Shown here one piece after another: positions 1 through 52,365 of a DNA stretch of 52,365 nt. Within the stretch, counting starts at the first letter, position 1, and every line of letters begins with the position of its first letter. Under the pieces are notes generated by a model that worked only from the letters and a program-made list of their open reading frames with translations, had not been told where the DNA came from and did not search any database. Made by a program: the position numbers and the translations under genes. This DNA comes from a virus, in IMG/VR virus record IMGVR_UViG_3300007754_000876, positions 1 to 52,365 of that record; one strand, written 5' to 3'.

Positions 1-1278
1 GGTACAAATTCCACCGATGCAAGTGGTGAAAGTCTTGGCACTGATACGAATATATTCATATCAGGATCGATCGATTCTATGGATTCCACGACAAAGGGAA
101 CCGCGGTATTCGGTGGAGACCTCTATGTATCAGGTACAGCCAACCTACAAGCAGTGCAGCTTGGTAACCTTACTCTCACAAACACAAACGCATATCTCAG
201 ATTCTATGACACGGATCATTACGTAAGAAAGAATGGCACGAATGTAGAATTTAGAGACTCGGCTGGAGGAACCACTTACACACTCACTCAGCTTGCAGCA
301 CTTTCCGTCACGGACAACACAGATGTATTCTCCATCACTCATGGTGTGCCGTCATACGTCGTTACGACTGGGTCGTTCTCCTTCGACACAGATGGGAGGC
401 CCACCAACTACACACCCGGTGCGGGGGGGCCAGGAGCCGACACATATTTCTTCATAAGCGGCTCGAAGGGTGTGAAAGATACCGCCACTCGGGGGGCTGC
501 TGTCTTTGGTGGCGATACACTTACATCTGGAACGATATATCTCGGTAAGCAATCCGCTGATGATGCGCCTTCGACAGTCACAGCTAACGCAATCGCACTC
601 TACGCTTCTGCTAGCGCAGGTGTTACTCAACTCTACTTTAGAAACTCAGTGACCGAAACAAAGATCGGTTCAGGCGGCAGCCTTGACGACGCGTATGACA
701 CCCCCGCGGGCGGAGGGTCGCCAAGTACGGGTGCCGGCGCAGTTATAACAGTCGATGGACAACCAGTTCAGTTTGTTAATACCGGAACAAATATAGCAGT
801 TGCAATAACAGGATCATTAGCTTTCCAAGATACCTCCAGTAACTCAACACCCCCAATGGTTAAGAGCCTCACTGAGGGTTCTGATCTGAAATTCGGTAAC
901 TACATATCAGGCGGAGGATCAGTTAGTGAAGTATTCAAGCTCACCGGTGGGGCTGGAAACATTATGTTGGCGTCTAATAAAAAAGTTGCTTTCTCACCAT
1001 CGGAGACGAATGCATTCTTGGCGCACAAGACGATCTCTTCTCATGGTGGTACGACCAGCGCAGTGGCTACCCGTAACTTCGTTCCGGATGTCGACAATAC
1101 TTACACATTGGGAACGGCAGCGTATCGCTGGTCCGATATATATACGGGCGACTTACATCTTAAGAATGATCGCGGGGACTGGACAATACTCGAGGAAGCT
1201 GATATGTTGGTTGTAGTTAATAACCTAACAGGAAAAAGATACAAAATGAATCTCACACCCCTCGAGGAGAACGAATAA
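1..1278 (+). CDS. Tail-fibre-like structural protein (5' end missing)
   Basis: The reading frame is open from the first base, so the true start lies upstream; a Met codon at 79 is internal. The protein is rich in Gly, Ser and Thr and is built of short beta-type repeats: a segment with AVFGGDLYVSGT is echoed about 130 residues later by AVFGGDTLTSGT. The C-terminus has a NDRGDWTILEE block followed by a hydrophobic strand and TGKRYKM, an ending I associate with tail-fibre proteins of uncultured marine phages. It is probably a distal tail or receptor-contact protein. The stop codon shares one base with the next start (TAATG), so the two fibre genes are translationally coupled. The exact virion position is not deducible. 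Confidence 0.7.
   Translation, partial: GTNSTDASGESLGTDTNIFISGSIDSMDSTTKGTAVFGGDLYVSGTANLQAVQLGNLTLTNTNAYLRFYDTDHYVRKNGTNVEFRDSAGGTTYTLTQLAALSVTDNTDVFSITHGVPSYVVTTGSFSFDTDGRPTNYTPGAGGPGADTYFFISGSKGVKDTATRGAAVFGGDTLTSGTIYLGKQSADDAPSTVTANAIALYASASAGVTQLYFRNSVTETKIGSGGSLDDAYDTPAGGGSPSTGAGAVITVDGQPVQFVNTGTNIAVAITGSLAFQDTSSNSTPPMVKSLTEGSDLKFGNYISGGGSVSEVFKLTGGAGNIMLASNKKVAFSPSETNAFLAHKTISSHGGTTSAVATRNFVPDVDNTYTLGTAAYRWSDIYTGDLHLKNDRGDWTILEEADMLVVVNNLTGKRYKMNLTPLEENE
82..138 (+). repeat. Coding repeat, copy 1, in first fibre gene
   Basis: This segment encodes DSTTKGTAVFGGDLYVSGT and matches 478-534 in frame. The two copies differ mostly at third positions but agree closely in protein, which suggests an old internal duplication of a beta repeat. 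Confidence 0.55.
478..534 (+). repeat. Coding repeat, copy 2, in first fibre gene
   Basis: Encodes DTATRGAAVFGGDTLTSGT, the partner of 82-138. Both copies are preceded by an ISGS motif, so the repeating unit is larger than the conserved core. Confidence 0.55.
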
Positions 1279-4200
1279 TGCCTGTTGTTACTTCTGTTAT
1301 AAGCGGTTCTAATGATAGTTTAATTCTATCAGGTGGGGTGAACGAGGGAGTTCACCTTACTGGGTCTGTTTTCTTTAAGAATGCCGCTAAGTTTGGTGGT
1401 GGTTACGGTGACTCTGGGGTAACCATCACATCAGCCGGCGCAGTTTCTGCAGATGGGAATGTAGTAGCCGGCGGAAATATAACAATTGGCGGAAATATCT
1501 CTGGAGACGGAGACGAAAGCAAAACTATTTTCGCAGAAACGGCTACTTCTTCAAACACGATTACAATCGGTGGTGGTGGTAAGGTCGTCGCGTCTGGAGA
1601 CTTGCAGATTACCCACACGGGTTCATTTGGTGCGCTGCAGGTCGGAACAGATTACGATGGTAACAATGTTCCTGATGCTGGATATCCGTTCAGAGTGTCA
1701 AATGATGCTGATGACGTAGGAATAGTCATTGATGCTGGAAACAACAAGGTCGCTTCGCTTCTTTTTTCTGAGCGAAGTCTAGAAACCGCGGCACCTGGAT
1801 GGTTTGTAGACCACAATGCAGACGTTAAAAATAGATCATCATGGCGCACACAGGGCGAAGAGCAAGGCCAGGGTGCGATAGTAATTCATAATGACCTAAA
1901 ATCTGTAAGAATCGGTGGGGGTGATATTGCAGGCGATGGGTATGACGCGGAGAGTCTTGTCATCACAAGCTCTGACTATCGTGATCCGTCAATGATTCGT
2001 ATTCGTACCAAGCACGGTTCCCGAAGCAAAGAAGCGTATCCTGCAATTTCGTGGATGATGGAAGCAGCCACAAGCACCAACACTGGTCATTGGGTTATGG
2101 GAATTGATCCCTACTCTGACGGTGATGGTGATAGCGCTGGCGAGTATCTCAAGATAAACGCATCAAGTCCCGGCAGCTCAACTGGTATGTCAAATACTAC
2201 TGCAATGACATTTAGAAAGGGTGGCGATGACGCAGCTGTAGGCGTTGGAGGCTCCACTAACAGCAGATCCTTAATTCCTACGGGCACGCTCCACGTGGAA
2301 AATGCGAAAGCCATCGCGTACTCGATGACCAAAGATCTGACAAGCGCGCAGCTCTTCATTGGAAACTCATATAACTCAACAAACGCTGCATCGGCCGGAA
2401 TATATCTTGACGTGTCATCTGACTCAGATGATACAAAGCACTCTGCTCACTTGATAGCTGTTAGCAACGGCGTTGCAGCAGAACATACTGCGTATTTCTC
2501 ACTTGGCCTGTATGACGGTTCTGGAAACGCAAACTCAACAAGAAGTCGATTTAGGGTGGACGACCAAGGTGGCGCTCTTTTTATAAGCGGTACTAACCCA
2601 TCCGCTGGAGCTGGTTGGCCGAAACCAGAAGTCTCGAATAATGAGGTAAACGTTGAGGTACCGTCTGGGTCGCTGACGCTGTTATCTAATGTGAATTTTG
2701 CCAGCCAGCCAACGCTCAACTTTGTGGCTTGGCCCGCCAACGCATACGCTGCCCGATCAGTCACCTCTGGTCAAGAAATGGGCAGAATTTCTTGGTGGAG
2801 TTCCGATACGGATCTTTCTGAAGGGGAGCGAGTTGGTGCATTTATAGAAGCGGTTGCAGACGCTAACCATACAGCCGTTGCCAAGTCTCCAATGAAGCTA
2901 GATTTCTACACTAGGGGAAATGCCGCGGCAAGCCCAGACGTAAGACTGTCAATCAGCTCGAGCGGCAGGGTGACCATAGCTGGTGACGCGGATGTTGGTG
3001 GCGATCTTACTGTTGAGGGTAACGATATCAAGGACTCCGGTGGGAACGCAGCTGTCACATTTGACGGTTCACAAAATACGACGTTGGGTGGCAATTTGAC
3101 GGGGTCCAATGCTCTCCTGTCAGGTGACCTCAACCTGGGTACGGGTATTGCCTTCCAGCAAGCCAGCTCTAATCTCACTGTTGAAGTAACAAATAGTATC
3201 GTACTAGACTCAGACAGCGGATTTGTCCACATCAAAGATGGCGGTGCTAGCCACTTTAAGTTTGATTGCAACAATACAGCATTCACGATCTACGATGACA
3301 CGTTCGCAGCAGATTATCTTTCATTCCAAGTTGCGGCAGATGGCGCGTCGACGATCTCGACAGGTGATAACGGATCGGGTGAGTCAGGTCACTTAACGCT
3401 GGCCCCGGATGGAGAAATATATCTGGAAACTAAGGGAGCTGTGCACGGTCCTATAGACTTACCCTTATCTATGTCTTCCGATAAGAGCATGATCCTTCAA
3501 ACTGATGCGGATGGTGATGACACGGGTGACGTCAGTACGATGCATTGGGATTTCCTACGCTATACAACACTCGTCGCCCAGATGAATGGTTACGGTGATC
3601 TTTGGCTCAATGGTGATCTTACTATTGAGGGTAACGATCTTAGGGACTCTGGTGATAACGCTGTCATTACCTTTGATGGTTCCGGTAACGTTCACAACAA
3701 CGTTAAGTTCAATAACGGCTTGACAGTCGGAAGTACGAAATATCTTTACGACGATACGGGTGGTGCCCTATATTTCGCCGGAAGCACACACCTCCAGACA
3801 GCTGGTGATTTCACAGTTGGTGGCAATCTTAAGAAGGGCACACTGACAATCACTGCCAATGAAATCGATGCGTCTTCCGGCGATCTCACATTAGACGTTG
3901 CAGGGGACATCGCGTTGGACGCCGCAGGCGATCAGATAGCGTTTAAAGATAGCGGTGTCACACGTCTGACCGTTGATATGACAGAGAGTCTTCCAGTACT
4001 AAGTGGTAGCGGTGACTTTTACATTAAGTCAAGCGAGTCTCTTATCTTCCAAATTGACACAGATAACAACGGATCGGAGAAATATTCATTCCTGGATGGT
4101 GCTGGGACTGAAGTCTTTAGTATCGCTGAAACTGGAACGCTCTTTGTATCCGGGAATGTGATCCAAGATAGCGGTGGAAACAACAACATCTTATTCGATG

Positions 4201-6713
4201 GTGATGGTCACACTACAATAAATACCACCACCACGTTAACAGCTACTGGCGGGGGACAGTTGACAATCCAGGGTACAGCAACCACGAACAACAACGCCAC
4301 TGCTTCCTCTAACAACACTGCCACTGTTTTAATCGAACCAGCCTCAATAACTGCCGCTGCTCATGTAAGCAGAATTTCATCCCTTCAGATCGATGAACCA
4401 AATATTAGCACAGGCGGTAATTCTATAGCTGAGGCGGCCGCTCTATGGATTGATGCACCCCCAACGGAAGCTGTCGGTAAATATTTGACTTCCAACGCGT
4501 CAGGACAACAGATAGATAATTTAGCGGCATATTTTTCTGGGTCTATCAGGTCTAACACTAGCTGGGTCGGAGAAAATGTCCTTGCAGAGGCGGACAATAT
4601 CTATAAAAATGACAGCTCCTTGCCCGGTTCATACCTCTCTACCGCCCGTGATACTTCCACTGCGGCCGCGGCCGATGTCCCGACAGTAAGAAATCTCTTG
4701 GCGACACATGACGGAAAGACCACTGGTAATTATGCCATCAGCATCGGCGGCGCTAGCGGCGATAATTACAATTGGCCGGCCGATGTTGTACCGAGGTGGG
4801 GATTGAATCCTTCATCTACAACCAATGATGGTACAACTGCAATTGACGTCTGGACAGGATACCTTCCAGGAACTCTAACTACTGGCGCCACGACCTCTTG
4901 GTCGGCAAGCGCAAATGCTCATAATTTGCATGGCGGCAGTGCCGCATCTTCGCTAGGGGACTCTTCATCTGATACGACACCAGATCATGATGCCGCTAAA
5001 CACACATTAGATCCGATCGGCGGAGACGTCGTCGACGCACATATAGAAGTTCATAACGGCTATTCTTCGGGAAACAACGGTATTCGTTTCGCCCTTGGTA
5101 ATTTTATAAACCAAGGTACATATTCTGCTACTCCTAATGCTAATTCTGATAATTTCGTCTTTCATTTTACATGCTGGACTGATAATGCCAGTTGGGAGAG
5201 CAGTGATGACTTCATTGTATATTTTACTAAATCCGATGGCACCCAGCTAAGTGCTACTAATATTACAGTCCTCGCCCGGAAAGTTTCGAATTCGGCTACT
5301 TGGGAAAATTCTGATGCCACCACCGACACCGGCAGTGCTACAGCAAATGTTGAGTTTCGTCCTCAAGATACTTCCGGGTGTGTTCTTGCCAGTTCGGCCT
5401 TAGGGGAGGGGTTCGCGAATAGGGCTCAAGTAAAAATCACCGTCCAGGCATCGAACATGGGTTCTCTCAGTCATGTGTTTATAGCAAACTCCGCGACTGG
5501 GAACGTCGAAAAACTTCATATTTCCAATGTGTTTGCTTTTGCTTACGACACAGGAGCTAACCCTCCGTACGAAGACGTCGCAGCGAAAACTTATCTTGAT
5601 AATGATACCCCAGGAACTGCTGGGAATATTGCAACCGCTCTAGAATTTAATAATGCAGTTTATACTGGCGCTGAAGGCGCTTCGTGGACCACCCTAAGGT
5701 TTCTGATGTCGACTGGTGGCGCAGCAATTGACCAACCAGATAGTGACGGAGCCATGAGCGCCATGAGCAATAACGAACACGCCGTCTTTATGGTTTCGTA
5801 CGACGGCGGTACAAATTACAGCACAGCGGATTGGAAGTGGAGAAAGTATACCGCCACAGGCGCGCCGCCAGCAGTACCTTCCCACGGCCTTGGCCAAGAT
5901 TACTGGATCGATCTGGCCAATAACGGTGTTATTGACGGTTCGGAAATGGGCTATGAATGGCAATGGTTTGAAATAGATCTTCCGCTGGACTCTGAACATG
6001 ATCTTTCATCGTTTAGAGGTAGGTTTGGCTGCGATGCAACGTCTGAAGACAGGGGGTTTGCTGTACATCAACATTCTATTAACCAGTATCACCAACAGGG
6101 TGTCAAAACTTATCGTGATGCAAACTCAATTGTTCATGAAACGTTTTCAGGAAAACAGGATATAGAGTGGAAAGCCAGAAGTTATGCTAACGAAGGGACT
6201 ACCAACACTTGGCTCAAGTATGATGCTACCGCAGAAACTGTCTCACTTGGAACCATGGCGCCGGCGCTGTCTGGAAGTCATAACATTTATGCACCGGCTT
6301 ATATTTCTGTCACTAGTGGGGAAACGTCATCTACTCTCACAAACGTACAAAATGTTTGGGACGAAGCCAATTATCCCGGGGGCAACATAACCTATGACCA
6401 GCATGTACAACAAGGGATTACATACACTGCCTCTAACGGAAGATTTACCGTCGATGCAGCTGGAGTATACGACGTCACTTTCGTTGGTATCCTAGAAGCG
6501 CAGTCCACAGACTGCAGTCTTCTCCTATATGTCAACACCACTGCAGAAATAACGGCGACAACCCAAGTCCACACATCAGTCGATCCAGTGGAGAGAACCC
6601 TCACAGGAATATTTCACCTGAATGCTAATGACTACATCCAGATTTATATAGATGACACTTCTGGCGGTACTGTCAATACCGGGTCGACAATTAGTATTAG
6701 AAAAATTGGTTAA
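1278..6713 (+). CDS. Giant tail-fibre protein with C1q-like C-terminus
   Basis: At 1,811 residues this is the largest protein in the window. Most of it consists of Gly/Asn/Asp/Ser/Thr-rich beta repeats. One unit (EGN-D-(I/L)-(K/R)-DSG-N-A-FDG) appears near residues 579 and 783, with a weaker copy near 957. Residues about 1100-1660 are less repetitive and contain aromatic-rich stretches. Residues about 1670-1811 read as a C1q/TNF-like jelly roll: a predicted beta domain with FTVDAAGVYDVTFVG followed by strands ending NTGSTISIRKIG. Such a domain typically trimerises and caps fibres. I see no Cys-rich or catalytic motif. The start overlaps the upstream stop by one base. It is the likely host-recognition fibre and a candidate acceptor for the glycan enzymes encoded just downstream. 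Confidence 0.75.
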   Translation: MPVVTSVISGSNDSLILSGGVNEGVHLTGSVFFKNAAKFGGGYGDSGVTITSAGAVSADGNVVAGGNITIGGNISGDGDESKTIFAETATSSNTITIGGGGKVVASGDLQITHTGSFGALQVGTDYDGNNVPDAGYPFRVSNDADDVGIVIDAGNNKVASLLFSERSLETAAPGWFVDHNADVKNRSSWRTQGEEQGQGAIVIHNDLKSVRIGGGDIAGDGYDAESLVITSSDYRDPSMIRIRTKHGSRSKEAYPAISWMMEAATSTNTGHWVMGIDPYSDGDGDSAGEYLKINASSPGSSTGMSNTTAMTFRKGGDDAAVGVGGSTNSRSLIPTGTLHVENAKAIAYSMTKDLTSAQLFIGNSYNSTNAASAGIYLDVSSDSDDTKHSAHLIAVSNGVAAEHTAYFSLGLYDGSGNANSTRSRFRVDDQGGALFISGTNPSAGAGWPKPEVSNNEVNVEVPSGSLTLLSNVNFASQPTLNFVAWPANAYAARSVTSGQEMGRISWWSSDTDLSEGERVGAFIEAVADANHTAVAKSPMKLDFYTRGNAAASPDVRLSISSSGRVTIAGDADVGGDLTVEGNDIKDSGGNAAVTFDGSQNTTLGGNLTGSNALLSGDLNLGTGIAFQQASSNLTVEVTNSIVLDSDSGFVHIKDGGASHFKFDCNNTAFTIYDDTFAADYLSFQVAADGASTISTGDNGSGESGHLTLAPDGEIYLETKGAVHGPIDLPLSMSSDKSMILQTDADGDDTGDVSTMHWDFLRYTTLVAQMNGYGDLWLNGDLTIEGNDLRDSGDNAVITFDGSGNVHNNVKFNNGLTVGSTKYLYDDTGGALYFAGSTHLQTAGDFTVGGNLKKGTLTITANEIDASSGDLTLDVAGDIALDAAGDQIAFKDSGVTRLTVDMTESLPVLSGSGDFYIKSSESLIFQIDTDNNGSEKYSFLDGAGTEVFSIAETGTLFVSGNVIQDSGGNNNILFDGDGHTTINTTTTLTATGGGQLTIQGTATTNNNATASSNNTATVLIEPASITAAAHVSRISSLQIDEPNISTGGNSIAEAAALWIDAPPTEAVGKYLTSNASGQQIDNLAAYFSGSIRSNTSWVGENVLAEADNIYKNDSSLPGSYLSTARDTSTAAAADVPTVRNLLATHDGKTTGNYAISIGGASGDNYNWPADVVPRWGLNPSSTTNDGTTAIDVWTGYLPGTLTTGATTSWSASANAHNLHGGSAASSLGDSSSDTTPDHDAAKHTLDPIGGDVVDAHIEVHNGYSSGNNGIRFALGNFINQGTYSATPNANSDNFVFHFTCWTDNASWESSDDFIVYFTKSDGTQLSATNITVLARKVSNSATWENSDATTDTGSATANVEFRPQDTSGCVLASSALGEGFANRAQVKITVQASNMGSLSHVFIANSATGNVEKLHISNVFAFAYDTGANPPYEDVAAKTYLDNDTPGTAGNIATALEFNNAVYTGAEGASWTTLRFLMSTGGAAIDQPDSDGAMSAMSNNEHAVFMVSYDGGTNYSTADWKWRKYTATGAPPAVPSHGLGQDYWIDLANNGVIDGSEMGYEWQWFEIDLPLDSEHDLSSFRGRFGCDATSEDRGFAVHQHSINQYHQQGVKTYRDANSIVHETFSGKQDIEWKARSYANEGTTNTWLKYDATAETVSLGTMAPALSGSHNIYAPAYISVTSGETSSTLTNVQNVWDEANYPGGNITYDQHVQQGITYTASNGRFTVDAAGVYDVTFVGILEAQSTDCSLLLYVNTTAEITATTQVHTSVDPVERTLTGIFHLNANDYIQIYIDDTSGGTVNTGSTISIRKIG
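3003..3070 (+). repeat. Fibre coding repeat, copy 1
   Basis: Nearly the same DNA recurs at 3615-3682, starting with GATCTTACT(G/A)TTGAGGG. It encodes DLTVEGNDIKDSGGNAAVTF and belongs to the fibre's repeat array. Confidence 0.6.
3615..3682 (+). repeat. Fibre coding repeat, copy 2
   Basis: Encodes DLTIEGNDLRDSGDNAVITF, the partner of 3003-3070. The high DNA identity could allow slippage or recombination within the fibre gene. Confidence 0.6.
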
Positions 6714-6725
6714 TTGATCAATTAA
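6710..6725. repeat. 16-base perfect palindrome over fibre stop codon
   Basis: TTAATTGATCAATTAA is a perfect inverted repeat that includes the stop codon of the giant fibre gene (TAA at 6711-6713). It has only two G:C pairs and no loop, so it is a poor rho-independent terminator. It may be chance in an AT-rich spacer or a protein-binding site. Confidence 0.35.
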
Positions 6726-6893
6726 ATTATTAAATTAGAAAAATTTACTAAAGAAAACAGATATACTGGATTACTGAGGAGCTGAATTCAGAATTAGAAT
6801 AATAGCTCTGTAAAATTTGTACAGGAAAATAATTCAATTTCTTTTCTTTATACAGTGGCCCGCCAGGGGTTATTATTCTGGTGAGGTACCTGA
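6714..6893 (+). promoter_or_regulatory. Leader before the sugar island, possible promoter
   Basis: This 180-base AT-rich spacer is the longest gap in the window and marks the border between fibre genes and sugar island. It contains the palindrome CTGAATTCAG (6782-6791), a weak CTGTA/TACAG inverted pair, a TATAC element at 6849 about 45 bases before the start codon, and a GAGGTACCTG ribosome-binding leader one base before the ATG at 6894. The same leader with one change occurs at 34971-34980. No exact T4 late box (TATAAATA) is present here. A promoter is plausible by position only. Confidence 0.3.
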
Positions 6894-8816
6894 ATGTTTA
6901 GTAGTCCGTTTGAAACCAACACAGTAACAATTGATCAATCTGCTGATGTTGTATTCGTTGCAGACATGTTTGTTGAAGATTACGTAGGTGGAGCTGAATT
7001 AACCACAGAAGCGTTAGCATCTTCCTCAGGCTTGAATGTACAGAAATTACATGCAGCACATGTCACAATGGAACTGTTGGCCGCTGGAGTGGAAAAATAT
7101 TGGATATTTGGAAATTTCAGTTCGCTTAATCCAGAACTAATTCCTAGTATAGTGGGGAATATGAAATATTCTATTCTAGAATATGACTATAAGTTCTGTG
7201 CATATCGTTCAATAGAAAAACACAAGTTTGAAACAGGAAATGAATGTAACTGTCATGATCAAATTCATGGTAAAATTATATCATCTTTCTTCCACGGTGC
7301 CCAGTCTATCTGGTGGATGAGCGAAGAACAAGAACAAAGATATTTAGAGAGATTTCCTTTCTTGTCAGAAAATACAAGGGTTGTTCTTAGCAGCGTATTT
7401 GATGAAAGTTTCTTTGCTGCTATCAAGGTATTGACTGAGCAAAATAAAGACACAGAAAAGAAAGGATGGATTGTCCTCGGTTCTGATTCTTGGATTAAGG
7501 GTGCCGGCGCTGCAGAAGCCTATTGTCAGGAAAACAATTTAGAGTATGAGGTTGTTTGGAATATTCCGTATCAAGATATTCTTCAGAAGCTAGCTGTTGC
7601 ACAAGGATTCGTTTACCTTCCAGAGGGTGGTGATACATGTCCGCGAATGGTAATTGAGGCAAAGCTTTTGGGATGTGAGCTAGTATTGAATGACCACGTT
7701 CAACATAAGGACGAAGAATGGTTTACTTCTTCTTCGATTATAGACACATTGTCGTATTTGTACGCAGCTCGTAATCGATTCTGGAGCACGATTAAAAATA
7801 CAATGAACTATGTTCCAACGCTTAGTGGATATGTGACTGTTAGAAATGCAAATGATATGGGATATCCATGGAAGGCTTGTATAGAGTCAATGCTCGGATT
7901 TTGTAATGAGGTTGTTGTTGTAGACGGTGGTTCAACCGACAACACTTGGGAGGAGCTGGAAGCGTATTCAAGAGATGAATCGCGATTAGTCGTTAAGCGT
8001 TTCGCAATTGATCCGACACACCCAAGCTTTGCATATGAATCTGATGGTAAATTAAAGGCTCGCGCAAGAGAGCTATGCACTAGCGACTATTGTTGGCAAA
8101 TGGACGCTGATGAAATTGTGCATGAAACAGACTATGCAAAAATTCATCAAATCTTAATGTCATTTCCGAAGCTTATCGATGTTATTGCGTTACCTATTAT
8201 TGAGTATTGGGGGTCGATTGAGAAAGTTAGGGTTGATGTGAATCCTTGGAAATGGCGTTTGAGCAGGAACCTGCCACACATCACACAAGGTATACCAGCA
8301 GATTTGCGTCGGTTTGATGATGATGGTAATGAGTACGCTGCATTTGGCACTGACACGTGCGATTACATCCATGCCGAATCACGGGAGAGACTACAGTTTT
8401 GGTCATTTTACTCTCAGGATGTACATGAAATGAGGGCTGCGTCGCTGTCAGGGAACGCAGATGCTTTAGAAGCATACGAAGAGTGGTTTAACGCCGTTGT
8501 CGATCATCTCCCCGGCGTACACCATTATTCATGGTTTGACATTGGTAATAAGATAAAGCAATATAAGAAGCACTGGGGGGCGTTTTGGAAAAGCCAATAT
8601 CGTCATGATGCTGAGGACACCGCCGAGAACAACGTCATGTTTGATAAGCCGTGGGAGGAAGTGACGGATAACGATATTGATAATTTGGCAGTTCGATTGG
8701 CTGATCAACTTGGTGGGTGGATATTTCACAGAAAGATTGATTTTTCTGAACCGACACCACACATAACGATTAATAGAGAACATCCCGTTGCATTTCTTAA
8801 GAAGCACTCAGATTAG
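6894..8816 (+). CDS. Bifunctional glycosyltransferase (GT-B domain + GT2 domain)
   Basis: This 640-residue protein appears to join two glycosyltransferases. Residues about 1-300 look like a GT-B/GT4 fold: VGGAELTTE near the N-terminus corresponds to the usual G-G-A-E acceptor loop, and YLPEGGDTCPRMVIEAKLLG near residue 240 matches the nucleotide-sugar-binding E-x7-E region. Residues about 312-500 look like a GT2/GT-A domain, with DGGSTDNT after the first beta unit and a DXD-type MDADEIVHETD near residue 403. It would act in the cytosol on nucleotide sugars; the donor sugar cannot be read. It is the first island gene and starts after a strong GAGG ribosome-binding site. Fusion suggests two successive additions to the same acceptor. 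Confidence 0.75.
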   Translation: MFSSPFETNTVTIDQSADVVFVADMFVEDYVGGAELTTEALASSSGLNVQKLHAAHVTMELLAAGVEKYWIFGNFSSLNPELIPSIVGNMKYSILEYDYKFCAYRSIEKHKFETGNECNCHDQIHGKIISSFFHGAQSIWWMSEEQEQRYLERFPFLSENTRVVLSSVFDESFFAAIKVLTEQNKDTEKKGWIVLGSDSWIKGAGAAEAYCQENNLEYEVVWNIPYQDILQKLAVAQGFVYLPEGGDTCPRMVIEAKLLGCELVLNDHVQHKDEEWFTSSSIIDTLSYLYAARNRFWSTIKNTMNYVPTLSGYVTVRNANDMGYPWKACIESMLGFCNEVVVVDGGSTDNTWEELEAYSRDESRLVVKRFAIDPTHPSFAYESDGKLKARARELCTSDYCWQMDADEIVHETDYAKIHQILMSFPKLIDVIALPIIEYWGSIEKVRVDVNPWKWRLSRNLPHITQGIPADLRRFDDDGNEYAAFGTDTCDYIHAESRERLQFWSFYSQDVHEMRAASLSGNADALEAYEEWFNAVVDHLPGVHHYSWFDIGNKIKQYKKHWGAFWKSQYRHDAEDTAENNVMFDKPWEEVTDNDIDNLAVRLADQLGGWIFHRKIDFSEPTPHITINREHPVAFLKKHSD

Positions 8817-8830
8817 CCAGGAAGGATTCA

Positions 8831-9613
8831 ATGGCTAAGGTCAGTATTGTACTAGCAGTTCACAATGGCGGAAAAACGATCGGTCGAGCACTTAAGTCCG
8901 TTGCTGAGCAGACGTATCGGGATTTTGAAACAATTTTAGTGGACAACAATTGTACTGATAATACACTTGAGATAGCAAAAGAATATTCTGAGACTGCGAA
9001 CATACGAGTTGTTAAGTGCAAGACTCCTGGCCATCCAGCAGCTTTAAACACTGGGATATACAACAGCGATTCTCCTTATATCGCTCGACAAGACGATGAT
9101 GACTATTGGTATCCAAGTAAGCTAGAGAAGCAGGTCGCATTTTTAGATTCAAATCCAGAAGTAGGTGTTCTGGGAACTCGAATACGATTAGTGAATGCGG
9201 CCGGCGAAGAAGAAGAGCTTGGATCAATGGGGCGCCCAGTTGTGTACCCGCCTGATGATCACAATATCAAGTATTTTTTGATCCAAGGGCAGAACGCTTT
9301 TTGTCATTCTTCTGTTGTCATGAGACGAGAGGTGCCGCTAATAGCTGGTGGTTATAGTGAGCATTTTCCACTAGCGCAAGATATGCATTTATGGTTAAAG
9401 GCTATACCATATTTCGCCTTTGCAAATTTACCAGAAGTATTAGTTGATTACACTCAGGCACCGACCGACTGGGACAATCAAAAATATGATCCGAGAGTTG
9501 TCAGAGTTTTGTCGACGATGTATTACCAACTATACAAACTTCAGGGTGTAATTTCTGGTGATAGGCAGGAAGTGATTTACGATTGGGAGATTGAAAGGAA
9601 ATATGAGCGATAG
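8831..9613 (+). CDS. GT2-family glycosyltransferase
   Basis: This 260-residue protein has a canonical GT2 layout: VSIVLAVHNGGKTIGRAL at the N-terminus, a nucleotide-binding strand with VDNNCTDNT near residue 40, the metal-binding ARQDDDDYWYP near residue 87, and an acceptor-side GGYSEHFPLAQDMHLWLK near residue 175. It has no transmembrane segment, so it should be a soluble cytosolic enzyme. It follows the bifunctional transferase after 14 bases, with an AGGA-type site just before the ATG, and overlaps the next gene by 11 bases. The family transfers many sugars, so specificity is open. Confidence 0.85.
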   Translation: MAKVSIVLAVHNGGKTIGRALKSVAEQTYRDFETILVDNNCTDNTLEIAKEYSETANIRVVKCKTPGHPAALNTGIYNSDSPYIARQDDDDYWYPSKLEKQVAFLDSNPEVGVLGTRIRLVNAAGEEEELGSMGRPVVYPPDDHNIKYFLIQGQNAFCHSSVVMRREVPLIAGGYSEHFPLAQDMHLWLKAIPYFAFANLPEVLVDYTQAPTDWDNQKYDPRVVRVLSTMYYQLYKLQGVISGDRQEVIYDWEIERKYER

Positions 9614-10745
9614 TCAATGGGCACCCAAAGCGCTAAAAGATATGATCAATTTCGATGGTACTGCTCCTGAAATCGATTGGCGACTCTTAGGACAGGGTCG
9701 GTTGCTGGATAGGTGCACACGTTCCAATCCAGAGCTCACTTTTATGATACCTTTCGCTGCAGATTCTTTATCACGGGTAATCAATTTATGTCTTGTTGTA
9801 TCGCACTTATTGATGAACACCAGTTCAAAGATTCTTCTTACAATAGCAGACGTAAATTACACACTGGATGAATTACAAAATAACCCGAGACTTGGTAACA
9901 ACGGTAGAAACTGGAATTACGAGGGTTATTTTTTTGCTACGCTTGCTCAATGGTGGGGTGGCGACACCTTTGAAAAGGTAGCGCTTGGTCGGCTCACTGT
10001 AATATTACGACCCCGGAAACCTGGAGAACCATTTCATCGAACACTTTATCTTAATGATATGCTTGAGCAAGTTACAACTCGATATGTCGCAAATTTAGAC
10101 GCCGACGTCTTAATCGACGCATCGACGATCAGGCTGGCACAGACTATGTTAAGCACCACACTGGATGGAGATGGCGTTGCTGATTTTATTTATCCATACG
10201 GTCATGGCCAGTATTCTTTAAGGGTATGGGCAAAGCACCAGCTTGAGACCTCAAGCGCCCCCGACGGCCACCGCGAAGCTGAAGAAGCAGCTTCAGCGGA
10301 GTTGGCATATGCAATCATTGAATTGATTGCAAAAGACAATATTGATTTGTTATATTATCAAAATACAATATTAGACGTAGTGAGTGTTCCCTGGTCATCG
10401 GCCTTTGGTCACATATTTTTTGCGAAGACAGAAGCTTATTTGAGGGCGTACGGAGAGAATGAGAATTTTGTTTCGTGGGGTGCTGAAGATATAGAGAGGT
10501 TTACTAGGTTTTCGAAGCTTGGGTTTAAAGTTATGAGATTTCCTTATCCTGTTGTACATCTCGAGCATCCTCGAGGTCTTGATTCTGGAAAGTCTAATCC
10601 GCATTTTCAATCGAATGAAGACTTGTGGGTTTCGCTACAAGACAAAGATGTTGATTGGATCAAGAATTATTATGAAAATTGTGAATATTACAAAGCTCGA
10701 AAATGGAAGAGCCTGGACATGGGTGAATTATTTAAATGGCAATAG
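9603..10745 (+). CDS. GT7C/chondroitin-synthase-like glycosyltransferase
   Basis: I chose ATG 9603 over TTG 9591 because AAAGGA sits just upstream of it; this gives 380 residues. Motifs fit a GT-A enzyme with a galactosyltransferase-type C-terminal (Glyco_transf_7C-like) domain: HRTLYLNDML, then NLDADV as the DXD near residue 164, and SWGAEDIERFTRF near residue 291, where W-G-x-E-D positions the acceptor. The VVHLEHPRG stretch follows. It is a clear paralogue of the gene at 11566-12531, and the GT11 gene lies between the two. It is likely a hexosyl- or hexosaminyltransferase, with the donor unknown. Confidence 0.75.
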   Translation: MSDSQWAPKALKDMINFDGTAPEIDWRLLGQGRLLDRCTRSNPELTFMIPFAADSLSRVINLCLVVSHLLMNTSSKILLTIADVNYTLDELQNNPRLGNNGRNWNYEGYFFATLAQWWGGDTFEKVALGRLTVILRPRKPGEPFHRTLYLNDMLEQVTTRYVANLDADVLIDASTIRLAQTMLSTTLDGDGVADFIYPYGHGQYSLRVWAKHQLETSSAPDGHREAEEAASAELAYAIIELIAKDNIDLLYYQNTILDVVSVPWSSAFGHIFFAKTEAYLRAYGENENFVSWGAEDIERFTRFSKLGFKVMRFPYPVVHLEHPRGLDSGKSNPHFQSNEDLWVSLQDKDVDWIKNYYENCEYYKARKWKSLDMGELFKWQ

Positions 10746-10756
10746 GTGAAAATTAG

Positions 10757-11557
10757 ATGTTTTTTTATTCTGAATTAGGAAAAAATGGAAGGATTGGAAA
10801 TCAAATGTTCCAATATGCCACGCTTTTTGCGTTGGGCAAAAATAGACAAATTGACATTGGTATACCTGCCGCTGCAGTTGAGGTGTTTAAGAATACTACA
10901 AAGCCGCTTAGTATTGTTGAGGCCTTCCCCAATTTGTCCGCGAAAAAAATAGACGACATTGAGGCTAAAGGGCAATATCAAGAAGAGAGCTTTTTATTTT
11001 CACCAAACCTGTTTTTGTTAATGGACAATTGTGATATTCATGGTTACTTCCAGTCTCCCCTTTACTTCTCTAAATTCCAGGAGGAGTTGAGAGAAGAGTT
11101 TCAATTTAGCAGAGATATAGATTCTGTTGCTCAAGGAAAAATAGATGATATTCGATCTTCTGATTCTCTTGTATGTGCCGTACATTTCAGGCGCTCCGAT
11201 TATCTAGAGTTCCCAAATTTTCACACTAATCTAGAAGCAGAATACTACAACACGGCAATCTCGATTATGCTAAATAAATTTCCTGACATTAAATTTGTAG
11301 CGTTTTCAGATGATGCTGAGTGGCTTCAAGAGACTTTGCCCCCAGAGATTTTGGCTTCCCCAGGTGAAAACCAATTCGAAGATATGTGTATGATGACTAA
11401 ATGTGACGCTCACGTAATCGCTAATTCTTCGTTTAGCTGGTGGGGGGCTTGGTTATCAACAAGTACTAATCTTGTTATCGCGCCCCAGCGCTGGTTTGGT
11501 CCTGAGGGGCCGAAAGACTGGAGTACAATTTACCCACCGGGATGGGGCTTGCTGTAG
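10757..11557 (+). CDS. Alpha-1,2-fucosyltransferase-like (GT11)
   Basis: This 266-residue protein carries the three hallmark motifs of family GT11: GRIGNQMFQYATLFAL at the N-terminus, HFRRSDYL (family form H-x-R-R-x-D-Y) near residue 148, and NSSFSWWGAWL near residue 223. GT11 enzymes transfer L-fucose from GDP-fucose, usually alpha-1,2 to galactose. GDP-fucose can be supplied by the Gmd and Fcl homologues at 32952 and 29174. It has an AGGTGAA ribosome-binding site and no membrane segment. It is slightly shorter than the typical 280-300 residues but has all the motifs. The acceptor is unknown; the flanking GT7C-like transferases are candidates for building it. Confidence 0.9.
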   Translation: MFFYSELGKNGRIGNQMFQYATLFALGKNRQIDIGIPAAAVEVFKNTTKPLSIVEAFPNLSAKKIDDIEAKGQYQEESFLFSPNLFLLMDNCDIHGYFQSPLYFSKFQEELREEFQFSRDIDSVAQGKIDDIRSSDSLVCAVHFRRSDYLEFPNFHTNLEAEYYNTAISIMLNKFPDIKFVAFSDDAEWLQETLPPEILASPGENQFEDMCMMTKCDAHVIANSSFSWWGAWLSTSTNLVIAPQRWFGPEGPKDWSTIYPPGWGLL

Positions 11558-11565
11558 GAGAAATA

Positions 11566-12531
11566 ATGTCTTGGTTTCCAGATGATATGAAAAATGCTGA
11601 GTGGGGTAACGTAGAGCTCGATACAGAGAGTACGTTATACAAATTGCTGTACCGTCCTGATGAGAAAAAACTCGACTTGAGCGATCACACATTTATTATT
11701 CCATATGCAACAGATTCTTATGTAAGATTATGGAATCTTGTAACCAGCGTTTTATACCTGCGAATTCATACATCTGCCAATATACTGATTTTCGCAGCAG
11801 AAGACCCAACTCTCAATATAGAACAAAATTTAGTTGCTGGGTTACAAGGCTTGTACACACCGAATATTACAAATGAATTTCTCCAAAAATTTATTGAAAG
11901 AGTAAAAATAATAAGTGCTACTCGTTCGACTGATCAACCGTTCCATCGTACACGCTATTTGAATGAAATGTTGGCAGTCGTAGATACACCGTATGTCGTA
12001 AATTTCGATGCAGACATATTGCTTCCATTGGGAACAATGGCAGTTTCTGCATTGGCACTTAGAGATGAAAATGCTGACTTTGTTTATCCGTATGGTCATG
12101 GTAAGAACCAGCTTCGTCTTTTTATTGAAGATGACATGTCATCTGATAGAAAGATTGTAGACGCTATTATCCATTCTGATTTTGGTGGTATATTAAACGA
12201 CCGCGGTCTTAGGTGGGGCGCAGCCTACGGCCAGGCGATATTTGCGAATACAGAGAAGTACAAACAAGCTGGCGGAGAAAATGAGGAATTTATTTCGTGG
12301 GGTGCCGAAGATGTTGAACGGTTTGTAAGGTTTATGAAGCTAGAGTATAATGTTTTAAGGCTACCATCTATCGTTTATCACTTAGAGCACCCACGAGGTC
12401 CTGATTCTGGTGTGACAAATCCAGCATTTCGACACAATGAACAGCTGTGGGAAACGCTTCAAAAAATGAGCAAAGACGAATTGATTGAATATTACAGCAA
12501 GTGTGGCTACCTAAAGAATCGCGGTTGGTAA
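11566..12531 (+). CDS. GT7C-like glycosyltransferase, paralogue of 9603-10745
   Basis: ATG 11566 is preferred because AGGAG lies about 7 bases upstream; ATG 11542 is in frame but would overlap the fucosyltransferase. The 321 residues repeat the motif set of the earlier paralogue: HRTRYLNEML, NFDADILLP near residue 146, YPYGHGKNQLR, SWGAEDVERFVRF near residue 244 and YHLEHPRGPDSG. It lacks the roughly 50-residue insert of its relative between the first strands and the DXD. The pair probably adds related sugars to the same glycan. The donor sugar is not readable. Confidence 0.75.
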   Translation: MSWFPDDMKNAEWGNVELDTESTLYKLLYRPDEKKLDLSDHTFIIPYATDSYVRLWNLVTSVLYLRIHTSANILIFAAEDPTLNIEQNLVAGLQGLYTPNITNEFLQKFIERVKIISATRSTDQPFHRTRYLNEMLAVVDTPYVVNFDADILLPLGTMAVSALALRDENADFVYPYGHGKNQLRLFIEDDMSSDRKIVDAIIHSDFGGILNDRGLRWGAAYGQAIFANTEKYKQAGGENEEFISWGAEDVERFVRFMKLEYNVLRLPSIVYHLEHPRGPDSGVTNPAFRHNEQLWETLQKMSKDELIEYYSKCGYLKNRGW

Positions 12532-12535
12532 TAAA

Positions 12536-13933
12536 ATGAGTTTTGCTGATTATTTCAAGGAAGTGTTTTATAAAAGGTTGTTTCAACCCCAATTGCCAGC
12601 AACGAGACCTCGCAATAGAGCAGATTCTTTGTTAAAGGTATTCGAAATTCTGGACGAAAGAAGTAAGAATGGCCAAGATTTTTTTCGCATTGTAGAAACG
12701 GGTACTGCTAGAGCAGACCATGGCCATTTGTGCTTTGGCGGTGACGGATGCTGTACTTACATTTTTGATAAGTTTGTGAATCATTATGATGGTGAAGTAT
12801 TATCCGTTGATATCAATGAAAAAAATTGTCGGTATTCCACCTCTATTACTTCACAGAAAACAGTATTATACCATCAAGACTCCGTGGAGATGCTTTGGTC
12901 AATGCCAGAAGCCGACAAGGTGGACCTTCTTTATTTGGACACCATTGATTTTGATCCTGAAAATCCGTATCCTTCTATGTCTCAATGTATGAAAGAGCTT
13001 TGTGCTGCTATGAAAAATTTAAGACCTGAGTCCATAGTCATTATCGATTCTCATGATCCGCTCTTTACGGGAGGAAAGATGTGCAAGAGCTTGTACGTCA
13101 AGAACTTTATGAGTGATATAAAAGCAGATCTACTTTTTGAAGATTATCAAATTGGGTGGATTTTCGAAAGTGACGACACCAATATAGACGAAAAAGATAC
13201 CAGTACGAATAAAAACGTCGATATGTCTGTAATGACTGAGACTCGTCATGCCGCGGCTCAAGAATACGAATGGGCTGCGACAGTTGACTGGGTAGGACAT
13301 GCTCTTCCTACTTTGAATCATTGGGTCGAGGAGAGGAATGATACAGAATATTGGTGCGGTGAATCGGGTGAAATGGCCAACCTAAATCAATTTTTTCTTA
13401 ATGATGAAGATGTTTGGTTAAAATTTGCAAAAGAAATTCAGGATAAGACTTTGTTGGAAATTGGGGGGTCTTGTTTTGGAACAGTGGCTAGATGGAGCTT
13501 TATAAAGACTCGTATACATATTGAGCCGTTGTTACCGAAGATTAATCCTTTCCTTGAGAAAGCGCTCCAAGGCCGCGACTCCTGGTACAAGGATGTAATC
13601 GAGTATCCAGTTTGTGCCGAAGAATTTATATCTGAGCTCGAAGATAGAATTGATGGGTGCATTTATACTAGAAATTGTCTTGATCACACCAAGAATCCCT
13701 GGGCAATTTTAGACAATATTGGTCGGTATGCTAAAAAGGGTTGTTATTTGTTATTGTGGACTGAAATAGCACACCTCGATGGTGGGGATGTTGGTCATAT
13801 AGACATAACTCATAATCCTGAAGATTTAGAGAGCTATATCAAGAATTTGGGCTTTGAAATTATAAGACCAGTCGTTGTTGGGAATTTAGAGCATACACTA
13901 GAATATGGTTGTTTTGCCATAAAGAATGAGTAA
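12536..13933 (+). CDS. Tandem two-domain SAM methyltransferase-like protein
   Basis: This 465-residue protein contains two class I methyltransferase-like units. Residues 1-215 include FRIVETGTARADHG near residue 52 (a G-x-G-type loop), LSVDINEKNCRY and DLLYLDTIDF, and they are closely similar to the whole of the separate gene at 20296-20940. Residues about 235-465 include a second loop, TLLEIGGSCFGTV, near residue 305, followed by an HIEPLLP acidic strand. The likely role is methylation of sugar hydroxyls in the glycan. There is only a weak ribosome-binding site before the ATG, so translation may be coupled to the upstream gene, which ends 4 bases before. Catalytic activity of each half is unproven. 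Confidence 0.65.
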   Translation: MSFADYFKEVFYKRLFQPQLPATRPRNRADSLLKVFEILDERSKNGQDFFRIVETGTARADHGHLCFGGDGCCTYIFDKFVNHYDGEVLSVDINEKNCRYSTSITSQKTVLYHQDSVEMLWSMPEADKVDLLYLDTIDFDPENPYPSMSQCMKELCAAMKNLRPESIVIIDSHDPLFTGGKMCKSLYVKNFMSDIKADLLFEDYQIGWIFESDDTNIDEKDTSTNKNVDMSVMTETRHAAAQEYEWAATVDWVGHALPTLNHWVEERNDTEYWCGESGEMANLNQFFLNDEDVWLKFAKEIQDKTLLEIGGSCFGTVARWSFIKTRIHIEPLLPKINPFLEKALQGRDSWYKDVIEYPVCAEEFISELEDRIDGCIYTRNCLDHTKNPWAILDNIGRYAKKGCYLLLWTEIAHLDGGDVGHIDITHNPEDLESYIKNLGFEIIRPVVVGNLEHTLEYGCFAIKNE

Positions 13934-14711
13934 TATGGAATTTGAAACGATATATTGCAATTACGCTGATGAAAATTATGAGCATCATCAAAGAAACATG
14001 GTGAACCATGTGATTGAAAACGGTATATTCGATTACGTTTGTGACTACACAAGGGAATGGCTTGTGACGACAGAATTTTATAAAGAAAATAAGTCCATTT
14101 TAGATAGAGAGCGCTTAGCTGGGTATATGCTATGGAAACCGTTTATTATTTTAGACGTTTTAGAGAAAGCAAAAGAAAACCAGATTGTTGTTTATATGGA
14201 CGTGGGTGATGTGCCCAACAAGGGTATTTCGGATTATGTAAAAAAATGGATGAAAAATAACGATTTATTAATTACGTTGGGCGGAAACAAAAATCGTCAA
14301 ATGACGAAAAGAGACACCTTTATTTTAATGGATTGTGAAGAAGAAAAATATTATAACGCTATTCAAGTCGAGGCGGGTTTCTTTGCAGCAAAGAAAACTA
14401 CAAGTAATATTGCTTTTATTCGGGAGTGGCTAGAATATTGTAAGGATGAGAGAATACTAACAGATATTCCAAACCAGCTCGGCGTCTCTAATTTTGATGA
14501 GTTTATAGATCATCGTCATGATCAAAGTATTTTGTCACTTTTACAAGTAAAATATAATATCCAAACATCTTCTAAGCATAGAGGATACGTGGGGTTTAAC
14601 GTTAATATGCACAAAAAGGGTCACAAGTACGCAAATGGCGGGTCTAGTATTGGGACATCTGGGATATTTTCCCATTGGAATAATCGTGGGGAGTGGAGAG
14701 CAGAAGAATGA
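13926..14711 (+). CDS. Putative GT-A-type glycosyltransferase
   Basis: This 261-residue protein belongs to no family I can name with certainty. GYMLWKPFIILDVLEKAK near residue 65 and VVYMDVGDVP (a DXD-like D-V-G-D) near residue 93 resemble capsule-locus glycosyltransferases of GT-A type. It also has QVEAGFFAAKK and HRHDQSILSLL, the usual acceptor-side pattern of such proteins. It overlaps both neighbours by a few bases. Locally it is among the most AT-rich genes in the window (one 60-base line at 14221 has 16 G/C). It is likely cytosolic. A glycosyltransferase is the best guess from motifs and context. Confidence 0.5.
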   Translation: MSNMEFETIYCNYADENYEHHQRNMVNHVIENGIFDYVCDYTREWLVTTEFYKENKSILDRERLAGYMLWKPFIILDVLEKAKENQIVVYMDVGDVPNKGISDYVKKWMKNNDLLITLGGNKNRQMTKRDTFILMDCEEEKYYNAIQVEAGFFAAKKTTSNIAFIREWLEYCKDERILTDIPNQLGVSNFDEFIDHRHDQSILSLLQVKYNIQTSSKHRGYVGFNVNMHKKGHKYANGGSSIGTSGIFSHWNNRGEWRAEE

Positions 14712-15034
14712 GTAGTGATAAAAAGACATATGTGTTTGATTTGGATAATACGCTATGCGACACGAAGCGAAACGCTGATGATACAGCGTGGGGGTATTTA
14801 GACTCTAAGCCACATCTCGACAGAATAGAGAGAGTAAATGAGCTGTTTCAACAAGGTCACACAATCATTATAGAGACAGCTCGTGGCTCGTTTTCCAAGG
14901 TTAATTGGTATATCCAGACCCATGAGCAATTAACGTCGTGGGGCCTGAAATTCCATCAGTTAAGAACGGGCGTAAAATTTGCTGCCGACTATTTTATTGA
15001 TGACAAGGCAATAAATTCAGAGGAGTTTTTTTAG
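14708..15034 (+). CDS. Small HAD-superfamily phosphatase-like protein
   Basis: Start ATG 14708 (ATGA overlap with the previous stop, AGAAGA upstream) is preferred over GTG 14693; it gives 108 residues. YVFDLDNTLCDT is HAD motif I, ETARGS fills the place of motif II, and FAADYFIDDKAIN carries the terminal D-D of motif IV. Such short capless HAD proteins are common in capsule and LPS loci, often beside nucleotidyltransferases. It is too short for typical GmhB (about 190 residues), but a role as sugar-phosphate phosphatase in the heptose route cannot be excluded. Confidence 0.7.
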   Translation: MSSDKKTYVFDLDNTLCDTKRNADDTAWGYLDSKPHLDRIERVNELFQQGHTIIIETARGSFSKVNWYIQTHEQLTSWGLKFHQLRTGVKFAADYFIDDKAINSEEFF

Positions 15035-16371
15035 TGGCCGCCGAGATAGCAGCTTCGAATAGGCACATACCACTTTTCAAAAAGACCTATTATGGTTTAG
15101 TTCCTTTTGAGAGACGATACGGAAGCGCTTTCGATAAGACTTACAAGTTCTTATGCGAGTCTGAGTCATGGACTTTGCAGAGACTTCTAGATTATCAACA
15201 CGTCCAATTTAAGCTACTCATTTCTCATGTGTATAAGAACGTTCCATATTATAGGCGTTTAATGAATGAAAGGGGTCTTACTATTGATTCGTTTCGAACC
15301 ATCGAAGACCTTCATTTGCTGCCGTATCTTACTAAAGAAATTATTAGAGACAATATTCAAGATCTAATCGCAACAAACATGAATGATCGCCCGGTCGAGT
15401 TTAGAACAAGCGGCTCAACAGGAAAGAAGTTAGTATTCTATGGCACTGACGATCTTTATAAAAAAGAAGCCGCGTTTATTTTAAGGGCTTTTCGCTCCCA
15501 CGGTGCGACGATGTACGATAAGCCCAGTGTGTGGATACGAAGGTACGTTCCTAAGAACAATAACTCTCCGCTTTGGTATTACGATCATGAGCTCAGGCGC
15601 CTATACATGTCTGCTTACAATATCAATTCTGATACCATCAAGGATTATGTCACAGAGATTAATCGAAAGAAATATCACACTTTAGTTGGCTACCCGTCAA
15701 GCATCTATATTTTTGCATGTATGTGCGAAGAATCAGGCTTATATCCGGCCGGTATAGAGGCAATCCATGTAGCATCAGAAAAAATGCTGGATAAATGGAA
15801 AGACAAAATCGAAGAAGTTTTTGGGATAATTCCAAAGGCTCATTATGGTATGCAGGAAAAAGTTGTATTGCACCATCAGACGTCGCATTCGACTGCTTAT
15901 ATCGAAAATTTTGAGTATGGCATTACTGAATTTGATAATACCGAAGGTCAAAATGTTATTGTAGGTACAGGATTTTTAAATTACTATATGCCTTTTATTC
16001 GATATCGCACAAGTGATGTGGGGATACTGAACCCGGATGGGGCCCCCTATCGTATGTTAGATATCGATGGAAGATGTGACGATATTCTTGTTTCAAAAAA
16101 TGGTGCCCGCCTTCCTGGTGTTAATTTTTATACGATGATGTACAAGATTGACGGTGTAAAAATGTTCCAGATTATTCAGAAGACCAGGGAAACAATCGAA
16201 TTTCTTTTAGTGCCCAATGAACACTACACAGAGGAAACGATATTAGAAATAACAACAGGCTTAAAACAGAGATTAGGAAATTTAGATATTAGTGTTCAAG
16301 TAGTCGAGAAAATCAAAAGAAGCCACGATACTGGCAAAATCAGGTGCATATTCAATGAGTGTGAAAGCTAA
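15034..16371 (+). CDS. CapK/phenylacetate-CoA-ligase-like adenylate-forming enzyme
   Basis: The GTG start shares its G with the previous TAG stop, with GAGGAG about 8 bases upstream. The 445 residues match the CapK/PaaK group: HVYKNVPYYRRLM near the N-terminus, an FRTSGSTGKKL phosphate-binding loop near residue 127, a GMQEK stretch and the late YRTSDVG motif that closes the adenylation site. Members activate a carboxylate as acyl-AMP. In polysaccharide loci CapK homologues are recurrent but their substrates are poorly known. Next to an aminotransferase and a UDP-sugar dehydrogenase, it might activate an acid for an amide or ester on a sugar. That is inference. Confidence 0.8.
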   Translation: MAAEIAASNRHIPLFKKTYYGLVPFERRYGSAFDKTYKFLCESESWTLQRLLDYQHVQFKLLISHVYKNVPYYRRLMNERGLTIDSFRTIEDLHLLPYLTKEIIRDNIQDLIATNMNDRPVEFRTSGSTGKKLVFYGTDDLYKKEAAFILRAFRSHGATMYDKPSVWIRRYVPKNNNSPLWYYDHELRRLYMSAYNINSDTIKDYVTEINRKKYHTLVGYPSSIYIFACMCEESGLYPAGIEAIHVASEKMLDKWKDKIEEVFGIIPKAHYGMQEKVVLHHQTSHSTAYIENFEYGITEFDNTEGQNVIVGTGFLNYYMPFIRYRTSDVGILNPDGAPYRMLDIDGRCDDILVSKNGARLPGVNFYTMMYKIDGVKMFQIIQKTRETIEFLLVPNEHYTEETILEITTGLKQRLGNLDISVQVVEKIKRSHDTGKIRCIFNECES

Positions 16372-17413
16372 AAAGCGGGTGATGTCTTTAGAGCCCTACA
16401 ACGTCGGAAAACGATTTGAATTACCCGTTGGGTGGGAATGCTTTGATTGGAATGAATCTGCATTTCCTCCAACTCCTCATGTTCGTAATGCTATTGAAGA
16501 GTTCATGAAAAGTGGCAAGATGGAAAAATATCCGGATATTTCAAATAAGCGTTTAAAGGAAGAACTTTCTCTTTATGTGAATTTACCCACAAGTCATATT
16601 GAGGCCTATAATGGGTCTGACGCTGCACTAAGGGATATTTTTGCGGTTTTCGTAGATGAAGAAACACGGGTCCTATCCTATCAACCCTCATACACTCAGG
16701 TGGATACCTTTATTGTTCTCAATACAGAGCATTATACGCAGGTACAAATCGAAGACCCTTTAGGCAATCATGTTTATGACTTTAGTCACTGTGCAAATTA
16801 CGACGTGGTGTATCTTGTAACTCCCAACAATCCCACTGGAAAGACGATTTCACTTTCCGTGATTACTTCATTAGTGGAAAAATATAGAGAGACTTTGTTT
16901 GTAGTAGACGAAGCGTATTACGAATATTCAGGTATTTCATGTTCAGACTTGGTTTTAGAGCATGAAAATCTTTTAGTAATAAGAACGTTTTCTAAGGCAT
17001 TCGGCTTAGCAGCCCTTAGGTTAGGGTATGTGCTTGGACATCCTTCTTCTTTGTTCTTGTTAAGAAAAATTAAAAATGGGAAGAGCGTTAATGCACTTTC
17101 TCAAGTGGCTGGTATAGCTTGTTTGGAGGACTTATCATATCTCCATGCTCGTGTTAGTGAAATAAAGGAATCAAAAAGAGCGTTCATCGAAGGAGTAAAC
17201 AGGTTTCCAGGTTTTTATGCCTTAGAAAGTGAAGCGAATTTTGTTTTACTTCGAGTACCAGATGTTTCTTCTTTTATTGACACCATGACACAAAACAAGA
17301 TTGTAGTTCGTGATCGCAGCTATATAACAAATTTAGAAAATTGTGTTAGAATCACTATTGGATCATTGGTTCATGTGGATAACATTTTGAATATAATAGA
17401 GCGGAGCACATAG
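16355..17413 (+). CDS. PLP aminotransferase, class I/II (HisC-like)
   Basis: This 352-residue protein has the fold-type I signature: YNGSDAALRDIF (cofactor phosphate loop), TPNNPTGKTIS, VVDEAYYEY, and RTFSKAFGLAALRLGY with the Schiff-base lysine at residue 214. The length fits histidinol-phosphate aminotransferase relatives. AGGTG lies about 9 bases before ATG 16355, supporting that start; ATG 16382 is an alternative. It overlaps the CapK-like gene by 17 bases and the next gene by one base. It is unlikely to serve histidine synthesis in this context; it more probably makes an amino compound attached to the glycan. Confidence 0.8.
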   Translation: MSVKAKKRVMSLEPYNVGKRFELPVGWECFDWNESAFPPTPHVRNAIEEFMKSGKMEKYPDISNKRLKEELSLYVNLPTSHIEAYNGSDAALRDIFAVFVDEETRVLSYQPSYTQVDTFIVLNTEHYTQVQIEDPLGNHVYDFSHCANYDVVYLVTPNNPTGKTISLSVITSLVEKYRETLFVVDEAYYEYSGISCSDLVLEHENLLVIRTFSKAFGLAALRLGYVLGHPSSLFLLRKIKNGKSVNALSQVAGIACLEDLSYLHARVSEIKESKRAFIEGVNRFPGFYALESEANFVLLRVPDVSSFIDTMTQNKIVVRDRSYITNLENCVRITIGSLVHVDNILNIIERST

Positions 17414-18642
17414 TGGATATTTCTTTTATAGGTCTTGGGAAGCTAGGGCTACCCTTGGCATGCTGTCTTGCCAAGTCAAAAAACAGAGTGCTGTGTGTTG
17501 ATAAAAATGAACATGTATTAGACAAATTAAATCGTAAGACGCTTCCTTTTTTTGAGCCTGGATTAGAAGAGCTTTTGCTTGAGGTGAGTCCAAATATAAT
17601 AGGCTTTACTGATTCATATTTTCGAGCAATCAATGAGACAAATGCGACAATAATTTTAGTGAACACACAATTGGGCGATGATGGATATGCATCTGACTTT
17701 GTGGAGTCCGCACTTTCCGATATTGCTTTAAATCTTCGAATGAGCGATAAGCCGTATCATACAATCGTACTGTCTTCTACAATATTACCCAGTACAATCA
17801 AGACAAAGCTAATTCCTCTAGTAGAGAAAATTTCTAAAAGAAAGTATAAAGAAGGTTTCGGTTTCTCATACGTTCCAGATTTTGTGCGGTTAGGCGCTGT
17901 TATTCAAGATTTTAGAAATCCAGAATTTTTCTTGATAGGTGCGAATTGTGATTATGATTATAACGTAACAAAAGAGATTTTTGAAGGCTTACATGAAAAT
18001 GATCCTCCAAACTACAAGTTGACACTTGAAGAAGCAGAGATTGCGAAAGTGGGATTAAACGCTTTTATTGTTAGCAAAATTACATTTGCAAATTTTCTTG
18101 GCCGGTTATGCGATGATTTAGAAAATGTTGATATTCATAATATTACCGAAGCAATTGGAAATGATCGTAGAATTTCTCCGTTTTTCTTTCGATCGGGAGC
18201 GCCATATGGCGGAACATGCTTCCCACGTGATACATGGGCCTTTATAAGATTTGCCCAAGACCGTGGTTATCAAGCGAAAAATTTAATATTTGCCGATGAA
18301 GTTAATGAAATGGTTTACCAAGACATCTTGAAGAAAGCATCGAGATTTGAGCGCATAGGAATTTTGGGATTGTCGTTTAAACCAAATTCACCAGTTACGA
18401 TTGGGTCACCGTCCGTTCGATTGATAAAGGACCTCAAAAAACTTGGGAAGCAAGTTTATACATTCGACCCACTTTTGGAAACATACGAAAATTTAGATGA
18501 TGAAGTGACAGCATGCAAAAGCCCACAGGCATGTGTCGATTGTTCTGACGTAGCAGTTGTAATGCACTATGATTTGAGATATAATGGATTATCATTTTTT
18601 GATACCAAAATTATCGACGTTTGGGGTATTGGTAATGAGTGA
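17413..18642 (+). CDS. UDP-glucose/UDP-sugar 6-dehydrogenase-like
   Basis: This 409-residue protein begins at a GTG that overlaps the previous TAG. FIGLGKLGLPLACCLA is the N-terminal NAD-binding G-x-G-x-x-G; the middle domain contains GAPYGGTCFPRD with catalytic Cys269; the C-terminal domain begins with IGILGLSFKPNSPV. These are the three domains of the Ugd/WecC/VipA family, which oxidise a nucleotide-sugar C6 alcohol to a uronate. The substrate (UDP-Glc, UDP-GlcNAc, UDP-ManNAc or GDP-Man) cannot be fixed by eye. It supplies an acidic sugar to the island's glycan. Confidence 0.88.
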   Translation: MDISFIGLGKLGLPLACCLAKSKNRVLCVDKNEHVLDKLNRKTLPFFEPGLEELLLEVSPNIIGFTDSYFRAINETNATIILVNTQLGDDGYASDFVESALSDIALNLRMSDKPYHTIVLSSTILPSTIKTKLIPLVEKISKRKYKEGFGFSYVPDFVRLGAVIQDFRNPEFFLIGANCDYDYNVTKEIFEGLHENDPPNYKLTLEEAEIAKVGLNAFIVSKITFANFLGRLCDDLENVDIHNITEAIGNDRRISPFFFRSGAPYGGTCFPRDTWAFIRFAQDRGYQAKNLIFADEVNEMVYQDILKKASRFERIGILGLSFKPNSPVTIGSPSVRLIKDLKKLGKQVYTFDPLLETYENLDDEVTACKSPQACVDCSDVAVVMHYDLRYNGLSFFDTKIIDVWGIGNE

Positions 18643-18651
18643 GGATGAATC

Positions 18652-19503
18652 GTGCACAGTATTATATTGACCATCCATAATGGCGCGAGACGTATGGCTG
18701 ATGGCGAAATATTACTGGAAAGAGTGCTAGATGGTCTCATCAATAATTCGGTGGGCGATTATGAATTATTATGTATGCTGGATGGATGTACCGACGGTTC
18801 AGAATTAATTGTTGAAAAATATATTGATTCGAGTAAGCACTTAGACATTCGTGCAATTATCACACCAGACATATATGAGCTTCGAACAAATAACGTTGGA
18901 TTTAAAGCGTCGAAAGGTGAGTATGTCATAGTCGTTCAGGATGATCAAATTGTGACAGAGCCCGGATGGAACCGGCGGATGCAAGAACCATTTGACGTAT
19001 TTGATGATGTCTTCGCAGTAACTGCCAGAACAGCGCACAATTGGATTTTGAATCCTAATAGCAAACATTTTGGAACAGATACGATTTTAGACAATTGTTG
19101 GTGTGATATTTTTCTAGCGACAGATCATGCTTATGGGTATCCTATACAGATGACAAATTATAAAAGAGATGAATTTGCTGTGAGAGGGACAGTTAACCGA
19201 GGACCCTTGATGATCAATCATAAAGATTTAAGAAGTATGAATTATCTCGATGATGAGTTCGCTCCTTGTGATATGGACGATCATGACTTAATGTTTAGAG
19301 CGTACAAACAACTTGGGAAAATTTGCGGCGGTTATCGAATTGGTGTTGAGTCAAAACCAGCCTGGAGTGGGTCGACAGTCAGCGGATCTGTACCGCCATG
19401 GGCGCTACGATCTCATCACAAAAATTGTAGAATTTTTTATAGTAGAAACAAAGATGTCCTGACTGAACGTCGTATTGTGGAAAATCGTAGAATTACTCAT
19501 TAA
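18652..19503 (+). CDS. GT2-family glycosyltransferase
   Basis: This 283-residue protein starts at GTG with TGAGGA about 7 bases upstream. IILTIHNGARRMADGEILLE opens a GT-A Rossmann half, LDGCTDGSELIVEKY gives the nucleotide loop, and VIVVQDDQIVTEPGWNRRM contains the DXD-like D-D-Q. DEFAPCDMDDHDLMFRAYKQ is the acceptor-side E/D-rich motif. There is no membrane segment, so it is predicted to be cytosolic. It lies between the uronate-forming dehydrogenase and a sulfotransferase. Donor and acceptor are unknown. Confidence 0.8.
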   Translation: MHSIILTIHNGARRMADGEILLERVLDGLINNSVGDYELLCMLDGCTDGSELIVEKYIDSSKHLDIRAIITPDIYELRTNNVGFKASKGEYVIVVQDDQIVTEPGWNRRMQEPFDVFDDVFAVTARTAHNWILNPNSKHFGTDTILDNCWCDIFLATDHAYGYPIQMTNYKRDEFAVRGTVNRGPLMINHKDLRSMNYLDDEFAPCDMDDHDLMFRAYKQLGKICGGYRIGVESKPAWSGSTVSGSVPPWALRSHHKNCRIFYSRNKDVLTERRIVENRRITH

Positions 19504-19527
19504 AAATGGAGCAAGGATTTATAGACC

Positions 19528-20265
19528 ATGATTGATCTAACCAGAGGATTTGTCTTTATTCACATTGGTAATTGTGCAGGGACAAGTATAGAATACTCCT
19601 TACGTGCTCCATCGACCGAGCTGGTCCCCTGGGATAACAAAGGCGCTACACAGCACCTTACATATTCTGAAATTAAACGCTGGTATTTGGTTCGAGCCTC
19701 CCGACCTGGCCCAATTGGTAAGCATTTGGTACCAGATATATACGCTAAATTCGATAGCTTGTTTAAGTTTACAGTCATAAGAAACCCATGGGATAGAATG
19801 GTTGCGAAATATAGACATGAAGCAAGGCCTTGGAACCAGTGGCTCGAGATTTGCAAAAGCGGTGTGAAAGCAGGGCCCTCATTTAAAGAATTTCTTTTGG
19901 GGAGCAAAGATTGGAATGTTCATGATTTAAACGACCCATTGTTCGACCACCGCCACTGGGCACCATTCCTTAATTGGTTTGGGAAAGATGACCTAAATTT
20001 TTATATAGGGTTTGATAATCTGGACGAAGATTATCAAAAAGTGTGTGGAATACTGGGTATACAAGATGCTCCCTTAAAAGATTTATTTCCAGATATAGGC
20101 GGACCAATTAGGGCTCCAAATAGGAAATTAGACGAAAGAGGTAATGCACGACGACATTACAGCTATTATTATGATCAAGAGTCAATAGATTTTATTGCAA
20201 AAAGATTTAAAGAAGACATTGATTTTTTTGGGTTTGAATTTGAAGACAAACGACATGCTAAATAA
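19528..20265 (+). CDS. Sulfotransferase (family 2-like)
   Basis: This 245-residue protein shows both PAPS-binding elements of carbohydrate sulfotransferases: the 5'-phosphosulfate loop FIHIGNCAGTSIEYSL near residue 10 and the 3'-phosphate loop TVIRNPWDRMVAKYRH near residue 90 (R-N-P-x-x-R). It should transfer sulfate from PAPS to a sugar hydroxyl. The island has no PAPS synthesis genes, so the donor would come from the host. The start at ATG 19528 has AAGGA about 11 bases upstream, a long spacing. It lacks the membrane anchor and signal of eukaryotic Golgi relatives, consistent with a cytosolic role. Confidence 0.8.
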   Translation: MIDLTRGFVFIHIGNCAGTSIEYSLRAPSTELVPWDNKGATQHLTYSEIKRWYLVRASRPGPIGKHLVPDIYAKFDSLFKFTVIRNPWDRMVAKYRHEARPWNQWLEICKSGVKAGPSFKEFLLGSKDWNVHDLNDPLFDHRHWAPFLNWFGKDDLNFYIGFDNLDEDYQKVCGILGIQDAPLKDLFPDIGGPIRAPNRKLDERGNARRHYSYYYDQESIDFIAKRFKEDIDFFGFEFEDKRHAK

Positions 20266-20295
20266 TCATTGGATTGTTGAGAATAGGAGAATAAA

Positions 20296-20940
20296 ATGAG
20301 CTTTGCTGAGTATTTCAAGAAAGAGTTTTATAACAGGCTGCTTAGTCCGAATCACCCTGCAACTGTGCCGCGTGATAGAGCGAGTTGTTTATTGAAGATA
20401 TTTGAGTTACTAGATGAAAAAAAGAGTAATGGTCAAAATTATTTTCGTATAGTAGAAACGGGTACAACTCGTCCTGACCATGGACACTTGTGTTTTGGTG
20501 ATGATGGGTGCGGTACTTACATTTTTGATAAATTTGTAAACCATTATGATGGGGAAGTATTGTCTGTTGATATCGATGAAAAAAATTGTCGGTACTCTAA
20601 TGCTCTGACATCTGAGAAAACGAAGGTATTCTGTCAAGATTCTGTTGAGATGTTATGGTCTTTACCCGTTGACTTTAAGATTGATTTTCTTTATCTCGAT
20701 TCTTTTGATTTTTCCGCTGAAGACCCCCACCCTTCGATGCTTCATCATGTGAAGGAGCTTTGCGCTGTTATGAAAAATTTAAATCCAGGTGCTTTAATTG
20801 TGGTTGATGATCATAACGTCGTTGATGATGAGTCTTCGCCAGAGGGTAAAATAGGAAAAGGCTCTTATGTAAAAGACTTCATGTGTAATATAGGCGCGGA
20901 GCTGCTTTTTGAAGGATACCAGATTGGGTGGAAGCTGTGA
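20296..20940 (+). CDS. Class I methyltransferase-like protein, paralogue of 12536 N-half
   Basis: The 214 residues align almost end to end with the first half of the tandem methyltransferase at 12536-13933: the same MSFA-YFK opening, FRIVETGTTRPDHGHLCFG, YIFDKFVNHYDGEVLSVDI and DFLYLDSFDF. The acidic residue of LSVDI would contact SAM ribose. The ATG is preceded by AGGAG. It probably methylates a related position. The conserved Cys residues and the FDKFVNHYDGE segment are unusual for generic methyltransferases and define this pair. The reaction is not proven. Confidence 0.65.
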   Translation: MSFAEYFKKEFYNRLLSPNHPATVPRDRASCLLKIFELLDEKKSNGQNYFRIVETGTTRPDHGHLCFGDDGCGTYIFDKFVNHYDGEVLSVDIDEKNCRYSNALTSEKTKVFCQDSVEMLWSLPVDFKIDFLYLDSFDFSAEDPHPSMLHHVKELCAVMKNLNPGALIVVDDHNVVDDESSPEGKIGKGSYVKDFMCNIGAELLFEGYQIGWKL

Positions 20941-21716
20941 CTTGGGGCCCCACTATAGTCTATTATCTAGATGAGCTTAAAATTGCTTATATAGAGATAA
21001 AAAAAGCCGGTTGCACGACTGTCAAGACCTCCCTTGCGAATTATCTTCTTGAAATTGCTGGGGGGTTAGGCCATCACCAAAAATATAAGCCCAATATAGA
21101 CGGTGTTGATTACAATTACGGAACATCGATTCATGATGAGTATTTTACGTGGGCCGGGCAATGGAACAGAGTCCAGTCTTTAGGTGATGATTGGACTGTG
21201 TTTACTATTGCAAGAGAACCAATCGAGAGGTTTGTTTCTGCATTCTATTCCAACGCAGATAGACCATTTTTATACTCGGATATTAACGAGTATATTACAA
21301 ATCATTTCTTATATGAAGATGGTTTACTTTCGACCGTGGGCCACAAAAAAATAAATTTGCATAAATTTCGAGAGGATGGTCATATAGTACCGCAGCACAA
21401 AATTTTAGCCAACGTCTCGGCGCGCATCGACTATATAGGGCACTTAGATGATATGGATTCAGCTTCACATTACATAAGCAGCGTTATACGTGATGATAAT
21501 TTTAAGTTTGTTCATGCAAATGCCCGTCCATTAAAAAAGCTCAGCGATGATCGCTTTGGACAACCTCGCGAGAAACGGAATTTCGGATGGCCCCGCTTGA
21601 CAAAAGAGTCATTGGATATTTTGTTAGAGTTTGGATATAGACAAGATTATGAACTTTTTGATAGGTACGATCCGGAAAAATGGTTACACAATGTATGGGA
21701 CGGAATTATAAGATAG
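20937..21716 (+). CDS. Sulfotransferase (family 2-like), second copy
   Basis: I take GTG 20937, which overlaps the previous TGA in the GTGA form with GGGTGG six bases upstream; GTG 20928 is the alternative. The protein has IAYIEIKKAGCTTVKTSL as 5'-phosphosulfate loop and TVFTIAREPIERFVSAFYSN as 3'-phosphate loop, both in the right order for chondroitin/dermatan-type sulfotransferases. It is only distantly similar to the sulfotransferase at 19528, so this is not a recent duplication. It should sulfate another glycan position. No signal peptide or anchor is visible. Confidence 0.8.
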   Translation: MTWGPTIVYYLDELKIAYIEIKKAGCTTVKTSLANYLLEIAGGLGHHQKYKPNIDGVDYNYGTSIHDEYFTWAGQWNRVQSLGDDWTVFTIAREPIERFVSAFYSNADRPFLYSDINEYITNHFLYEDGLLSTVGHKKINLHKFREDGHIVPQHKILANVSARIDYIGHLDDMDSASHYISSVIRDDNFKFVHANARPLKKLSDDRFGQPREKRNFGWPRLTKESLDILLEFGYRQDYELFDRYDPEKWLHNVWDGIIR

Positions 21717-22501
21717 CGAACGCTTTGGAAGACATACGCATAGCCGCGTATTTTGGTGGACTGGGTGACAGCCTGCAATTTTCGACGCTTCCAGAACTAT
21801 TTTCTGAAGCGGGACACGATGTTTATGTTTGGGACAAAGCATACTTCAGAAATCCTGAGATAAAAGAGCTTGTGTGGGACTGTAATCCTTTTGTGAAGGG
21901 AGAGAGAGCAGGACAATGGAATGCTGGAGACATCCCCGGGCTAAAGTATGAAAATTTATCTGGTAATGTTATCTCTAACTGGGAAACGTTGTTTGGGTTC
22001 AAGCCAACAAACAAATACCCAAAAATATATTACGAGCCAAAAGATACAAGCAAGGCTAGAAATTCTATTTTGCTAGACTTAACATCAATATCTGGTGATT
22101 ATCGAGGCTATTCCGTGTCGGAAGCCGTGGATAAACTGGTTTCTATGTATCCTGGAAGAAGCATATACCAATTGACATTTCACAACTCTTTGAACAACCC
22201 TCCAGCAAGCAATAAAATACAAGAACCATGGAGTAGTCCAAATAATCAAAGATTTTTGTACAATGATTTTGAAAGTGAAAAGATTGTGGTGAATTCGATA
22301 TTCGAATATTGCGATATGATTTATTCTAGTGATGTTTTTATCACGCTTCATTCAGGGGGTCATGCAGTTTCTAGTGCGATCAAAGAATATAACAGCGATT
22401 TAGAGGTTCACTCTATAATTCGAAAAGTCGATTATGATTACTGCATTCCTCGTGGATTCTTTTTATTCGATAATATCAAATACTCTGTAATTGCCAGGTA
22501 A
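21680..22501 (+). CDS. GT9/heptosyltransferase-like glycosyltransferase
   Basis: This protein of up to 273 residues has IAAYFGGLGDSLQFSTLPEL near the N-terminus, the G-G-x-G-D loop of GT-B enzymes of the ADP-heptose transferase type, and FITLHSGGHAVSSAIKEY near residue 220, corresponding to the donor-site S-G-x-x-H region. It is shorter than typical WaaC/WaaF (320-350), mainly in the middle. Start choice is uncertain: ATG 21680 and ATG 21695 both lack a strong ribosome-binding site and the gene overlaps its neighbour. Its position immediately before an ADP-heptose adenylyltransferase makes heptose a plausible donor, but that is inference. Confidence 0.6.
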   Translation: MVTQCMGRNYKIANALEDIRIAAYFGGLGDSLQFSTLPELFSEAGHDVYVWDKAYFRNPEIKELVWDCNPFVKGERAGQWNAGDIPGLKYENLSGNVISNWETLFGFKPTNKYPKIYYEPKDTSKARNSILLDLTSISGDYRGYSVSEAVDKLVSMYPGRSIYQLTFHNSLNNPPASNKIQEPWSSPNNQRFLYNDFESEKIVVNSIFEYCDMIYSSDVFITLHSGGHAVSSAIKEYNSDLEVHSIIRKVDYDYCIPRGFFLFDNIKYSVIAR

Positions 22502-22505
22502 TAAA

Positions 22506-22904
22506 TTGGACAGACATATTTCAAGAAAGGTTGTTTTTACAAATGGGTGTTTCGATATTTTGCACAGGGGACATATAGAGCTCCTACGCTATTGTAACTC
22601 TTTGGGGTACGTTATTGTTGGGTTAAATAGTGATACTAGCGTGAAGAAGTTGAAAGGTAATGGACGACCTTTTTTTTCTCAAGACGATCGAAAATTCATG
22701 CTTGAGGCATGTAGATACGTAGACGAAGTCCGTATTTTTGACGGTGATACGCCATTAGAGATGGTAAAAAATATTTCACCCGATGTGATGGTTAAGGGCG
22801 GTGATTACGCGCCAGAAGAAGTCGCCGGGAGTGAAGTATGTGAAGTTAAGATATTCAAATTTATCGGTGGTTATTCTACAACAAAAATTCTAGAGAGAGG
22901 TTAG
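22506..22904 (+). CDS. D-glycero-beta-D-manno-heptose-1-phosphate adenylyltransferase-like (HldE C-domain)
   Basis: TTG 22506 is favoured (AGGT about 7 bases upstream) over TTG 22491. The ~132 residues are nearly co-linear with the C-terminal domain of HldE/RfaE: VVFTNGCFDILHRGH with the H-x-G-H nucleotidyltransferase signature, GLNSDTSVKKLKGNGRP, SPDVMVKGGDYAPEEVAGSE and the terminal GGYSTTKILE. The expected reaction is ATP plus heptose-1-phosphate to ADP-heptose. In E. coli this domain is fused to the kinase; here the kinase-like gene lies 4 kb downstream. CTP use (glycerol-3-phosphate cytidylyltransferase kin) is less likely because of the KGGDY-PEE-AGS block. Confidence 0.88.
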   Translation: MDRHISRKVVFTNGCFDILHRGHIELLRYCNSLGYVIVGLNSDTSVKKLKGNGRPFFSQDDRKFMLEACRYVDEVRIFDGDTPLEMVKNISPDVMVKGGDYAPEEVAGSEVCEVKIFKFIGGYSTTKILERG

Positions 22905-22906
22905 AG

Positions 22907-23266
22907 TTGTCAACTTCATTAGAGATCAAATTTGTACCGAAAGGGTGGGGATTTGAGAAGTGGATTGTTAATTGCGATGAGTATTGCGGAAAGCTCCTGT
23001 ATTTCGTTAGGGGGAAGTGTTGTTCTTGGCATTACCATGAGTTAAAAGACGAGGTGTTTTATGTCCAGTCGGGCCGAGTTTTAGTCAAGTACTCTGAGGG
23101 TGATGACATAAATGAAGCAGATGAAGTTGTTCTGGGCCCTGGCCAAAATTTTCATGTCTATAGGGGTCTTCGCCACAGAGTGATAGCTTTAGAAGACACA
23201 GAGCTTTTTGAATTTTCTACGCAACATTTTGATAGTGATAGTCTTAGGATTGAAAAGGGTGACTGA
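22907..23266 (+). CDS. Cupin-domain protein
   Basis: The 119 residues form a single cupin barrel: SWHYHELKDEVFYVQSGRVL provides the H-x-H-x(n)-E metal-binding motif 1, and GPGQNFHVYRGLRHRVIAL provides motif 2 with a terminal His. Similar small cupins annotated as mannose-6-phosphate-isomerase-like recur in capsule and O-antigen loci beside HldE-C-like genes, but their reaction is usually untested. A TTG start at 22907 is preceded by GAGAGG. It may be a sugar-phosphate isomerase or epimerase. Confidence 0.75.
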   Translation: MSTSLEIKFVPKGWGFEKWIVNCDEYCGKLLYFVRGKCCSWHYHELKDEVFYVQSGRVLVKYSEGDDINEADEVVLGPGQNFHVYRGLRHRVIALEDTELFEFSTQHFDSDSLRIEKGD

Positions 23267-23920
23267 ATGCGCAGAGTTTTGATTACCGGTTGTAGCAGGG
23301 GTCTTGGAAAACACCTCATGAATCATTTTGATTTAAATGATTGTGAAGTTTTTAGGCATACTCGACAGCCTCTAAGCGGAAAAAACCAGTTAGCGGGTGA
23401 TATAAACGCTGATAATTTTTGTGATAATTTGGAAGCATTCGTGGAGGCCAACCAAATTGAGGTTTTTGTGAACAATGCTGCTATCCACAGCCCTCGCGCT
23501 TTTCTAGAATATAGTGAAGCAGATATCAAGGATGTTTTGAACACAAATTTAGTGTCTCAAATATTGATGATACAACGTGTATATAGGATTTTTAAAAAGC
23601 GTAATAAAGGCACAATAGTCAATATTAATTCTCTTGCCGGGCGAGGTCCGTCTGCCAACGAAACGGTGTATTGCGCAAGCAAATACGGTCTAAGAGGGTT
23701 TTCTGAGTCTTTGCAAATCGAGTCGATTGGAACCGATATAAAGATTCTTGATTTTTATCCAGGAGCAATGAAAACTGGCATGTGCAAAAACAGAAGCAAT
23801 TATGACGACCTCATGGACCCGGACGAAGTCGCAGAAACGATTGTTAATATTGTCTTAAAAGAAAGAACTACAATTCTTCCGACAGAAACGATAATTCGTC
23901 GATTTTTGTCAGGAAAGTAA
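23267..23920 (+). CDS. Short-chain dehydrogenase/reductase
   Basis: This 217-residue SDR has RVLITGCSRGLGKHLM (T-G-x3-G-x-G cofactor loop), VNNAAIHS (N-N-A-A), a catalytic Ser in NINSLAG, and Tyr135-x3-Lys139 in YCASKYGL. Arg and Ser in the first loop favour NADP(H). It starts directly after the cupin stop. It probably reduces or oxidises a sugar or polyol-phosphate intermediate made nearby. The substrate is unknown. Confidence 0.85.
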   Translation: MRRVLITGCSRGLGKHLMNHFDLNDCEVFRHTRQPLSGKNQLAGDINADNFCDNLEAFVEANQIEVFVNNAAIHSPRAFLEYSEADIKDVLNTNLVSQILMIQRVYRIFKKRNKGTIVNINSLAGRGPSANETVYCASKYGLRGFSESLQIESIGTDIKILDFYPGAMKTGMCKNRSNYDDLMDPDEVAETIVNIVLKERTTILPTETIIRRFLSGK

Positions 23921-23930
23921 GGAAATGATT

Positions 23931-24941
23931 ATGAGAGCAGCAATTTTAGAAAAGCTTAATTCTCCACTGACCATCAGAGAGGTTGAACTAACCCCCTTGA
24001 AGGTTGGTCAAGTGCTGGTTAGGATATTAGTAAGCGGGTTATGTGGCGCGCAGTTGCACGAAATAAGGGGACACAAGGGTAACGCAAAATTTCTACCGCA
24101 CTTAATGGGACACGAGGGCTGTGGTATTGTTGAGAGCATCGGTAGCGGTGTGACAACAGTTTCCCCGGGTGATAAGGTGGTGATGCACTGGAGGCCCAGT
24201 ACAGGTATCGAAGCGCCATTCCCTGAATACATCCTTAATGGAAAAAAAATAAGCAGCGGAAAGGTAACAACGTTAAGCGAATACTCGATTGTTTCTGAAA
24301 ACAGATTGACTGTTGTTCCTCCAGACACTCCCGATAATTTTTGCGCTTTGCTTGGGTGTGGATTGACAACAGCGCTTGGAATTATAGACAACGAAATAGA
24401 TCTTAAAATGGGCGAAAGTGTACTGGTTGTTGGATGCGGAGGTGTGGGGCTGAACCTAATACAAGGTGCAAAGCTAAAGAGCGCTTATCCAATTATCGCT
24501 GTTGACGTTTCCGAAGATAAGCGTATAAAAACCCTCGAGGTCGGTGCATCAACCTTTATTAATCCGCTTAAAGATGATATGACTGCTATTTCTGTCGATG
24601 TCATTATAGACACAACAGGAAATTCAAGGGTGATTGGCTCTATGGTTCATCATCTTTCTAAAAACGGTAGAATTGTTCTTGTGGGACAGCCCTCCCCAGA
24701 AGAAGAACTAACTATCCCTAATGGCGTTACTCTTTTTGGTGGCTCTGGAAAATCTATTAAAGCTAGCCAGGGTGGAAAAACTAATCCAGCTGAAGATATA
24801 CCTCGGTATGTTAAGATGCACGATGCAGGTCTCCTAGACGTTGATAAAATTGTTACTCATACATTTACGCTAGAGCAAGTCAATGAAGCGTTTGATCTTT
24901 TGCAAACGGGTACTGCTGGTCGAATTATGGTGAAGATGTGA
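23931..24941 (+). CDS. Medium-chain (zinc-type) dehydrogenase
   Basis: ATG 23931 has AAGGA 8 bases upstream and is preferred to ATG 23925. The ~336 residues have catalytic-zinc ligands in SGLCGAQLHEI, LMGHEGCGIV and LGCGLTTALG, and the NAD-binding loop VLVVGCGGVGLNLI. The four-Cys structural-zinc lobe of classical alcohol dehydrogenases is absent (the region reads MHWRPSTGIEAPFPEYIL). Similar enzymes in capsule loci reduce ribulose-5-phosphate or act on keto-sugars. Next to a transketolase pair, a role on a ketose phosphate is attractive but unproven. Confidence 0.82.
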   Translation: MRAAILEKLNSPLTIREVELTPLKVGQVLVRILVSGLCGAQLHEIRGHKGNAKFLPHLMGHEGCGIVESIGSGVTTVSPGDKVVMHWRPSTGIEAPFPEYILNGKKISSGKVTTLSEYSIVSENRLTVVPPDTPDNFCALLGCGLTTALGIIDNEIDLKMGESVLVVGCGGVGLNLIQGAKLKSAYPIIAVDVSEDKRIKTLEVGASTFINPLKDDMTAISVDVIIDTTGNSRVIGSMVHHLSKNGRIVLVGQPSPEEELTIPNGVTLFGGSGKSIKASQGGKTNPAEDIPRYVKMHDAGLLDVDKIVTHTFTLEQVNEAFDLLQTGTAGRIMVKM

Positions 24942-25750
24942 GTGGTAGCGTTCAAAGATTTTTAGAAGAAATTAAGATTTATGATTGCGGGTTTCAAAAA
25001 ATAAGAATCGGAAACAAGTCAGACGGTGGATATGTTGCTCTTCATGAAATCTGTGAAAATACCAGAACACTATACGCTTTCGGCGTAGAGGATAATATTA
25101 CGTTTGAACAGGATTTTGTAGATAAGTTCCCACACACAGCTGTGAAATTATTCGACCACACAGTCGATAGGCTACCAGCAGAACACCCCAATTTTGCTTT
25201 TATTAAAAAAGGAATTGCCGCAAAAAAGTCAGATCAATTTTTAGCATTGTCAGACATGATTGATTCTGAGGTCGGTGGTTTGACTATTAAGATGGATATT
25301 GAGTGGGATGAATGGGCAACGCTAGCATCTCTTAGTAGCAAGCAATTGAAAAAGATTGATCAGTTATTAGTTGAATTTCATTTAATCGCTGTGGACACTG
25401 ATGAAAAATTTATTGCCAATCCCAACGATGACTACGGGCTAACTCCTTATTTTGATTCATTTTATAGATCAGTTTATCAGAAGATAAATGTTGGATTGTT
25501 TGACATGTATTACGATGTGATGAAGACCCTTAATGAAAATTTTTACGCTTTTCATATCCACCCAAATAATTCTTTGGGAAAGATTAACGTCGATGGGCAT
25601 TGTTTTCCTCCGCTTATTGAAGTAAGTTTTGTGAGAAAAGCGCTGGTAAAAGATGTCAGCGCTTCAACGTGTAATTTTCCTATATCGGGATTAGATTTTC
25701 CAAATAAACCTTACAAAAAAGAAATTCAAGATTATTATCCATTAGCTTGA
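24938..25750 (+). CDS. FkbM-like methyltransferase
   Basis: The 270 residues start at GTG 24938, overlapping the previous stop in the GTGA form. IRIGNKSDGGYVAL and LYAFGVEDNITFEQDF form the SAM-binding start seen in FkbM-related proteins, and LTIKMDIEWDEWATLAS has the acidic K-x-D-I-E-x-x-E/D signature that follows. FkbM-type enzymes O-methylate sugars or polyketides. FHLIAV and FYAFHIHPNNS strands follow in the expected order. It probably adds a methyl cap to the glycan; the target hydroxyl is unknown. Confidence 0.72.
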   Translation: MSGSVQRFLEEIKIYDCGFQKIRIGNKSDGGYVALHEICENTRTLYAFGVEDNITFEQDFVDKFPHTAVKLFDHTVDRLPAEHPNFAFIKKGIAAKKSDQFLALSDMIDSEVGGLTIKMDIEWDEWATLASLSSKQLKKIDQLLVEFHLIAVDTDEKFIANPNDDYGLTPYFDSFYRSVYQKINVGLFDMYYDVMKTLNENFYAFHIHPNNSLGKINVDGHCFPPLIEVSFVRKALVKDVSASTCNFPISGLDFPNKPYKKEIQDYYPLA

Positions 25751-25759
25751 GGGGAAAGA

Positions 25760-26500
25760 ATGCTGAACAAAAGATCAAAACAGATAAGACGCGAAACCAT
25801 AAAGCTATCCAAAGCAAACGGTGGCTATCATTACGGTGGTTGTTTTTCCGCTGTTGAATTGTTGGTTTCTTTATACGATTATGTGTTAACAGACAACGAC
25901 AAATTTATCTTAAGTAAGGGTCATGCTTGCTGGCCCTATTATGTTTTATTGAGAGAGAGGGGATTCAATCCAAGGTTACAGGGTCACCCCACACTAGACG
26001 AAAAGAACGGAATTCATTATACCACCGGTAGTGAGGGGCATGGTTTTCCAGCCGCGATAGGAATGGCGCTAGCTAGAAAAATGAAAAACAAGCCCGGGAA
26101 AATATACGTGATTGTAGGCGATGGAGAGTGTCAGGAGGGAACGACATGGGAATCGTTGCTGCTAGCAGCGCATTACAAGCTAGACAATCTTGTCATAATA
26201 GCTGACTGGAACGGGATACAGGGATCTGGATATACGAAAGACATTTTGCCTATTCCGAATATGGAAAAAGTTACAGCGCTTCTTGGATGGCATGTTTCAC
26301 AAGTTGATGGACATTCTTATGCTGAAATCTTGGCTGCTCTAGAGGAACACGAAAAAGATAAGCCCAGATTTATAATAGCTAATACGATAAAGGGGAAAGG
26401 AGTCAGCTATATGGAGAACCAACCATGTTGGCACGCTCAGTGGCCGGCCCCTGATTATGAAGAACAGGCGATGAAAGAGCTGGAGGATTGTGAAGAATGA
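25760..26500 (+). CDS. Transketolase, N-terminal (TPP-binding) subunit
   Basis: This 246-residue protein equals the first domain of transketolase: FILSKGHACWPYYVLL, TGSEGHGFPAAIGMALARK, and the TPP/Mg motif GDG (residues 120-122) followed about 30 residues later by Asn151 in IIADWN. It has a GAGGGGAAAG-like ribosome-binding site and overlaps the next gene by ATGA. Split transketolases are known in archaea and many bacteria. The product of its classical reaction, sedoheptulose-7-phosphate, is the precursor of ADP-heptose, whose later enzymes are encoded nearby. Confidence 0.88.
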   Translation: MLNKRSKQIRRETIKLSKANGGYHYGGCFSAVELLVSLYDYVLTDNDKFILSKGHACWPYYVLLRERGFNPRLQGHPTLDEKNGIHYTTGSEGHGFPAAIGMALARKMKNKPGKIYVIVGDGECQEGTTWESLLLAAHYKLDNLVIIADWNGIQGSGYTKDILPIPNMEKVTALLGWHVSQVDGHSYAEILAALEEHEKDKPRFIIANTIKGKGVSYMENQPCWHAQWPAPDYEEQAMKELEDCEE

Positions 26501-26979
26501 GACGTGCTTTTGGAAGAGTAATTGTGAAGTTGGCTGAAAAAGATGAGAACATTGTTTTAGTGACTGGAGATGTTGAACAAGAGATGGAGGAATTCAAAGA
26601 TCGATGGCCAGAACGATATTTGAACGCTGGGCTCTGTGAGCAATCAATGATCAGTATGGTTGCAGGAATGGCTCTGGAGGGCTTACGTCCAGTTGTCTAT
26701 TCTATTACCCCCTTTCTTATTGAGAGACCGTTTGAGCAGATCAAAATAGACATCGATGAGCAGAAGTTACCTGTAATGCTGGTAGGACAAGCTGATTATC
26801 CGACCCATGGACCGACACACCGCCCATTAAACCCAGAGGGGCTGATTGGGCTTTTAAAAAATACAATTGGGTATTTCCCCAGAAATCAACAGGAAACTGA
26901 AAAAGCAATGATCGACGCATATCTTATGGCTGAACCAGCGATTATCTGCATTAAGAGAGACGGTCTTCCCTTTTTCTAA
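26497..26979 (+). CDS. Transketolase pyrimidine-binding subunit lacking C-terminal domain
   Basis: The 160 residues match only the transketolase PYR domain: VLVTGDVEQEM, RYLNAGLCEQSMISMVAGMA with the cofactor-activating Glu48, and the PTHGPTHRPL loop. Split transketolase C-subunits are usually about 300 residues because they carry an additional C-terminal domain; this one stops after PAIICIKRDGLPFF. The frame is intact, the gene is ATGA-coupled to its partner and the next gene begins 14 bases on, so truncation looks real and stable rather than a sequencing break. A heterotetramer with the preceding subunit is expected. Confidence 0.82.
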   Translation: MRRAFGRVIVKLAEKDENIVLVTGDVEQEMEEFKDRWPERYLNAGLCEQSMISMVAGMALEGLRPVVYSITPFLIERPFEQIKIDIDEQKLPVMLVGQADYPTHGPTHRPLNPEGLIGLLKNTIGYFPRNQQETEKAMIDAYLMAEPAIICIKRDGLPFF

Positions 26980-26999
26980 AATTTAAGTTAAGCGTGAGA

Positions 27000-27743
27000 A
27001 TGAAAAAGATATTGGTCATAGGAGAAAGTTGTCAGGATATTTTTGTCTATTGTAATGCAAGCCGCTTATGTCCAGATATTCCTGTTCCTGTTCTAAATGA
27101 AAAATATCGGACTGACAACCCGGGTATGGCTGCTAATGTTCATCGAAACATTCACGCCTTGGGTGTGACAAGCGATATTATTACAAACGATAACTGGGGG
27201 GATATTACTAAAAAACGGTACGTTCATGAAGAGAGTAATCACATGTTCTTTAGGGCCGATTCGGTAGACGAAATAGAAAGAATAGACTTAAGCGTGATAT
27301 CATATGATTATGACCTGATTGTAATATCAGACTATGATAAGGGTTTCTTGACTGAAGCAGATATAAAAATAATATGCTCAAACCATAATAACGTATTTAT
27401 TGATTCTAAGAAAATTTTAGGGACGTGGGTTCATGATGCTAGATATATCAAGATCAATCATACAGAATACCAGCGCTCGAAAAGCTATATTGATAAAACA
27501 ATGTTCGAAAAAATTATTCGGACTGAAGGCCCAAGAGGGTGTGTATATAGGGAAGTGGTCTATCCAGTCAACAAGGCTGAGGTAAAAGATGTATCGGGCG
27601 CGGGCGATAGTTTTCTAGCGGCTCTTGTGGTAAAGTTTTTAGAAAATTCTGATATAATAGAAAGTATAAAATTTGCAAATAAGTGCGCTTCTGAAATTGT
27701 TACAAAGAGGGGGGTTTCAACGATACAATGCAACGTGTATTAG
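27000..27743 (+). CDS. HldE N-domain-like heptose-7-phosphate kinase (PfkB family)
   Basis: About 247 residues are co-linear with the kinase half of HldE: RLCPDIPVPVLNEKYRTDNP followed by GMAANVHRNI, VISDYDKGFL, the anion-hole motif DVSGAGDSF with catalytic Asp, and FANKCASEIVTKRGVSTI at the end. The expected reaction phosphorylates C1 of D-glycero-D-manno-heptose-7-phosphate. It is about 60 residues shorter than the E. coli domain, with contractions in the middle, so substrate range may differ. ATG 27000 and GTG 26994 are both possible; neither has a clear ribosome-binding site. It overlaps the HldD-like gene by 16 bases. Confidence 0.82.
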   Translation: MKKILVIGESCQDIFVYCNASRLCPDIPVPVLNEKYRTDNPGMAANVHRNIHALGVTSDIITNDNWGDITKKRYVHEESNHMFFRADSVDEIERIDLSVISYDYDLIVISDYDKGFLTEADIKIICSNHNNVFIDSKKILGTWVHDARYIKINHTEYQRSKSYIDKTMFEKIIRTEGPRGCVYREVVYPVNKAEVKDVSGAGDSFLAALVVKFLENSDIIESIKFANKCASEIVTKRGVSTIQCNVY

Positions 27744-28546
27744 TCACAGGAGCTGACGGTTTTATTGGGAAGAATCTTGCCGCAACCCTAAAAGAAGAAG
27801 CGCAAATTTTTTGTTTGTCTGAAGACAATTTGGATGACGCTAGATGGAAAGACGTGTGGAACCATTTTCTGGAAGAGGCGTCTCCTGCTGTCATTTTTCA
27901 TGTCGGCGCGTGTTCCGACACATTAGAACAAAACGTTAATTTTATGATGCATCGAAATTATGAGACAACAAAGTTTCTAATGGATTGGTGCGTCAACAAT
28001 AGCGTTCCAATGATTTACTCTTCTTCTGCTGCAAGCTATGGAGTGACTGAAGACTATCCATCGAACTTATATGGATGGAGTAAGTACGTCGCAGAAGATT
28101 ATGTGGTGAGTAATTCTGGCATCGCATTACGTTATTTTAATGTGTATGGCCCGGGGGAGGAACGCAAGGGGAAGATGGCGTCGATTGTGTATCAGATGTA
28201 CAAAAGGCACCAAGGAAATTTGGAGTGCAAGTTATTTCCAAAACGACCTCTTCGAGATTTTGTGTATGTGAAAGATGTTGTGTCTGCAAACATTCATGCT
28301 TACAAGAATTACGAATCGTTAAGAGGATCATACTACGATGTTGGTAGCGGTCAATCAAGGGCATTTGAGGATATTCTTGATTTGCTAGAAATCGAATATT
28401 CTTATCACTCCACTCACACGATTCCAGAGGGCTATCAATTTTTCACCTGCAGCGATAAAGAAAAGTGGCTACCGGGCTGGGCCCCAGAGTATCAGCTCGA
28501 AGCAGGAATCGAGGATTATGGAAAAGTATTACGATTACAGCGTTGA
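27728..28546 (+). CDS. hldD: ADP-glyceromanno-heptose 6-epimerase-like (HldD)
   Basis: This 272-residue extended SDR tracks HldD along its length: VLVTGADGFIGKNLA, IFHVGACSDTLEQN (HldD: H-x-G-A-C-S), SSSAASYG, Tyr115-x3-Lys119 in YGWSKY, ALRYFNVYGPGEERKGKMAS and RDFVYVKDVVSANIHAY. It is about 40 residues shorter than E. coli HldD. It would convert ADP-D-glycero- to ADP-L-glycero-D-manno-heptose. The gene sits directly after the kinase-like gene and before an oxygenase. The RYFNVYGP-KGKMAS block is what separates HldD from GalE or RmlB relatives. Confidence 0.85.
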   Translation: MQRVLVTGADGFIGKNLAATLKEEAQIFCLSEDNLDDARWKDVWNHFLEEASPAVIFHVGACSDTLEQNVNFMMHRNYETTKFLMDWCVNNSVPMIYSSSAASYGVTEDYPSNLYGWSKYVAEDYVVSNSGIALRYFNVYGPGEERKGKMASIVYQMYKRHQGNLECKLFPKRPLRDFVYVKDVVSANIHAYKNYESLRGSYYDVGSGQSRAFEDILDLLEIEYSYHSTHTIPEGYQFFTCSDKEKWLPGWAPEYQLEAGIEDYGKVLRLQR

Positions 28547-29177
28547 CGATTATCAATTCGTCGAAGCCATATCTGGTTTATTTGATTGTGGTAATTTACA
28601 GTATCTGCATGAAATGCACATTGACGAATATGAGTTTTTTGATAAGCCGGGAAAAGATTCGGATACCATATTCCATCAAAAGTTTTATAACAAAATGAGA
28701 TCTGGCTGGCCAGAATTTCTTGAATTATATCAAAAATTTATTAGAGAATTTATAGCTCCCATTACTAATGCGAAAGACCAACTCATATATCAAAAGTGGC
28801 CTACATTTCGGGTACACCTCCCAAATAACGTAGCAGTGGGCGGATGGCATAAGGATAGCGACTACAATCACCCTCTTGGGGAGACAAATTTTATACTTGC
28901 ATTAACTCCTATGTTCGAGAGTAATACAACTATTGCGGAAAGCGAGCCGGGGAAGATGGATTTTCATCAGCTTGAATTAATGCCTGGTCAGATTGTGCGC
29001 TTTAATGGAAACCAGTGCACTCATGGAAACCTCCCTAACAAGACTGGCGTTACCAGGGTGAGTTTCGATTTTAGGATCATGATGCCAGAAGACTATAACT
29101 CAAATTATCGCTTAACTTCGCTAAGCAAAGGAAACAAATTTCTTATTGGTCACTATTATGAGGTTATGGAGATATGA
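28518..29177 (+). CDS. Fe(II)/2-oxoglutarate-dependent oxygenase-like protein
   Basis: The 219 residues contain a double-stranded beta-helix pattern: GGWHKDSDYNHPLGETNF gives the H-x-D metal pair (His111, Asp113), and RFNGNQCTHGNLPNKTG provides the distal His169 followed by an Arg-rich strand (VTRVSFDFRI). This layout resembles StrG/phytanoyl-CoA-hydroxylase-type enzymes found in aminoglycoside and O-antigen clusters. It could hydroxylate or dehydrogenate a sugar. It overlaps the HldD-like gene by 29 bases and the fucose synthase gene by ATGA, so it sits inside the nucleotide-sugar block. Confidence 0.7.
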   Translation: MEKYYDYSVDDYQFVEAISGLFDCGNLQYLHEMHIDEYEFFDKPGKDSDTIFHQKFYNKMRSGWPEFLELYQKFIREFIAPITNAKDQLIYQKWPTFRVHLPNNVAVGGWHKDSDYNHPLGETNFILALTPMFESNTTIAESEPGKMDFHQLELMPGQIVRFNGNQCTHGNLPNKTGVTRVSFDFRIMMPEDYNSNYRLTSLSKGNKFLIGHYYEVMEI

Positions 29178-30100
29178 GGGTTGTAATCACAGGCGGAACA
29201 GGGATGGTCGGAGCTGGATTTCGAAGCATAGAGACAGAGCATGAACTTATATTTGTTGGCTCGAAAGATTATGACTTAAGATATCTTGATGATACTCGAT
29301 GTATGGTGAGGGACCACTGTCCTGAAGCAATAATACATCTTGCTGCCAGGGTGGGCGGAGTAAAGGGCAACTCTGATTTTGTCGCGGACTTTTTTTCTGA
29401 TAATATTCGGATAAATACAAACGTCTTGTCGGTTGCACATAAGCTTGGAGTAGGGAAGGTTGTTTCTTTGTTATCAACTTGCGTATACCCTGATGCAGTT
29501 GTGTATCCTCTAACAGAAGAGCAGATTCATGACGGTGAGCCGCACCCCAGCAACTTTGGTTATGCGTACGCTAAGAGGATGCTGGACGTACACTCAAGGG
29601 CCCTTCGTCAGCAATATGGATGTAACTTCATCTGCGCAGTGCCAAACAATCTGTACGGTCCTTATGATAATTTTGATTTAGAAAATGGGCATGTCATACC
29701 ATCGATAATAAGAAAGGTGTGGGAAGCAAAGCAAACGGGAAATCCACCTGTTCTTTGGGGCGATGGGTCTCCATTAAGGGAATTTACGTACTCAAGAGAT
29801 ATTGCAATTGCGTTGCTTTTTTTATTAGAAAATTATGATTTGGCTGCTCCTGTGAATATAGGCACGACAAACGAGGTAAGCATCAAAAACATAGTGAGCA
29901 TGATTTGTGAAAGTTTAGAATACGACGGAGAAATTGTTTGGGATATTACAAAGCCAAGCGGTCAATTTAAGAAACCAAGCTCTAATAAGCGCTTTCTTTC
30001 TCTTGGTTGGCCATCTGCCTCGTATACGCCTCTGCGGAAGGGTATACAATTGACATGCAAATGGTTTAAGGAAAGCTATCCAAATGTAAGGGGAGTTTGA
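29174..30100 (+). CDS. fcl: GDP-L-fucose synthase-like
   Basis: This 308-residue SDR shows the GDP-fucose synthase signatures: VVITGGTGMVGAGF, HLAARVGGVKGN, LLSTCVYPDA, HPSNFGYAYAKRMLD with Tyr130 and Lys134, and NLYGPYDNFDLENGHVIPS followed by the LWGDGSPLREFTY stretch. It would epimerise and reduce GDP-4-keto-6-deoxymannose to GDP-L-fucose. The substrate can be made by the Gmd homologue at 32952 and the product used by the GT11 enzyme at 10757. ATG overlaps the preceding TGA. Length is normal for the family. Confidence 0.9.
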   Translation: MRVVITGGTGMVGAGFRSIETEHELIFVGSKDYDLRYLDDTRCMVRDHCPEAIIHLAARVGGVKGNSDFVADFFSDNIRINTNVLSVAHKLGVGKVVSLLSTCVYPDAVVYPLTEEQIHDGEPHPSNFGYAYAKRMLDVHSRALRQQYGCNFICAVPNNLYGPYDNFDLENGHVIPSIIRKVWEAKQTGNPPVLWGDGSPLREFTYSRDIAIALLFLLENYDLAAPVNIGTTNEVSIKNIVSMICESLEYDGEIVWDITKPSGQFKKPSSNKRFLSLGWPSASYTPLRKGIQLTCKWFKESYPNVRGV

Positions 30101-30102
30101 AA

Positions 30103-30810
30103 ATGAATGTCTTAGTTCCAATGGCTGGCGCGGGCAGTCGATTTATGTCTGCGGGCTACGTTCTACCAAAGCCATTAATCGACGTTGATGGTACTCCAAT
30201 GATACAAACTGTTGTTGAAAATCTCGGTTATGATGCAACTTATATTTTTGTCGTTCAGGCTTCGCATTACCACGAATATGGTCTTGCAAGTTTTTTGGAA
30301 TCTATAGCTCCAGGGTGTAAAATAGTCTTGGTAGACGGAATGACAGAGGGAGCAGCGTGTACAACACTTTTGGCTAGAGACTATATCGCTAATAATGACT
30401 CGCTACTGATTGTTAATTCTGACAATGTATTCGATTGGGACAACATGGCATTCTTAAGAGACGCAACGCAACCCGGCGTTGATGGGTGTATTCTTGTATT
30501 TAACGGTACGAACCCAAAATGGAGCTTCGCGAAGACGGACGAAACAGGCCGAGTAACGGAAGTAGCTGAAAAAAAGCCCATCAGCGATATAGCCACTGCT
30601 GGAGCATATTTTTGGGCAAGAGGCTCTGATTACGTACAAGCAGCAAGTCAAATGATAGAAAAAGATATAAGGACTAATAACGAATTCTATGTCTGTCCAG
30701 TATACAATGAGTTAATCAATAATGGTGGCTACGTTACAGTGTCATACGTCGAGAAGATGTGGGGACTTGGAACGCCAGAAGACTTACAATATTATTTGGA
30801 GCATCACTAG
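30103..30810 (+). CDS. Sugar-phosphate nucleotidyltransferase
   Basis: ATG 30103 is chosen because AAGGGGAG lies 8 bases upstream. The ~235 residues carry the nucleotidyltransferase loop VLVPMAGAGSRFMSAGYVLP followed by KPLIDVDGTPM, a metal-binding LIVNSDNVFDWD, and EKMWGLGTPEDLQYYLEH at the end. This places it among the GCD1/RmlA-like pyrophosphorylases that make NDP-sugars. The base and sugar are not readable; GDP-mannose for the fucose route or a CDP/UDP sugar are options. It resembles short family members found in capsule loci rather than full-length ManC. Confidence 0.8.
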   Translation: MNVLVPMAGAGSRFMSAGYVLPKPLIDVDGTPMIQTVVENLGYDATYIFVVQASHYHEYGLASFLESIAPGCKIVLVDGMTEGAACTTLLARDYIANNDSLLIVNSDNVFDWDNMAFLRDATQPGVDGCILVFNGTNPKWSFAKTDETGRVTEVAEKKPISDIATAGAYFWARGSDYVQAASQMIEKDIRTNNEFYVCPVYNELINNGGYVTVSYVEKMWGLGTPEDLQYYLEHH

Positions 30811-30811
30811 T

Positions 30812-31444
30812 TTGGGATATACGTCTTTTATTTTTGACAATGACGGGGTGCTTGTAGACACCACTGAGCTACAAGTTAAAGCAACGCTAGCAGCAATTGA
30901 CGAGGTCTTGAATTTAAAGCTAACAACTCAAGAAGATATTTCTGTCCTTAAGTCAACTATAACTACTCGTGATAAGCTCATAAAGCTTTGTCAAAAGGGG
31001 TACTTTACTCTTAATAAAGTAGACGCTGTATACGAAAGAAAAAAAATAATCACAAATAAAATGATGAGTATGTTAGACTCTGAAGACTATCAAGACAAAA
31101 TTGAAATGTTTGAATTTTTACGACGAGAAAATAAAAACATAGCGGTAGTAACGAATGCGAACCGTGCTTCGACAGTTACACTACTAAATAATCTTGGTTT
31201 TATGAAGTACCTAGATGTGTTAATAACGAATAATGATGTAAAGAACACAAAGCCACACGCCGAACCATATGTTAGGGCGATGCTTCAATTAGGCGGCTCA
31301 ATTGAGGACTTCATAATATTCGAAGACTCTGTAACAGGTTTAGCCTCGGCTCGCGGCTCAGGCGCAACTGTTTACGAGATCAGCAATTTTAGAGATGTAA
31401 ATACCCAATTGATGGAAGAAATAATAGCGGGAAATTACAAATGA
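30812..31444 (+). CDS. HAD-superfamily phosphatase (beta-phosphoglucomutase-like)
   Basis: A TTG at 30812 with GGAG upstream is the likely start, giving about 210 residues; longer frames would run back into the nucleotidyltransferase. FIFDNDGVLVDTTELQ is HAD motif I (Asp nucleophile), VVTNANRAS is motif II, KPHAEPY is near motif III and FIIFEDSVTGLASARGSG is motif IV. The helical cap after motif I fits phosphatases acting on small sugar phosphates. It could supply the missing phosphatase step of the heptose route or act elsewhere. Confidence 0.75.
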   Translation: MGYTSFIFDNDGVLVDTTELQVKATLAAIDEVLNLKLTTQEDISVLKSTITTRDKLIKLCQKGYFTLNKVDAVYERKKIITNKMMSMLDSEDYQDKIEMFEFLRRENKNIAVVTNANRASTVTLLNNLGFMKYLDVLITNNDVKNTKPHAEPYVRAMLQLGGSIEDFIIFEDSVTGLASARGSGATVYEISNFRDVNTQLMEEIIAGNYK

Positions 31445-31899
31445 TTTTTATTGCTCATCGAGGAAACACCAACGGCCCCGTGCCGTCCTTAGAAAATAAT
31501 CCAGACTATATTGATAAAGCGCTACAGGCAGGTTTCTATGCTGAGGTCGATGTTCGGCAGGGTGAAAGTTCCGAAACGTTTATTGTGGGTCATGATTTTG
31601 GTGAATACCAATTAGATATTTCTTGGTTCCTCCAGCGCAGAGAAAAATTGTTTATTCATGCTAAAGACTTAAGCACGTATGCTTATTTTCTAAGTGATAA
31701 TCAAGTGTGGCATGTTTTCTGGCATCAAAACGACGCATACACCATGACATCTTCCGGATATATATGGGCGTATCCCGGTAGCGAATTAAACGATAAGTGT
31801 ATATGTGTGATGCCAGAAACAGCGTCATATTCCTCTGAGCAATTATCGATATGTGCAGGTATTTGCAGCGATTATGTTGCTTCAATGTACAGCGGGTAG
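31441..31899 (+). CDS. Short glycerophosphodiester-phosphodiesterase-like protein
   Basis: The 152 residues begin FIAHRGNTNGP and continue LENNPDYIDKALQAGFYAEV, DVRQG and IVGHDFGEYQL, matching the H-R-G, E-N, E-x-D and H-D metal/catalytic elements of the GDPD/PI-PLC-like TIM barrel. Typical GDPD is 240 residues, so the second half of the barrel is shortened. Similar short proteins occur in polysaccharide loci with no proven reaction. It is coupled by ATGA to the HAD gene. Role unknown. Confidence 0.65.
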   Translation: MIFIAHRGNTNGPVPSLENNPDYIDKALQAGFYAEVDVRQGESSETFIVGHDFGEYQLDISWFLQRREKLFIHAKDLSTYAYFLSDNQVWHVFWHQNDAYTMTSSGYIWAYPGSELNDKCICVMPETASYSSEQLSICAGICSDYVASMYSG

Positions 31900-31944
31900 T
31901 GTATGCTAAAACATCTTCTAAAATTCTAATATTATTTTGTTTAT

Positions 31945-32955
31945 ATGGAAAACACAAAAAAAGAGACTGTTCTAATAACAGGGGGCGCGGGATTTATTGG
32001 CCACGCGATAATAGAGCACTTATTAAGGACTACCGATTTTGATATTGTATCGCTTGATCGGCTGGATACATCTGGATGTCTAGACAGGATAAGTGATGTT
32101 ATTGCGAAAAACCCATCGTGGCGCCGACGCACTCATGTAATTTGGCACGATCTCAAAGCGCCTTTGAGCGACCATGTTATACACAAGCTGGGGAGAATAG
32201 ACTACATCTTGCATCTTGCAGCAGGTTCTCATGTAAATCGTAGTATACAATATCCTCTTGAGTTTGTGATGGACAATGTGGTTGGTACTTGTAATTTACT
32301 GAACTACGCGAAGGAACGCTGTGAAACGTTAAAACTGTTTTTATATTTCAGCACTGATGAGGTTTTTGGTCCAGCACCGCCAGGAACCACGTTCAAAGAA
32401 AACGACAGGTATAATGCTAAAAATCCCTACGCTGCAACAAAAGCAGCGGCCGAGGAGCTGTGTAATGCATATGCAAACACGTATAAACTTCCTGTTATCG
32501 TCACGCATACAATGAACGCATATGGCCCACGACAGCATCTCGAGAAATTTATTCCTATAGTAATAAAGAAGTTACAAAATAATGAAAGTATTGTGATTCA
32601 CTCAGACCGAGGAGGTACAAGACCTTCGAGCCGTCGCTACCTTTTTTCTAGAGACGTTGCTGAAGCTGTAAGATTTTTAATGCTGACGCATACCATTGGG
32701 GAAAAATATAACGTTCGAGCGGATGCTGAAACAGATAATTTAACGCTTGCGAAGATGATCGCTTCCATTATGGGAAAAGAGTTAAGGTATGAGTTGAAGT
32801 ACCCAGAGCGCACAAGACCAGGAAACGATTTTAGGTATTCTGTGTGCGGGGAAAAATTACAAAAAATGGGGTGGAGGCAGCAAACAAGTTTGGAACAAGG
32901 CCTTGAGGAAACGATACGCTGGTATCTGGACAATCCGACGTGGGGCGTTTTATGA
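31945..32955 (+). CDS. NDP-sugar 4,6-dehydratase/epimerase (RmlB-like SDR)
   Basis: This 336-residue extended SDR has VLITGGAGFIGHAIIEHLL, HLAAGSHVNRSIQYP, YFSTDEVFGPAPPG with the acid pair D-E typical of dehydratases, and YAATKAAAEEL with Tyr162 and Lys166. MNAYGPRQHLEKFIP also follows the RmlB order. It is probably a nucleotide-sugar 4,6-dehydratase; the nucleotide is uncertain. A 45-base AT-rich spacer precedes it with no obvious ribosome-binding site, unusual in this island. It overlaps the Gmd-like gene by ATGA. Confidence 0.8.
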   Translation: MENTKKETVLITGGAGFIGHAIIEHLLRTTDFDIVSLDRLDTSGCLDRISDVIAKNPSWRRRTHVIWHDLKAPLSDHVIHKLGRIDYILHLAAGSHVNRSIQYPLEFVMDNVVGTCNLLNYAKERCETLKLFLYFSTDEVFGPAPPGTTFKENDRYNAKNPYAATKAAAEELCNAYANTYKLPVIVTHTMNAYGPRQHLEKFIPIVIKKLQNNESIVIHSDRGGTRPSSRRYLFSRDVAEAVRFLMLTHTIGEKYNVRADAETDNLTLAKMIASIMGKELRYELKYPERTRPGNDFRYSVCGEKLQKMGWRQQTSLEQGLEETIRWYLDNPTWGVL

Positions 32956-34004
32956 AAATAGCAATGATCACGGGGGTAACAGGCCAAGACGGATCATATC
33001 TTGCCGAATTTTTGCTTGAAAAGGGGTATCGTGTTATTGGGTTGAAGAGAAGAACAAGTCTAATTACAACAGACCGAGTGAATGAAATTTATGATAATCC
33101 AAATTTTGAATTGCGATATTACTCTCTGCATGATCCCACAACATTATATCGGTTGCTAGAAGAATACAGACCCTCTGAATTTTATAACCTTGCTGCTCAA
33201 TCTCATGTGCGTGTTTCTTTTGACGTCCCCATTGAGACTGTAGACTCGATTGCAATGGGTACATTGCGCATTTTTGAAGCGATTCGTCATGTAGATAAAG
33301 AAATAAAAATATATCAGGCTTCATCTTCAGAGATGTACGGTGATAATCCTACCCATCCCCAGAATGAGAGTACGACATTTATGCCTGTCAGCCCTTACGC
33401 TTGCGCTAAATTATTTGCACATAATCTGTGCCGGAATTATCGTGAAGGATATGGCATGCATATTTCTAGCGGAATTCTTTTTAATCATGAATCACCGCGT
33501 CGGGGAGAAACGTTTGTAACAAAGAAGATAACCCGCGCCGCGGCCAGAATTAAGCTGGGGCTACAAGAAAAATTATATCTCGGGAATTTAGACGCAAAGC
33601 GTGACTGGGGATATGCAGGTGACTATGTGGAGATGATGTGGTTAATGCTACAACAGGACAACCCTGACGATTATGTAATTGCAACAGGAGAAACTCACTC
33701 TGTTAGAGATTGGCTCGAGGCAGTCTTTAAGGAAGCTGGGTTACCGATCGATGGGAACGTAGAGATCGATCATCGCTTGTTTAGACCACATGAAGTACCC
33801 TTGCTGCTGGGTGATCCGTCTAAGGCTAAGGAAAAGCTTGGGTGGGAACCAAAGATGAAATTTCAACAATTAGCAAAGCTAATGTACCAGGCTGATCGAC
33901 TGGAGGCCGAAAGAGACCTTCGAGCCGCAGGTCGTGATTTAAAGCTTCAAGGCTTGATGGATGGTCAGAAAATACCATTTCGAGGTTTTAAAAAAATAGA
34001 GTAA
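32952..34004 (+). CDS. gmd: GDP-mannose 4,6-dehydratase-like
   Basis: ATG 32952 (overlapping the previous TGA) is chosen over GTG 32940, giving 350 residues, close to E. coli Gmd. The family pattern is clear: ITGVTGQDGSYLAEFLLEKG, YNLAAQSHVRVSFDVPIET, IYQASSSEMYGD (Thr/Ser-Glu), YACAKLFAHNL with Tyr149 and Lys153, ILFNHESPRRGETFVTKKI and LGNLDAKRDWGYAGDYVE. It converts GDP-mannose to GDP-4-keto-6-deoxymannose, the substrate of the Fcl homologue. It is the last gene of the sugar island. Confidence 0.94.
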   Translation: MKIAMITGVTGQDGSYLAEFLLEKGYRVIGLKRRTSLITTDRVNEIYDNPNFELRYYSLHDPTTLYRLLEEYRPSEFYNLAAQSHVRVSFDVPIETVDSIAMGTLRIFEAIRHVDKEIKIYQASSSEMYGDNPTHPQNESTTFMPVSPYACAKLFAHNLCRNYREGYGMHISSGILFNHESPRRGETFVTKKITRAAARIKLGLQEKLYLGNLDAKRDWGYAGDYVEMMWLMLQQDNPDDYVIATGETHSVRDWLEAVFKEAGLPIDGNVEIDHRLFRPHEVPLLLGDPSKAKEKLGWEPKMKFQQLAKLMYQADRLEAERDLRAAGRDLKLQGLMDGQKIPFRGFKKIE

Positions 34005-34045
34005 ATGCATATCACAACTTCTATAATATATCATAGGAAGTTTAT
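34005..34045 (+). promoter_or_regulatory. Short spacer with -10-like box before nuclease gene
   Basis: The 41-base gap at the island's right edge contains TATAAT at 34022-34027 and an AGGAAG ribosome-binding site. No convincing -35 box lies 17 bases upstream (GAGTAA). With the box only 18 bases before the ATG, the transcript leader would be extremely short. It may be a phage-type promoter or chance. Confidence 0.25.
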
Positions 34046-34918
34046 ATGCATATTAGGTTACCAGAAGAGATAGAATTTCGTACCGGAAAGCCCCACGTAT
34101 CGTTTTCTGAAGTGCGCTGCTGGAAAGAGTGCGCCTATCGACATAAGCTTCTTTATATTGACAAGCTTGGCACTGATGAGCCCTCTCCATATCTTTCTTA
34201 TGGTACTGCTGTACATGAGGCAATCGAAAACTTTCTGAATACAGGCAAAATGGACGCTTCTATTGCTGTTACGATGATAGAAAGTGAGTGGGAAAAACAT
34301 GGGTTCGAATCCCAGGCCTTTATTGATAATCATGCTGCGTATCGAAAGTCACAAGGGTGGAAACCTAAACCACACCCGCCCCTCGTCGAATGGAAAGAAT
34401 ACGCAGAAACAGCCCTTTCTAGATTACCAGAATTTTTAACTGAAACGTTCGGGAAATACGAAATAGTCTCTGCTGAAGAAGAGCTGTACGAGTATTATGC
34501 AGATTCTGATATCTTTTTCAAGGGTTTTATCGATGCGCTTATTAAAACAAGCGTTCGTGGTAAAGATGTTTATTACGTCATTGATTGGAAGACCGCGGGC
34601 GACAAGGGGTGGTTTAGGGATAAGCGCCAAGATATTTTGACCTGGGCTCAGAATGCGCTTTATAAGACTTTTTGGAGAAACAAACTTGGGCTTGGTACGA
34701 AACAGGTTCGGTGTGGCTTTGTTCTCCTGAAACGAGGCGCACCTTTCGAAAATGTGTGCGAATTTGTGAACGTATCTGTTGGTCCTAAAGCAGAAGAAAA
34801 GTCGATGAGCATTTTACGAAGTATGGTAAAAACAGTGCGCAGGGGTATTTTTTTGAAAAATAGAAATTCGTGCTTGTTTTGTGAATTTAAGAACACTTCT
34901 AATTGCCCTGGCGGCTAA
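34046..34918 (+). CDS. Cas4/RecB-family PD-(D/E)XK nuclease
   Basis: The 290 residues carry the nuclease core GFIDALI (Asp163) and YYVIDWKTAG (Asp180-x-Lys182), the D-x(n)-D/E-x-K of RecB-type nucleases, plus a QxxxY-like motif, WAQNALYKTFW. Cys25/Cys29 near the N-terminus and Cys276-x2-Cys279-x7-Cys287 at the end fit the four-cysteine iron-sulfur cluster of Cas4 and AddB-type nucleases. T4-like marine phages often encode such an exonuclease for replication or recombination. No Cas1, Cas2 or CRISPR repeat is present, so it is not a CRISPR component. Confidence 0.82.
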   Translation: MHIRLPEEIEFRTGKPHVSFSEVRCWKECAYRHKLLYIDKLGTDEPSPYLSYGTAVHEAIENFLNTGKMDASIAVTMIESEWEKHGFESQAFIDNHAAYRKSQGWKPKPHPPLVEWKEYAETALSRLPEFLTETFGKYEIVSAEEELYEYYADSDIFFKGFIDALIKTSVRGKDVYYVIDWKTAGDKGWFRDKRQDILTWAQNALYKTFWRNKLGLGTKQVRCGFVLLKRGAPFENVCEFVNVSVGPKAEEKSMSILRSMVKTVRRGIFLKNRNSCLFCEFKNTSNCPGG

Positions 34919-34981
34919 AAGCATTATGTAGCATATACGATAAGCCCTTGTCATTTATGATTATCTCGATGAGGTACGTGT
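34919..34981 (+). promoter_or_regulatory. Leader with motif shared with the island leader
   Basis: This 63-base spacer ends in GAGGTACGTG one base before ATG 34982, matching GAGGTACCTG one base before ATG 6894. A TATAC at 34934 lies 48 bases before the start, versus 45 bases at 6849. The shared layout may mark a common promoter plus ribosome-binding unit. Only two examples were compared by eye. Confidence 0.3.
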
Positions 34982-36235
34982 ATGAAGAAATATAAAATAC
35001 TAATGCTGTCTGACCACGCTCTTTCAACATCGGGTGTTGGATGTCAGTCAAGGTTTCTTATTAATGGATTGATTGAGAAGGGTTGCTGGACTGTAAGACA
35101 GTTCGGGGCAGCATTGAAGCATAACAATTACGACGTTGTGCAAGTCTCTGAAGACTTTGTTATTAAGCCAATAGACGGATTTGGAAATCCAGATATGCTT
35201 AGAATTGCATTAGCAACAGAGCGTCCGGACGTCGTATTACTTTTTACTGACCCAAGATTTTTTACTTGGTTGTGGGAAATGGAAGATGAAGTTCACCAGT
35301 TGTGTCCCATTGCATATTGGCATGTATGGGACAATCGTCCCCGCCCGACGTTCAACGACAAGTATTACGCTGCAACAGACTTAATAAATTGTCATTCATA
35401 CCCAACGTATGAAATTGTGAGTGAAAAATTTCCCGAAAGAACGAATTTTATTCCTCATGCTTTACCTACCGATGTGTTTTTTCCACTTCCAGAGCTTGAA
35501 AAGAAACGATGGCGCCAAGATATTTTGGGGTATCAAAAGAAAGATGACTTTGTTGTGTTGTGGATTAATCGGAACGCAAAGCGGAAGAGGCCAGCCGATG
35601 TTTTGTGGGCATGGAGCTTGTTTCTCGAGAAGCATAATATCACTGATGCCACACTTTTGATGCATACGGACCCCCATGATCAGGAGGGCCCAGATTTAGT
35701 GGCAGTAGCGGAGATGTTGGGTGTTCAACACTCGGTGTTGTTTTCCCCAGAAAGAGTAGACTTCACAAAAATGAACATACTTCACAATATCTCTGATTGC
35801 TGTGTGAATATTGCATATGCTGAAGGGTTCGGGTTATCTACGCTGGAAGCGATGCAAGTGGGAAACCCAGTGGTCGCAGTTAAGACTGGCGGCTTAACAC
35901 GTCAAGTTGTTAATCATCGTGATGGTACTGAGAACGGAGTTGCCTTAGACGTTAAGCATACGACATTAGTGGGTTCGCAAAACGTACCCTTCATATATGA
36001 GGACTATGCTGACGTGCACGATGTCGCAGATGGTTTTTATAAACTATATTCGATGGATGAAAGTGAGAGAGCCGCTCTAAGCGAAAAATGTAAAGAATAC
36101 GCTTCCAAAGAATTTGATTTGCAAACGACAATTGATGATTGGCATGGTACGCTATTAAATCTTGTTGAAAAATGGCAAGCTGGAGAGCGAATGACCCCAC
36201 GTTTTGAAGTGATTGAAATGGGAGCATCGGACTAA
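34982..36235 (+). CDS. GT4-type glycosyltransferase
   Basis: This 417-residue GT-B protein has LMLSDHALSTSGVGCQSRFL (acceptor loop), the interdomain region FVVLWINRNAKRKRPADVLW, and NIAYAEGFGLSTLEAMQVG near residue 280, the E-x7-E donor-binding motif of GT4. LDVKHTTLVGSQ and the C-terminal helix complete the fold. It stands outside the sugar island, beside another GT4 gene and the late sigma factor gene, so it may serve a different purpose such as modification of phage DNA or a virion protein. It has a strong GAGG leader. Donor unknown. Confidence 0.8.
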   Translation: MKKYKILMLSDHALSTSGVGCQSRFLINGLIEKGCWTVRQFGAALKHNNYDVVQVSEDFVIKPIDGFGNPDMLRIALATERPDVVLLFTDPRFFTWLWEMEDEVHQLCPIAYWHVWDNRPRPTFNDKYYAATDLINCHSYPTYEIVSEKFPERTNFIPHALPTDVFFPLPELEKKRWRQDILGYQKKDDFVVLWINRNAKRKRPADVLWAWSLFLEKHNITDATLLMHTDPHDQEGPDLVAVAEMLGVQHSVLFSPERVDFTKMNILHNISDCCVNIAYAEGFGLSTLEAMQVGNPVVAVKTGGLTRQVVNHRDGTENGVALDVKHTTLVGSQNVPFIYEDYADVHDVADGFYKLYSMDESERAALSEKCKEYASKEFDLQTTIDDWHGTLLNLVEKWQAGERMTPRFEVIEMGASD

Positions 36236-36236
36236 C

Positions 36237-37397
36237 ATGAAAGTAATAATAAGGGCGCCACTGCTGAGTGTAACAGGATACGGCGTACACGCTCGTCAAG
36301 TTTTTTCTTGGGCATTATCAAAAAATTGGGATGTATACGCTTCGATTGTGCCGTGGGGGATATGCACGTATTACCTCGACCCAACTGCTTTAGATGGTTT
36401 GATAGGTAAGGTCATGGACCGATCCGCGCCTGTTCAAGATCCTGATCTTTCGTTTCAGGTTCAATTACCTGATGAGTGGGATCCGGGTCTTGCACGAGTG
36501 AATATCGGTGTGACTGCCGGTGTTGAGACAAACCTATGTTCACAGTCTTGGGTCGAAGCGTGTAAGAAAATGCACATGGTAATTGTTCCAAGCACATTTA
36601 CAAAGAAGACGTTTGTTGACTCTGGTGTACCAGAACACAAGATTGCTGTGATACCAGAGGCGCATAGCTACAGCGACGAAATTTCACTAAAGCTAGATAA
36701 GCAGCTGAGCGATTTGCCTACATCATTTAATTTTTTGATGTTTGGGCAAGTAACTGGAAATAATCCAGAGAATGATCGAAAAAATACATTTTATGCGCTG
36801 AAGTGGTTAGCGGAAACGTTTAAGAGCGATAAGGATGTTGGAATTATCGTGAAGACCAACTTGGGACGTTTTACCACTGCTGATAGAGAAAGGTCGGTGG
36901 TGATGTTTAAGCAGCTAATAAATGAAATAAAACAAGGGCCCTATCCGCGCTTTTATTTGGCTCATGGTATGCTGGATGAGGGAGAAATTTCTACGCTGTA
37001 TAAAAATGAAAACGTAAAAGCGTTGTTGGCACCAACCCGCGGAGAGGGTTGGGGTCTACCCATTTTAGATGCCGCCGCGGCAGGTCTTCCCGTTATCGCA
37101 ACAGATTATTCTGGCCATTTAGACTTTTTGAAGCACATTAAATTTCTTTCACTAGATTATGACATGGTTCCTGTTCATCCGTCCCGTCATGACGGCCGTG
37201 TCTTTATAGAGGGTACCGCATGGGCAGATGTAAAAGAAGGGTCTTTCAAGGCCAGAGTCAAAAAATTCAGGAAGGCACCCTCTCTTCCCCAGCGCTGGGC
37301 ACAAACTGGCTCAGGAATATTAAGGGAAAAATTTTCGCTAGACGCCATAAAAGAGCAGTATGACGCATTTATGGAGCGTATAGTTGACGACTCTTGA
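36237..37397 (+). CDS. GT4-type glycosyltransferase, variant E-x7-D motif
   Basis: ATG 36237, one base after the previous stop and preceded by GGGAGC, gives 386 residues. VTGYGVHARQVFSWAL is the acceptor loop, FNFLMFGQVTGNNPENDRKN the interdomain start, and APTRGEGWGLPILDAAAAGLP the donor motif, in which the second Glu of E-x7-E is replaced by Asp. It is only distantly similar to the preceding transferase. The two are likely to act in sequence on the same acceptor. Its end overlaps the next gene by 14 bases. Confidence 0.78.
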   Translation: MKVIIRAPLLSVTGYGVHARQVFSWALSKNWDVYASIVPWGICTYYLDPTALDGLIGKVMDRSAPVQDPDLSFQVQLPDEWDPGLARVNIGVTAGVETNLCSQSWVEACKKMHMVIVPSTFTKKTFVDSGVPEHKIAVIPEAHSYSDEISLKLDKQLSDLPTSFNFLMFGQVTGNNPENDRKNTFYALKWLAETFKSDKDVGIIVKTNLGRFTTADRERSVVMFKQLINEIKQGPYPRFYLAHGMLDEGEISTLYKNENVKALLAPTRGEGWGLPILDAAAAGLPVIATDYSGHLDFLKHIKFLSLDYDMVPVHPSRHDGRVFIEGTAWADVKEGSFKARVKKFRKAPSLPQRWAQTGSGILREKFSLDAIKEQYDAFMERIVDDS

Positions 37398-37710
37398 AAC
37401 AGCACTAGTCTGTGGGCTTGTTTTAGCAACAGTTATTGCCATTATTGCAATTTCATTTGCTGTTAAATTTGCTTTACTAATCTTGCGAGTCGAAGATGCG
37501 CTTGAAGAGAGTTTAGATATTTTAGATGAGCGCTACACATCAATAACAGAGATTGTCGAAATACCATTGTTTTCAGACAGTCCACAGATCCGTCAGGTCC
37601 ATACAGACCTGGTGCGTTCTAGAGAAGCTATTCTTTTAATAGCCAACACTTTAACGGACGATTTTAGTCGTTTGAAGGACAATGAGGATGGCACGAAAGA
37701 AAATACGTAG
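37384..37710 (+). CDS. Conserved T4-like phage protein with one membrane helix
   Basis: This 108-residue protein begins at TTG 37384. Residues about 7-34 are strongly hydrophobic and form a single membrane helix, followed by RVEDALEESLDILDERY and an acidic/amphipathic helix with PLFSDSPQIRQV. I recall similar short proteins beside the gp55 gene of T4-like cyanophages, but their function is unknown. It is the only clear membrane protein I noted in the window. It overlaps the next gene by more than 20 bases. Confidence 0.65.
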   Translation: MTTLETALVCGLVLATVIAIIAISFAVKFALLILRVEDALEESLDILDERYTSITEIVEIPLFSDSPQIRQVHTDLVRSREAILLIANTLTDDFSRLKDNEDGTKENT

Positions 37711-38413
37711 AAACCCCGGTAAGCCGAGGAACATGTATTTCAATAAAGATACTCAAGCATCGATTGAAGAATATCAGAACGAAGACGACTCAAAGAAAAG
37801 AGAGACAGTCTATAAAGAGAAGATCCTTCCGGCATTCGATCAATTAGCAGAGAGCTTGATTTTTGTTTACGGATTTAATTCTCCGTACGATGGGTTTCAT
37901 GCGTTGAAGTCAGACTGCGTTACGTTCTTATACGAGACAATTCACAAATGGGATCCTGCTCGCGGCACAAAGGCTTTTTCTTATTTTAACGTTGTAGCAA
38001 AAAATTGGTTGATTATTCGTTGTCGAAATGCGAAAAAAGAAGACAGAAGACATGTTTCGATGTCCGATCTAACAACTATGTCGTCAAGAGATAAACATAC
38101 TGTTGCAAACAGCAGTGTTGCTCCCTCCCCCCAGGAGATTATGGAATTGGGAGAGCTTCGTGACAATATAGTAAGGGTTATCGATGAAATTGACAAACGT
38201 ATTACGAAAGAGAATGAAAAAATCTGTGTGCAGGCCATTCGAACAGTTTTTCAGAACATTGATAATTTGGACTTTTTAAACAAGCGTGCTATTTACGTTT
38301 ATGTGAGGGAAATTTCGGGATTGACATCGAAGCAGCTTTCCGTTGCGATGTCGAAGATACGAAAGCATTACAAAGATATTGTGCATGATTCTCGAATCGT
38401 GGATTTGCTTTAA
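37688..38413 (+). CDS. Late-transcription sigma factor, T4 gp55-like
   Basis: ATG 37688 is favoured (GAAGGA 9 bases upstream) over ATG 37682; it gives 241 residues. KWDPARGTKAFSYFNVVAKN near residue 87, followed by WLIIRCRN, is the sigma region 2-like core of gp55-type factors, and a basic N-terminus (RKKIRRNPGKPRN) precedes it. The C-terminal half contains VYVREISGLTSKQLSVAMSKI as a helix-turn-helix-like segment. It would redirect host RNA polymerase to phage late promoters driving the adjacent structural genes. In T4, gp55 works with the clamp and gp33; neither is visible here. Confidence 0.75.
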   Translation: MARKKIRRNPGKPRNMYFNKDTQASIEEYQNEDDSKKRETVYKEKILPAFDQLAESLIFVYGFNSPYDGFHALKSDCVTFLYETIHKWDPARGTKAFSYFNVVAKNWLIIRCRNAKKEDRRHVSMSDLTTMSSRDKHTVANSSVAPSPQEIMELGELRDNIVRVIDEIDKRITKENEKICVQAIRTVFQNIDNLDFLNKRAIYVYVREISGLTSKQLSVAMSKIRKHYKDIVHDSRIVDLL

Positions 38414-38422
38414 GGATGAATG

Positions 38423-38791
38423 ATGGGTGATAAAGTCGAAAAAAGCTTACAGGATCTAGAGCAAACAAAGAAGAAGATGAAAGACTTCGAGGGAGTCTTA
38501 AAAAAGATAAAGCATGCTGATGAAAAGAAAAGAATACTCTGGAAAGAGATATATGACAACGCGTTAATAGATCGTCAGAATGCCCACATTTTATTTGTCG
38601 AGGCATACACATGCATGACGCAAAGTGCATCAGAACATGTCAGTCTCGGTAGCACTTTGGCAAAATATTTAGAGCGCATGGGAAAGTCCAACGAGCAATT
38701 ACTGAAATTAGCAGATTTGATATCGAAGTCTGAAGCTGCACATAATGCAATAAATGCTGACGAATTATTTTCTCAAATACAGGATGAGTGA
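38423..38791 (+). CDS. Small helical protein of unknown function
   Basis: The ~122 residues are highly charged and almost all helix-forming, starting with KVEKSLQDLEQTKKKMKDFE, which should be a coiled coil. A second segment, HVSLGSTLAKYLERMGKSNE, is also helical. AAGGA precedes the double ATG (38420/38423). It lies between the sigma factor and a baseplate gene and overlaps the latter by one base (TGATGG). It may be an assembly chaperone or small structural subunit; I do not recognise it. Confidence 0.6.
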   Translation: MGDKVEKSLQDLEQTKKKMKDFEGVLKKIKHADEKKRILWKEIYDNALIDRQNAHILFVEAYTCMTQSASEHVSLGSTLAKYLERMGKSNEQLLKLADLISKSEAAHNAINADELFSQIQDE

Positions 38792-40539
38792 TGGCAAAGG
38801 GTTCGGGAACAGATGCAGTTGCAAAGATCAATAATCCCACCAGCGATGTCGGCGATGTCGTTGAAGAAGCTGGAACAGCAGGCCCGACGCAAGTACTGCA
38901 ACGTGCAGTGGTCGTGGAAATCCTATATGATTTAGCTGCGTTTACTGAAGAAGAATTCACAGAGCTACAGGAGCTTGTGTCTACTCCAGATTTGCTGGCT
39001 TCTGCCCCTCGAAATTCTGTGATCGCTCGTTCTGTGACCGCGGGAGCAGACAAAAGAGCGACTGTAGAAACAGATGAAGAATCCAACGAGGAGAAGGGCA
39101 CAGTAGGCATTCTGTGTTACCCATTTTTCCCTCCCCACCTGTGTTTCCCTATAAAGCCCGGGGAGCAGGTATGGGTGATTAACGATTCCCCTGATGTTAC
39201 TGCGGGGGTGTCTTATTGGATGTGTAGGATTCCAGAGCCAGACCATATCGATGGTGTCAATTACACTCACGGAGATAGGAAGTTTGTCGGATCAACAGGC
39301 GAGAAGAGTTCCTCAGAGAAGTCCGCATCGGCTCAGGGCGAGGAGTTAGACGCAGACGCTGAGATTTTTGGCTTTCCAAACGGTCCCGGCACGGAAGACG
39401 CATTTTCTTTAAACACTGAGCTGGCATACGAAGAAATCGTTAACGCGTCGCTGTCGTATCTTTCATTTATTCCCGAGCCAGTTCCACGTTTTACGAAGCG
39501 CCCGGGAGATCTTGTTATTCAAGGCTCAAACAACGCTTTGATATGTCTTGGTCAAGATCGTGGATGGACCCACCCAGACAGCAGTGTTACACGTACAGAT
39601 GCTGATGGTGCAGAAGCCTCTAACGCGACATTGGAAGATGGTGATACCACGCTGGATGCTTCGATAAGCACTGGCTGCATCGATATCGTTGCCGGCCGCG
39701 GCCGTTACGATTTCAGAGTCCTTGGCGGAAGTGTCGATGCGGAACCCGAGTTGACGGCTTCCAGGTCGGTTAAGAATGTTCCGCCCGAAGAAGGTGGCCG
39801 AGACGCGTATGATGAAACAAATAAAAATCCTGTTGGAGACGACACTGCCGACGTGAATCGGCTTGATACTCCAGCAGAGGGCGATCCCGATTTGGAGAAC
39901 GACGCAGCGCGGCTGTACGTGGCGATGGCAATGCAGGTCGACAAAAGTTTCCACATCGATAAGGAGGGTGATACAATCCCATCTGCAATTGATGGTAACA
40001 TAGCTCCCGCAGAAGATGAGTCTTCTATTGAGTTTCCTGCTGCTATTGTTGCAAAGTCTGATGAGATTCGTTTGATTGCCAGAAGAAAAGAGTCAGATGA
40101 TCCCGTCTCTGGAGCCCCAGAGATAAATGGCAGTATAAGATTGATCAAGGAAGGTGATATCAGCGATGACGCATGCGCTATATACCTCTTACCTGATGGC
40201 ACGATTCAGATCAGTGGAAAGCAGATATTGATAGGAAGAAAGTCAAGTGATCAGTCTGAACGTTCGTCTATCTACGCTATGGGAGATGGTGGAGACCCAA
40301 TGGGTCCCAACGGCACTGAACCGTGGGTGAGGTTTTCTGATTTGAAGAAGTTGTTTACGCAGTTGTACGAAGCGTTAGATGATTTTTGTACGACGCTTCA
40401 ATCCAATCAATGCCCTCTTTGGGGGCCAAACCCTCAAGTTACAGCAGCCTCCACGCAGCTACAGGCACTACTTAAAATTCATAAAACAAGAACAGAAGAT
40501 TTCGATCAGTTGGCGTCAACAAGAATTTGGGGAGAATAA
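38791..40539 (+). CDS. Probable baseplate spike/hub protein with OB-fold-like domain
   Basis: ATG 38791 shares a base with the previous stop; 582 residues. Residues about 100-165 (GILCYPFFPPHLCFPIKPGE followed by QVWVIND) resemble the OB-fold domain of gp5-type spikes, and the C-terminal part has AIYLLPDGTIQISGKQILIG, a repeat-like strand pattern common in baseplate spikes. The middle (residues about 165-430) is acidic and low-complexity. I see no lysozyme catalytic motif, unlike T4 gp5. Context immediately before gp25 and gp6 supports a central baseplate role. Confidence 0.55.
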   Translation: MAKGSGTDAVAKINNPTSDVGDVVEEAGTAGPTQVLQRAVVVEILYDLAAFTEEEFTELQELVSTPDLLASAPRNSVIARSVTAGADKRATVETDEESNEEKGTVGILCYPFFPPHLCFPIKPGEQVWVINDSPDVTAGVSYWMCRIPEPDHIDGVNYTHGDRKFVGSTGEKSSSEKSASAQGEELDADAEIFGFPNGPGTEDAFSLNTELAYEEIVNASLSYLSFIPEPVPRFTKRPGDLVIQGSNNALICLGQDRGWTHPDSSVTRTDADGAEASNATLEDGDTTLDASISTGCIDIVAGRGRYDFRVLGGSVDAEPELTASRSVKNVPPEEGGRDAYDETNKNPVGDDTADVNRLDTPAEGDPDLENDAARLYVAMAMQVDKSFHIDKEGDTIPSAIDGNIAPAEDESSIEFPAAIVAKSDEIRLIARRKESDDPVSGAPEINGSIRLIKEGDISDDACAIYLLPDGTIQISGKQILIGRKSSDQSERSSIYAMGDGGDPMGPNGTEPWVRFSDLKKLFTQLYEALDDFCTTLQSNQCPLWGPNPQVTAASTQLQALLKIHKTRTEDFDQLASTRIWGE

Positions 40540-40542
40540 TGT

Positions 40543-41562
40543 ATGTCTAAAGAATCAGGTAGTGGAATTGGTCAATCTAGCTGGTCATTTTCGCTCGGCA
40601 AATTACAAATAGACGAAGACGCCCAGCTGGCCGCGGCGACAGCAGCACTTCTCGATTCCTTTGTTGAACCCACTGCGGAAGAGGTTACGATTTCCGCCGC
40701 CGCAGTTGGCGCCGCCGCTACTCTTGGTGGCGCCCTGGCGTTAACACTACCGCTGGCATTTGACGTCGATGTCCCCGAAATCGCGTTGCCTGCTAAAAGC
40801 GGGAGTAGTGCTGACGTAGAGGGAGATGAAGAAACAATTGAGACCTTTAACGCATTACAGGCATCTTCCGATGCACAAGCTTCGATGGGTGACGCTGTTT
40901 TTCAAACGCTAGATCCGATCCTGAATGGTATCAGAGCCGAAGACGATCCAGCTGTCCTTGCCATATACGAAGCTGCCGATAAGGCCATTAGCGATGCTGG
41001 TATAGATGACAAGGACACTGTGCCACCAATTCCGTATGATGGTAATTTCATAACGAGTGTTGTACCCTCAATTGCAAGAATGCAATTATTCGATGAGATA
41101 GCATACGCTTTCCGACGATCTGGGATGGCTGCAGGAGCAGAAGATCCAGAAGCTCCAGGTAAAATTCTAGCAGCTTATATTGCTTTGGCGGTTGAAAAAT
41201 TTGTGAGGAGAGCGATCATTAAAGTGTCTTTACCAGATGATAACTACATCAAGTTGCTGTCCGAACTAACTACGTTTGGAACAAACGCTGCCGCTTCCGC
41301 GGCGGTGGGGTCTCCGAATGTTGCTCTGACCACAACGGTAGAAGGCGGAAATGCCCAGGGATCGTATACACTTGACTCAGCTGACATGATGCTTGGCGTT
41401 AACGTTGTTCCTTTACTTAATTTTTATGGTGGAATAAAGAGAGTTGTTGACTACGGGGATAATTTTGTTCATGATGGGTATGTTGATGATGGTGCTGAGG
41501 CAAAGATGGTGAACATGGACGCTATCTTATTAATGCTAGAAAATGGAATAAACTTCGTATAG
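40543..41562 (+). CDS. Virion-associated protein of unknown function, Ala-rich
   Basis: The 339 residues are acidic and Ala-rich. A hydrophobic stretch near residues 47-74 (TISAAAVGAAATLGGALALT) could be a buried or membrane-active helix. The C-terminal half is mixed alpha/beta without motifs I know. Its place between the putative spike and gp25 suggests a tail or baseplate subunit, possibly a tape-like or hub-associated protein. Function is not assignable from sequence. Confidence 0.55.
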   Translation: MSKESGSGIGQSSWSFSLGKLQIDEDAQLAAATAALLDSFVEPTAEEVTISAAAVGAAATLGGALALTLPLAFDVDVPEIALPAKSGSSADVEGDEETIETFNALQASSDAQASMGDAVFQTLDPILNGIRAEDDPAVLAIYEAADKAISDAGIDDKDTVPPIPYDGNFITSVVPSIARMQLFDEIAYAFRRSGMAAGAEDPEAPGKILAAYIALAVEKFVRRAIIKVSLPDDNYIKLLSELTTFGTNAAASAAVGSPNVALTTTVEGGNAQGSYTLDSADMMLGVNVVPLLNFYGGIKRVVDYGDNFVHDGYVDDGAEAKMVNMDAILLMLENGINFV

Positions 41563-41606
41563 CGTGGTGAATTTATAGAAGTTGATAATTAACCCCAGGT
41601 GGTTGT
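41563..41606 (+). promoter_or_regulatory. Spacer before gp25-like gene
   Basis: This 44-base gap has TTTATAGA near 41571 and an AGGTGGTTGT leader before the ATG. It is a possible late-promoter location because the next genes are baseplate wedge genes, but the box is not a T4 late consensus. Low support. Confidence 0.2.
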
Positions 41607-42104
41607 ATGGCGTTAACGAAATTAGGAGATAGACAAGTTTACTCTTTTAGGTCTGTTGGTGAACAAGCCGAGGCCCGGAAGCTTCGACAGAAAGAGCAAA
41701 AAAGGAATATAGCTTTTGGGATTAAAACCCCCGTGGCGCTGTCGTCGGAGGGAACTGAGTTTATTAAAATGAATTATTCTATGGCTGATCAAGTTAGCGA
41801 TAATTTTAAGAACTTAATCCTCACAAATCACGGTGAACGGTTGGGGTTTCCTGATTTCGGTGCGAACTTAATGGAGTTGTCGTTTGAGCTTCAAAGCGAA
41901 GATGGGCAAACTGAGGCGATAAATAGGATAAGTCGCGCCGTCGGTAAATACATGCCCTATGTGATTCCATCCACATTCGAACCCATTACTGAGTATTTTG
42001 ACAACAAGAACGTCGCAAAAGTCGGTGTTAGAATCACTTATAGTGTTCCGAAGTTAAACGTCCACAACAGGATTCTTGAAGTAATAATCTATAGCGCGAG
42101 TTGA
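41607..42104 (+). CDS. Baseplate wedge protein, gp25-like
   Basis: This 165-residue protein contains the GPW/gp25 lysozyme-like fold core: FKNLILTNHGERLGFPDFG followed by ANLMELSFE, which aligns with the N-x-L-T-x-x-G-E-R-x-x-x-P-x-F-G signature, and a later AINRISRAVGKYMPYVI. It also has VGVRITYSVPKL as the closing strands. Gp25 joins the wedge subunits to the hub and sheath initiation site. Its N-terminal 40 residues are basic, as in other T4-like forms. Length is slightly longer than T4 gp25 (132). Confidence 0.88.
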   Translation: MALTKLGDRQVYSFRSVGEQAEARKLRQKEQKRNIAFGIKTPVALSSEGTEFIKMNYSMADQVSDNFKNLILTNHGERLGFPDFGANLMELSFELQSEDGQTEAINRISRAVGKYMPYVIPSTFEPITEYFDNKNVAKVGVRITYSVPKLNVHNRILEVIIYSAS

Positions 42105-42106
42105 CA

Positions 42107-43951
42107 ATGGCATCAGACATCAAAAAAGACCTTAAGAAAGAATTACAGCGAAGTTATCTTGCAAAAGATTTCAATTCTTTTCGAGCAGAATTATTAACGC
42201 ATGCGAGGGTTTACTTTCCTGATAAGATAAGAGATTTCACTGAAGCTAGCTTAGGAGGGTTGCTGCTTGATATGGCTGCGTTTGTCGGTGATTCGATGGC
42301 GTTTTATTTGGACCACCAATTTAACGAATTGAATTGGGCTACTGCCATCGAGAGCAAAAATGTACAAAAACACTTAAAAAGCGCGGGTGTTAAAGTCCGG
42401 GGCGCAGCGCCGGCTGTTTGCGGGGTTACATTTTATTTTGAAATCCCAGCCGAGCTTGTGGGTAGCGAGTATGAGCCTTCTCCAACGCTGCTACCAAAAG
42501 TTGGACAGGGTACAAGGCTAGCCTCTGCTAAGGGTGTTCCATTTTCTCTGGTAGAAGATCTGGATTTTACAGAGAAAGATTATCTCGGAAACTATCTTTA
42601 CAATGCAGTCCTTGTAGAGGCCGATGACTCTGGGAATCCAGTCAGTTATGTTGTTACTAGGTTAGGAATTTGTCTTTCTGGTGAAGAAAAAACGGAGTCG
42701 ATAAAAATTCCAAATGTTCATAAACCCTATAGAACACTAACATTAGCGTCTGAAAATATAACAGAAATAATAAGCGTGAAAGATGTAGAAGAGAACGTGT
42801 ACTATGAAGTGAACAACCTAACACAAGACACCGTTTTTGAGGTGGTTGCAAATACTACTGAAGATGCTGATCAAGTTCCTAATAATATTGAAATAATTCC
42901 TGCGCCCTACAGATTCACAACGACTTATGATTACAACACAAAATTAACTAAATTAAGGTTCGGCGCCGGTGATGCCTCAACGCTGGACAATGATATTGTT
43001 CCGGACCCTGCTGAACTAGCGTTGCCGCTATATGGTAAGAAGACGTTTGGTAAATTTACGATTGACCCCAATTCGTTGCTTCAAACTCACACTCTTGGTA
43101 TAGCACCAAAGAATACTACACTAAAAATTACGTATCGTTTCGGCGGTGGATTGAACCATAATGTTGCTGCATCGACAATTAAGACTGTCGACTCGCTAAT
43201 ACTGACGTTTGATAGCAGGGCGCCGGCATCTGGTGCAGCTGCAGTCCGAGCGTCAGTGGATGTGCTGAATGACGATCCCGCTTCCGGTGCTGATAACGCC
43301 CCTACGCTAGAAGAACTTCGAGTTCAGATTCCTGCCTCCCGACAAGCGCAGAACAGAATTATCACGAAAGAAGATTTGGTTTCTAGAATATACACTTTAC
43401 CCAATAAATTTGGGAGAGTGTACCGTGTTGGTGTTCGTCCGAACCCAATTAATTCATTGGCATCACAGATATTTGTTGTGTCTCGAGACAAAGATAAAAA
43501 GCTGGGCCTAACTCCAGATACGCTAAAGAAGAACCTACGGAAATATCTAAACGAATTTCGGGCCGTAAGTGATGCATTTGATATTTTAGATGCGCAAGTT
43601 GTTAATTTTGCTGTAAGCTTGGAAATAGTTGCGCATCCAACATCAAACAAGACACAAGTCGCCCAGTCGTGTATCAAGGCTTTGACAAGAATATTAGACA
43701 CAAAAAACTTCCAAATTGATATGCCAATAGCGTTGTCGGATATTACGAATGTAGTACTGAACACGCAAGGAGTAATTTCATTGGTCGATCTCAAAGTAAC
43801 GAATGTTACGGGGACTGTAGAGGAAAGAGTTTATAGCGATGTATCGTTCAACGTCGACGCGAACACATTTCAACAAATGGTAATAGGGCCAGATGGTTCA
43901 ATCTTTGAATTAAAATATCCAGATACCGATATCAAGATTTCCGTAAGGTGA
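42107..43951 (+). CDS. Baseplate wedge protein, gp6-like (baseplate J family)
   Basis: ATG 42107 lies two bases after the gp25-like stop; 614 residues. The opening FPDKIRDFTEASLGGLLLDM and AAFVGDSMAFYLDHQFNE is the classic gp6/baseplate J N-terminal domain, and residues about 430-600 (DLVSRIYTLPNKFGRVYRVG and later RILDTKNFQIDMPIALSDIT) match its C-terminal dimerisation region. Gp6 forms the ring that holds wedges together. Size matches T4 gp6 (660) closely. Its order after gp25 agrees with T4-like marine phages. Confidence 0.9.
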   Translation: MASDIKKDLKKELQRSYLAKDFNSFRAELLTHARVYFPDKIRDFTEASLGGLLLDMAAFVGDSMAFYLDHQFNELNWATAIESKNVQKHLKSAGVKVRGAAPAVCGVTFYFEIPAELVGSEYEPSPTLLPKVGQGTRLASAKGVPFSLVEDLDFTEKDYLGNYLYNAVLVEADDSGNPVSYVVTRLGICLSGEEKTESIKIPNVHKPYRTLTLASENITEIISVKDVEENVYYEVNNLTQDTVFEVVANTTEDADQVPNNIEIIPAPYRFTTTYDYNTKLTKLRFGAGDASTLDNDIVPDPAELALPLYGKKTFGKFTIDPNSLLQTHTLGIAPKNTTLKITYRFGGGLNHNVAASTIKTVDSLILTFDSRAPASGAAAVRASVDVLNDDPASGADNAPTLEELRVQIPASRQAQNRIITKEDLVSRIYTLPNKFGRVYRVGVRPNPINSLASQIFVVSRDKDKKLGLTPDTLKKNLRKYLNEFRAVSDAFDILDAQVVNFAVSLEIVAHPTSNKTQVAQSCIKALTRILDTKNFQIDMPIALSDITNVVLNTQGVISLVDLKVTNVTGTVEERVYSDVSFNVDANTFQQMVIGPDGSIFELKYPDTDIKISVR

Positions 43952-43958
43952 TTTCAAC

Positions 43959-45512
43959 ATGTTTTATATCTTAACGGCTAGCGCTGATACATACATCACA
44001 AATAAAATTATTGATAATAGTTTTAGAGCCACCGACACGAATGTTGGAAGGGCTGGTACACTGGATTTGTTTAAGCTCTACGATGAGTCTACGTATACTT
44101 CTGGGTCTACTAGGGTTACGTCATCTGTTAGTGAGCTGTCACGCTTATTAGTAAAATTCGATTACAGCACGCTATCCACACTCGCGAGTTCTTCTCTAGA
44201 TTTTACGAACTCGAGCTTCAGAGCAACGCTTGAATTAACTGAGGTAGAAACAGGATCACCAGTTCCTAGAAATTTTTGGGTTGTTGCTTATCCACTGGCT
44301 AAAGCTTTTTCTGAAGGCTCTGGTCGTGATGTTAACCGCTTTCTAGATGTCGACGCCGCAAATTTTTTGACGGCATCCTATTCTTCTTCCGGCTCACCGG
44401 TATTATGGAGTCTGTCGGGCTCTGGTAAAGCTGGGTTTATGGGGGATTCGGGAATTGATTATATCACAACTGGCGTCCTGGGATCTTCCATAACTGACTT
44501 CGGAGCGTCTCAATATTTCAGTGATGGGCCTGGGAAAATATCACTTGACGTAACAAAGGTTGTTTCTTCATCATTGGCTGGTGATTTATCAAACCACGGC
44601 TTTAGAATTTCTTTTAGCGGGTCATACGAAACAGATTCAAAAACAAGGTTCGCTAAAAGGTTCGCCTCTCGCCACGTTAGAAACAAAATATTGGCACCCC
44701 GAATTCTTGTAACATGGAATAATACCATAAAAGACAGTCATCAAAGCTTCATATTTAATTCTACTGCGAGCTTGTTCCTAAAAAATATTGTTGGGGGAAC
44801 TGCAACTAACATTAGATCTGGTGCATCTGATACGGCACTGACAGGTCAGAATTGCATACTACTGACGTTGATCAGTGGGTCTGGACCAACTGCTAAATCA
44901 ATTTTTGTAACAGGATCTCAACATACCGGGTCCGCAACTGGTGCGGGAATGACTGGAGTGTACTCTGCCTCATTTTCCCTTAACAGGTTTGATTCTACAT
45001 TTTTTAAGACCTTGAGAAGTCAGGATGAGCTTGTCTTGAAAGAGATTTGGTCTTCTATCGATAGAACTATTGGATATCTGACAAGTTCTATTACAGTGAA
45101 GAAGTCCGCAGTCGGAACTGATAATTTTGTTAATAGAAGCTTGGTGTTCTCTGCGCTGAATGCGCAGCCAGAGTATAAGCAATACTCGACCGCGAAAATT
45201 CGTCTCTTTATAGAAGATATCGACGCGCAATTAAAAGACAAAGCTTACAAGCTACCACGAAAATTAAAGACAGCTGTGGTTGATAGAGTATATTATAGGA
45301 TAAGAGATATTGAAACGAATACGGTTATTATACCATTCGATGACGTAACGGATTCGACAAGGCTTTGTACTGATGCTGCTGGAATGTATATTGATTTATT
45401 AACTGCTGGTCTTCCATTAAATAGAAGCTATACTATAGACTTGCTTGTGAAGGATAGCGGGGTTTCGGAAATTGTGGAGCTTAGGGATATTTCTTTTAAG
45501 GTTGTTTCTTAA
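43959..45512 (+). CDS. Virion protein with DNRLRE-like beta domain
   Basis: The 517 residues begin ILTASADTYITNKI and continue TDTNVGRAGTLDLFKLYDE, the pattern of the DNRLRE jelly-roll domain used by extracellular adhesins. Residues up to about 240 fit that fold, with LLVKFDYSTL and ILAPRILVTWN at its edges. Residues about 260-517 form a second beta-rich part ending IVELRDISFKVVS. Position after gp6 suggests a baseplate or short-fibre attachment protein. It overlaps the next gene by one base. Confidence 0.6.
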   Translation: MFYILTASADTYITNKIIDNSFRATDTNVGRAGTLDLFKLYDESTYTSGSTRVTSSVSELSRLLVKFDYSTLSTLASSSLDFTNSSFRATLELTEVETGSPVPRNFWVVAYPLAKAFSEGSGRDVNRFLDVDAANFLTASYSSSGSPVLWSLSGSGKAGFMGDSGIDYITTGVLGSSITDFGASQYFSDGPGKISLDVTKVVSSSLAGDLSNHGFRISFSGSYETDSKTRFAKRFASRHVRNKILAPRILVTWNNTIKDSHQSFIFNSTASLFLKNIVGGTATNIRSGASDTALTGQNCILLTLISGSGPTAKSIFVTGSQHTGSATGAGMTGVYSASFSLNRFDSTFFKTLRSQDELVLKEIWSSIDRTIGYLTSSITVKKSAVGTDNFVNRSLVFSALNAQPEYKQYSTAKIRLFIEDIDAQLKDKAYKLPRKLKTAVVDRVYYRIRDIETNTVIIPFDDVTDSTRLCTDAAGMYIDLLTAGLPLNRSYTIDLLVKDSGVSEIVELRDISFKVVS

Positions 45513-48500
45513 TGGCTAAGGGACCCAAGATAAGGCGGGTTTTTGAAAACCAGCGACTTTTCACCCCGCAGGTGATCCGAAGGTATACAGACTCTTCGGG
45601 GGTGTTAAAGCACCAGAGCGCCGCCTCGCTTTCTGGATCTGCACCGTCCTCTACAACAGGTTCGTTTCGATATGACCCTCCGGGATCACCCCTTAAGTCA
45701 TCTCAGCAGCTTCCATTAGATTTTTCAAAATTTGAAAACCATACATTTTTTGCTTCTGCTGAATCAAACGTTAATATCGCATTTGAGAAGATAATAAATC
45801 AATTTCCGTTCGACGGAACGCGTGAGGAGTATGAAGACTTCTTGGATGACCTGACAGGATTTGAGAAACATGTCTTAGATTCTTTCCCAAGCTATACTGG
45901 GTATCTCACCTTCTCAAGTTCTTTAAAGCAATATATCGAAATAAAAGATAGAGCAGGTGTTCTTTTTCCAGCACTTTCTAGAATCCGCTCTGCAAAAACA
46001 ATATTAGATCCTTTAGATCGCTCTTTTTCGGTAGAGTGTCGTCTTTTTTTGCCTCCCATAGCGAATGATAATCAGATAATTTTTAGTCATATGAGTGATG
46101 GAGGGGTGGGCTATGCTGCCTTTCTAGATTCAGGCGATGCATCGGCTGCTAATATAAACTTTGCTGTCATTAGCGGGTCTGATCATATTTCTGCATCTTA
46201 TTCTTTACCAAAAGACCAATTTCATTTTCTAAATTTCGTTTATGACAAGAGGCCAGGCAAGAAATTTGCAGCTATAATGAGCAGTTCTGCGATAACAGCT
46301 AAGTCTCGACGCTTTAAGTTTGGATCGTTGTCTACCCGCGGAGCCTCTTTTTTTATAGCGACTGGTAGCACATTACAACTGGGAGGGTCAGAATTTATTC
46401 CAGCTGAAACATTTAGCGGATCCATTGACGAATTCAGAGTGTTTTCTGATGTACGTACTACGGAAGACATAGAGTATTACAACCAGCGAACGATGTTCGC
46501 GAAAGACGGTCTTAGGCTGTCATTACGTTTTAATGAACCAACAGGATCGTATACGAACAACGATGTTGTTTTAGACCACTCTGGGATGAGCTTACATTCA
46601 CGGATAAGCAATTTTGCCGCTTCGATGCGGACTGTTGATACTGATAACATTCCGCCAATGCTATTTGAGGCGTCTGTAAAGCATCCTGTGCTTTTTCCAT
46701 CGTACCCCACCGTATTAACGCTCAACGAACAATTATTATTGACTGCCTCATCATACGATACAAACAATCCTAACTTAATTACAAAGTTGATTCCAGAACA
46801 TTATTTGGCAGAGGCCGCGGCGACGCTTGATGTGTCGTCTGACCCTGATGGTTCGTTGATGGACGGCTTATCATCAACTACTTCCGTCGACTACAGCGCA
46901 CCTGGCGGCGCGCAGTTGGGACAACCCCAGATTATTTCTTCGCTTCTTTTTGTGTGGGCAAGAGAGTTTGACTTGATCAAATCGATGCTTGATCATGCTA
47001 GTAATTTAGTGTTCGCAGAATATGATACAGAAGAATCAATTGCTGATCAATTTTTACCAGTTCTGGCGCATCATTATGGTATCGAGCTGCCAAATATGTT
47101 TAGAAACGCAAAAATGAATCAATTTTTTGCTGGCGAAGAAATTGTTGATGGGAAGATAACAAAAAGTCTGCAGTTTGTTCAAAACGAGATTTGGCGACGT
47201 CTTTTAACGAACATCCGCGAAATTATAATTTCGAAAGGTACAAAACATGCCATGAAGGCTGTCTTTAGGGCCTCTGGTATAGACCCCAATCGCATATTCA
47301 GATTTGTCGAATATGGTGGCACTTCGACACAACGCTTGGGTCTTGCAAGAGAAAAAGCAACAGAAGTGTCTACGTTACTAGATTTTTCTGGGAGTATGGC
47401 GAATATGACGGGTGTTGAAGATGCGCATGGTTTTTATAGCGTGAAGCCAGCCGTGCAAAGCGTGTTTCTGTCTGCATCACGTGTTGAGAGGGGATACCCG
47501 AACATATCAGGCGATTTTGTTGCACATCCCGACGGAGGTACATATTCAGACGCCGCCCGAGACGGCTTATTAACGTCAGGCAGCTGGACGATCGAAACTC
47601 GAGTGAAGTTTCCAATGGCGCGAGACATCACCTGGAACCAGAGCTTATTTCGCCTCCACGTAACTGCGTCAGAGGACGAGGGTAATCCCAGCGCTGCTGA
47701 TAATTCTCACAGGGTATTACTGAACCTCGTTGCGACTCCGCCAATATCTCGTGCTGTATACGCCGAGAAAACAGGCGAGCAGCTCACATTGTATTGTCGA
47801 CCAGGTTTCAATTCATCAGCACCTTTGCTTGCTCTTCCGTTAACCGGCGCCGATATTTTTGATGGCAAAACTTGGTATATTTCTTGTGGTCGAATTCGAT
47901 CAGAGCATGCTGGATCGTATGTGTCTTCGAGCTATTTTATAAGAGCTGGCCGCCAAGAGTATGGAGACGTTTCTGAGTATTATGTAACTTCTTCGCACTT
48001 TGCTGAAAACGATTATTCTGATCTTCCCGGTGAAAATTTATTTCAACGAAAAAATGCAGTGTCTGATCCGATCCTTAATGCTAGCGGCTCGTTTATAGTG
48101 GTTGGTACTCAAAATATCCACACTGGCACCGGCTTTTACCAATTAAACGATAGTGCTATAAGCAACACTGCAAGAACAACTCGTTTTGACGGCCTTTGGG
48201 GGCATTGCAGGTTCTGGTCAAAAGCGCTCGATGAAGATGAATCGAAAGAACATATTTTAAATTTCAAGTCGCTTGGCGTGAAGGACCCGCTTGTTAACTT
48301 TGGCTTTTCGTCAGATGTAACGGGTTCATTTGAGAAGCTTCGTATTGATGTTTCGACAGATCAGCCTAGCACAGAAAGCAATGAATTGGGTACTTTACCG
48401 CTGGTTGATTTTTCGCAAAACTTCAATCCTGTTTCCGCCGGTGGCAATGCTAGCGGCGCAACGGCATTTGGATTTGAAGCCAAAAAACGTATTATACAGC

Positions 48501-49087
48501 CCGAGCGTTTTGATTTTAGCTTTTTATCCCCAAATTACGATGAGATGCCAGAACAGAATAAGGTTCGAGTGGCCGGGTTCACTCAAGGAAAAAATCTTTT
48601 TGAGCTGGGCGGTAATCCAGCCCCAGTTTATGAGATCGTTAAATCCGCTGAACCAGTTGATGACACCCGGTTTATGATTGAATTTTCTATAATGCAAGCC
48701 CTTGACGAAGACATAATGAACATCTATGCGACTCTCGACGCACTTGATCTCGCGTTAGGCGCCCCAGAGCTGATGTTTGCAGAAGAGTATCCAGATCTTG
48801 CTAGATTAAGAAAAATATATTTTAATCGCTTAACAGAGTCCATTAATTACAAAAAGCTGTTTGATTTCTTTAGATGGCTTGATGATTCATTTGATGTGAT
48901 TATTGAGAGCCTTATTCCTCGAAAGACAAATTATCTGGGGTTCAATTTTATAATTGAGGGCCATGGCCTCGAGCGACCGAAGGTCGCGTATGGTTCTGGT
49001 GATGTATATCTCGGCGAGAGTACTCGTAGAAATCTTAAGGGGATAATACTACTCCGACAACTTGTTGGTGATATGAGGAAGTACTGA
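45512..49087 (+). CDS. Large baseplate-region protein with two LamG-like domains
   Basis: The 1,191 residues contain a LamG/concanavalin-like domain at about 171-325 (SFSVECRLFLPP to GSIDEFRVFSDVRTTEDIEY), a central helical segment near 557 with NEIWRRLLTNIREIIISKGT, a second LamG-like domain at about 690-925 (WTIETRVKFP to GHCRFWSKALDEDE), and a C-terminal helical part with RLRKIYFNRLTESINYKKLF. The central segment resembles a motif repeatedly seen in marine-phage baseplate proteins. It occupies the T4 gp7 position and has similar size, but homology to gp7 is not shown. Confidence 0.65.
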   Translation: MAKGPKIRRVFENQRLFTPQVIRRYTDSSGVLKHQSAASLSGSAPSSTTGSFRYDPPGSPLKSSQQLPLDFSKFENHTFFASAESNVNIAFEKIINQFPFDGTREEYEDFLDDLTGFEKHVLDSFPSYTGYLTFSSSLKQYIEIKDRAGVLFPALSRIRSAKTILDPLDRSFSVECRLFLPPIANDNQIIFSHMSDGGVGYAAFLDSGDASAANINFAVISGSDHISASYSLPKDQFHFLNFVYDKRPGKKFAAIMSSSAITAKSRRFKFGSLSTRGASFFIATGSTLQLGGSEFIPAETFSGSIDEFRVFSDVRTTEDIEYYNQRTMFAKDGLRLSLRFNEPTGSYTNNDVVLDHSGMSLHSRISNFAASMRTVDTDNIPPMLFEASVKHPVLFPSYPTVLTLNEQLLLTASSYDTNNPNLITKLIPEHYLAEAAATLDVSSDPDGSLMDGLSSTTSVDYSAPGGAQLGQPQIISSLLFVWAREFDLIKSMLDHASNLVFAEYDTEESIADQFLPVLAHHYGIELPNMFRNAKMNQFFAGEEIVDGKITKSLQFVQNEIWRRLLTNIREIIISKGTKHAMKAVFRASGIDPNRIFRFVEYGGTSTQRLGLAREKATEVSTLLDFSGSMANMTGVEDAHGFYSVKPAVQSVFLSASRVERGYPNISGDFVAHPDGGTYSDAARDGLLTSGSWTIETRVKFPMARDITWNQSLFRLHVTASEDEGNPSAADNSHRVLLNLVATPPISRAVYAEKTGEQLTLYCRPGFNSSAPLLALPLTGADIFDGKTWYISCGRIRSEHAGSYVSSSYFIRAGRQEYGDVSEYYVTSSHFAENDYSDLPGENLFQRKNAVSDPILNASGSFIVVGTQNIHTGTGFYQLNDSAISNTARTTRFDGLWGHCRFWSKALDEDESKEHILNFKSLGVKDPLVNFGFSSDVTGSFEKLRIDVSTDQPSTESNELGTLPLVDFSQNFNPVSAGGNASGATAFGFEAKKRIIQPERFDFSFLSPNYDEMPEQNKVRVAGFTQGKNLFELGGNPAPVYEIVKSAEPVDDTRFMIEFSIMQALDEDIMNIYATLDALDLALGAPELMFAEEYPDLARLRKIYFNRLTESINYKKLFDFFRWLDDSFDVIIESLIPRKTNYLGFNFIIEGHGLERPKVAYGSGDVYLGESTRRNLKGIILLRQLVGDMRKY

Positions 49088-51753
49088 TGCCAAAATATGT
49101 CATAACGACGCCAGTCAATAATACTGCATATTATAATCTTACTGCATCGATGTACGTTGGTGGTCCACCTCCAGTTGCACAATATACTGCGCATAGTTCA
49201 TTAGCTGGATGGTGGCGGTTAAATGAAGACGTTTCCGCTGCTGGTTCTATTACTGATGCAAGCGGAATGGGACTCCCCGGCTCGTTTGCAGCTCTCACCG
49301 AACGACCGAGCTTTTCGATATCAACACCGTCATCGAATATCCAAATGAGGACATGTTTATTTGACGGATCTTCTGACGTCGTCACAGTTGCGGTACCCGC
49401 TGATGCAACTGCGCTTTCGTTCGGTGACGGCGCTACCGACACACCATTTTCTGTAAGCGCTTGGGTTTACCGTACTGGAACCGGATCTCTGACATATGAC
49501 ACTATAATCCACAAAGGTGAGCAGAGTGGTGTTAATTTGGAGTACCAGCTGGTCTTGTATGATGCCAATGGCGACGGAAATTCTAGAATACGATTTAAGG
49601 TTGGTGATGATAGCGTAAATGCAAACCTGCTAGCACAAACTCCAGCTGCTTCATTAACAGGAGGTAGCTGGCACCATATAGTCGCGACATATGACGGGAC
49701 CGGGGCAGAGACAATCGCTGCAGGCGGCGATGCGACGGGCTGCATGTCAATTTATATTGATGGCGTCGCGCAATCCCTGTCTGATGATTCTACTCTTGCT
49801 TCATCTTATGTTGCGATGGAGAATTCCGCCGAGTCTCTTTATGTGGGTGCGAGACAAACTGTAAATTATTACAACGGAAATATGGCCGATGTTGCGATCT
49901 GGGGAGTTGTATTATCTGAAGCTGATGTGACAGCGCTATATAACGCCACCGGTGGCTCCTTTTATTATACGTATCGAAATTATGACCTCATCGGCTATGG
50001 CGAAAGGCTATCTCCTACCGGTTCGCAGTACGAGATGTCCCTGCAGGGCCTTGACGCACAGAAAGATGGCATCTACTACCCAAGCCTCCTTCCAAGGATC
50101 AGACAGGGCGCTCCAATGTCGTTATGGCGAAATGGAGACAAGCTCCCTGACACGTATTTTGACGATACGCTACAAATGAATCCAGACCCAAATGATATGC
50201 GCGGCGAAAATGATGTGAAAATAAATCAACGTATTGATTTTGATATGGAGAAATTAGATTTCGGACAGGCACCGACCGTCCAGCAGGGCATGCCCTATGT
50301 CGAGACGCAACGCTACGATCCAGTTGCCTATTTGCAAGCATCGGAAGAGACGATGTGGCCTGTGCATCTTTTTAATCTTGGTTCATTGCTCGATCACGAA
50401 TTTGATGGTATCATTGAGCCGCTAGATGTTAGACCAGAAATACTGGGCATGTCCGACCATCGTTATGAGGGCCACGCCGTGAGAGGTGGCTTGACGGGGG
50501 GCGCTGCTGAGACATACTTCGGAAGTAAGCAGATCGTTGATACGTGGAAGACCTCAGATACAAAAGTTGCCCATTTTTTAGATGCTCCGCTAAATTGGGG
50601 GACGATACCCGTAGGAGCGTACTCAAATATCACTCAGGAATCTGACACTGCTTTTTTTGACACGACAGCATTTGATGCCACAAACGGTGTATTATTTTTG
50701 AACAATCAATTAATGAGCAGTGGGATGTCAGCACCTTACGATCTTGTCGATACAGATGCAATATTCTCTATGGACCTCGCAAACTCGGACTTCCACGCCA
50801 TGAGATATCGTTTTCCGGCTTCCAATAGGCTTGCTCTTTGGTTTAGGTTCAATGAAGACAACTCATACGCTACCGATCCCTCCGGCGACGTGGTGGACAG
50901 TAGCGGAAATGGTAGAGATGGTTCCATGCAAAACTCGTATGACCACCCGGTCTTCTTTGAGTGGCAAGACCCTGATGGTCCTTCGTCATCCACCTCTTCT
51001 CCATCAGCATTGATCCAGACAGGAAGCGCTGGATTTGCGTGGGGGGGGGACGATCCTTGTCGTGTAATTTCCTCTAACGCCGCTGACTGGGAGGCCACAT
51101 CTTGGGGAAGTGGCGGTGGATATTGTTCTATATCGGTTTGGGTCTGGTGGGATGCTCCTACCTCACGAGTGATAAACACGGGAGTGAACGAAGAGTCGTC
51201 TATTGTTACAATCGGAAACGGTAATGTTAGGCTCTATATTGACGATACCACTGGCTATCTAACATTTAAGAGAATTTACACAAGCCAGGTTGGTAAGTGG
51301 GAATCGAGAAATCCAGTCCCCGAGAAAGAATGGGTCCACCTCGCGATTACGTACTTAACTTCCGACTACCCGTTCTTGTTTGACCCGACGATGTATATCA
51401 ATGGTAGAATTGTTCCTATTACAGAAGACACGCCCGGCAATGGAACTCCAGACGCCATCAACTCCTACGGGCTTATTGTGAGTACATCCGGCACTCGTGT
51501 GAAGACATTCTCGGGTATCATATCGGATCTTGCTGTGTGGAGTCATCATGACTTAAAGCCGAGCGAGGTACGTGCGATATACAACGCACGTTTCGGCACG
51601 TACGAGGACTCTTTAGCTGAAGATAATTTAATAGCGGCGATGCGTTTGATGAACACAGGATCTCAAGCTACCGCCGACCCGACAGAAGAGCGGGCAAATC
51701 ATGGATTTTACTTTGACAAAAATGCTGGTTCAATTACGTACGGAGACTTGTAA
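49087..51753 (+). CDS. Virion protein with two LamG-like domains
   Basis: The 888 residues have LamG-like domain 1 at about 39-287 (LAGWWRLNEDV; GSWHHIVATYDGTG; IYIDGVAQ; DVAIWGVVLSEADVTALYN) and domain 2 at about 580-833 (LALWFRFNEDNS; WVHLAITY; MYINGRIVP; DLAVWSHHDLKPSEVRAIYN). Between them lies a region with no clear motif (about 290-575). LamG domains usually bind glycans or form stable beta sandwiches, so this is a candidate host-contact or fibre protein. It starts one base inside the previous stop (TGATG). Confidence 0.7.
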   Translation: MPKYVITTPVNNTAYYNLTASMYVGGPPPVAQYTAHSSLAGWWRLNEDVSAAGSITDASGMGLPGSFAALTERPSFSISTPSSNIQMRTCLFDGSSDVVTVAVPADATALSFGDGATDTPFSVSAWVYRTGTGSLTYDTIIHKGEQSGVNLEYQLVLYDANGDGNSRIRFKVGDDSVNANLLAQTPAASLTGGSWHHIVATYDGTGAETIAAGGDATGCMSIYIDGVAQSLSDDSTLASSYVAMENSAESLYVGARQTVNYYNGNMADVAIWGVVLSEADVTALYNATGGSFYYTYRNYDLIGYGERLSPTGSQYEMSLQGLDAQKDGIYYPSLLPRIRQGAPMSLWRNGDKLPDTYFDDTLQMNPDPNDMRGENDVKINQRIDFDMEKLDFGQAPTVQQGMPYVETQRYDPVAYLQASEETMWPVHLFNLGSLLDHEFDGIIEPLDVRPEILGMSDHRYEGHAVRGGLTGGAAETYFGSKQIVDTWKTSDTKVAHFLDAPLNWGTIPVGAYSNITQESDTAFFDTTAFDATNGVLFLNNQLMSSGMSAPYDLVDTDAIFSMDLANSDFHAMRYRFPASNRLALWFRFNEDNSYATDPSGDVVDSSGNGRDGSMQNSYDHPVFFEWQDPDGPSSSTSSPSALIQTGSAGFAWGGDDPCRVISSNAADWEATSWGSGGGYCSISVWVWWDAPTSRVINTGVNEESSIVTIGNGNVRLYIDDTTGYLTFKRIYTSQVGKWESRNPVPEKEWVHLAITYLTSDYPFLFDPTMYINGRIVPITEDTPGNGTPDAINSYGLIVSTSGTRVKTFSGIISDLAVWSHHDLKPSEVRAIYNARFGTYEDSLAEDNLIAAMRLMNTGSQATADPTEERANHGFYFDKNAGSITYGDL

Positions 51754-52365
51754 TGTTTAGAGGGAAGAAAACACCGTTTATTCCAGACCTTTCGCGTTTT
51801 ATTTCGTCGGAAGGTGCACACGGTAAGAGGTGGGATCTGTCCAGCAGCTGTCTAGCGCACTATCGCTTTAACGAGTATGTTGATGGCGGTGACGACTCCG
51901 CCGCGATAATTCCCGACAGGTCGGGGAAACAGGGCGGGATGAATGTTGTGACGGGGAGCATTACATTGGGCAGTATGCTTCCAGCCCTTCCTCCAGAACT
52001 TTCTCTCGATCGGGAGATGTTCACTGACAACAGGGGGGATCCATCTACCGTATACTCGGCTGAATTGATTCCCGGTACAGATCGACGAGCCATCCGTCCG
52101 TATCCGAAACGCACGTTTGATTTTTCTACTCGAGGCGGCCGGTTTCTTCTTCAGGAAGGTTTACAAGGTATAGATCCAGTAAGTACCAAGGGGTGTACAT
52201 TCGTTTTTCGTTTTAAATTCGCAAAATCCTCCACCAGTACCTTTAACGAGCTGATTTTCTCTATATCTCAATTGAACACCACACAAGTGTCTTTTTCTGT
52301 TACTAGCACTTCTGGGGTTCCCACAATCGAATTACGAGTTTTTACCAACCAGTCCGAAACTGCTG
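51753..52365 (+). CDS. LamG-like virion protein (3' end missing)
   Basis: ATG 51753 overlaps the preceding TAA, and the frame is open to the window end (about 204 residues). RFISSEGAHGKRWDLSSSCL and AHYRFNEYVDGG followed by IPDRSGKQGGM resemble the start of the LamG-like domains in the two upstream genes, and GCTFVFRFKFAKSSTSTFNE fits a domain core strand. It is the third consecutive LamG-type protein. The rest lies outside the window. Confidence 0.65.
   Translation, partial: MFRGKKTPFIPDLSRFISSEGAHGKRWDLSSSCLAHYRFNEYVDGGDDSAAIIPDRSGKQGGMNVVTGSITLGSMLPALPPELSLDREMFTDNRGDPSTVYSAELIPGTDRRAIRPYPKRTFDFSTRGGRFLLQEGLQGIDPVSTKGCTFVFRFKFAKSSTSTFNELIFSISQLNTTQVSFSVTSTSGVPTIELRVFTNQSETA

Follow-up and report, generated by a model that had tools for sequence, protein, structure and literature searches.

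Gene content of the sugar locus

The window is a stretch of 52,365 bp from IMGVR_UViG_3300007754_000876, and a 254,743-bp record contains the whole of it (identity 99.97–100%). Positions 6894–34004 hold 32 genes on the + strand, which make up 99.4% of the bases, and 19 of the 31 gene junctions overlap; the earlier description of about 32 neighboring, mostly overlapping genes on one strand was thus accurate. The genes relevant to our analysis are listed below.

1..1278, +: g01, 3' end of a fiber-like gene (2148-aa ORF in the 254.7-kb record)
1278..6713, +: g02, fiber-like, 1811 aa; BclA_C-like C-terminus (weak match below cut-off)
6894..8816, +: g03, left anchor; GT-B-like domain (about 15–306) fused to a GT2 domain
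8831..9613, +: g04, GT2 glycosyltransferase; usual second gene in nearer relatives
9591..10745, +: g05, Glyco_transf_7C glycosyltransferase (family match)
10757..11557, +: g06, GT11 family (E 2.5e-27)
11542..12531, +: g07, Glyco_transf_7C, same family as g05 (family match)
12536..13933, +: g08, N-half g16-like by eye; C-half weak methyltransferase match
13926..14711, +: g09, no family match
14693..15034, +: g10, HAD phosphatase (weak family match; EcbF/BcbF capsule phosphatase-like)
15034..16371, +: g11, PaaK/AMP-ligase-like (below cut-offs)
16355..17413, +: g12, class I/II aminotransferase, HisC-like (family match)
17413..18642, +: g13, nucleotide-sugar dehydrogenase, likely UDP-glucose type (above TIGR03026 cut-off)
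18652..19503, +: g14, GT2 (family match)
19528..20265, +: g15, sulfotransferase (PF03567)
20296..20940, +: g16, like the N-half of g08 by eye; no family match
20928..21716, +: g17, sulfotransferase (PF03567)
21680..22501, +: g18, heptosyltransferase-like by eye; no family or PDB match
22491..22904, +: g19, heptose-1-phosphate nucleotidyltransferase-like (RfaE domain II; E 5e-43, below cut-off)
22907..23266, +: g20, cupin (family match)
23267..23920, +: g21, short-chain dehydrogenase (family match)
23925..24941, +: g22, zinc-type alcohol dehydrogenase (family match)
24938..25750, +: g23, FkbM-like by eye; no family match
25760..26979, +: g24–g25, transketolase as separate N and C halves (family match)
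26994..27743, +: g26, heptose-7-phosphate kinase-like (RfaE domain I; E 5e-33, below cut-off)
27728..28546, +: g27, ADP-heptose 6-epimerase-like (HldD; E 1e-59, below cut-off)
28518..29177, +: g28, putative oxygenase, without Pfam or NCBIfam confirmation
29174..30100, +: g29, GDP-L-fucose synthase-like (E 5e-73, below cut-off)
30097..30810, +: g30, sugar-1-phosphate nucleotidyltransferase-like (family match)
30722..31444, +: g31, HAD phosphatase, beta-phosphoglucomutase-like (family match)
31441..31899, +: g32, no family match
31945..32955, +: g33, NDP-sugar dehydratase/epimerase (family match)
32940..34004, +: g34, GDP-mannose 4,6-dehydratase (456 bits, above the TIGR01472 cut-off of 415)
34046..34918, +: g35, PD-(D/E)XK nuclease, right anchor (family match and synteny)
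34982..36235, +: g36, constant GT4 glycosyltransferase (family match and synteny)
36213..37397, +: g37, constant GT4 glycosyltransferase (family match and synteny)
37384..37710, +: g38, 108 aa, N-terminal hydrophobic stretch (hydropathy); stays next to the GT4 pair
41607..43951, +: g43, gp25-like, just under the Pfam cut-off, and g44, baseplate wedge protein (family match; g44 is the synteny probe)

Family libraries gave abundant matches across 6894–34004 to glycosyltransferases (GT2 in g03, g04 and g14; Glyco_transf_7C in g05 and g07; GT11, which we take to be a fucosyltransferase family, in g06) and to nucleotide-sugar enzymes (g13, g19, g27, g29, g30, g33, g34). The two sulfotransferases, g15 and g17, matched PF03567 at E 8e-13 and 2e-12. 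These three classes had been proposed in the earlier note and were borne out, whereas its oxygenase and most of its methyltransferases were not: g28 matched no Pfam family at E ≤ 0.01 and no NCBIfam family at 1e-5, the g08 methyltransferase match was weak and below cut-off, and g16 and g23 had no match in the family libraries. A homologue of g10 adjoins g19 in relative G006.

The fiber-like genes g01 and g02 do border the locus on the left, and a gp25-like baseplate gene (g43) lies to the right. The right-hand limit, however, was set too early. The GT4 pair g36/g37 lies on the right flank, so the sugar genes continue past 34004; the pair belongs to the sugar locus, and its better bounds are 6894–37397.

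A fixed frame with an exchanged interior

The lineage that carries this locus consists of very large (jumbo), mostly uncultured phages, and a lineage-wide frame around the sugar genes is the new finding of this study. Relatives were fetched through the baseplate gene g44 and not through g03; all 15 had g03 on the left and g35–g37 on the right, and most carried g01 homologues in the same position. Eighteen representative islands were then compared, selected by g03 together with a right anchor. The presence of g03 in 18/18 is by construction, because g03 is part of the island definition; g36, g37 and g44 adjoined every one of them.

Inside this frame, little was held in common. The 373 proteins of the 18 islands fell into 198 families, 142 of them singletons, and a pair of islands shared on average about a tenth of its pooled families. 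A scan of 148 cassette proteins placed glycosyltransferase families among the most frequent. The island genes lay on one strand in all 18 islands and were co-oriented with the baseplate genes in 10 of the 10 checked for this. At locus L161, g03 was followed directly by g35 with no cassette between them; therefore, the cassette can be missing while the core persists. Pattern-based scans found 317 relatives of g03 in IMG/VR; among 84,980 genomes they found 4, of which one or more lies on a phage-like contig.

Membrane and export proteins

We assessed membrane proteins by counting 19-residue hydropathy segments, a measure that is not a trained predictor but scored Wzy and Wzx from E. coli K-12 at 6 and 9 segments, respectively. 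By this count, no protein of the 32 genes in 6894–34004 had two hydrophobic segments; the highest 19-residue mean was 1.62, at the Rossmann start of g13. The same count gave two hydrophobic windows in g38, so the nearest membrane-type protein lies on the right flank, just outside 6894–34004. None of the 373 proteins in the 18 islands had two or more segments. Downstream of g03 in 84 loci, most of them partly covered, 2 of 957 ORFs had at least two, both in L198 and on the opposite strand. A window above 1.6 occurred in 7 of 242 island ORFs from the first 15 records, and these appeared by eye to be soluble folds.

Searches of whole records agreed with these counts. The flippase family PF01943 gave no match above cut-off in 22/22 records (one match was sub-threshold), and the PHPT-type initiating transferase family PF02397 was found in 0/15 records, while control genomes matched. 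Polymerases and WecA-type enzymes were assessed by hydropathy: across all reading frames of the 254.7-kb record, which may be incomplete, the sole ORF with at least five hydrophobic segments was tape-measure-like. The absence of Wzx, Wzy, a PHPT-type transferase and multi-pass proteins from 6894–34004, as first reported from the letters of the window, therefore held by hydropathy and Pfam, and PF01943, PF02397 and hydropathy detected no flippase, polymerase or initiating transferase over the rest of the 254.7-kb record. We rejected a Wzx/Wzy-dependent O-antigen or capsule locus, given no polytopic protein by hydropathy (0/373), no PF01943 match above cut-off in 22 records and no PF02397 in 15. 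The lack of multi-pass proteins in the 18 islands supports cytosolic synthesis. A fixed frame, a swappable cassette and no export gene together make changeable glycan coats of the phages' own a testable reading, and our results suggest that these phages make such coats themselves.

Comparison with known systems

Homologues of g36 and g37 with a sugar cassette occur in two cultured phages, Flavobacterium phage immuto and Microcystis phage Mel-JY01. Both resemble the window in having a PD-(D/E)XK nuclease, the g36 and then the g37 homologue, and sugar genes without multi-pass proteins; they differ in that g03 is unmatched and the locus lies away from the baseplate genes.

Chloroviruses provide a precedent in the excerpts consulted (PMC7019647, PMC4691112), which describe GDP-mannose dehydratase (GMD) with fucose synthase, fused transferases, and a conserved core with virus-specific outer sugars, all in the cytoplasm. 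The window likewise encodes soluble transferases and a GDP-fucose pathway (g29 being below the curated cut-off), with a GMD/GDP-fucose synthase pair and fused multi-domain transferases as in PBCV-1, and on gene content the lineage combines conserved core enzymes with variable outer ones. In structure comparison, the chlorovirus transferase 3oy2 ranked close to the best fold match of g36 (Z 33.8, rmsd 3.3, 367 aligned, versus 35.0 for the first). For both g03 and g36 the fold matches are of a general kind and point to no particular acceptor. Chloroviruses differ in infecting eukaryotic algae and in having a solved glycan and acceptor, the major capsid protein; common descent is not implied.

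The LPS gene clusters of cyanophages P-SSM2 and S-SSM7 are also soluble sugar clusters in large phages. That of P-SSM2 has 15 sugar genes, no multi-pass protein and homologues of g34, g29 and g06, and 11 of the 15 have homologues at 32–55% identity in the islands compared. Its genomic frame differs: P-SSM2 had no match to g03, g36 or g37 at E 1e-5, and its cluster adjoins hli03 and is not within the tail block, according to part of PMC3037559. The pelagimyophage host-recognition cluster, a hypervariable island of glycosyltransferases and tail fibers, sits between VrlC and gp14; unlike the present lineage, it has no fixed transferase anchors mentioned in the available portion of PMC7029224. Moraphages are large phages from aquatic habitats whose core genes include four groups of glycosyltransferases; they have lysine-tRNA ligase in 24 genomes (Table 2 of PMC12619734, seen in excerpt), where it is not invariant. 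The ligase was found in 0/14 records of our lineage.

Candidate acceptors

Soluble phage transferases might act on lipids supplied by the host, either the LPS core or undecaprenyl-linked units, at the inner membrane face, with host exporters moving the product out, either hiding the cell from other phages or serving a long, stable infection. In systems described so far, the transferases of the LPS core are soluble enzymes. The heptose and LPS-like enzymes of the locus, g38 as a possible membrane tether, and the P-SSM2 cluster, with its homologous genes and lack of multi-pass proteins, fit this proposal. We nonetheless rate it as rather unlikely, because the 18 islands contain no multi-pass initiating or serotype-conversion enzyme, the cassette is co-oriented with baseplate genes in 10 islands, and the constant transferase g03 was found almost exclusively in phage contigs, which suits a phage-made acceptor better than differing host acceptors. 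In the parts of the literature available, large marine phage sugar clusters have so far been interpreted as anti-host-surface tools or possible stuffer DNA (PMC7029224, PMC3037559, PMC7824862), and remodeling of the host surface, including host O-chains for the pelagimyophages, is the published interpretation of similar cyanophage and pelagimyophage clusters (PMC7029224, PMC7824862).

Phage DNA is another candidate: 5-hydroxymethylcytosine would be glycosylated by g36/g37, perhaps with cassette enzymes, blocking host nucleases. One protein of the 254.7-kb record belongs to the thymidylate synthase family; it resembles CMP 5-hydroxymethylase most closely (E 6e-43), and its nucleotide-specificity site holds Asp. 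A relative of it occurs in 6 of 9 records or contigs of at least 178 kb. In phage RM378 a g36 homologue lies one gene away from a ribonucleotide reductase gene, and T4 DNA glucosyltransferase is among the fold matches of g03 (AGT 1xv5: Z 16.3, rmsd 4.3, 258 aligned), where it ranks level with numerous GT-B enzymes. A T4-type system would have the hydroxymethylase in every carrier, but PF00303 was absent from the cassette carriers G025 (236 kb), G026 (284 kb) and G027 (257 kb), which are possibly incomplete, and from the complete genomes of Mel-JY01 and RM378; the sole PF00303 gene of immuto has Asn, the canonical form. A set of up to about 30 genes, sulfotransferases included, is more than DNA modification is known to require, and we regard this reading as improbable.

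A small sugar metabolite, or a reshaping of host nucleotide-sugar pools with no macromolecular acceptor, would suit the split transketolase, cupin and dehydrogenases, and, for another type of cyanophage cluster, a review of jumbo phages puts forward a metabolite as the product (PMC7824862). The constant part here comprises three transferases, however, and the prevalence of glycosyltransferase families in the scanned cassette proteins likewise makes a free product very hard to credit.

We favor, at a shade under an even chance, glycosylation in the cytosol by virus-encoded enzymes, organized as a constant core and a swappable cassette and most likely acting on a protein of the virion. In this scheme g03, g36 and g37 would begin a short core glycan and lengthen it, on an acceptor shared across the lineage. 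The cassette would make activated sugars (in this phage GDP-L-fucose, UDP-glucuronate and probably ADP-heptose) and add type-specific outer residues, possibly sulfated here. The acceptor, most likely a fiber, baseplate or head protein, would be modified before lysis, and recombination that exchanged cassettes would give the particle a different surface type, much like the virus-specific outer sugars on the conserved core of chloroviruses.

The earlier note had placed synthesis in the cytosol, which the lack of membrane enzymes supports, and had named the adjacent fiber as the simplest acceptor, for which we found no specific support. Among 84 g03 loci, 7 began at a contig end; in the 77 with a visible upstream gene, that gene was a homologue of the window's fiber or lectin-domain genes in 18, another long ORF in 22, another same-strand gene in 20 and an opposite-strand gene in 17. 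Fiber adjacency thus lacks support as a general rule. We counted this against the favored reading, along with the immuto arrangement (g36–g37 pair and cassette in the neighborhood of lysis and replication genes rather than tail genes, with more than 20 kb between them and the baseplate genes), the possibility that g38 beside the GT4 pair tethers the system to a membrane, the dCMP-hydroxymethylase-like gene that offers DNA as acceptor, and the host-surface interpretation of similar clusters elsewhere.

A bolder form of the preferred reading, which we hold as possible but somewhat doubtful, is a phage counterpart of chlorovirus glycosylation, in which a widespread uncultured lineage would assemble complex glycans (with fucose, heptose and sulfate in this phage) on the phages' own particles within the host cytosol, by means of constant core transferases and recombining 'glycotype' cassettes. 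If true, such phages would have surface serotypes of their own making, and the cyanophage 'LPS clusters' would be a misread case of a similar kind. Immuto and Mel-JY01 allow these ideas to be tested without growing the uncultured lineage; their counterparts of g35–g37 are 25–40% identical to those of the window.

Conserved frame and variable cassette

A search with g44, the baseplate wedge protein, returned 53 loci. We examined the upstream sequence of 15 longer records that were picked through g44 and not through g03, leaving the 254.7-kb record out of the count. All 15 contained g03 (a GT-B-like plus GT2 protein), sugar genes, and then the PD-(D/E)XK nuclease g35. The g03 search yielded 84 loci, 80 of them viral (of 317) and four in genome contigs, and g35 or g36 was reached within the fetched length in 12 of the 84. 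Ten more large records, picked through g03, all had the cassette, g35, the GT4 genes g36 and g37, and g38, g39, g40, g41, g43 and g44. Exceptions to the order were record G031, in which the g37 homologue precedes g35; locus L197, which reads g35-g36-g37-g03; and the G017-like records together with G024, which carry a g13-like gene between g35 and g36. In partial loci, opposite-strand ORFs sometimes came soon after g03, as in L177.

To compare gene content, we counted 18 islands, each bounded by g03 and the right anchor: one per type among the first 15 records, the window, and the ten. Eight records of the same types (G003, G004, G007, G009, G011, G012, G018 and G019) were left out. The 373 proteins fell into 198 families (30% identity, 60% coverage), including 142 singletons. 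The sole island family present in 18/18 was g03, which is so by construction because the islands were defined through it; g36, g37 and g44 adjoined all 18. Overlap of family sets (shared/pooled) had bin means of 0.07–0.12 for pairs whose g36 proteins were less than 70% identical, and a mean of 0.27 for the five pairs (of 153) above 70%. In the comparison of the window with record G006 (g36 76% identical), the g19–g27 block was mostly kept and the g04–g18 interval was mostly different. A Pfam census covered 148 of the 161 proteins of six islands, leaving out g03 and the last 13 proteins of G032. The commonest 25 of its 84 families were sugar-nucleotide enzymes, GT1/GT2/GT4, methyl-, formyl-, carbamoyl- and aminotransferases, cupins, and general NAD(P) folds. 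One locus, L161, was an empty site, with g35, g36 and g37 coming straight after g03.

Relatives of g03 numbered 317 in IMG/VR and four in 84,980 genomes (pattern-based scans), and the four genome matches bear unrelated species labels. Neither tblastn with g03 nor megablast with 20 kb of the island gave any match in 50,697 phage records. One of the four, contig NHDW01000006.1 (305,838 bp; locus L196, contig C5 of G028), has the full frame. It is assigned to a Methylococcaceae MAG and probably represents a phage that was binned wrongly. Adjoining g36 and g37 homologues occur after a PD-(D/E)XK nuclease in two cultured phages, Flavobacterium phage immuto and Microcystis phage Mel-JY01, and the sugar genes come after these homologues in both. 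In Mel-JY01 one gene separates nuclease from transferase, and the annotation splits the g36 homologue in two. Identity with the moraphages was not supported: LysRS, listed for 24 moraphage genomes in PMC12619734, was found in 0 of 14 records. Four points are apparently new: the fixed frame of the transferases g03, g36 and g37, how far it extends, the empty site, and the connection with cultured phages. None of them was met in the literature searched, which took in few subscription papers.

Gene content and borders of the island

The earlier note had described a dense same-strand sugar island at 6894–34004, and this was borne out. The island's 32 genes lie on the + strand throughout, cover 99.4% of bases and overlap at 19 of 31 junctions. 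Family searches backed the glycosyltransferases g03, g04, g05, g06, g07 and g14, the nucleotide-sugar enzymes, and two sulfotransferases (g15, g17), and supported an aminotransferase. The oxygenase proposed for g28 found no confirmation in these searches, nor did most methyltransferases. The product of g34 scored 456 bits as a GDP-mannose 4,6-dehydratase, passing the curated cut-off of 415. GDP-fucose synthase was the best-matching family for g29, with a score under the curated cut-off, and heptose families matched best for g19, g26 and g27, all likewise under cut-offs. No GmhA-type isomerase was recognised in Pfam scans of the island, and g18 was rejected as a heptosyltransferase, having 0 family and 0 PDB matches.

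The HldE-like kinase (26994–27743) and nucleotidyltransferase (22491–22904) domains were two separate genes, and transketolase was likewise split in two (25760–26979). About 200 residues of g16 (20296–20940) and of the N-terminal half of g08 (12536–13933) were much alike by eye; the two look like recent duplicates on either side of the g09–g15 block.

As claimed, fibre-like genes lie to the left and a baseplate gene, the gp25-like g43, to the right, but sugar genes run past 34004: the nuclease g35 is followed by the GT4s g36 and g37 and then by the small protein g38. The truncated g01 at the window start is the 3' end of a 2148-aa ORF. The fibre genes were mostly at 48–49% G+C and the island at 37–43%. 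Further downstream, past the baseplate genes, g46 and g47 (45512–51753) are large LamG/ConA-like lectin-domain proteins, possibly glycan-binding parts of the particle. The small protein g38 comes after the GT4 pair in 10 large records (in G031 after g36), and could be a membrane anchor for the transferases:

37384–37710, g38: 108 aa, with one long N-terminal membrane-type hydrophobic stretch, scored as two windows by the segment count

Search for export genes

The claim that 6894–34004 encodes no membrane protein was borne out for multi-pass proteins: by hydropathy, 0 proteins of the interval had two hydrophobic segments. Across the 18 islands, 0 of 373 proteins had at least two segments (hydropathy only); the same script gave six segments for K-12 Wzy and nine for Wzx. 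Among 957 ORFs downstream of g03 in the 84 loci, two had at least two segments, both on the opposite strand in L198. Of the 242 ORFs in the first 15 records, seven had a single window above threshold; two of these seven were the g13 copies in records of the same type as the window.

The window is a fragment of a longer phage sequence. Gene g44 was found at 100% identity in six IMG/VR records, one of which (IMGVR_UViG_3300007770_001284; 254,743 bp) contains the window at 99.97–100%; no terminal repeat was found in this record, which is possibly partial. The 247,290 bases scanned there held 294 ORFs. A tape-measure-like ORF of 1552 aa had 19 hydrophobic segments and the remaining ORFs had three at most; besides it, an any-frame scan found no ORF of at least 50 aa with five segments. 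A flippase or initiating transferase encoded elsewhere in the phage would have spoken against the earlier proposal. The flippase family PF01943 was over its cut-off in 0 of 22 records, with a single sub-threshold match (E 0.01) to a protein of 203 aa whose one segment is N-terminal, and the PHPT-type family PF02397 was found in 0 of 15. An ORF of 281–291 aa with five hydrophobic segments lies at the g42 position, outside the cassette, in G017, G018, G019 and L185.

The acceptor

The earlier note proposed a glycan built in the cytosol on a protein, most simply the adjacent fibre. The lack of membrane enzymes agrees with this, but a rule making the fibre the only target was given up. Of the 77 readable loci, only 18 had a known fibre or lectin-domain homologue as the left neighbour of g03, and a further 22 had a long ORF there. 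The acceptor may be a virion protein, a reading supported by the lack of membrane enzymes, by g03 being nearly phage-specific, and by the co-directional baseplate genes; it is weakened because only those 18 loci have such a neighbour and because the immuto cassette lies away from tail genes. It is also possible that the phage transferases build on a host lipid, since soluble transferases can use host-made acceptors and the host then exports the product. For P-SSM2-type and pelagimyophage clusters, published readings (PMC7029224, PMC7824862) favour host-surface change. Glycosylation of mycobacteriophage capsids is attributed to Freeman 2023 in PMC12619734.

DNA as acceptor draws on a thymidylate-synthase-family enzyme in the 254.7-kb record that is nearest to CMP 5-hydroxymethylase (E 6e-43; best thymidylate synthase 2.6e-23):

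197249–198280 of the 254.7-kb record: candidate dCMP hydroxymethylase, thymidylate-synthase family, Asp at the specificity site

At what we take to be the nucleotide-specificity site of the family, this protein has Asp and a bacterial contig's enzyme in the same alignment has Asn, hinting at a modified cytosine in this phage. Relatives of the hydroxymethylase-like protein were present in six of nine records or contigs of at least 178 kb, but were not found in G025, G026 and G027, and immuto has only the Asn form. DNA is for these reasons unlikely to be the common acceptor; g36 or g37 could act on DNA in some phages.

Structure models of g03 (mean pLDDT 91) and g36 (86) had GT-B/GT4 folds. Reading the acceptor from them was rejected: both matched generic GT-B/GT4 enzymes with tied scores that pointed to no acceptor, the tied g03 matches including Gtf3, which glycosylates protein (Z 16.7), and AGT, which glucosylates DNA (Z 16.3). 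In a viral structure library, g03 gave mostly low-coverage glycosyltransferase matches.

Proposed mechanism and known systems

In the best-supported model, g03, g36 and g37 would make a constant core and the cassette a variable outer part, all in the cytosol; we infer this split, as well as the roles of g10, g20 and g24–g25. Likely building blocks in the window phage are GDP-fucose, UDP-glucuronate, an ADP-heptose route, and sulfate. GDP-fucose would come from g34 and g29 and be consumed by g06, and UDP-glucuronate would come from g13. The ADP-heptose route would use g26, g19 and g27; the transketolase halves g24–g25 might supply its sedoheptulose phosphate, and g10 and g20 are candidates for its phosphatase and isomerase. 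Sulfate would be added via g15 and g17.

The nearest working analogue is the chlorovirus system. According to PMC7019647, its four-sugar core is conserved, its outer sugars are virus-specific, fused transferases are involved, and the work is cytoplasmic. The nearest phage clusters were the pelagimyophage host-recognition cluster (PMC7029224) and that of P-SSM2 (193428–205500), which has 15 genes, none multi-pass, with island homologues for 11. For seven of these 11, the best match was in the cassette of record G008, at identities up to 55%, suggesting that phage lineages exchange sugar genes.

Promoter motifs

The T4 late promoter TATAAATA was upstream of 0 of 264 genes. We scanned 200 bp upstream of starts in the 254.7-kb record for ATA[CT]TTA[AT], which precedes no gene of the window. 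It was found 14–119 bases upstream of 22 starts (e.g. 163416), that of the tape-measure-like gene included, and is a candidate phage promoter unlike that of T4.
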